Assembly: GCF_007845675.1 (NCBI RefSeq)
Contig: NZ_VOBR01000031.1
Span: forward strand, 53,295 to 117,294
DNA from: Lentzea tibetensis
GTDB taxonomy: Bacteria > Actinomycetota > Actinomycetes > Mycobacteriales > Pseudonocardiaceae
Direction of reading: 5' to 3'
DNA length: 64,000 nucleotides
Position 1 is the first letter of the stretch. The number at the start of each line of letters is the position of its first letter. A program made the position numbers and the translations under genes. Below the pieces are notes generated by a model, which saw nothing but the letters and a program-made list of their open reading frames with translations, searched no databases and was not told where the DNA came from. This document shows, piece by piece, positions 1 to 64,000 of the stretch.

Positions 1-731
1 TGGGGCATTCGATTGGTGAGCTGAGTGCTGCGCACGTGGCCGGTGTGTGGTCACTGCCGGATGCGGCCAAGCTGGTCACGGCTCGGGCGCGGTTGATGCA
101 GGCGTTGCCTGCCGGTGGGGCGATGGCCGCGGTCGCCGCCACCGAGGACGAGGTACTCGAGGTGCTGGCCTCGTGGGACGGTGCGTGTGTCGCGGCGGTG
201 AACGGTCCGTCCACGGTGGTGATCTCCGGGACCGCGGAGGCGGTGGCCGGTGCGGCCGGGGTGCTGGCCGGGCAGGGCCGGAAGGTCAAGTCGTTGACGG
301 TGAGCCACGCGTTCCACTCGGCCTTGATGGAACCGATGCTGGACGAGTTCCGCGAGGTCGCCGAGTCGATCGAGTACCGGGAGCCGCGGATCCCGATCGT
401 CTCGACGGCGGGTGGGGATGTGCGCTCACCGGACTACTGGGTCGAGCAGGTGCGCAAGCCGGTGCGGTTCGCGGATGCCGTTGCCTCACTCGAGGGTGCC
501 TGGGTGGAGATCGGGCCGGACGGTGTGCTCACCGCGATGGTCCGGGACGTGCACGGTGACGTCGTGGCGGCGGCGTTGTGCCGCCGGGACAAGCCCGAGG
601 TCGCCACGCTGCTGACCGGGCTCGCGGAGCTGTTCGCCCGCGGTGTGCCGGTCGACTGGACGCACCACGTTCCCGAGCACCGCGGGCACCTGGAGCTGCC
701 GACCTACGCGTTCCAGCGCGAGCGCTACTGG
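1..731 (+). repeat. Malonyl-AT repeat, partial copy 1
   Basis: Closely similar to 4959-5690 (offset 4956 at GHSIG, 4959 at the YWL end, one codon indel). Identity is lower than in the module 2/3 and 4/6 pairs. The copy is cut by the window edge. Confidence 0.7.
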
Positions 732-3090
732 TTGACCAGGTCGGGCGCCGGGGATCTGCCGGGGACCGGGCATCCGTTGCTGGGTGCGGTGGTCGAGGTT
801 CCTGAGTCGGGTGGTGTGGTGCTGACCGGCCGGGTGTCGGTGGGTGCGCATCCGTGGCTGGCCGACCACACGATCTCCGGCGCGGTGCTGGTTCCCGGTG
901 CGGCACTGGTGGAGATGGCGATCCACGCAGGCGACCAGGTGGACCACCCGGTGCTGGACGAGCTGGTGCTCGAAGCGCCGCTGCGGCTCGACGGTGTCAG
1001 GCGGGTCCAGGTGAGCGTGGGCCAGGTCGACGCCTCGGGGCGACGGCCGGTGTCGATTCACTCCTGTGTGGACGGTGGTGAGTGGGTCCGTCACGCCGCC
1101 GGGTTCGTGGCCAGCGCAGGTGATCGTGGCCGCGATGTGGACCTCGGTGTCTGGCCGCCGGAAGGGGCGCGGCCGGTGGAGCTGGCGGACTTCTACGCGA
1201 CGCTGGCCGACCGCGGCTACGACTACGGTCCGGCGTTCCAGGGCGTGACCGCCGCGTGGATCCGGAACGGCGAGGTGTTCGGCGAGGTCGCCCTGCCCGC
1301 GCAGGAGGATCCGGCGGGGTTCGGCATCCATCCGGCACTCCTGGACGCGGCAACACACCTGTTGTCGCTCAGGAGCTTCACCACCGACGACGACGCGACG
1401 GTCGAGCTGCCGTTCTCGTTGGAGCGGGTCGTGTTGCACGCGACCGGCGCCACGAAGGTCAGGGTTCGGGTCGGGGACGGCATCGACCTCGTCGACGAGG
1501 CAGGCGACCCGGTGCTGCAGGTCGGGTCGTTCGTGACCCGGCCGATGCCCGTCGAGCAGCAGGCCCGCTCCGGGGAAGCGTTGTTCGCGGTGGACTGGGT
1601 CGAGCACTCGGCGCTGGGCAGGAGCACGGCGGCGCGGTGGATCGGGGAACTGGCCGAGGTGCGCGCGGAGCCGCCGAGGTGGGTCGTCCTCACCCCCGGA
1701 GAGAGCGACCTGCCGGAGGTGGGTCGAGTGCGCGCGGAGGTCGCGCGCGTCCTGGCGGTGGTGCAGGAGTTCGTGACGGATCCGGTGTGGGCGTCGTCGC
1801 GACTCGTCGTGGCCACGTGCGGCGGTGAGCTCGATCCGGTCGCCGCGGCGGTGTGGGGCCTGGTGCGGGCCGCACAGGCGGAGAACCCGGAACGGATCAT
1901 GCTGGCCGATCTCGACACCGAGACGGCGGAGCTGGATCTGGACGGGCTCGCCGAAGCAGGCGAGTGGCAGGTCGCGGTGCGGGGCGATCGCATCACCGTG
2001 CCCAGGCTGGTGCGGCTCGGTGAAGAGCAGGTGGGTGCACTCGACCCGGCCGGAACGGTCCTGGTCACCGGTGGCACCGGAAGCCTCGGTGCGCTCGTCG
2101 CCCGGCACGTCGTCACCCGGCACGGCGTGCGCAGCGTGGTGCTGGCCTCCCGGCGCGGCCCCGATGCTCCTGGCGCGGCAGAGCTGCGGGACGAACTGCA
2201 GGATCTTGGTGCGCGAGTGGACGTCGTCGCCTGCGACACAGCGGAACGCGACCAGGTCGAGGCGCTGCTGGCCCGAGTGCCCGCGGACGCGCCGTTGACG
2301 GCCGTCGTGCACGCCGCCGGTGTGCTGGACGACGGTGTGATCACTGCGCTCACCCCGGAGCGGGTGGACACCGTGCTCCGCCCGAAAGCCGACGCGGCAC
2401 TGCACCTCGACGAGCTCACCCGAGGCACCGGGCTCTCCGCGTTCGTGTTCTTCTCCTCGACCGCCGGCGTGCTCGGTAGCGGTGGCCAGGGCAACTACGG
2501 CGCGGCCAACACGTTCCTGGACGCCCTCGCCGAACGCCGGCGGGCGGCGGGCGACTCGGCGGTGTCCATCGCCTGGGGCCTCTGGGCGCAGAGCGGCGGC
2601 ATGGCCGACGGGCTCGGCGACCGGTTCGCCGGCTCCGGGATGCGCGGGTTGAGCGCGGACGCCGGTATGCGACTGCTCGACGCGAGCCTGACGTCGTCGC
2701 GTGCCGTGGTCGTGGCGGCCGATCTCGATCTCCCGCTGTTGCGGCGGGCGCAGGAGGTTCCTGCGGTGTTCAGGAGCCTGACCGGGCGGTCCCGACGGGT
2801 GGCCCGGCAGAACGGCGGCGGCTCCGGGCTGGCCGGACGGCTCGCCGGGCTGGCCGAGGCAGAGCAGCTGGCCGTGCTGCTGGAGTTGGTGCGGGCCGAG
2901 GCCGGATCGGTGCTGGGTGGTGGTTCGGATCTGGTCGGTTCGGGCCAGGCGTTCAAGGACGCCGGGTTCGACTCGTTGACCGCCGTTGAGCTGCGGAATC
3001 GGCTGACCGCGGTGACCGGTGTGCGGTTGCCCGCGACTTTGGTGTTCGACTACCCGAACGCGTCCGCACTGGCCGGGCACCTGCGAACGG
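1..3090 (+). other. Partial extension module: AT(malonyl)-DH-KR-ACP (KS outside window)
   Basis: Residual AT with GHSIG at 3-17 and HAFH at 306-317 indicates malonyl-CoA. The DH active His is at 867-869 within [10 protein letters not shown]. The KR begins near 2046 ([10 protein letters not shown]) with its catalytic Tyr near 2496. The ACP phosphopantetheine Ser (GFDSL) is at 2973-2975. All reductive domains look intact, so this cycle should give an unsubstituted trans- or cis-alkene. Confidence 0.9.
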
Positions 3091-6000
3091 AGCTGACGGG
3101 GTCCGACGAGGTGGTGACGGCGCGCGCCGCGGTGACCTCGCAGGAGCCGATCGCGGTGGTGGGGCTGGGACTCCGGCTGCCGGGTGGGGTGTCGAGCCCC
3201 GAGGACCTGTGGGACGCCCTGCTGGACGGTGCTGACCTCGTCGGGGACTTTCCCGCCGATCGCGGCTGGGACGTCGACGGCCTGTACGACCCGGACCCCG
3301 ACGCGCCGGGGAAGACCTACACCCGGCGGGGCGGGTTCCTGTCGCAGGCGGCGGAGTTCGACGCGTCGTTCTTCGGGATCTCGCCGCGTGAGGCGTTGGC
3401 GATGGATCCGCAGCAGCGGTTGTTGCTGGAGACGACGTGGGAGGCGCTGGAGCGGGCCGACATCGATCCGACTTCGTTGCAGGGAAAGGACATCGGTGTC
3501 TACACCGGACTGATGTACCACGACTACGGCACCAATGCCGGTCCGCTGCCTCCCGGTGTGGAGGGACTGCGGGCGACCGGTGTCTCCGGCAGCGTGGCCG
3601 CTGGTCGGGTCTCGTACGTGCTCGGCGTCGAGGGCCCGGCGGTCATGGTGGACACGGCGTGTTCGTCGTCGTTGGTGGCGATTCACCTGGCGTCGCAGGC
3701 ACTTCGAGCCGGTGAGTGCTCGATGGCGCTCGCGGGTGGCGCCACCGTGATGGCCACCCCCGGCTCGTTCGTCGAGCTGTCCCGTCAGCGCGGGCTGGCG
3801 GCCGACGGCCGGTGCAAGGCTTTCGCCGACGCCGCGGACGGCACCGGCTGGGCCGAAGGCGCGGGCGTCGTGGTGCTGGAGCGCTTGTCCGACGCGCGGC
3901 GCAACGGCCGCCGGATCCTGGGCGTGATCCGGGGGACCGCGGTGAACCAGGACGGTGCGTCGAACGGGTTGACGGCGCCGAACGGCCCCTCGCAGCAGCG
4001 GGTGATTCGGCAGGCGTTGGCGAATGCCGGTCTGGCCGCGGCCGAGGTGGACGTCGTCGAGGCGCACGGCACGGGCACCTCGTTGGGTGATCCGATCGAG
4101 GCGCAGGCCGTGATCGCGACCTACGGTCAGGAACGCGAGACGCCGTTGTGGTTGGGGTCGTTGAAGTCGAACATCGGGCATGCCCAGGCCGCGGCGGGTG
4201 TGGCCGGTGTGATCAAGATGATTCTGTCGATGCGGCACGGTTTGATGCCGCGCACGCTGCACATCGACGCGCCGTCGTCGAAGGTCGACTGGTCGGCGGG
4301 TGCGGTCTCGTTGTTGACCGAGGCGCGTGAGTGGCCTTCGGCTGGCCGTCCGCGTCGGGCGGGTGTGTCGTCCTTCGGTGTTTCCGGGACGAACGCGCAC
4401 GTGATCGTCGAGGAGGCGCCGCCTGTCGGGCCCGTTTCGGTGTCTGATGTGGATGGTGTGGTGCCACTGGTGGTGTCGGCCCGATCGGCTGCCGCGCTGC
4501 AGAGGCAGGCTGACCTGCTTGCAGAGCTTGACGCTGGTGCTGGTGAGTTGGCTGGTTCTCTGGTGGGGCGGTCGTTGTGGGAGCACCGGGCGGTGGTGCT
4601 GGCGGCTGATGGGGACGGGCTTCGTGATGGTCTGCGGGCGTTGGCCGAGGGGCGTTCGGCTCCCGGTGTGGTGACCGGTGTCGCTGATGGGCTCGGCGGA
4701 AAGCTGGTGTTCGCGTTCACGGGTCAAGGTGCGCAGCGGGCAGGTATGGGCCGTGAGCTGTACGAGACCTATCCGGTGTTCGCCTCGAAGTTCGATGAGG
4801 TGTGCGCCGCGCTGGATGCTCCGGTGCGGGATGTGGTCTTTGATGAGCCGGATGGTCGGCTTGATCAGACGGAGTTCACGCAGCCCGCCCTGTTCGCGTT
4901 CGAGGTCGCGCTGGCGGCCTTGTTGCAGTCGTGGGGTGTGCGGCCGGATGTGCTCGTGGGGCACTCGATTGGTGAGCTGAGCGCCGCGCGCGTGGCCGGT
5001 GTGTGGTCACTGGCCGACGCGGCGAAGCTCGTGACAGCACGAGCGCGATTGATGCAGGAGCTGCCCGCCGGTGGGGCGATGACGGCGGTCGCTGCCACCG
5101 AGGACGAGGTTCTCGAGGTGCTGGCCGGGCGAGACGGTGTAGGTGTTGCGGCGGTGAACGGCCCGTCTTCGGTGGTGATCTCCGGGACCGCGGAGGCTGT
5201 TGCTGAGGTCGGCCGCGTGTTCATCGAGCGGGGCCGGAAGGCCAAGCCGTTGACGGTGAGTCACGCGTTCCACTCGGTGTTGATGGAGCCGATGCTGGAC
5301 GAGTTCCGTGAGGTCGCTGAGTCGGTCGAGTACCTGGAGCCGAGGATCCCGATTGTCTCTACGGCTGGTGGCGACATGGGCACGCCGGAGTACTGGGTGG
5401 AGCAGGTGCGCAAGCCGGTGCGGTTCGCCGATGCGGCCACCTCGCTGCGCGATGCGCGGTGGGTGGAGGTCGGTCCCGACGGTGTGCTCACCGCGATGGT
5501 CCGTGATGTGCTCGGTGATGTGGTGGCGGCTGCGTTGTGCCGTCGCGACAAGCCCGAGGTCGCCACGCTGCTGGGCGGCTTGGCGGAGTTGTTCACACAC
5601 GGCGTGCCGATCGACTGGACGCACCACGTTCCCGAGCAGCACGGGCACCTGGAACTGCCGACCTACGCGTTCCAACGCGAGCGCTACTGGCTCACGGCGG
5701 GCTGGGGCGGAGGGGATCTGGCGGGTGTCGGCCTGACCTCGGCGGACCATCCGCTGCTGGCGGCGGTGGTCGAGTCGGTGGACGGCGTGATCCTGACCGG
5801 TCGCATCTCGCTCGCCACGCACGCCTGGCTGGCCGACCACGCGATCTCCGGCACCGTGGTGGTTCCCGGTGCGGCGCTGGTGGAGATGGCGATCCACGCA
5901 GGCGACCAGGTGAGCTGTCCGGTGGTGGATGAGCTGGTGCTCGAGGCGCCGTTGCGGTTGGACGGCGTGACACGGGTGCGGGTCAGCGTCAACGAGATCG

Positions 6001-8237
6001 ACGCGTCCGAACGGCGGCCGGTCTCGATTCATTCCTGTGTGGACGGTGGCGAGTGGGTGCGGCACGCGACCGGCTTCCTGGCGGCGCAGACCTCTGTCGA
6101 CCGGGGTGGCCTCGATGTCTGGCCGCCCGCTGGCGCGCGTTCGGTCGAACTGGACGACTTCTACGCCACCCTGGCCACCCGCGGCTACGACTACGGGCCC
6201 GTGTTCCAGGGCCTGACCGCGGCCTGGGTGCGTGGTGACGAGATGTTCGCGCAGGTCGGGCTGCCCGAGCAGGCGGACGCCACCGGGTTCGGCATTCACC
6301 CCGCGCTGCTCGACGCCGCCCTGCAGACGGCGGGCGTCGCCGGTGCGGACGAAGCCGAGGACGGAGTGCGACTGCCGTTCGCCTGGAACCGCGTCGTCTT
6401 GCACGCGGCCGGGGCGACGGCGGCACGGGTGCGGGTGGTGTCGCGTCCGGACGGGCTCGAGCTCGACCTCGCGGACTCCGCAGGCAAACCCGTGCTGTCC
6501 GTGGGTTCGCTCGTGACCAGGTCGATTTCGCTCGACGCCCTGTCGGACGCCCGCCGGAGGGATCACCTCTACGCGCTCGACTGGCGGCCGATCGCCTCGG
6601 GTGCTGGTCAGCGGCCGACGTTGCTGCTGGAGGTCGACTCGAGCGGCGACGTGCGCGACGTACTGGGGCACGTGCTGAAGGAACTGCAGCAGTTCCTGGC
6701 CGATCCGGACCTGGCCACGAGCGTGCTCGTCGTCGCCACCCGCGGCACGGATCCCGTCGCCGCGGCGGTGTCGGGACTCGTGCGCGCGGCGCAGGCGGAG
6801 AACCCCGGCAGGTTCCTGCTGGCGGACTTCGAGAACGGCGAGGTCGAGCTCGACGTCGACGGGCTGGCCGAAGCGGGCGAGTGGCAGGTGTCGGTGCGCG
6901 ACGGCCAGGTGCTCGCACCGCGTCTCGTGCGGGCCGACGAGGAACCGGGCGAGGTGCTCGGCCCCGACGGGACCGTGCTGATCACCGGCGGCACCGGCAC
7001 GCTGGGTGCGTTGGTCGCCAGGCACGTGGTCACCGCGCACGGCGTGCACAGCCTGGTGCTGGTGTCCCGCAGGGGAGTCGACGCACCGGGTGCGGTCGAA
7101 CTGCGGGGCGAGCTGGAGGAACTCGGGGCGCGGGTGGAGATCGTCGCCTGCGACATCGCCTCTCGCGCGCAGACCGAGGCGCTGCTCGCCGGGATCGAGG
7201 ACCTGACCGGCGTGGTGCACACCGCGGGTGTGCTCGACGACGGGGTGATCACCGCGCTCACGCCGGAACGGCTCGACGGGGTGCTGCGGCCGAAGGTCGA
7301 CGCCGCCGTGCACCTCGACGAGCTCACCCGCGGCCGCGGGCTGGCCGCCTTCGTGTTGTTCTCCTCGGCGGCCGGTGTGTTCGGCAGCGGTGGTCAGGGC
7401 AACTACGCGGCGGCCAACGCGTTCCTGGACGCGCTCGCTACGCGTCGTCGCGCGGACGGCGAGGCGGCCGTGTCGCTGGCCTGGGGCGCTTGGGAAAGCG
7501 GGATGGCGGGCGAGCTCGGCCACGCGGACCTGGCGCGGATGGCGAGGTCCGGTATGCGGACGCTCGACCCCGAGCAGGGCATGGCGCTGTTCGACGCCGG
7601 GCTGGCATCCAGCCGCGCCGTTCTGGTGCCCGCCGCGCTCGACATCGCCGCGTTGCGCAAGACGGGAAGCCCCGCGCTGCTGCAGGAGCTCACCGGGCGA
7701 GGCAGGCGCGCCGCTAGCAACGCCCTCGCGGCAGGTGCCTTCGCGGACCGGCTGGCCGGGCTGACGGAGACTGAACGGCGCGCCGCGCTCACGGAGCTCG
7801 TCCGCACCGAGGCCGCGGACGTGCTCGGCGGTTCGACGGACCTGGTGCGGGCCACCGGCGCGTTCAAGGACGCCGGGTTCGACTCGCTGACCGCGGTCGA
7901 GCTGCGGAACCGGCTCACCGGGCTCACCGGCGTCACGTTGCCGGCCACGATGGTGTTCGACTACCCGAACCCCGCCGCGCTGGCGGACTTCCTGCACGGT
8001 CACCTGGCCGGGCCGAGCACCGGATCCGTCGACGAGGAACAGCTCAGGCGCAAGCTCGTCGAGCTACCCGTCCATCGACTGCGCGAGGCAGGACTCCTGG
8101 ATGCGTTGCTGCGTCTGGTGAACACCGCGGACACGGCTCCCGAACTGCCGGATGCCGACGTGATCGACGAACTGGACACCTCGAGCCTGCTGAAGATGGC
8201 GCGGGAAACGCTCAGCCTCACCGGAAGCGAAGGGTGA
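1..8237 (+). CDS. Type I modular PKS, two-module 3' part (start lies upstream of the window); ansamycin-type line
   Basis: The reading frame is open from the first base, which falls inside an acyltransferase just before its active-site GHSIG (Ser at 9-11), so the gene begins upstream. Visible order: AT(partial)-DH-KR-ACP, then KS-AT-DH-KR-ACP, then a C-terminal docking region (about 8019-8234). Both ATs carry GHSIG plus HAFH, the malonyl-CoA signature. Both DHs keep HxxxGxxxxP and a downstream HPALLDA aspartate. Both KRs have the TGGTG NADPH loop, LDD (B-type) and the Tyr-Asn pair. The KS has the DTACSSS cysteine (3660-3662). Each cycle should therefore add a two-carbon unit and leave a double bond. 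The stop overlaps the next PKS start (GTGA), so the two are co-translated. The amide synthase two genes downstream assigns the line to ansamycin-type macrolactams (established for RifF/GdmF families). The long helical C-terminus should dock onto the N-terminal coiled coil of the next protein. Confidence 0.95.
3144..8016 (+). other. Extension module: KS-AT(malonyl)-DH-KR-ACP
   Basis: The KS starts at about 3144 and its Cys is at 3660-3662. Its N-terminus reads GLGLRLPGG where most KS domains have GxxCR. The AT Ser is at 4965-4967 with HAFH near 5262-5273. The DH His is at 5838-5840 ([10 protein letters not shown]). The KR starts near 6966 and the ACP Ser is at 7884-7886. Predicted product of the cycle: a second unsubstituted C=C. 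Confidence 0.92.
4959..5690 (+). repeat. Malonyl-AT repeat, copy 2
   Basis: Partner of 1-731 in the next module of the same protein. Shares long blocks including the DEFREV and [13 protein letters not shown] regions. Confidence 0.7.
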
Positions 8238-11200
8238 CGGGAATGACCGAGAACACCGAGGCTGTCGTGACCGCGTTGCGGGAGTCGCTGAAGGAGATCA
8301 AGCGTCTCCGGGAACGGAACGCGCAGCCGATCGCGGTTGTGGGCGTCGGGGTGCGGTTGCCCGGCGGGGTCACCGGCCCTGACGACCTGTGGGCCGCACT
8401 GGCGAACGGCTCCGACCTGGTGGGTGACTTTCCCGCGGACCGCGGCTGGAACGTCGACGGGCTGTACGACCCGGACCCCGAGGTGCCGGGCAAGTCCTAC
8501 ACCCGCAGCGGCGGGTTCCTGTCGCAGGCGGCGGAGTTCGACGCGGGGTTCTTCGGGATCTCGCCGCGTGAGGCGTTGGCGATGGATCCGCAGCAGCGCC
8601 TGCTGCTGGAGACGTCCTGGGAGGCGCTCGAACACGCGGGGCTGGCTCCGGACGCGCTGCGGGGCCGCGACATCGGTGTCTACACCGGACTCATGTACCA
8701 CGACTACGGGCTCGGAGCGCCGCCCGCCGAACTCGAAGGCATGCGTGGAGTCGGTGCCGCGGGCAGCGCGGCCGCGGGCCGGGTGTCCTACGAGCTGGGC
8801 CTGGAAGGGCCCGCTGTGGTCATCGACACGGCGTGCTCGTCGTCGCTGGTGGCGATTCACCTGGCGGCGCAGGCACTGCGGGTCGGTGAGTGCTCGATGG
8901 CGCTCGCCGGCGGCGTGACGGTGATGGCTTCTCCGGAGTCGTTCGTCGAGTTCTCCCGGCAACGCGGACTCGCACCGGACGGCCGGTGCAAGGCGTTCGC
9001 CGAGGGCGCGGACGGCACCGGGTGGGCCGAGGGCGTCGGTGTCGTGGTGCTGGAGCGGTTGGTGGACGCACAGCGCAACGGCCGCCGGATCCTGGGGGTG
9101 ATCCGCGGGTCGGCGGTGAACCAGGACGGCGCGTCGAACGGCTTGACGGCGCCGAACGGTCCGTCGCAGCAGCGGGTGATCAGGCAGGCGCTGGCCAATG
9201 CGGGGATCGCTGCTACCGAGGTGGATGTTGTTGAGGCGCACGGCACGGGCACCTCGCTGGGTGATCCGATCGAGGCTCAGGCGTTGATCGCGGCTTATGG
9301 TCAGAATCGTGAGACGCCGCTGTACTTGGGGTCGTTGAAGTCGAACATCGGTCATGCGCAGGCTGCGGCCGGTGTTGCTGGTGTGATCAAGATGATTTTG
9401 TCGATGCGCCACGGTGTCATGCCGCAGACGCTGCACGTCGACGCGCCGTCGTCGAAGGTCGACTGGTCGGCTGGTGCGGTGGAGTTGTTGACCGAGGCGC
9501 GTGAGTGGCCTTCGGCTGGTCGTCCGCGTCGGGCAGGTGTCTCGTCCTTCGGTGTTTCCGGGACGAATGCTCACGTGATCGTGGAGGAGGCCCCGCCTGT
9601 TGAGCTGTCCGTGCTGTCTGCTGTGGACGGTGTGGTGCCGCTCGTGCTGTCGGGCCGGTCAGCAGAGGCGTTGCGAGGTCAGGCTTCCCGGTTGACCGAG
9701 GTTGATGCGGGTGTGGGCGAGGTGGCTGGCGCCTTGGTCTCGCGGTCGCTGTGGGAGCACCGGGCGGTGGTGCTGGCGGCTGATCGCGGCGAGGCCGTTG
9801 GTGGTCTGCATGCGTTGGCTGAGGCACGCTCAGTCCCTGGTGTGGTGACCGGTGTGGCTGATGCCGCGGGGAAGACGGCGTTCGTCTTTCCTGGGCAGGG
9901 TGCGCAATGGGTGGGTATGGCTCGCGGCTTGTGGGCTGCTGATCCGGTGTTCGCCGCACGGATGGCCGAGTGTGAGCGGGCCCTGGCCTCGGTTGTCGAC
10001 TGGTCGTTGGCGGATGTGGTGCACGGTGTCGAAGGTGCGCCGACCATCGATCAGGTTGATGTGCTCCAGCCGGTGTCGTTCGCCGTGATGGTGTCGCTGG
10101 CGGCGGTGTGGCAGGCGTCTGGGATTCGGCCGGATGCGGTGGTCGGGCATTCGCAGGGTGAGTTGGCGGCGGCGTGTGTGGCTGGTGCGTTGTCGTTGGA
10201 GGATGCGGCGCGGATTGTTGCTTTGCGCAGTCAGGTGATCGCGGCGGAGCTGGCTGGCCGTGGCGGGATGATGTCGATCGCTGAGCCGGTGGAGCGGGTG
10301 GCCGAGCGCCTCATCGATCGGGTCGAGATCGCTGCGGTGAACGGGCCTGCCAATGTGGTGGTGGCTGGTGATCTGGACGCGTTGGAGTCGCTGCGGGACG
10401 CCTGTGAGAGCGATGGTGCGCGGGCTCGGTTGATCTCGGTGGACTATGCGTCGCACACCTGGCACGTGGACGCGATTCGCGAGCGGCTGGCGGAGTTGCT
10501 GGACGGCATCGCGTCGATCGCTCCGGCCGTTCCGTGGCTGTCCACTGTGGATGGCGAGTGGATCAACGGGCCGGTTGACGCCGGCTACTGGTTCCGGAAC
10601 CTGCGGCAGCGGGTGCGGTTCGCGGAGGCCGTCGGTCGGCTCGCGAACGAGGGCTTCGGTGTGTTCGTGGAGGTGTCGAGCCATCCGGTGCTGACCTCCT
10701 CAGTCGAAGACTTGGTCGGCCCCGGGAAGGTCGTGTGCGGGACGTTGCGGCGGGATCAGGACGAGCAAGCCCGGTTCCTGCAGTCCCTGTCCGAGTTGTT
10801 CGTGCGGGGTGTGCCGGTCGACTGGAGCCGATACGTCCCGGCTGGCGGGCATGCCGAACTGCCGACCTATGCGTTCCAACGAGAGCGGTACTGGCTGGCA
10901 GGATCGAACGCCGGTGATCTCGAGACCGTCGGACTCGCCGGGAGCGGTCACCCGCTGCTGGGTGCCGTGGTGGAGTCACCGGAGGGCGTGACGCTGACCG
11001 GCCGGATCTCGCTGAGCACCCACCGGTGGCTCGCTGATCACGCCGTGTCGGGCGTGGTGATCGTCCCCGGTGCGGCGCTGGTGGAGATGGCCATCCACGC
11101 GGGCGACCGGATCGACCACCCGGTGCTGCAGGAACTGGTGATCGAGGCGCCGCTGCGACTCGGCGGCGAGGCCGTCGTGCAGCTCAGGGTGAGCACGGGC

Positions 11201-13387
11201 GAGGAGGACGATCTCGGGCGCAGGCCCGTGTCGATCCACTCCCGGCCGGACGGCGGCGAGTGGACCCGGCACGCGACGGGCTTCCTGGTCGAAGACGAGC
11301 CCGCGGGGCCGGACGGCGATCTCGTGGTGTGGCCGCCCGCCGACTCCCAGCCGGTCGGACTGGACACCTTCTACGACACGCTGGCCGGGCGCGGGTACGA
11401 CTACGGCCCGCTGTTCCGCGGGCTCACCGCGGCGTGGGTGCGCGGTGACGAGGTGTTCGGCGAGGTCACCCTGCCCGACAACGCCGACTCCGGCGGGTTC
11501 GGCATTCACCCCGCGCTGCTCGACGCGGCACTGCACGCGGGCTCGGTGACCACGGCGAGCGTGCGGCGCAAGGGCGTGGCCGGGGCGGTCGACCTGCCGT
11601 TCGCCTGGAACGACGTCGTACTGCGGGCCAGCGGTGCGCGCAGCGTCCGGCTCCGGGCCGTCCTGCGCGACGGGATCCGGCTCGACCTGGCCGACCCGAT
11701 GGGCGAGCCCGTGCTGTCGGTCGGTTCGCTGACGACCAGGCCGGTCGCGCTCGACCAGCTCGAGGCGCCGAAGCACAACGACGCGTTGTACGCGGTCGAC
11801 TGGAAGACGGTGCCCGCGCCGGGCACCGGTACGGAGTCCGCCGTCCTGGTGTCCGATGTGGACGATCTGGAGACGGTCAAGACCTTCAGCCTCGGCCAGC
11901 CTCCCGCATGGCTGGTTCTCCGCGCCGATGTCGACGGCGCACCCGCGACGGAGACCGTGCAGGTGCGGGCCGTGCTGACCCACGTGCTGCGGGTGCTGCA
12001 GACGTTCGTCGCCGACGAGGCGTGGAGCTCGACCCGGCTCGCGGTCGCCACCTGCTCCGCGGTGATCGCCGGGCCGGGCGACCTGGCCGATCCCGTCGCC
12101 GCGGCGGTGTGGGGGTTGGTGCGCGCCGCGCAGACCGAGCACCCGGACCGGATCCTGCTCGCCGACCTGGAGAAGCCGGTGGACGACGACTCCGCGGCCG
12201 CGCTCGCGCTCGACGCGCTGGCCGCCGCGGGGGAGTGGCAGGTGGCCGTGCGGGGCGACGAGGTGCGGGTGCCGCGGCTGGTCGCCGCCGATCAGCACGC
12301 GGTGGACGGGCGCGAGCTCGACCCCGCGGGCACGGTGCTGATCACCGGTGGTACCGGGACGCTGGGTGGAATGGTCGCCAGGCACCTCGTCACCGAGCAC
12401 GGCATCCGCTCGGTCCTGCTGGCGTCGCGGCGCGGCCCCGAGGCCGCGGCCGCGATCACGGCGGAGCTGGAGGCACTCGGTGCGCGGGTCGACGTGGTCG
12501 CCTGCGACACCGCCGACCGCGACCAGGTCGCGGCGCTGCTCGCCCGAGTCCCGGCCGATGCTCCGCTCACCGGCGTGGTGCACGCGGCGGGTGTGCTCGA
12601 CGACGGAGTGATCTCCGCGCTCACCCCGGAGCGGATCGACCACGTCCTGCGGCCGAAGGTCGATGCCGCGGTGCACCTGGACGAGCTGACCAGAGGGATG
12701 GGACTGGCGGTCTTCGCTCTGTTCTCCTCCGCGGCAGGCACGCTGGGCGGTGCCGGTCAGGCCAACTACGCCGCCGCCAACACCTTCGTCGACGCCGTGG
12801 CCGAACGGCGGCGCGCCGCCGGTGAGCCCGCGATCTCCCTGGCCTGGGGCTACTGGGAGCAGAGCAGCGAGATGACGGCGAACGTCGGCGACACCGAGCT
12901 GTCGCGGATGGCACAGGCCGGCGTGCTGCCGCTCGACTCCGCACTGGGCCTGCGTTTGCTGGACACCGCACTGCGCTCCCCGCGGGCCGTGCTGGTACCG
13001 ACCGTGCTGGATCGCAGGCAGCTGCGCAAGATGACCGCCGCGCCCGCGATCCTGCGCGGACTGGCCGGCCGGGGCAGGCGGGTCGCGAACACGGTGAACG
13101 CCAGCAAGGACCTGCTCGCCCGCCTCGAACGGCTCACGGCCGAGGAGCGGCTGACCGAGCTGACGGCGCTGGTGTGCGCGGAGGCCGCCGCGGTGCTCGG
13201 CGCGGCGGGCACCGACCTGGTCGCGGCGAACGCGGCCCTGCTGGACATCGGGTTCGACTCGCTCACCGCGGTCGACCTGCGCAACCGGCTCACCGGCCAC
13301 ACCGGACGGGCGTTGCCGTCGACGCTCGCCTTCGAGTACCCGACCCCGGAGATGATCGCCGAACACCTGCTGGAAGAGATGTTCTGA
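8234..13387 (+). CDS. Type I modular PKS, single module KS-AT(methylmalonyl)-DH-KR-ACP; last module of the ansamycin-type line
   Basis: This 1717-residue protein has an N-terminal coiled-coil docking helix (about residues 4-30), KS (32-455, DTACSSS), AT (547-890; GHSQGE and YASH, the methylmalonyl signature), DH (905-1150; [10 protein letters not shown]), KR (1365-1560; [17 protein letters not shown]) and ACP (GFDSL Ser near residue 1676). It ends directly after the ACP with no docking tail. That is expected for the final module, whose chain is handed to the free-standing amide synthase just downstream. The start shown is the GTG overlapping the previous stop (GTGA). An ATG at 8243, preceded by AGGG, is an equally acceptable start and removes three residues. 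Predicted cycle: addition of a methyl-branched unit with dehydration, giving an alpha-methyl alpha,beta-unsaturated amide. Confidence 0.95.
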
Positions 13388-13403
13388 CAGAAGGGAAGTG
13401 ACC

Positions 13404-14153
13404 ATGTTCGACGCAGAGACGTACCTGCGGGCGATCGGCCACACCGGTGCGGTGGCACCGGACCTGCCCACGTTGCGCGCGTTGCACCGCAGGCACGCCG
13501 AAGCAATTCCGTACCGCAGCGATCCGCAGGACCCGTTGATGAACAAGGCGATCTCGACCTGGGACTGGGACGAGGTCTTCCGGCGTTCGATCGTCGACGG
13601 CAGGGGCGGGAACTGCTTCGAGGTCAACGAGACGTTCGGCAGGTTGCTCTGGTCCATCGGGTTCGAGGTGGACCGCCTGTCCGCGAGCAGCCTGTTGCCC
13701 GACGGCCGGTACGGACCGGAGATCGAGCACCAGGCACTGCTGGTGAAACTGGACGGCGAGTCCTACCTCGTCGACGTCGGCTTCGGCCAACCCACCTCGG
13801 TCGACCCGCTGCCCGTCGAGTCGGCGGCGCAGGGGTCGTTCCGAGTCGTCACCTCGGGGGAATGGCACAGCTACGAGCGTCGGAGCAAGGACAAGTGGAT
13901 CCCGGTGTACCGCTTCAAGCTCGTGCACCGCTCGCTCGACGACTGGGACTTCCAGAGCGAGGAGTTCGTCAACCTGGCCAACGACATCCCGGTCGCGCGG
14001 CTCAGGGTGATCAGCCGTGTCGTCGACGGCTCCACGCTGACGCTGAGCGGGAAGCGGTTCTGGAAGCACAACGCCGACGAGGAGACGTTCCGGATGATCC
14101 TCGACCGCGCCGAGTTCGAAGACCTCACCCGGCTGATCCTCAACGAGAACTGA
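13404..14153 (+). CDS. RifF-type amide synthase (arylamine N-acetyltransferase fold), ansamycin macrolactam release
   Basis: A 249-residue protein of the NAT family. The full catalytic triad is readable: Cys71 in RGGNCFE, His109 in EIEHQALL, and Asp124 in YLVDVGFG. In ansamycin clusters such enzymes (RifF, GdmF, Asm9) take the finished polyketide from the last ACP and close the lactam with the arylamine of the AHBA starter. Position immediately after a PKS that ends in a bare ACP without thioesterase is exactly that context, and a housekeeping NAT would not be expected here. The segment that reads PFEN in drug-metabolising NATs is IPYRSDPQD here. Start: ATG 13404 with AAGGGA at 13391-13396, 7 nt away. 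An in-frame GTG at 13398 touches that ribosome site and is less likely. It follows the PKS stop by 16 bp, so co-transcription is expected. Confidence 0.93.
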   Translation: MFDAETYLRAIGHTGAVAPDLPTLRALHRRHAEAIPYRSDPQDPLMNKAISTWDWDEVFRRSIVDGRGGNCFEVNETFGRLLWSIGFEVDRLSASSLLPDGRYGPEIEHQALLVKLDGESYLVDVGFGQPTSVDPLPVESAAQGSFRVVTSGEWHSYERRSKDKWIPVYRFKLVHRSLDDWDFQSEEFVNLANDIPVARLRVISRVVDGSTLTLSGKRFWKHNADEETFRMILDRAEFEDLTRLILNEN

Positions 14154-14164
14154 AGGAGATCGAC

Positions 14165-15727
14165 GTGGACTGCGACGTGCTGATCGTCGGCTTCGGACCG
14201 GTCGGACAGCTGCTCTCGATCCTGCTCGCGGACAAGGGATGGCGGGTGGTCGTCGTCGAGCGGCGCACCGAGCCGCACGCCATCGCGAGGGCGGTCTCGT
14301 TCGACGGCGAGGCCGCGCGGATCTTCGCGGCGGCCGGACTCGCCGACGAGCTGCCGGAGCTGGGGGAGCTGTCCAGGGAGATCGAGTTCCACAACGGCAG
14401 GGGCGACGTCCTGTACCGGTCTGAGCCCGCCGCGGAGGGCTACTTCGGCTGGCCGGACAGCACTTCCTTCTACCAGCCGGACCTCGAGGCGGCGCTCATC
14501 GCGCGCACCGAACAGTTCCCGAACCTCTCCGTGCTGCTCGGCACGGAGGCGGTCGGCGTTGAGGAGACCGGAGAGCACGTCGACGTCCGACTCCAGGACG
14601 GTTCCCGGATCAGCGCCCGGTGGGTCGTCGGCTGCGACGGCGCCCGCAGCTTCGTCCGCGAGCAGATGGACGTCTCCGAACAGCAGGCCGGGTTCTCGTT
14701 CGACTGGCTCGTCTGCGATGTGGTGCCGCACGAGATCACCGAGTACCGGCCCAACAACCTGCAGATCTGCGACCCGAAACGACCCAGGACGCACGCGTCG
14801 GCAGGCCGCGGGCACCGGCGCTGGGAGTTCATGCTCCTGCCCGGTGAGTCCCCGTCCGAGATGAACACCCCTGACTACGCCTGGAAACTGCTCGCGATGG
14901 CGGACGTCACGCCGGAGAACGCGACACTCGAACGGCACTCGGTCTACAAGTTCCGGTCGGCCTTCGCCGACCGCTGGCGGGCAGGCAGGCTGTTGCTCGC
15001 TGGCGACGCCGCGCACGTGATGCCGCCGTTCAGCGGTCAGGGCATGTGTTCCGGCGTCAGGGACGCGCGGAACCTCTCGTGGCGGCTCGACCTCGTGTTG
15101 CGCGGCCTGACCTCCGACGCGCTGCTGGACTCCTACGGCGTCGAGCGGATCGACCACCTGCAGAACTCCATCGAGCTGGCCATCAAGCTCGGCAGGGTGA
15201 TCTGCCTGACCAACGAGAAGCTCGCCGCCGCAAGGGATGCGGCGATGCTCGCGGGCCGCGCGCGGGGCGACGTGCCGCCGCGCCCCGAAGACATCTACTG
15301 GCCCATCAGGAAAGGCGTGTTCGGGCACGCCGACCAGGTGACCGGGCGGCTGGTTCCCCAGGCGCGCGTGGCCTCCGCCGATCGTGAAGGGTTGTTCGAC
15401 CAGGTCGTGGGCACCGGCTTCGTGCTGATGACGCTCGGCGACCCGGCGCAGTGCGTGAGCCCCGAGAGCCAGGAGATCCTCGACTCGCTGGACGCGCTCG
15501 TGGTGGGCATCCTGCCTCCCGGCACGCCGCGGGACACCCTGCGGCCCGGCACGGTCGTCGACGTCGACGGAACCTGTTCGGCCTATCTTTCCGGCGCTCA
15601 CGGCGAGGCTGTTCTGATGCGGCCCGACTTCTACGCTTTCGGCGCCGATGAAATCAACGACCTGATTCGCCAACTGGCGACCGAGCTGAATCTCGTGCTC
15701 CGTGAAGATGTCTTGAAAGTGGGATGA
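14165..15727 (+). CDS. FAD-dependent aromatic monooxygenase, Rif-Orf19/GdmM-like
   Basis: A 520-residue flavoprotein hydroxylase of the PHBH/MhpA group. It has an N-terminal FAD-binding Rossmann motif (VLIVGFGPVGQ, residues 4-14), the central DG motif (VVGCDGARS, about 153-161) and the GD motif (LLAGDAAHVMPPFSGQG, about 277-293). It also has the C-terminal thioredoxin-like tail typical of the family. A GTG start at 14165 is chosen because AAGGAG lies 6-7 nt upstream and the FAD motif begins at once. It starts 11 bp after the amide synthase stop, so the two are probably one operon. In rifamycin-, naphthomycin- and geldanamycin-type clusters an enzyme of this family sits with the amide synthase and oxidises the aromatic core (naphthoquinone formation or benzoquinone hydroxylation). 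Which of these it does cannot be read from the sequence. It could also act on the neighbouring macrolide, which I consider less likely. Confidence 0.87.
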   Translation: MDCDVLIVGFGPVGQLLSILLADKGWRVVVVERRTEPHAIARAVSFDGEAARIFAAAGLADELPELGELSREIEFHNGRGDVLYRSEPAAEGYFGWPDSTSFYQPDLEAALIARTEQFPNLSVLLGTEAVGVEETGEHVDVRLQDGSRISARWVVGCDGARSFVREQMDVSEQQAGFSFDWLVCDVVPHEITEYRPNNLQICDPKRPRTHASAGRGHRRWEFMLLPGESPSEMNTPDYAWKLLAMADVTPENATLERHSVYKFRSAFADRWRAGRLLLAGDAAHVMPPFSGQGMCSGVRDARNLSWRLDLVLRGLTSDALLDSYGVERIDHLQNSIELAIKLGRVICLTNEKLAAARDAAMLAGRARGDVPPRPEDIYWPIRKGVFGHADQVTGRLVPQARVASADREGLFDQVVGTGFVLMTLGDPAQCVSPESQEILDSLDALVVGILPPGTPRDTLRPGTVVDVDGTCSAYLSGAHGEAVLMRPDFYAFGADEINDLIRQLATELNLVLREDVLKVG

Positions 15728-15785
15728 AATCGCCACTCTCTAGCTTTTGACCTGCCTGTTCAGGTCGATTCGCGAGGAGTGAGTG
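15728..15785. other. Only notable intergenic gap (58 bp), boundary between the two PKS systems
   Basis: This is the longest gene-free stretch in the window and is visibly more AT-rich than its surroundings (tctagcttttga at 15739-15750). It holds a perfect inverted repeat and the P450 ribosome site GAGGAG (15774-15779). A promoter for the P450/macrolide genes would most naturally start here, but no convincing -35/-10 pair can be named by eye. Confidence 0.5.
15749..15766. promoter_or_regulatory. Perfect 6-bp inverted repeat with 6-nt spacer (possible operator or hairpin)
   Basis: GACCTG at 15749-15754 is mirrored by CAGGTC at 15761-15766. It lies 19 bp upstream of the P450 start in the gap separating the ansamycin-type and macrolide-type genes. 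No T-run follows, so it is a poor intrinsic terminator. An operator or a weak attenuating hairpin is possible. Confidence 0.35.
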
Positions 15786-16994
15786 ATGACCAGTGCCGAC
15801 CAGGCCGCATGTCCTTATCCGTTCGGTGAGGCCGACCGGTTGGAGCTCCACCCCGAGTACGGCAGGCTGCGCGACACCGGCCGACCGGCCAGGGTGACGT
15901 TGCCGTACGGCGGCGAAGCCTGGATGGCGCTGAACCACGCGGACGTCCGCACGGTGCTGACCGACCCCAGGTTCAGCCGTGCCGCGACCGTCGGGCAGGA
16001 CGTGCCCCGCGTCGTCCCGATGATCATCAAGAAGGCGAACATCGGGTTCATGGACGGCGCGGAGCACGCCAGGCTGCGCAAGCTGGTGGCGAAGGCGTTC
16101 ACCGGGCGGCAGACCGCCCGCCTGCGGCCGCGGATCGAGGAGATCGTCGACGGCCTGCTCGACGACATCATCGCGACGGGTGCCCCGGCCGACCTGCTCG
16201 AGGGCCTCGCGATGGTGCTGCCGATGCACATCATGTGCGAGCTGCTCGGCGTGCCGTTCGCCGACCGCGACCGGTTCCGCGACTGGTCGGAAGTCGTGCG
16301 CACGATGGGGGACACCTACACCGCCGAGCAGTACGCCACGGCGACCAACGAGCTCGAGTCCTACCTCGCGGGCATGATCGCCCGGCGACGCGAAGAACCG
16401 TCCGACGACCTGCTGGGCGTGCTGGTCGCCGCCCGCGACGAGGGCGAACGCCTCACCGAGACCGAACTGGTGCAGTTCGGCGTGCTCCTGCTGATCGCGG
16501 GCCACGACACGACCGCGAACTACCTCGCCAACTCGATCTACTGCCTGCTCTCGCGGCCGGATCAGCTGGAGCGGCTCAGGTCCGACCCGTCGTTGCTGCC
16601 GACAGCGGTCGACGAACTGCTCCGCTACCTGCCGCTCGGCACCACCGCGGGGGTCGCCCAGATCGCGCTCGAGGACGTCGAGCTCAGCGGTGGCGTGGTG
16701 GTCAGGAAGGGCGAGGCCGTGCTCACCCAGGCCGCGGCCGCCAATTTCGACGAAAACGTGTTCGCGGACGCGGACGAGCTGGATCTGGCGCGCACGCACA
16801 ATCCGATGCTCACCTTCGGGCACGGCCCGCACCATTGCGTCGGTGCCCAGCTCGCCAAGGTCGAGATCCAGGTCGCGATCGGCTCGCTGCTCCGCCGGAT
16901 CCCCGGTGTGCGGCTCGCGAAACCCGTCGACGAGATCGAGTTCAGGTACGGCAGCATGATTCGCGGGCTGGTGGCTCTGCCTGTCACGTGGTGA
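15786..16994 (+). CDS. Cytochrome P450 monooxygenase (bacterial class I, macrolide-hydroxylase type)
   Basis: A 402-residue soluble P450 with all landmark motifs: I-helix AGHDTT (about 238-243), K-helix ExxR (ELLR in AVDELLRYLP), and the heme loop FGHGPHHCVG with the ligand Cys at about residue 351. The N-terminus (CPYPFGEADRLELHPEY) is of the kind seen in actinomycete polyketide hydroxylases of the CYP105/CYP107 type. Sub-family placement from memory is tentative. ATG 15786 is used because GAGGAG (15774-15779) is 6 nt upstream; an in-frame GTG at 15783 is less well spaced. It is followed after 33 bp by the macrolide PKS, which suggests it oxidises that product. The immediately preceding ansamycin genes make the alternative substrate possible. 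Ferredoxin partners are not in the window. Confidence 0.93.
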   Translation: MTSADQAACPYPFGEADRLELHPEYGRLRDTGRPARVTLPYGGEAWMALNHADVRTVLTDPRFSRAATVGQDVPRVVPMIIKKANIGFMDGAEHARLRKLVAKAFTGRQTARLRPRIEEIVDGLLDDIIATGAPADLLEGLAMVLPMHIMCELLGVPFADRDRFRDWSEVVRTMGDTYTAEQYATATNELESYLAGMIARRREEPSDDLLGVLVAARDEGERLTETELVQFGVLLLIAGHDTTANYLANSIYCLLSRPDQLERLRSDPSLLPTAVDELLRYLPLGTTAGVAQIALEDVELSGGVVVRKGEAVLTQAAAANFDENVFADADELDLARTHNPMLTFGHGPHHCVGAQLAKVEIQVAIGSLLRRIPGVRLAKPVDEIEFRYGSMIRGLVALPVTW

Positions 16995-17019
16995 TTCCGG
17001 CAACGCATTCATCGTGACA

Positions 17020-17024
17020 GGAGG
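17020..17024 (+). promoter_or_regulatory. Ribosome binding site GGAGG of the loading-module PKS
   Basis: A full GGAGG lies only 3 nt before the GTG at 17028 but 6 nt before a TTG at 17031. Spacing favours TTG and codon preference favours GTG. The two differ by a single residue. Confidence 0.6.
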
Positions 17025-17027
17025 CTT

Positions 17028-43646
<26,619 letters not shown>

Positions 43647-43654
43647 ACCGGTGT

Positions 43655-43659
43655 GGAGG
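43655..43659 (+). promoter_or_regulatory. Ribosome binding site GGAGG fixing the start of the module 6 PKS
   Basis: GGAGG lies 8 nt before the GTG at 43668. An earlier in-frame GTG at 43653 overlaps this ribosome site and is therefore rejected as the start. Confidence 0.75.
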
Positions 43660-43667
43660 TGTTTTCC

Positions 43668-46600
43668 GTGGCGACAGAGCAAGACCTGGTGGAGAACCTC
43701 AGGTGGGTGACCGCGAACCTGCGGGAGACCCGACGCAAGCTGCGCGAGCTGGAGGACGGCGCGACCGAACCCGTCGCGATCATCGGCATGTCCTGCCGCC
43801 TGCCCGGCGGCGCCTGGACCCCCGAGGACCTGTGGGACATCGTCGCATCGGGCACGGACGCCCTGTCGGCGTTCCCGAAAGACCGCGGCTGGGACCTCGC
43901 GACCGTGTACGACGAGGACGGCCCGGAGGTCGGTGGGTTCTTCCACGACGCGGACCGCTTCGACGCCGAGTTCTTCGGCATCTCCCCGCGCGAAGCATCC
44001 ACGATGGACCCTCAGCAGCGACTGCTGCTGGAGATGGCCTGGGAGTCGGTCGAAAGAGCCGGGATCGACCCGGAGTCGTTGCGCGGCAGCCGGACCGGTG
44101 TGTTCGCGGGCGTCATCCACAACGACTACGCCGGCCAGCTGCGCACCAGCCGGTCCACGACCGAGGCGCACGTCGCGACCGGAACCACGAGCAGCGTGGC
44201 GACCGGCCGCGTCGCCTACTTCGGTGGCTTCGAGGGACCCGCGATCACCGTGGACACGGCGTGTTCGTCGTCGCTCGTCGCCGTGCACCTCGCCTGCCAG
44301 TCGCTGCTCCGCGAGGAGTCGGAGCTGGCGCTCGCGGGTGGCGCGGCCGTGCTCGCGACACCGGGCGTGTTCACCGAGTACAACAGGCAGGGCGGCCTGG
44401 CCGGCGACGGCCGCAGCAAGGCGTTCGCCGCCGCGGCGGACGGCGCGGGGTTCGCCGAGGGCGGTGGAGTCCTGCTGCTGGAACGGCTGTCGGACGCCGA
44501 ACGCAACGGGCACCCGGTGCTCGCGGTGATCCGGGGCAGCGCGGTCAACCAGGACGGCGCGTCCAACGGGCTCACGGCACCCAACGGCCCGTCGCAGCGC
44601 CGGGTCATCCGGCAGGCGCTGCGCAACGCCCGGCTCACCGCTGACCAGATCGATGTGGTGGAGGCGCACGGCACCGGCACGAAGCTCGGTGACCCCATTG
44701 AGGCACAAGCGATCCTGGCCACCTACGGCACGGGGCGCACCACCCCCGTGCACCTCGGCTCGGTGAAGTCGAACATCGGGCACACCCAGGCCGCGGCCGG
44801 GGTCGCGAGCGTGATCAAGATGGTGATGGCGCTGCGGCACGGGACGCTGCCGAAGACGTTGCACGCCGACGAGCCGTCACCGCACGTCGACTGGTCGGCA
44901 GGCGCGGTGGAGCTGCTCACCGCCACGAAACCCTGGCCGGACACCGGACAACCGCGTCGTGCCGCGGTGTCGTCCTTCGGGCTCAGCGGAACCAATGCCC
45001 ACCTCATCCTCGAGGAGGCTCCTCGAAAGGCCGAGGAGCCCGACGAGCTCCACGGCACGCTGACGCCGTGGGTGCTCAGCGGGCGCACCGGGAACGCGCT
45101 GCGCGAGCAGGCCGTGCGGCTGCGGGAACACGTGGCAAAGCTCGGCGTGGCCGAGGTCGGTCACACGCTGGCCACCGGCCGCGCCCGGTTCAAGCACCGC
45201 GCCGTGATCGTCGGCACCGAGCGGACGACGTTCGACCGGGCGCTGGACGCGCTGGTGGCGGGTGACAACGCGCCGGGGCTGGTGCGCGGCGTCGCCCGTC
45301 CGGAGAACAAGGTGGCGTTCGTGTTCCCCGGTCAGGGTTCGCAGTGGCCGGGCATGGCGCTGGCGCTGGCCGAGGAGTCGCCGGTGTTCGCGGCTCGGCT
45401 CGCGGAGTGCGGTGCGGCATTGGGCTGGAACCTCGATGAGGTGCTGGCCGATGAGGAGGCTTTGAACAGGGTTGAGGTCGTGCAACCCGCGTTGTTCTCG
45501 GTGATGGTGTCGCTGGCGGCGTTGTGGCGGTCTTTCGGTGTGGAGCCGTCGGCTGTGGTTGGTCACAGTCAGGGTGAGATCGCCGCGGCGTGTGTGGCTG
45601 GCGCGTTGTCGCTCGAGGATGCGGCGCGGATCGTGCGGCTGCGCAGTGAGTTGATCGGACGGACGCTGGCGGGCCGGGGCGCGATGTTGTCGGTGCTGGC
45701 GCCGTACGACGAGGTGCTGGGTTTGCTGGCGGGGTGGGAGGACAGGCTCTGGGTCGCTGCGGTCAACGGCCCGGCGTCGGTCACGGTCTCGGGTGACGCC
45801 GATGCCATGGCCGGCTTCGGGATGGTGTTGTCCGAGGCGGGAGTGCCGCGGTGGCAGCTGCCGGGTGTCGACTTCGCCGGCCACTCCGGGCACGTCGAGG
45901 AGATCCGTGAGGAACTGCTCGCGATCGCCGCGGGTGTCATCCCCAGTGAGTCGCAGGTTCCGTTCTACTCCACCACGGATCAGAAGTGGCTCGTCGGCAC
46001 CGAGCTGGACGCGGAGTACTGGTACCGCAACCTGCGGCAGCCGGTGCGGTTCGACCAGGCGATGACGACTTTGCCGGACGAGGGTTTCGGGCTCTTCGTG
46101 GAGATGAGCCCGCATCCGTTGCTGGTGCCCGACTTGCGCGACGACGTCGTCGGTGTTGGTTCTCTGCGTCGCGGTGAGGGTGGTCTCGAGCGGTTCGCGT
46201 TGTCGTTGGGTGAGGCGCATGCGCACGGTGTCGCGGTCGACTGGAGTTCGCTGACGGCGGGGGCGCGTCGGGTGGATCTGCCGACGTATCCGTTCCAGCG
46301 GCAGCGGTTCTGGCTCGACGCACCCGCCGTTGCGGGTGATGTGGCCGCCGCGGGCCTGGAGGATGTCGGCCACCCCCTGCTGGCCGCGTGCACCTCACTG
46401 CCCGGTACCGACAGCATGCTCTTCACCGGATCGGTCTCCTCGCGCACCGTCCCCTGGCTGGTCGACCACGCCGTCTTCGGCTCGGTCGTCGTGCCCGGCG
46501 CGGTGTTCGTCGACCTGGCCGCGCACGTCGCCACCAGGGCGGGTTGCGACCTGGTCGAGGAGCTCACCCTCACCGCCCCGCTGGTGCTGCTGGACGCCGA

Positions 46601-48743
46601 GCCGGTGGCGCTGCACGTCGTCGTCGACGGTGGCCGATCCGCCTCGATCTACTCCCGAAGGCAGGACGAACCGTGGCAGCTGCACGCCACGGCGGCGTTC
46701 GGCCACGGGCGGGCCGCGGTCGGTGTTGACGGCACCTGGCCGCCCGCAGGCGCTCACCCTGTTGCCACCGAACAACTCTACGAGCTCTTCGGTGGCATCG
46801 GCATCGACTACGGTCCCGCGTTCCGGGGCCTGCGCGAGGTGTGGCAGCGCGACGGCGAGATCTTCGCGACCGTGACGCTGCCCGGAGAACTCCGTGCGGG
46901 GAAGCACTTCCTGCACCCCGTGCTGCTGGACGCGGCACTGCACCCGCTCGTGCTCGACAACCAGACCGATGGCGCCGCACTGCCGTTCGCCTGGCGAGGG
47001 CTCGCGCTGCACAACGAGGGAGCGACCGAGCTGCGGGCGCGGATCGTCCGCTCCGGTGACGAGGTGTCCGTGCACCTCGCGGACCAGACGGGCAGGCCGG
47101 TGCTGTCGATCGCGGGCCTCACCGCGCGACCGGTGACCCCGGCCCAGATCCACACAGGCCCCCAGGACTCCCTGTTCCGCATCGACTGGGTGCCGTTCGA
47201 CGGCGTGCCCGGCCCGGCCGCTCCGGTCGAGTGCCTGACGCTGACCGGCACCGGAGCCACCGCGCACGAAGTCGTGTGCGACGTGCTGGGGAGCCTGCGC
47301 TCGTGGCTCGCGGAGGACCGTCCCGGCAAGCTCGCCGTGGTCACCTCCCGCGCGCTCGCCGCGTCGCCGGGTGAGGAGGTGCTCGACCTGGTCAACGCCG
47401 CCGTGTGGGGACTGGTCAGGTCGGCGCAGTCCGAGCACCCCGGCCGGTTCGTGCTCGTGGACGCCGACGACCCGGCCGCGTTGGAACGGCACCTCCCCGT
47501 GCTGGGGTCCTCGGACGAGACGCAGTTCGCGCTGCGCGACGGAGTCCTCTCCGTGCCGAGGCTCGCCCGGATGCCCAGGATCTCCGCCGAGCCCGTGTGG
47601 GACCCGGAAGGCACGGTGCTGATCACGGGTGGTGCGGGCACGCTCGGCGGTCTCGTCGCCAGGCACCTGGTGACCGAACGAGGTGTCCGGCACCTGGTGC
47701 TGGCCGGCCGCAGTGGTGCTGGAGCGGAGCTCGCCGCCGAGCTGACCGAGCTCGGCGCCGACGTGCGGATCGCGACGTGCGACGTCGCCGACCGGAGGGC
47801 GGTGGCCGCCCTGCTGGACGGCATCCCCGAGGATCGTCCGCTGCGCGGTGTCGTGCACGCCGCGGGCGTGCTGGACGACGGCGTGCTCGAGTCGCTGACC
47901 CCGGACCAGGTCGACGCGGTGCTGCGGCCCAAGATCGACGCCGCGCTGAACCTGCACGAGCTGACGAAGGACCTGGACGCGTTCGTGCTGTTCTCCTCGG
48001 CTGCCTCGACGTTCGGCTCGCCGGGACAGGGCAACTACGCCGCCGCCAACGCCTTCCTGGACGCGCTGGCACAACACCGCGCCGCGCAGGGATTGCCCGC
48101 GACGTCGCTCGGCTGGGGCCTCTGGCAGCAGCGCAGCAAGCTGACCAGCGGCGTGATCGGCACCGACCTGGCGCGGATCGAGCACTCCGGCGTCGCGGAG
48201 CTGCCGACCGCCGACGGGCTCGCGTTGTTCGACGCGGCCTGCGCGGCGGGGGAGGCGGTGCTCGTGCCGGTCCGGCTGGACCCGCTCGCCCTGCGCGGGC
48301 GGGCGTTGCCACCGCTGATGCGCGGACTCGTCCGGGTTCCTCCGAAGTCCATTGAGGACACCGCGGCGGTGTTGCGTCAGGCGCTGGACGGCAAGGACGA
48401 GAACGGGCGCAGGCGGGTGCTGCTCACGCTGGTGCGCACCAAGGCCGCCGACGTGCTCGGCTACCGCGCGCCGGCCGACATCGACGCCGACCAGGGGTTC
48501 CTGGACAGCGGGTTCGACTCGCTCACCGCGGTCGAGCTGCGCAACCACCTGGCCGCGGCCACCGGCCTGCGGCTGCCGTCGACCCTGCTGTTCTCCCACT
48601 CGACGCCCCGTGCGCTGGCGAAACAGCTGAGCGAAGAGCTGCCGGGAGAGAACCGCACGGAGCTCGACGACGCCGTGACCGCGCAGGACGTACTGGCACT
48701 CGTCGAGCGCGAGCTCGGCATCACCGACCGGGGAGTTGCCTGA
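43668..48743 (+). CDS. Type I modular PKS, module 6: KS-AT(FAGH)-DH-KR-ACP
   Basis: A 1691-residue single-module protein. Residues 1-31 form a charged coiled-coil docking helix ([13 protein letters not shown] start). The KS follows (34-455, DTACSSS near 199). The AT (548-885) has FAGH near residue 736 and closely matches the module 4 AT. The DH (His near 934; [10 protein letters not shown]) has HPVLLDA. The KR (near 1315) has TGGAG, LDD and NYAAAN. The ACP Ser is near 1618. Predicted cycle: an ethyl- or otherwise branched double bond. After the ACP only about 45 residues remain, ending in a single acidic helix ([11 protein letters not shown]). The paired dimerisation helices found at the end of the preceding protein are absent. 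The gene begins 21 bp after its upstream neighbour and ends 2 bp before the next start. Confidence 0.95.
45309..46315 (+). repeat. Near-identical FAGH-type AT cassette, copy 2 (module 6, separate gene)
   Basis: Partner of 34842-35848. The two copies sit in different PKS genes yet keep the same reading frame and length. Confidence 0.85.
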
Positions 48744-48745
48744 TC

Positions 48746-51700
48746 ATGCCGAGCGAGCAGCAGTACATCGACTACCTCAAGCGGATGACCGCGGAGCTGA
48801 GGCAGACCCGGCAGCAACTGCGCGAGGCGACCGACCACGACCCGATCGCGATCGTCGGCATGGGCTGCCGGTTCCCCGGCGACGTCGCGTCCCCCGAGGA
48901 CCTGTGGCAGCTGCTCGCCGACGGCAGGGACGCGGTCACGCCGATGCCGGGCAACCGGGGCTGGCCGGTCGAGTCGCTCTTCGACCCCGACCCGGACCGC
49001 ACGGGCCACAGCTACGTGCGCGAGGGCGGCTTCCTGCACGACGCCGACCAGTTCGACGCCGAGCTGTTCGGCATCAGCCCGCGCGAGGCGCTCACCGTCG
49101 ACCCGCAGCAGCGACTGCTGCTGGAGATCTCCTGGGAGGCGATCGAACGCGCGGGCATCGACCCGGCGTCGTTGCGGGGCAGCCGGACCGGCGTCTTCGC
49201 GGGTGTCGTCTACAACGACTACGCCGCCCGCTTCCAGCAGGCCCCCGACGGGTTCGAGGGCCACGTCGGCAACGGCAGCGCGGGCAGCGTCGCCACCGGC
49301 CGGGTCGCCTACGCGCTGGGCCTCGAGGGGCCCGCCATCACCATCGACACCGCGTGCTCGTCCTCCCTGGTCGCACTGCACTGGGCCGCCGCCGCGTTGC
49401 GGTCCGGCGAGTGCACGCTCGCGCTGGCGGGCGGCGTCACGGTGATGTCGACGCCGATGCCCTTCGTGGAGCTCAGCAGGCAGCGGGCACTCGCGCCGAA
49501 CGGGCGCAGCAAGGCGTTCGCCGCCGCGGCCGACGGGGTCGGCTGGGGCGAGGGCGCGGGCATCGTGCTGCTGGAACGACTGTCCGACGCCCAGCGGCAC
49601 GGTCACCCGGTGCTCGCGCTGCTGCGCGGCAGCGCGGTCAACCAGGACGGTGCGAGCACCCGGCTCACCGCGCCGAGCGGGCCCGCGCAGCAGCGGGTCA
49701 TCCGGCAGGCGCTGACCGGGGCCGGACTCACACCATCCGAAGTGGACGCCGTCGAAGCGCACGGCACCGGCACCAAGCTGGGCGACCCGATCGAGGCCGA
49801 GGCGCTGCTGGCCACCTACGGCCAGGGCCGCCGCACACCGTTGCTGCTGGGGTCGCTGAAGTCCAACATCGGGCACGCCCAGGCGGCGGCCGGTGTGGGT
49901 GGCGTCATCAAGATGATCATGGCCATGCAACGGGGTGTGCTGCCGAAGACCTTGCACGTGGACGAGCCGTCACCACACGTCGACTGGTCGGCCGGGTCGG
50001 TCGAGCTGCTCACCTCGGCGACGCCCTGGCCCGACGTGGACCGGCCGCGCCGCGCCGCCGTGTCGTCGTTCAGCGTGAGCGGAACCAACGCGCACGTCGT
50101 GCTGGAACAAGCCCCGCAGGCCGAGGAACCACCGAAGACCACGACTTCCGGCCCGGTGCCACTGATCATCACCGGCCAGACCGCCGACGTGGTCCGGGCG
50201 CAGGCGGGCCGGATGCGGGACCACCTGGTCACACGTCTTGAGCTCCATCCCGCCGACGTCGCCTGCTCGCTCGCGACCGGTCGTGCGCGGCTCCGGCATC
50301 GCGCGGTCGTGCTCGGTGCGGACCGCGACGAGCTGGTGAGCGGACTCGACGCGGTGGCAGGTGGACTCCACCTGCCGGGGCTCGCGCGGTGCTCGAACCC
50401 GGTGTTCGTGTACCCCGGCCAAGGTGCGCAGTGGACAGGCATGGCCGTCGACCTGCTCGGCACGTCCGAGGTGTTCGCGCGCCGGATGAACGAGTGCGCG
50501 GAGGTGCTGCGCTCCTTCGTGGACTGGGATCTGCTCGACGCGTTGTCCGACGAGGCCGCGCTGGAGCGGATCGACGTCGTGCAGCCCGCGCTGTTCGCGG
50601 TGATGGTGTCGCTGACCGAACTGTGGCGCTCGTTCGGCGTCACGCCGGGCGCGGTCGTCGGCCACTCCCAGGGCGAGATCGCCGCCGCGTGCGTGTCCGG
50701 CGCGCTGTCACTGGAAGACGCCATGCGCGTCATCGCGTTGCGCAGCAAGCTGATGACGCGCGTCGTCGGCCGCGGCGCGCTCGTCTCCGTCGCGCTCCCG
50801 CACGACCGCGTCGAGCTCACCGACGGCCTGGCGATCGGCGCGATCAACGGCCCGGCCGCCACCATCCTGTCCGGTACCGAGGACGCCGTGGCCGCGTTGC
50901 TCGCCCGGTGCGCGGCGGACGGAGTGCGGGCGCGCCGCGTCCCCGCGAGCGTCCCGTCGCACTCGGCGCTGGTCGAGGACCTCGAAGCCGAACTGCTCGA
51001 CTGCCTGGAGGGCATCACCCCGCAGGTGCCGAAGATCCCGTTCTTCTCGACGGTCACCGGCCGCTGGGTGGAGACCGCCGAGACCGACGCCGCGTACTGG
51101 TACCGCAACATGCGCCTGCCGGTCGGTTTCCACCAGGCGATCACCGAGCTGACCGCCGAGGGCTTCGACGTGTTCGTCGAGCCCAGCGCCCACCCGACCT
51201 CGCTCCCGGTGCTGCCGGAGGAGCTGTCCGCGGTCGGCACGCTGCGGCGCGGCGAGGGCGACATGGATCGGTTCCTGCGCTCGGTGGCCGACGCCCACGT
51301 GCTGGGTGTCGACGTCGACTGGACACCCGCCTTCCCCGAAGCACGCCGCGTCGACCTGCCCACGTACGCGTTCCAGCGCCAGCGGTACTGGCTCGAAGGA
51401 CCGGCACCCGTGCGCGACGACAAGGCGCTGGCCGACTCGTGGCGCCACACCCTCACCTGGACCCGCGTCGAGGACGCACCCGCCCGGTTGGACGGCACGT
51501 GGCTGCTGCTCGTACCCGCCTCAGGCGCGGAACTGGCCGCGCCGGTGCAGGCCGCGCTGGAGGCGCACGGCGCCGAGGTGCGCCGGGTCGAGGTCGGGCC
51601 GACCGCGGACCGCGAGACGTTCGCCGTGCTGCTGCCCGACTCGACCGGCGTCGTGTCACTGCTGGCGATGTCCGAGGACCGCACCGGCGCGCTGCCGCTC

Positions 51701-54700
51701 GGCCTGGCGCAGACGCTGAACCTCGTGCAGGCCGTGGGAGACCGCGAACTGCCCGTGTGGTGCGCGACCACGGGCGCCATGAGCACCGGGCAGGACGACC
51801 TCGTCGAGCATCCGGACCAGGCGATGGTCTGGGGTCTCGGTGCGATCGTGCGGGTCGCCCACGCGCACCGCTGGGGCGGCCTCATCGACCTGCCGGGCAC
51901 GTTCGACGACACGACCGGTGCCCGCCTCGCCGCCGTGCTCACCGGGACCGGTGAGGACCAGATCGCGTTGCGCGCCAACGGAACGCACGCGCGCAGGCTG
52001 GTGCGCGCACCGTTGAACGGCAGGCCGGGACACCGCGCGTGGCGGCCGGAGGGCACGGCGCTCGTCACCGGTGGCACCGGCGCCATCGGCGCGCACGTGG
52101 CCCGCTGGCTCGCCAGGAACGGCGCGCCGCACCTGCTCCTGTTGAGCAAACGCGGTCCGGACGCGCCCGGCGCTGCCGAACTGGAGGCCGAGCTGACCGA
52201 GCTCGGCTCACGGGTCACCCTGGTCGCCTGCGACCTGGCCGACGCGGGTTCGCTCGCCGACGTGCTCGCGCTGGTTCCCGACGAGCTCCCGTTGCGCGCG
52301 GTCATGCACACCGCGGCGATGCTCGACGACGCGCTGGTCGACGACCTGACCCGCGAGCAGATGGACCGCGTGCTGCGGGTGAAGGCCGAGGCGGCGCGCA
52401 ACCTGCACGAGCTCACCGCGGACGCCGACCTGACCGCGTTCGTGCTGTTCTCCTCGCTGGCGGGCACCGCGGGCGACATCGGGCAAGCGAACTACGCGCC
52501 CGGCAACGCCTACCTCGACGCGCTCGCGCACCACCGGCGGGCCCGCGGGCTCCCCGCGACCTCGGTGGCGTGGGGGCACTGGGCGGGTGGCCTCGGCGAC
52601 GGCATCGTGGACGGCAGGCTGCGGCGCCTCGGTGTCCGCACCCTCGAGCCGCGCGTCGCACTCGAAGCGCTGCAACCACTTCTCGACCACGACGACGCGT
52701 TCGTCGCGGTGGTGGACGTCGAGTGGGCCAGGGCGGGTGGAGCGGTCGACGCGCCCCGGTTCAACCGGCTCCTGCTCGGCCTCCCGGAGATCGAGGCGGC
52801 GCTGCGCGAGCTGGAGCCGCGGCAGCAGAAGTCCCTGTCCCGCGCGGAACTGCTGGAGCTCGTGCGCACCCAGGCCGCCATCGTGCTGGGACACGAGGGA
52901 ACGGCTGCCGTCGAGCCGACACGGGCGTTCGCCGAGCTCGGGTTCGACTCCGTGACCGCGCTCGAGCTGCGCAACCACCTCAGCGCCGCGACCGGGCTGA
53001 AACTGCCCGCGACACTGGTCTTCGACCACCCGAACCCGGTCGCGCTCGCCGATCACCTGCACGGCGACGTCGGTGAACCAGACGTTCCGGTGGCGGCGGT
53101 CGCGGACGACGACCCCGTGGTGATCGTGTCGATGAGCTGCCGGTTCGGCGGCGGGATCGGCTCTCCCGAAGAGCTGTGGCGGGTGCTCGCGGACGGCCGC
53201 GACGTGCTGTCCGGCCTGCCTGCCGACCGGGGCTGGGACACCGAGCGGCTGTACGACCCCGAGCAGGACCGCGCGGGCACCAGCTACGTCGGCGCAGCCT
53301 GCTTCCTCGACGACGCGGCCGCGTTCGACGCGGCGTTCTTCGGCATCTCGCCCCGCGAGGCCACCGGCATGGACCCGCAGCAACGACTGCTGCTCGAGAT
53401 GTCGTGGGAGGCGTTCGAACGAGCGGGCGTCGACCCGAAGTCGTTGCGCGGCAGCCAGGTCGGTGTGTTCGTCGGCGGGAGCGGCGGCGACTACGGCGGT
53501 CTGCTCGCCGGCAGCGCCGAGGCCGCGGACGGCTTCCTGATCACCGGCAACGCGGCGAGCGTGGCATCCGGCCGGGTGTCCTACGCCTTCGGGCTGGAGG
53601 GTCCGTCGGTCACGGTCGACACGGCCTGCTCGTCCGCGCTCGTGGCGCTGCACATGGCGGCCCAGTCGCTGCGGACGGGCGAGTGCTCGCTCGCACTCGT
53701 CGGCTCGGCGGCCGTGCTGGCCACCCCGACGACCTTCGTGGAGTTCAGCCGTCAGCGCGCGTTGGCGCCGGACGGCCGCTGCAAGCCGTTCGCCGCCGCC
53801 GCCGACGGCACGGCGTGGGGCGAGGGCGGTGGCGTGCTGGTGCTGGCGCGGCTGTCCGACGCCCAGCGGCACGGTCACCCGGTGCTCGCCGTGCTGCGCG
53901 GGTCCGCGGTCAACTCCGACGGCGCCTCCAACGGCCTCACCGCGCCCAACGGCCCGGCTCAGCAACGGGTGATCCGCAAGGCGCTCGCGGCCGCCGGTCT
54001 GTCCACTTCGGACGTCGACGCGGTGGAGGCGCACGGCACCGGCACCAAGCTGGGCGATCCGATCGAGGCCGAGGCGCTGCTCGCGACCTACGGCCGCGAC
54101 CGCACCACACCGCTGTTGCTGGGTTCGGTGAAGTCCAACATCGGCCACACCCAGGGCGCGGCCGGGATCGCGGGCATCGTGAAGACGGTGCTCGCGCTGC
54201 GGCACGGTGTGCTGCCCCGGTCGCTGCACGTCGACTCGCCGTCCCCGCACGTGGAGTGGTCGGCGGGGTCCGTGGAGCTGCTCACCGCCGAGACCCCGTG
54301 GCCCGCGCACGACCGGCCTCGCCGCGCGGCGGTCTCCGCGTTCGGCATCAGCGGCACCAACGCTCACGTGATCTTGGAAGGTGTCGTCGACGGCACACCC
54401 GGTGATGTGAAGACGCCGGCTGCCGCGCAGCCGTGGCTGTTGTCGGCGCGCACGCCTGAGGCGCTGCGGGAGCTGGCGGCGCGGCTGGCCGAGGTCGACG
54501 CTGACCCGGCTGACATCGCGTTCACCCTGGCGACCTCACGAGCGGGCCTGGAGCACCGGGTCGCGTTCACCGATCCGGGGGCGCTCGCCGCCTACGGCCG
54601 AGGTGAAGCGGTTCCCGGTGTGGTCAAGGGGATCGCCCGCGCGGGCAAGGTCGCCTTCGTCTTCCCCGGCCAGGGCGCGCAGTGGGCGGGCATGGCCGTG

Positions 54701-57700
54701 CGACTGGCGGAGGAGTCACCCTTCTTCGCCGCACAGCTGGCGGAGTGCGGCGCCGCGCTCGGGATGGACCTGACCGCCGTGCTCGCCGATGAGGACGCTC
54801 TGCGTCGCGTCGACGTCGTCCAGCCCGCGTTGTTCGCGGTGATGGTGTCGCTGGCCCGCCTGTGGCGCTCGGCGGGCGTCGAACCGGACGCCGTCGTCGG
54901 CCACTCGCAGGGCGAGATCGCGGCGGCGGTCGTGGCCGGGGCGCTGTCGCTCGCCGACGGCGCGCGCATCGTGCGGCTGCGCGCCAAGGCGCTGACCTCG
55001 GTGTGCGGGCAGGGCGGCATGGTGTCGGTGGCGCTGCCACGCGACGAGGTGCCGCTGACCGGGGGACTGTCCATCGCGGCCGTCAACGGTCCGTCCGCCA
55101 CCGTCGTCTCCGGCGCGAACGACGCACTGGACGCGTTGCTGTCGCGCTGCGCGGACGTCGGCGTGCGCGCCAAGAGGATCCCGGTCGACTACGCGTCGCA
55201 CTCCGCCCAGGTGGAGGCACTCGAAGCGGAGATCGTGTCCGCGCTGGCCGACGTGCGCCCGCGGTCGTCCGAGGTGCCGTTCTTCTCGACGGTCACCGGG
55301 CAGTGGCTGAACACCGCCGAGCTGGACGCCGCGTACTGGTACCGCAACCTGCGGGAGACCGTGGAGTTCGGCCCGGCTGTGGCCACGCTGACCGACCAGG
55401 GCTTCGGGCTCTTCGTCGAGGCCAGTCCGCATCCTGTGCTCGTGCCGGAGATCGACGCCCCGGCGTGCGGCACGCTGCGCCGCGACGACGGCGGCCTGGA
55501 CCGCTTCCTCGCCGCGCTCGCCGAGGCGCACGTGCACGGCGCCGTCGTCGACTGGCGCTCGGTGCTCACCGGGCGGTTCGTCGACCTGCCGACCTACCCG
55601 TTCGAACACGAGCGGTTCTGGCCCACGGTGCGGCGCGACGATCGGTCCGTTGTGGACGGATGGCGCTTCGGTGTGAGCTGGAAGCAGCTGACGGAACGCA
55701 CCGGCACGCCGGAAGGCACGTGGCTGGTCGTGGTGCCGGACAACGACGTGGACCTGCACTGGCTGCCGGACATCGACCACCGGGTGGTCGTCGGCGCCGA
55801 ACGGGTGGACACCGGCGAACCGATCGCCGGCGTGCTGTCACTGCTGGACGTCTCGGGCACGGCTGATCTCCTCCGCACGATCGACGCGCCGCTGTGGTGC
55901 GTCACCAGCGGAGCCGTCGCGGTGGGGACCTCGGACCAGGTCACCAGTGCCGAACAGGCTCAGCTGTGGGGGTTCGGCCGGGTCGCCGCGCTCGAACACC
56001 CGCGGCGGTGGGGCGGGCTGATCGACCTGCCCGCGACGTCCGGCACGAAGACCAGGGAACGGCTGGCCGCGGTCCTGTCCGGGGCCTACGGCGAGGACCA
56101 GGTCGCGGTGCGGCCGTCCGGCGTCTACGCGCGCAGGCTCGTGCGGGCTCCGCTCGGTGCGAACCCCAGGCAGGACTGGACACCTCGCGGCACCGTGCTC
56201 GTCACTGGCGGCACGAGCGGTGTCGGTGCGCAGGTCGCGAGGTGGCTGGCCGAGCAGGGCGCCGAACGCCTCGTGCTCGCGAGCAGGCGCGGACTCGACG
56301 CGCCCGGTGCGCGCGAACTGGTCGCGGACCTGGGTGTCCCGGTCAGCGTGGTGGCGGCGGACGTCGGCGACCGGGACGCGGTCGCGGCGCTGCTGGCGGA
56401 CCACGACGTGACGGCCGTGTTCCACGCCGCCGCGGCGATACCTCGCGGCTCGGACCAGGCGGCGATCGCGGAAGCCTTGCACGCCAAGGTCTCCGGCGCG
56501 ATCCACCTGGACGAGCTGGCCGGTGACCTGGACGCGTTCGTGGTGTTCTCGTCGATGGCGGGCGTGTGGGGGAGTGGCGACCAGGGTGCCTACGCCGCGG
56601 CCAACGCGCACCTCGACGCGCTGGTGGAGCTCCGCAGGCAACGCGGCGCCCGCGGCACGTCGGTGGCCTGGGGTCCGTGGGGCGGTGGCGGCCGGGTCGA
56701 CGCGACGGCGGAGGAAGTGCTGCGGCGCAGGGGAATGCCGCCCATGCCACCGCGGCTCGCACTGACCGCGCTGCACCAGGCGCTGTCGCACGACGAGACT
56801 TTCGTCGGCGTCGTGGACGTCGACCTGTCGGTGTTCCTGCCGACGTTCACGTCCGTGCGCGCCAGCACGTTGTTCGACGAGATCGTGCCGCCCGCGCCGC
56901 AGAGCGACGCACCGGTGGTCAAGATGCACGGACGGGCGCTGCTCGACCTCGTGCGGGCGCAGGCGGCCGCGGTGCTCGGGCATGCCTCGCCCGACGCGGT
57001 CGACACCGACCGGGCGTTCCGCGACGCGGGCTTCGACTCGCTGATGGCGGTGGAGTTGCGCAACCGGATCGCCGCCGAGACGGGGCTGAGCCTCCCGGCG
57101 ACGGTCGTCTTCGACAACCCGACGCCTGCCGCGCTCGCGGAGTTCCTGTCCGGTGATCGCGAGACCGAGATCGTCGACGTCGTCGCGACGGACGAGCCGA
57201 TCGCGATCGTCGCGATGGCGTGCCGCTATCCGGGCGGCGTGTCCTCGCCGGAGGACCTGTGGCGGATCGTCTCCGACGGGACCGACGTGCTGACGGCGTT
57301 CCCCGCCGACCGCGGCTGGGACGTGGACTCGCTGTACGACCCGGACGGCAGGCCCGGCACGTCGTACGTGCGCGAAGGTGGTTTCCTCGACGCTGTCGGG
57401 GACTTCGACGCCGACCACTTCGGCATCAGCCCGCGCGAGGCGCTGGCGATGGACCCGCAGCAGCGGTTGTTGCTGGAGACGACGTGGGAGGCGTTCGAAC
57501 GCGCGGGCATCAACCCCCGGTCGGCGCGCGGCAGCCGGACCGGAGTGTTCGTCGGCACCACAGGCCAGGACTACCACCTGCTCGCGGGCGCGGGCACGGA
57601 CAACGGGTACCTGATGACCGGCAACTCGGGCAGCGTCCTGTCCGGCCGGATCGCGTACACCTTCGGGCTGGAAGGACCTTCGCTCACCGTCGACACCGCC

Positions 57701-60700
57701 TGCTCGTCCTCGCTCGTGGCGCTGCACCTGGCGGCGCAGGCGCTGCGGGCGGGCGAGTGCACCCGCGCGATCGCGGGCGGCGCGGCGGTCATGTCGACCC
57801 CGGCCGCGTTCGTGGAGTTCAGCAGGCAACGCGGGCTGGCTCCGGACGGCCGGTGCAAGGCGTTCGCGGCCGCCGCCGACGGGACCGGATGGGCCGAAGG
57901 CGTCGGCGTGCTGCTCGTCGAACGGCTGTCCGACGCGCTGCGCGACGGCCATCCCGTGCTGGCGGTCCTGCGCGGCAGCGCGGTGAACTCGGACGGTGAG
58001 TCCAACGGACTCGCCGCGCCGAACGGCCGCGCCCAGGAGCGGGTCATCAGGCAGGCACTGGCGAGTGCGCGGCTCACACCGTCCGAAGTGGACGCGGTGG
58101 AGGCGCACGGCACCGGTACGAAGCTGGGCGACCCGATCGAGGCGCAGGCGCTGCTCGCCACCTACGGCCAGGACCGCACCGAGCCGCTGCACCTCGGGTC
58201 GGTGAAGTCCAACATCGGCCACGCACAGGCCGCGGCCGGCGTCAGCGGCGTGATCAAGATGGTCATGGCCTTGCGCCACGAGAGCCTGCCGCGCACGCTG
58301 CACGTCGACGAGCCGTCGCCGCACGTGGACTGGTCGCGGGGCGCGGTCCGGTTGCTGACCGAGCCGGTCGAGTGGCCGCGCGGGACGACGCCGCGCCGGG
58401 CGGGTGTCTCGGCGTTCGGTGTCTCCGGCACCAACGCGCACGTGATCCTCGAAGAGCCTCCGGCACCCGCGGTCGACAGCACCCGCGAGACGTCATCGAC
58501 CGCACTCCCCGTCGTGGTCTCGGGGCGGTCGGCCGAGGCGGTGCGGGCGCAGGCCGCTGAGCTGAAGGCGTTCGTGGAGCAGGAGAATCCGGACCTCGCG
58601 GACCTGGCGCTGTCGCTGGCGACCACGCGCGCCGCGCTGGAACACCGGGCCGCCGTGGTGGCCGAGGACCACGCGGAACTGCTGCGCGGACTCGACGCGA
58701 TCGCCACCGGGGCGCCTGGCGTGGTGCGCGGCACGGCGAGGAGCGGCGGGCTCGCCTTCCTGTTCACCGGCCAGGGCGCTCAGCGACTGGGCATGGGACG
58801 GGAACTGTACGAAGAGTCCGCTGTGTTCGCGGCGGCGTTCGACGAGGTGTGCGCGCAGCTGGAGCCGGTGCCGGTGCGCGAGGTGATGTGGGGCGATGAC
58901 GCCGCGGCGCTGGAGCAGACGGGGCACGCCCAGCCCGCGCTGTTCGCCGTGGAGGTCGCCCTGTTCGCGCTGGTCCGGTCGTGGGGCGTGGAGCCGGAGG
59001 TGCTGGCCGGGCACTCGATCGGCGAGATCGCGGCCGCGCACGTCGCGGGCATGCTGTCGCTGGCCGATGCCGCGAAGCTCGTGGTGGCGCGCGGCAGGCT
59101 CATGCAGGGACTTCCCGCCGGTGGCGCGATGGTCGCGATCCGGGCGGCGGAGGCCGAGGTGGCCGCGGCGCTGCCGGACGGCGTCGACATCGCCGCGGTC
59201 AACGGCCCCGAGGCCACGGTCGTCTCCGGTGACTCCGCGTCGGTGCTGCGCTGTGCCGACCACTGGAAGTCGTTGGGACGCAAGGTCAAGCGCCTGCCGG
59301 TGAGCCACGCGTTCCACTCCGGTCTGATGGAGCCGATGCTCGCGGAGTTCCGCGAGGTCGTGCACGGGCTGGAGTTCCGCGACCCGGTCATCCCGATCCT
59401 GTCTACGGTGACCGGCGAGCGGCTGCGGCCGGACGACCCGGAGTACTGGGTGACCCAGGTGCGCGCGACCGTGCGGTTCTCGACCGCCGTCCAGACGCTC
59501 GCCGGTTCGGGCATCACCACGTTCCTCGAGATCGGCCCGGACGCGGTGCTGTCCGCACTGGGTGGGGATTGCGCGGACGCGGTGTTCGTGCCGCTGCTGC
59601 GAGCGGACCGTCCCGAGCTCACCACGGCGCTCACCGCGCTGGCGGAGCTGCACGTGCACGGTGTGCCGGTCGACCTGACCGCGTCGTGCGGCGGGGCGCG
59701 CCGGATCGACCTGCCGACGTACGCGTTCCAGCGGCAGCGGTTCTGGCTCGGGGCGCCGGTCACCCGGCCTGCCTCGCCGGCACCGGACGCGGTCGCGGCA
59801 CCCGAGGTGGCCGATCTCGTGCTGGCCTCGATCGCGGCCGTGCTCGGCCACCCCGACACGGACGCGGTGGACGCGGACCGGGAGTTCCTCGAGCTCGGCT
59901 TCGACTCGATGACCGCGGTCGAGCTGCGCACGATGCTCACCGAGGCCACCGGGCGCGAGCTGCCCGCCGACCTCACCTACCGCTTCGCCACACCGAGAGA
60001 GCTGGCCGCGCACCTGGAGACCGGGGCCGAGTCGTCCGCACCGAGTCCGCACAGCGTCGAGTCGCTGTACGTGGACGCGTGCCTCGACGGCCGCGGTCGC
60101 GAGTTCATGAACGTGCTCACCCAGCTCGCGCGATTCCGGCCCGCGTTCGACAACCCGCTCGACCTGGACCACGCGCCACGCCCGGTGCGCCTCGCCCGCG
60201 GCGACGGCGGGCCGCACCTGATCCTGCTGCCCGCGATCGTCGGGTTCGCGGGAGCGCAGCAGTTCACCCGGTTCGCCTCCGGTTTCGCGAGCCACGACGT
60301 GTCCGTCCTGCCGGAGCCGGGGTTCCGGCCGGGCGAGCTGCTGCCCGCCGACCTCGACGTCGCCGTCGAGTCGCTGGCCATGGCGGCGGTGCGGCTCGCG
60401 AACGGGCAACCGTTCGTCGTCGGTGGCTACTCCTCCGGCGCGTTCGTGGCGCACGAGGTGGTGCACCGGCTGGAGAAGCGCGGTCACGCCGCGGACGGGC
60501 TGGTGCTGCTGGACGTCTACCTGCCGCAGGCCGCCGCCGCGATTCCGGGCTACGAACAGGGCGTGCTGGACGGGCTCGTCGCGCGCCGGGACCTGATCAT
60601 GGGCGCAGGCGACGAGTGGCCGACCGCCATGGCCCGCTACTGGGACTACTTCTGGGACTGGAAGCCCGCCCAGACTTCCACGCCGACCCTGCTGGTGCGC

Positions 60701-60871
60701 GCGACCGAGCCGATCTCCGCGGAGGCGGCCGCGCACGACTGGCGGTCGGACTGGGAGTTCGACTGCGACGTCGTGGACGTGCCGGGGAACCACTTCACCT
60801 TCATGGAAGACCATGCCGCCCAGACGTCACGGGTCGTGCGGGAATGGCTGATGCGAAAGGACCGGACATGA
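48746..60871 (+). CDS. Type I modular PKS (4041 aa): modules 7-9 and terminal thioesterase of the macrolide-type line
   Basis: Order: docking coiled coil (1-31), KS-AT-KR-ACP, KS-AT-KR-ACP, KS-AT-ACP, TE. The last module has no reductive domain, so the beta-carbon stays a ketone, giving a 3-keto acyl chain or a 3-hemiketal after ring formation. The C-terminal TE (about residues 3770-4041) has GYSSG (Ser near 3896), LLDVY and GNHFTF, matching a serine hydrolase of the macrocyclising PKS TE family. The presence of a TE shows this is the end of the second assembly line, distinct from the amide-synthase line upstream. Start: ATG 48746, 2 bp after the previous stop, with GGGGAG about 10 nt upstream. 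The stop overlaps the methyltransferase start (ATGA), so tailoring is translationally coupled. Confidence 0.97.
48839..53070 (+). other. Module 7: KS-AT(VPSH, unassigned extender)-KR-ACP
   Basis: KS Cys near residue 204. Its usual [10 protein letters not shown] stretch reads [10 protein letters not shown] here. The AT (about 552-880) has GHSQGE but VPSH near residue 736 in place of YASH/HAFH, so the extender cannot be assigned. The KR (near 1103) is B-type with LDD and NYAPGN. ACP Ser near 1401. Predicted: hydroxyl. Confidence 0.86.
53102..57150 (+). other. Module 8: KS-AT(methylmalonyl, YASH)-KR(A-type)-ACP
   Basis: KS Cys near residue 1629 (DTACSSA). Its REGGFL segment reads GAACFL. The AT (about 1968-2290) has YASH. 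The KR near 2482 lacks LDD and has the AGVWGS tryptophan, making it the only A-type KR in the window; the QGAYAAAN Tyr is intact. ACP Ser near 2765. Predicted: methyl branch and a hydroxyl of configuration opposite to the other KRs. Confidence 0.87.
57190..60030 (+). other. Module 9: KS-AT(malonyl, HAFH)-ACP, non-reducing
   Basis: KS Cys near residue 2987. The AT (about 3335-3665) has GHSIGE and HAFH near 3522, the malonyl signature, and is the only malonyl AT of the macrolide line. The ACP follows directly (GFDSM Ser near 3721). No KR, so a C3 ketone is expected. Confidence 0.9.
60055..60868 (+). other. Thioesterase domain
   Basis: Alpha/beta-hydrolase with the nucleophile elbow GYSSG (Ser codon near 60431), an Asp in LLDVY and a His in GNHFTFMED. 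The second Ser after Tyr replaces the more usual GHSAG arrangement. It should release the chain as a macrolactone. Confidence 0.9.
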
Positions 60872-61662
60872 GCACACTCGTGCAGGTGCGTGACGAGTTC
60901 TGCTGCTACACCACCAGCGACTTCAACCACCAGGGCCTCACCCAGGCGCACTTCACCTACGAGGAGATCTTCGAGCTGCGCACCTACCTCCGGCACGGGG
61001 TGCGGCTCGCCCCGGACGCCGTGGTGCTCGACGTCGGCGCCAACATCGGGCTCTTCAGCCTGTTCGTGAAGCAGGAGTGCCCCAGCGCTCGGGTGCTCGC
61101 GTTCGAACCGATGCCCGCGGTCGTGGAAGCGTTGCGGCGCAACCTCGATCTGCACGGCGTGCCGGACGTGGAGGTCCACGCGCTGGCGCTGGGCGCCCGC
61201 CGCGAGGAGGCCGTCTTCACGTACCACCCCGCGCTGTCGTGCAACTCCACGAACAGGCCGGAGGGCAAGGAGTTGCTGCTGGAGATGCAACGGGTGCTGT
61301 TCGGCGAGCACGCCGCCGGCTCCGAAGAGGTGCGGGTCGACGTGGACACGCTGTCCGCGGTGCTCGAGCGGCGGTCCGACCTCGACCGGATCGACCTGCT
61401 GAAGATCGACGTCGAGGGCGCGGAACTGGATGTGCTGCGCGGCGTCGGTGCCGCGAACTGGCCGCGCGTCGACCAGGTCGTGGTGGAGGTGCACGACCGG
61501 GACGGCAGGCTGGCGGACGTGCTCGCGCTGCTCGGCGCCCAGGGGTTCCGCACGTCCTCCCAGGCGTCCTCGCTGCTGACCGAGTCCGCCGACCTGCGTG
61601 AAGCCGGCGCCGAGGACGTGCCGCCAGGCGACTACCTGGTGTACGCCACGAGGCCGCGATGA
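60868..61662 (+). CDS. FkbM-family SAM-dependent O-methyltransferase
   Basis: A 264-residue class I methyltransferase. SAM motif I is [12 protein letters not shown] (from about residue 52), followed by FEPMP. The FkbM family signature [16 protein letters not shown] lies at about 176-191. FkbM-type enzymes methylate hydroxyls on macrolides (FkbM/RapI) or sugars (NovP-like). Which hydroxyl is used here is unknown: a free macrolide hydroxyl or the sugar added by the next gene. Its start overlaps the PKS stop and its stop overlaps the glycosyltransferase start (both ATGA), placing it firmly in the macrolide operon. The adenosine kinase and SAH hydrolase just downstream would deal with its by-product. 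Confidence 0.9.
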
Positions 61663-62888
61663 AGATCGTCATCGTCGCGGTCGGATCGCGTGGTGACGTC
61701 GCGCCGCTGACCGGGCTGGCCGTCCGGCTGCGCGCGGAGGGACACGACGTCGCGATCGCGACGCAGCAGCCGTTCGAGAAGCTCGTGCGCGGCTGCGGGC
61801 TCGAGTTCCGGCTGATACCAGGAGACATGCGGGCCGGGCTGACTTCGGCCGGGACCGGGATCAAGGCTGCCGTCGACCTCGCCGCCGCGGTCGCCGCGGA
61901 CATCGGCGCCGGCATCCTCCAGGCGACGGAGGGAGCGGATGTCCTGCTCCTGCAACGAATGGCGCTCGCACACGGCCACCTCGTGGCACAGGCGAGGGGG
62001 ATCAGGGCGGTCCCGGTGGAGCTGTGCCCGTCCCTGCCAACGGAAGAGTTCGTGCTGCCGTCGATGCTGGGGCTGTCCGGCTCGCTCGGCCGCTGGGGCA
62101 ACCGGGCGCTGGCGGGTGCCGAGCTCCGGCTGCCCACGCCGTTCGACGGCGCTCTCAAGGACTTCGCCCGCTCACTCGGCCTGCGCCCGGCCGGTCTCGG
62201 TGCGATCCGCCGCCGGATCATCTCCGGCACCGGCCCGGTGCTGCACGGGTACAGCCCGGCGTTGTCGCCGCGTCCCGCGGACTGGCGGCGGGGTGCGGAG
62301 GTGGTGGGCAACTGGTGGCCGGTGGCCGAACCCGGCTGGCAGCCGTCACCCGAGCTGACCGCGTTCCTCGCAGGCGGACCGCCTCCCGTCTACGTCGGGT
62401 TCGGCAGCATGGTCGGCGAGCGGTTGCCGGAGCTGGTGCTCCGCGCGGTCCGCCGGGCAGGCGTGCGCGCGGTCGTGCAGCGCGGCTGGGCTGAGCTGTC
62501 CGTCGACTCCGACGACGTGCTGACCGTGGACGAGGTACCGCACGGCTGGCTCTTCCCCCGGATGGCCGCGCTGGTGCACCACTGCGGCGCGGGTACGACG
62601 GCGGCCGGGGTGCGCGCGGGCAAGCCCGTCGTGGGCACGCCGCTGCTGGTGGACCAGCCGTTCTGGGCACGCACGGTGCTGCGCGCCGGTGTCAGTCCGG
62701 GCTGGCAGCCGCTGCGCGAGCTGACGGCCGAAGGGCTCGGTGACCTGATCAGCGCGGCGGTGACCGAGCCCGCGTACCTGCATCGGGCCGGAGCGCTCGC
62801 CGCACGTGTCCGGGCAGAGGACGGCGCGGGCAGGACCGCTGACCTGATTCGACGTTTCTCCGAGTGCGAAGGGGTGCGAGCTGCATGA
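61659..62888 (+). CDS. GT-B glycosyltransferase (GT1/macrolide glycosyltransferase type)
   Basis: A 409-residue GT-B fold protein. The N-terminal acceptor half opens with [19 protein letters not shown]. The interdomain segment contains PPPVYVGFGSMVG. The C-terminal donor half has VHHCGAGTTAAGVRAGKP (from about residue 306), the signature of GT1 enzymes including macrolide and sterol glycosyltransferases. It probably transfers a hexose or deoxyhexose from a nucleotide sugar to the macrolide. No sugar-building genes (4,6-dehydratase, aminotransferase) are in the window, so the donor is unknown and may be supplied from outside or by primary metabolism. Start and stop overlap the neighbours by 4 bp (ATGA), indicating translational coupling. 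Confidence 0.9.
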   Translation: MKIVIVAVGSRGDVAPLTGLAVRLRAEGHDVAIATQQPFEKLVRGCGLEFRLIPGDMRAGLTSAGTGIKAAVDLAAAVAADIGAGILQATEGADVLLLQRMALAHGHLVAQARGIRAVPVELCPSLPTEEFVLPSMLGLSGSLGRWGNRALAGAELRLPTPFDGALKDFARSLGLRPAGLGAIRRRIISGTGPVLHGYSPALSPRPADWRRGAEVVGNWWPVAEPGWQPSPELTAFLAGGPPPVYVGFGSMVGERLPELVLRAVRRAGVRAVVQRGWAELSVDSDDVLTVDEVPHGWLFPRMAALVHHCGAGTTAAGVRAGKPVVGTPLLVDQPFWARTVLRAGVSPGWQPLRELTAEGLGDLISAAVTEPAYLHRAGALAARVRAEDGAGRTADLIRRFSECEGVRAA

Positions 62889-63844
62889 GGATCGCTGTCA
62901 CCGGATCGATCGCGACCGATCACCTGATGGTCTTCCCCGGCCGGTTCGCCGACCAGTTCGTCGCCGGGCAACTGGACAACGTGTCCCTCTCGTTCCTGGT
63001 GGACGAGTTGGTGGTGCACCGGGGTGGAGTCGCGGCGAACATCGCGTTCGGGCTGGGTGTGCTGGGACTGCGGCCCGCGTTGATCGGCGCGGTGGGCGCC
63101 GACTTCGCGGACTACCGGTCGTGGCTGGAACGACACGGCGTGGACACCGAGTCGGTGCACGTGTCCACGTCGCGGCACACGGCCCGGTTCCTCTGCACCA
63201 CCGACGAGGTGCAGAACCAGATCGCCTCCTTCTACGCGGGCGCGATGACCGAGGCGCGCACGATCTCACTGGACTCCGTCCGGGCGGACCTCGTGGTGGT
63301 CGCGCCCAACGACCCGGAGGCGATGCTCCGGCACACCGCCGAGTGCCGGGCCCGTGGCCTGCGCTTCGCGGCGGACCCCTCGCAGCAGCTCGCGCGGCTC
63401 GACGGCGCCGCTATCCGGTCCCTTGTGGACGGTGCGAAGCTGTTGTTCACCAACGAGTACGAGAGCGGTCTGCTGTTGGAGAAGACAGGCTGGACCCGCG
63501 AGGAGGTGTTGACCAGGGTCGGCACCTGGCTGACCACGCTGGGGCCCAACGGTGTGCGGATCTCGTCGGCGCAGGCACCGCCGATCCACGTGCCCGCCGC
63601 TCCGGAGCTCCGCCGAGCGGACCCCACCGGTGTCGGCGACGCGTTCCGCGCCGGTTTCCTGGCCGGCCTGACCTGGGATCTCGACCACGAGCAGGCCGCG
63701 CAGCTGGGATGCGGTCTGGCCGTGCTGGCGCTGGAGACCACCGGTACGCAGGAGTACGCGCTGGATCCCACCGAGTTCTCCACCCGCCTGCTCGACGCGT
63801 ACGGCCTGGACGTTCGTTCCCGATTCGCCGCTGTCCCCGTGTAG
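62885..63844 (+). CDS. adoK: Adenosine kinase (PfkB family, mycobacterial AdoK type)
   Basis: A 319-residue ribokinase-fold sugar/nucleoside kinase. It resembles the M. tuberculosis adenosine kinase (Rv2202c) along its length as I remember that sequence: [12 protein letters not shown] start, [32 protein letters not shown], and [11 protein letters not shown]. The PfkB signature [13 protein letters not shown] supplies the catalytic base Asp252. It phosphorylates adenosine to AMP. Together with the SAH hydrolase gene that follows, it would pull SAH breakdown forward and relieve methyltransferase inhibition. Start: the ATG at 62885 overlaps the glycosyltransferase stop. An in-frame upstream extension to 62864 is possible but is not homologous to the family. 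Confidence 0.92.
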
Positions 63845-63857
63845 AAAGAGGATTTCC

Positions 63858-64000
63858 GTGACCGACCTCCAAGTTCGCAACGGCGTCGACTTCGCGGTTG
63901 CTGACCTCTCGCAGGCCGAGTTCGGCCGCAAGGAGATCCGGCTGGCCGAGCACGAGATGCCCGGTCTGATGGCGCTGCGCCGTGAGTACGCCGAGGTGTA
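63858..64000 (+). CDS. ahcY: S-adenosylhomocysteinase, N-terminal fragment (continues past window)
   Basis: Forty-seven complete codons are visible. The readable start ([20 protein letters not shown], then [20 protein letters not shown]) matches the conserved N-terminus of bacterial SAH hydrolases, where FGRKE and AEHEMPGLM are family hallmarks. GTG start at 63858 with GAGGA at 63848-63852, 5 nt upstream, and 13 bp after adoK. It hydrolyses SAH to adenosine and homocysteine; adenosine is the substrate of the gene just upstream. Whether this is the only copy in the genome or a cluster-dedicated one cannot be judged here. Confidence 0.9.

Follow-up and report, generated by a model that had tools for sequence, protein, structure and literature searches.

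The described systems closest to the present locus are the geldanamycin/macbecin-type clusters, names that are presumed for the compared clusters from their architecture and from the structures of these compounds. Like the upstream line of the present locus (line A), these clusters contain an AMP-ligase-ACP loader, an amide synthase followed by a FAD enzyme, and fkb-type genes. Like module 1 of line A (A1), they also contain acyltransferases (ATs) with the motif FAGH, located in modules 2 and 5 of S. violaceusniger and in module 2 of G068 (A. pretiosum) and G066, two genomes from one genus. The known clusters have seven modules, whereas line A has nine and carries FAGH in module 1. Line A also differs in that no KR-like domain was found in its loader, its AHBA genes are on another contig, and a second PKS follows. 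Excerpts of one report give the typical ansamycin layout as PKS, NAT and then AHBA genes (PMC11213898).

Joined pathways are already known. The actinoplanic acid genes of S. rapamycinicus lie directly downstream of the rapamycin cluster (PMC12298158, in part), and here too a biosynthetic cluster directly follows a PKS cluster; the rapamycin/actinoplanic acid pair includes no ansamycin, and the excerpts of the same report do not describe it as a co-directional run with a shared extender operon. GdmRIII regulates both geldanamycin, an ansamycin, and elaiophylin, a macrodiolide, and control of precursor flux has been proposed, but excerpts of the two reports place the clusters at opposite parts of the chromosome and describe their regulation as inverse (PMC6627628; PMC6784220). 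The cephamycin-clavulanate super-cluster, as far as it is covered in excerpts of PMC6627628, resembles the present locus in having adjacent pathways; there one SARP, CcaR, controls both pathways, which are of the beta-lactam type, whereas at the present locus BTAD (SARP-like) genes are candidates at most. The open-licence literature yielded no description of an ansamycin line arranged head-to-tail with a TE-released line on one strand and with one dedicated extender operon. What is new here is that the two joined lines differ in release chemistry and probably have an extender supply in common.

The window, which is the whole stretch of 64,000 bp that was analysed, corresponds to C35:53295-117294 in a 9.36-Mb genome of 105 contigs. 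Since contig C35 measures 117,294 bp, the window forms its 3' end, and because the contig stops at window position 64000 the cluster of the downstream line (line B) is possibly incomplete. The 53,294 upstream bases were joined to the window for analysis, and the overlap was consistent. Lines A and B are probably independent modular PKS pathways arranged in tandem, both likely to draw on one methoxymalonyl-ACP supply.

All accepted genes from C35:15847 to the contig end are on the + strand. The preliminary description of the window, made from its letters, had reported co-directional genes with a largest gap of 58 bp, and the measurements agree: the largest intergenic gap in the window, between the FAD enzyme and the P450, is 55 bp to a GTG and 58 bp to an ATG three bases on. 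Gap sizes upstream of the window vary with the choice of start codon. One - strand ORF at C35:113940-114788, proposed by a mechanical gene caller, was dropped because the + frame there encodes the FkbM-family methyltransferase. Five Rfam ASpks matches were antisense to PKS coding DNA and were given no weight. Between 13300 and 17300 no promoter-like sites were found, and terminator-like sites numbered 1 against 1.4 in shuffles. The features of the window are collected in Table 1.

Table 1. Features of the two PKS lines in window coordinates.
Feature	Position	Strand	Basis or remark
Line A PKS, modules 7-8	3..8237 (gene start C35:51389)	+	KS-AT-DH-KR-ACP twice; malonyl-type ATs (HAFH)
Line A PKS, module 9	8234..13387	+	docking-KS-AT-DH-KR-ACP, bare ACP at end
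Amide synthase, NAT family, GdmF-like	13398/13404..14153	+	putative lactam release of the line A chain
FAD monooxygenase	14165..15727	+	homologue <=200 bp after amide synthase in 12/32 related ansamycin loci
Cytochrome P450	15783..16994	+	domain match; assigned to neither line
Line B PKS 1	17028..43646	+	KSQ-AT-ACP loader, modules 1-5
KSQ domain	17058..18140	+	active site VDCGQSSSL, Q replacing C; starts at about residue 10
AT patch core (10 residues), line B module 4	35400..35428	+	sequence match
Line B PKS 2, module 6	43653..48743	+	KS-AT-DH-KR-ACP
AT patch core (10 residues), line B module 6	45867..45895	+	sequence match
Line B PKS 3, modules 7-9 and TE	48746..60871	+	domain profiles
In-line TE	60200..60868	+	GYSSG; profile match
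FkbM-family methyltransferase	60868..61662	+	family match
Glycosyltransferase	61659..62888	+	resembles Rgt and macrolide GTs weakly; no match reaches its curated cut-off
PfkB-family sugar kinase	62864..63844	+	family match

Line A and its probable starter genes

The line A PKS genes extend from about C35:16650 (window -36644) to window 13387 and encode an AMP-ligase-ACP loader, nine extension modules and a terminal bare ACP. The loader gene (C35:16650-35687) contains a ligase at residues 36-540 and an ACP at residues 566-632, and it is this loader, together with the earlier modules in the upstream 53 kb, that makes line A a nine-module ansamycin-type line. The reductive domains are DH-KR in module 1, DH-ER-KR in modules 2 and 3, DH-KR in module 4, DH-ER-KR in module 5, KR in module 6 and DH-KR in modules 7-9. 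The KR of module 4 is missing the usual cofactor motif and the active-site tyrosine. The second line A PKS gene, which encodes this module, is split over two frames at about C35:38.4 kb. The break may reflect an error in sequencing or a genuine loss, and line A is thus possibly dead or mis-sequenced.

The preliminary description had the upstream line end in a bare ACP followed by a RifF-type amide synthase, the Rif names serving as labels. This ending was recovered: the final ACP occupies residues 1647-1712 of the 1717-residue module 9 protein, and the amide synthase begins 10 bp after the gene. The amide synthase matches Pfam Acetyltransf_2 (E 5e-41), and its best solved relative is GdmF (135 bits, E 2e-38). 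Its Cys, His and Asp are at residues 73, 111 and 126, a spacing that matches the GdmF triad as given in excerpts of PMC6784220. Because a FAD enzyme lies within 200 bp downstream on the same strand in 12 of the 32 loci, the FAD gene is assigned to line A.

The preliminary description had also proposed a search upstream for AHBA genes and an ansamycin loading module, and had counted a lack of starter genes there as evidence against its reading. That expectation held for the loader, which is on C35; the AHBA genes are not upstream, and DegT aminotransferase and DHQ synthase gave no match on C35. They were found on contig C31, at 7.3-17.8 kb. Among them are an AHBA synthase (638 bits to 1B9H), an AHBA-associated HAD (TIGR01454, 309.6 bits against a cut-off of 246.65), a type II dehydroquinase and a DHQ synthase family protein, both above their cut-offs, a ROK-like kinase matching below curated cut-offs, and an oxidoreductase identified by eye. 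The AHBA synthase of S. violaceusniger is likewise about 0.6 Mb away from its PKS. The upstream loader and the AHBA operon in the genome support the assignment of line A as an ansamycin-type line.

BTAD and LuxR-type regulators are located on the opposite strand at C35:8278-15203. Paralogues are present near both the line A locus and the AHBA locus on C31, namely BTAD regulators, at 57% over 990 residues, and ROK-like kinases, at 50%. These pairs hint at a common control of the line A and AHBA loci.

Line B and its separation from line A

Line B consists of a KSQ-AT-ACP loader, nine modules and a C-terminal TE, with reductive domains of KR in module 1, DH-KR in modules 2 and 3, DH-ER-KR in module 4, KR in module 5, DH-KR in module 6, KR in modules 7 and 8, and none in module 9. 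The KSQ opening that had been placed at 17028 was seen again, with Q for C in VDCGQSSSL. No docking domain was found before the KSQ; the second and third line B proteins carry one. The in-line TE, earlier given as 60055-60868, was also recognised with its GYSSG, but its start by profile is 60200 and not 60055, and this was the one coordinate of the preliminary description that was not confirmed. No sugar-making genes were recognised among the genes called on C35. The same description had suggested a super-cluster making an ansamycin and a glycosylated macrolide. Two separate lines are present, the ansamycin-type line A and the KSQ- and TE-bounded line B with a glycosyltransferase downstream; the products themselves, the identity of the extender and any co-expression we infer.

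The KS domains are 73-84% identical within line A, 61-71% between line A and B1-B9, and 63-79% within B1-B9, which makes the line A set tight and the line B set looser, and the KSQ is 44-47% identical to every other KS. The DH domains lean the same way (50-70% within A, 37-53% between A and B). The KR domains split by line with one exception, A6, which is 66% identical to B8 and 45-56% to line A, and the ACPs show no split by line. A clean split by line is thus confined to the KS domains. In an AT tree, the ATs of lines A and B separate within each AT class.

Matches to the line B TE at E<=1e-40 occur in 47 of 391 family genomes, its own included; the best-scoring relative is 43% identical, and none of those listed exceeds 45%. 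No GT, FkbM or PfkB homologue was found in the six stretches around the closest TE relatives, where P450s follow five of the TEs and other genes follow one. The KSQ region matches at E<=1e-120 in 161 of the 391 genomes, own included, counted irrespective of the Q, and is too common to inform.

The shared AT patch and the probable extender supply

The AT motifs of line A are FAGH in A1, YASH in A2, A4, A6 and A9, and HAFH in A3, A5, A7 and A8. Those of line B are VAGH in the loader, YGSH in B1-B3, FAGH in B4 and B6, YASH in B5 and B8, VPSH in B7, and HAFH in B9. The ATs of A1, B4 and B6 have a patch of about 70 residues in common. Within the patch (70 columns), where identity is partly built in because the comparison rows were picked by their FAGH letters and where two S. 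violaceusniger rows are identical, B4 has a mean identity of 64% to six FAGH ATs (B6 omitted) versus 39% to seven line B ATs of non-malonyl type, and A1 has 59% to seven FAGH rows versus 35% to four own-line rows. Outside the patch the relation is reversed, with 54% to FAGH rows versus 66% to the own line for B4, and 57% versus 68% for A1. Patch residues beyond the FAGH letters agree too (W, RLW, RW, LPG). Full-domain identity did not join A1 with B4 and B6, and in a tree built from 62 ATs each of the four FAGH rows that it contains groups within its own line; the patch, therefore, and not the whole domain, is shared.

Four of the 391 family genomes contain the patch core: G066, G068 and G086 have one copy apiece, and the own genome has three, each of them on C35. 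A scan of 84,980 species returned six stretches in four genomes, with two each in S. violaceusniger and S. endocoffeicus and one each in A. pretiosum (G068) and Streptantibioticus silvisoli; G066 and G086 are absent from the scan matches. An AHBA synthase is present in five of the six carriers other than the own genome, and Streptantibioticus silvisoli gave no AHBA synthase match. In the four carriers examined (G066, G068, G086 and S. violaceusniger), FkbH is 19-42 kb from the patch. In G066 and G068 the patch is located in module 2; in S. violaceusniger, modules 2 and 5 carry it, within a seven-module geldanamycin-type line with an amide synthase and fkb genes. Geldanamycin and macbecin have methoxy-bearing carbons, and modules 2 and 5 are taken here to be the positions of the methoxy groups of the geldanamycin chain.

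A complete fkb-type set at C35:1677-5687 encodes, in this order, a 3-hydroxyacyl-CoA dehydrogenase, an ACP, an acyl-CoA dehydrogenase, an FkbH-like HAD and an O-methyltransferase, labelled K-J-I-H-G after the Fkb names. A carboxyltransferase-like gene adjoins the set at the 5' end of C35. A single FkbH match at E<=1e-40 was obtained in the genome, upstream of line A, along with one crotonyl-CoA carboxylase/reductase (CCR) above cut-off, on contig C33 (605 bits). The common AT patch and the single FkbH match would fit a shared supply.

Excerpts of one report list XAGH, where X is F, T, V or H, as an ethylmalonyl motif, which covers FAGH (PMC7496768). Methoxymalonyl is listed among the geldanamycin ATs in others, with the modules unnamed in the excerpts (PMC6164871; PMC7242659), and methoxymalonyl AT motifs are called poorly defined in the available text of PMC7489565. 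The FAGH letters alone were rejected as proof of either extender, and the case rests on the whole patch and its occurrence. FkbH also occurs in genomes without the patch core (four matches in G202, one in G149), and in G066a and G057, which carry fkb genes, the motif of the three ATs found per genome is YASH or RAFH. The patch therefore marks at most one kind of methoxymalonyl AT, for which it offers a sequence handle. Because of the distribution of the patch, its FkbH and AHBA company and the single own FkbH, methoxymalonyl-ACP is the likeliest extender of A1, B4 and B6, and both lines probably take it from one fkb-type operon.

Explanations of the tandem and its occurrence elsewhere

The preferred explanation is that line A would be primed with AHBA made at the separate C31 locus and elongated through nine modules; the amide synthase would then release the chain as a macrolactam, whose ring the FAD enzyme probably oxidises. 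Line B would start through decarboxylation by the KSQ, pass through nine modules and be released by the TE, probably as a macrolactone that may subsequently be methylated and glycosylated. The fkb-type operon upstream of line A would supply methoxymalonyl-ACP to module 1 of line A and modules 4 and 6 of line B. If both lines take it from one operon, they have a dedicated building block in common, and perhaps regulators too, and would be a linked pair and not chance neighbours. Loss of fkbH should then alter both products, and the reason for making both together would become directly testable. A more far-reaching version holds that line B adopted the benzoquinone-ansamycin recognition of methoxymalonyl-ACP as a patch in two of its ATs, that one fkb operon serves a run of about 101 kb expressed as one, and that the coupled products evolved for joint production; this version is tentative and falls somewhat short of probable.

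The lines might also be unrelated clusters that became neighbours through recombination and share nothing, the odd line B ATs using ethylmalonyl-CoA. Such a history is rather unlikely. It would fit the distinct KS sets, the single CCR in the genome and the listing of FAGH for ethylmalonyl ATs in excerpts of PMC7496768, and no conserved pairing was seen because neither line has a close relative. It is at odds with the absence of the patch core from 387 of 391 family genomes, the AHBA synthase in five of six other patch carriers, the location of the patch in a geldanamycin-type line (modules 2 and 5), the gaps of at most 58 bp all the way from the amide synthase to the first line B gene, and the failure to find any PKS domain in 16 kb around the CCR.

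An assembly join near 15.7 kb, named in the preliminary description as a possible refutation, would mean that A and B are not neighbours in the cell, and a draft of 105 contigs with a frame break in line A and exact repeats within the lines lends this some ground. All 22 exact repeats of at least 60 bp fall inside one line (up to 129 bp in A, 92 bp in B), however, and none touches the junction at C35:66.0-71.3 kb, so a repeat-caused mis-join is unsupported; the change of KS set also falls between KS A9 and KS B1. A join of this kind is considered very improbable, and from the gaps and the lack of exact repeats of at least 60 bp at the junction the two lines are physically joined in the draft assembly. 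That the whole run is one pathway, with A feeding B or the amide synthase working for both, is suggested by the common strand and tight spacing, but it is hardly credible for a line A that ends in an ACP with its own release enzyme next, and a line B that has its own TE and a KSQ that begins at about residue 10 with no docking domain found before it, unlike the other two line B proteins.

The pairing was also looked for in other genomes. At E<=1e-30, 28 of the 391 family genomes match the amide synthase, its own among them, and the best of the others is 39% identical; at E<=1e-38, a class sample of 394 genomes gave 5, again with its own among them, and 47% identity for the best of the others. 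No relative was found in a locus search with the amide synthase in the genome contigs collection, and a plasmid search listed 8 of 176 records, which are NATs of at most 35% identity. Among 34 amide synthase loci examined, 32 have PKS domains directly upstream (L105 and L121 were excluded). No KS was found downstream of the amide synthase in any of these 32, within flanks of 1.0-15.6 kb that are shorter than 5 kb in L108, L120 and L123. In the excluded L121 a KS is located 13.8 kb downstream, but the NAT of this locus does not end a PKS.

Acyltransferases of line B and the FAGH patch elsewhere

The acyltransferases (ATs) of modules 4 and 6 of line B, the KSQ-started PKS, are 94% identical and share exact repeats of up to 77 bp, which argues for recent copying inside this line. 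Other genomes also carry the FAGH patch, the stretch of about 70 residues that these two ATs have in common with module 1 of line A. An ansamycin locus of compared genome G086 (C1:8484421-8553000) has a two-module line on the + strand that adjoins the amide synthase and five further modules on the - strand, one of them with the patch. The patch is likewise present in a PKS of Streptantibioticus silvisoli (locus L189, contig 72001-80000), and no match to AHBA synthase was found in that genome. In genome G213, an AHBA-bearing line on contig C13 has an AAGH AT at about 111080; no fkb genes were found in the 60 kb read.

Features of the two lines and of the AHBA contig
Feature	Position	Strand	Remark
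Line A module 4 PKS gene, overlap of two frames	G000:C35:38281-38519 (window -15013 to -14775)		
Line B module 4 AT	window 34851-35771		
Line B module 6 AT	window 45318-46238		
PfkB-type sugar kinase	window 62864-63844		directly after glycosyltransferase gene
Orphan AMP-ligase protein (L030)	G000:C31:8236-11088	-	adjoins AHBA genes

Frame change in line A and an orphan AMP-ligase protein

In line A, the ansamycin-type line, the PKS gene that encodes module 4 is split over two overlapping frames (C35:35697-38519 and C35:38281-51345). The change falls between AT and DH and is either a sequencing error or genuine.

The AMP-ligase of the orphan protein is 54% identical to that of the line A loader. 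The protein also has a weak KR-like match, and neither an ACP nor a KS was found in it. It may be the leftover of another ansamycin loader. A KR-like domain is present also in the S. violaceusniger loader, and genome G353 has a stretch resembling the orphan protein inside a PKS gene.

Antisense RNA matches and a sugar kinase

Five matches to Rfam ASpks, a TB antisense sRNA, exceeded the gathering score (window 24933-58207, - strand). All lie antisense to PKS modules and are probably conserved coding DNA. The sugar kinase beside the glycosyltransferase gene was judged unusual for a macrolide cluster.
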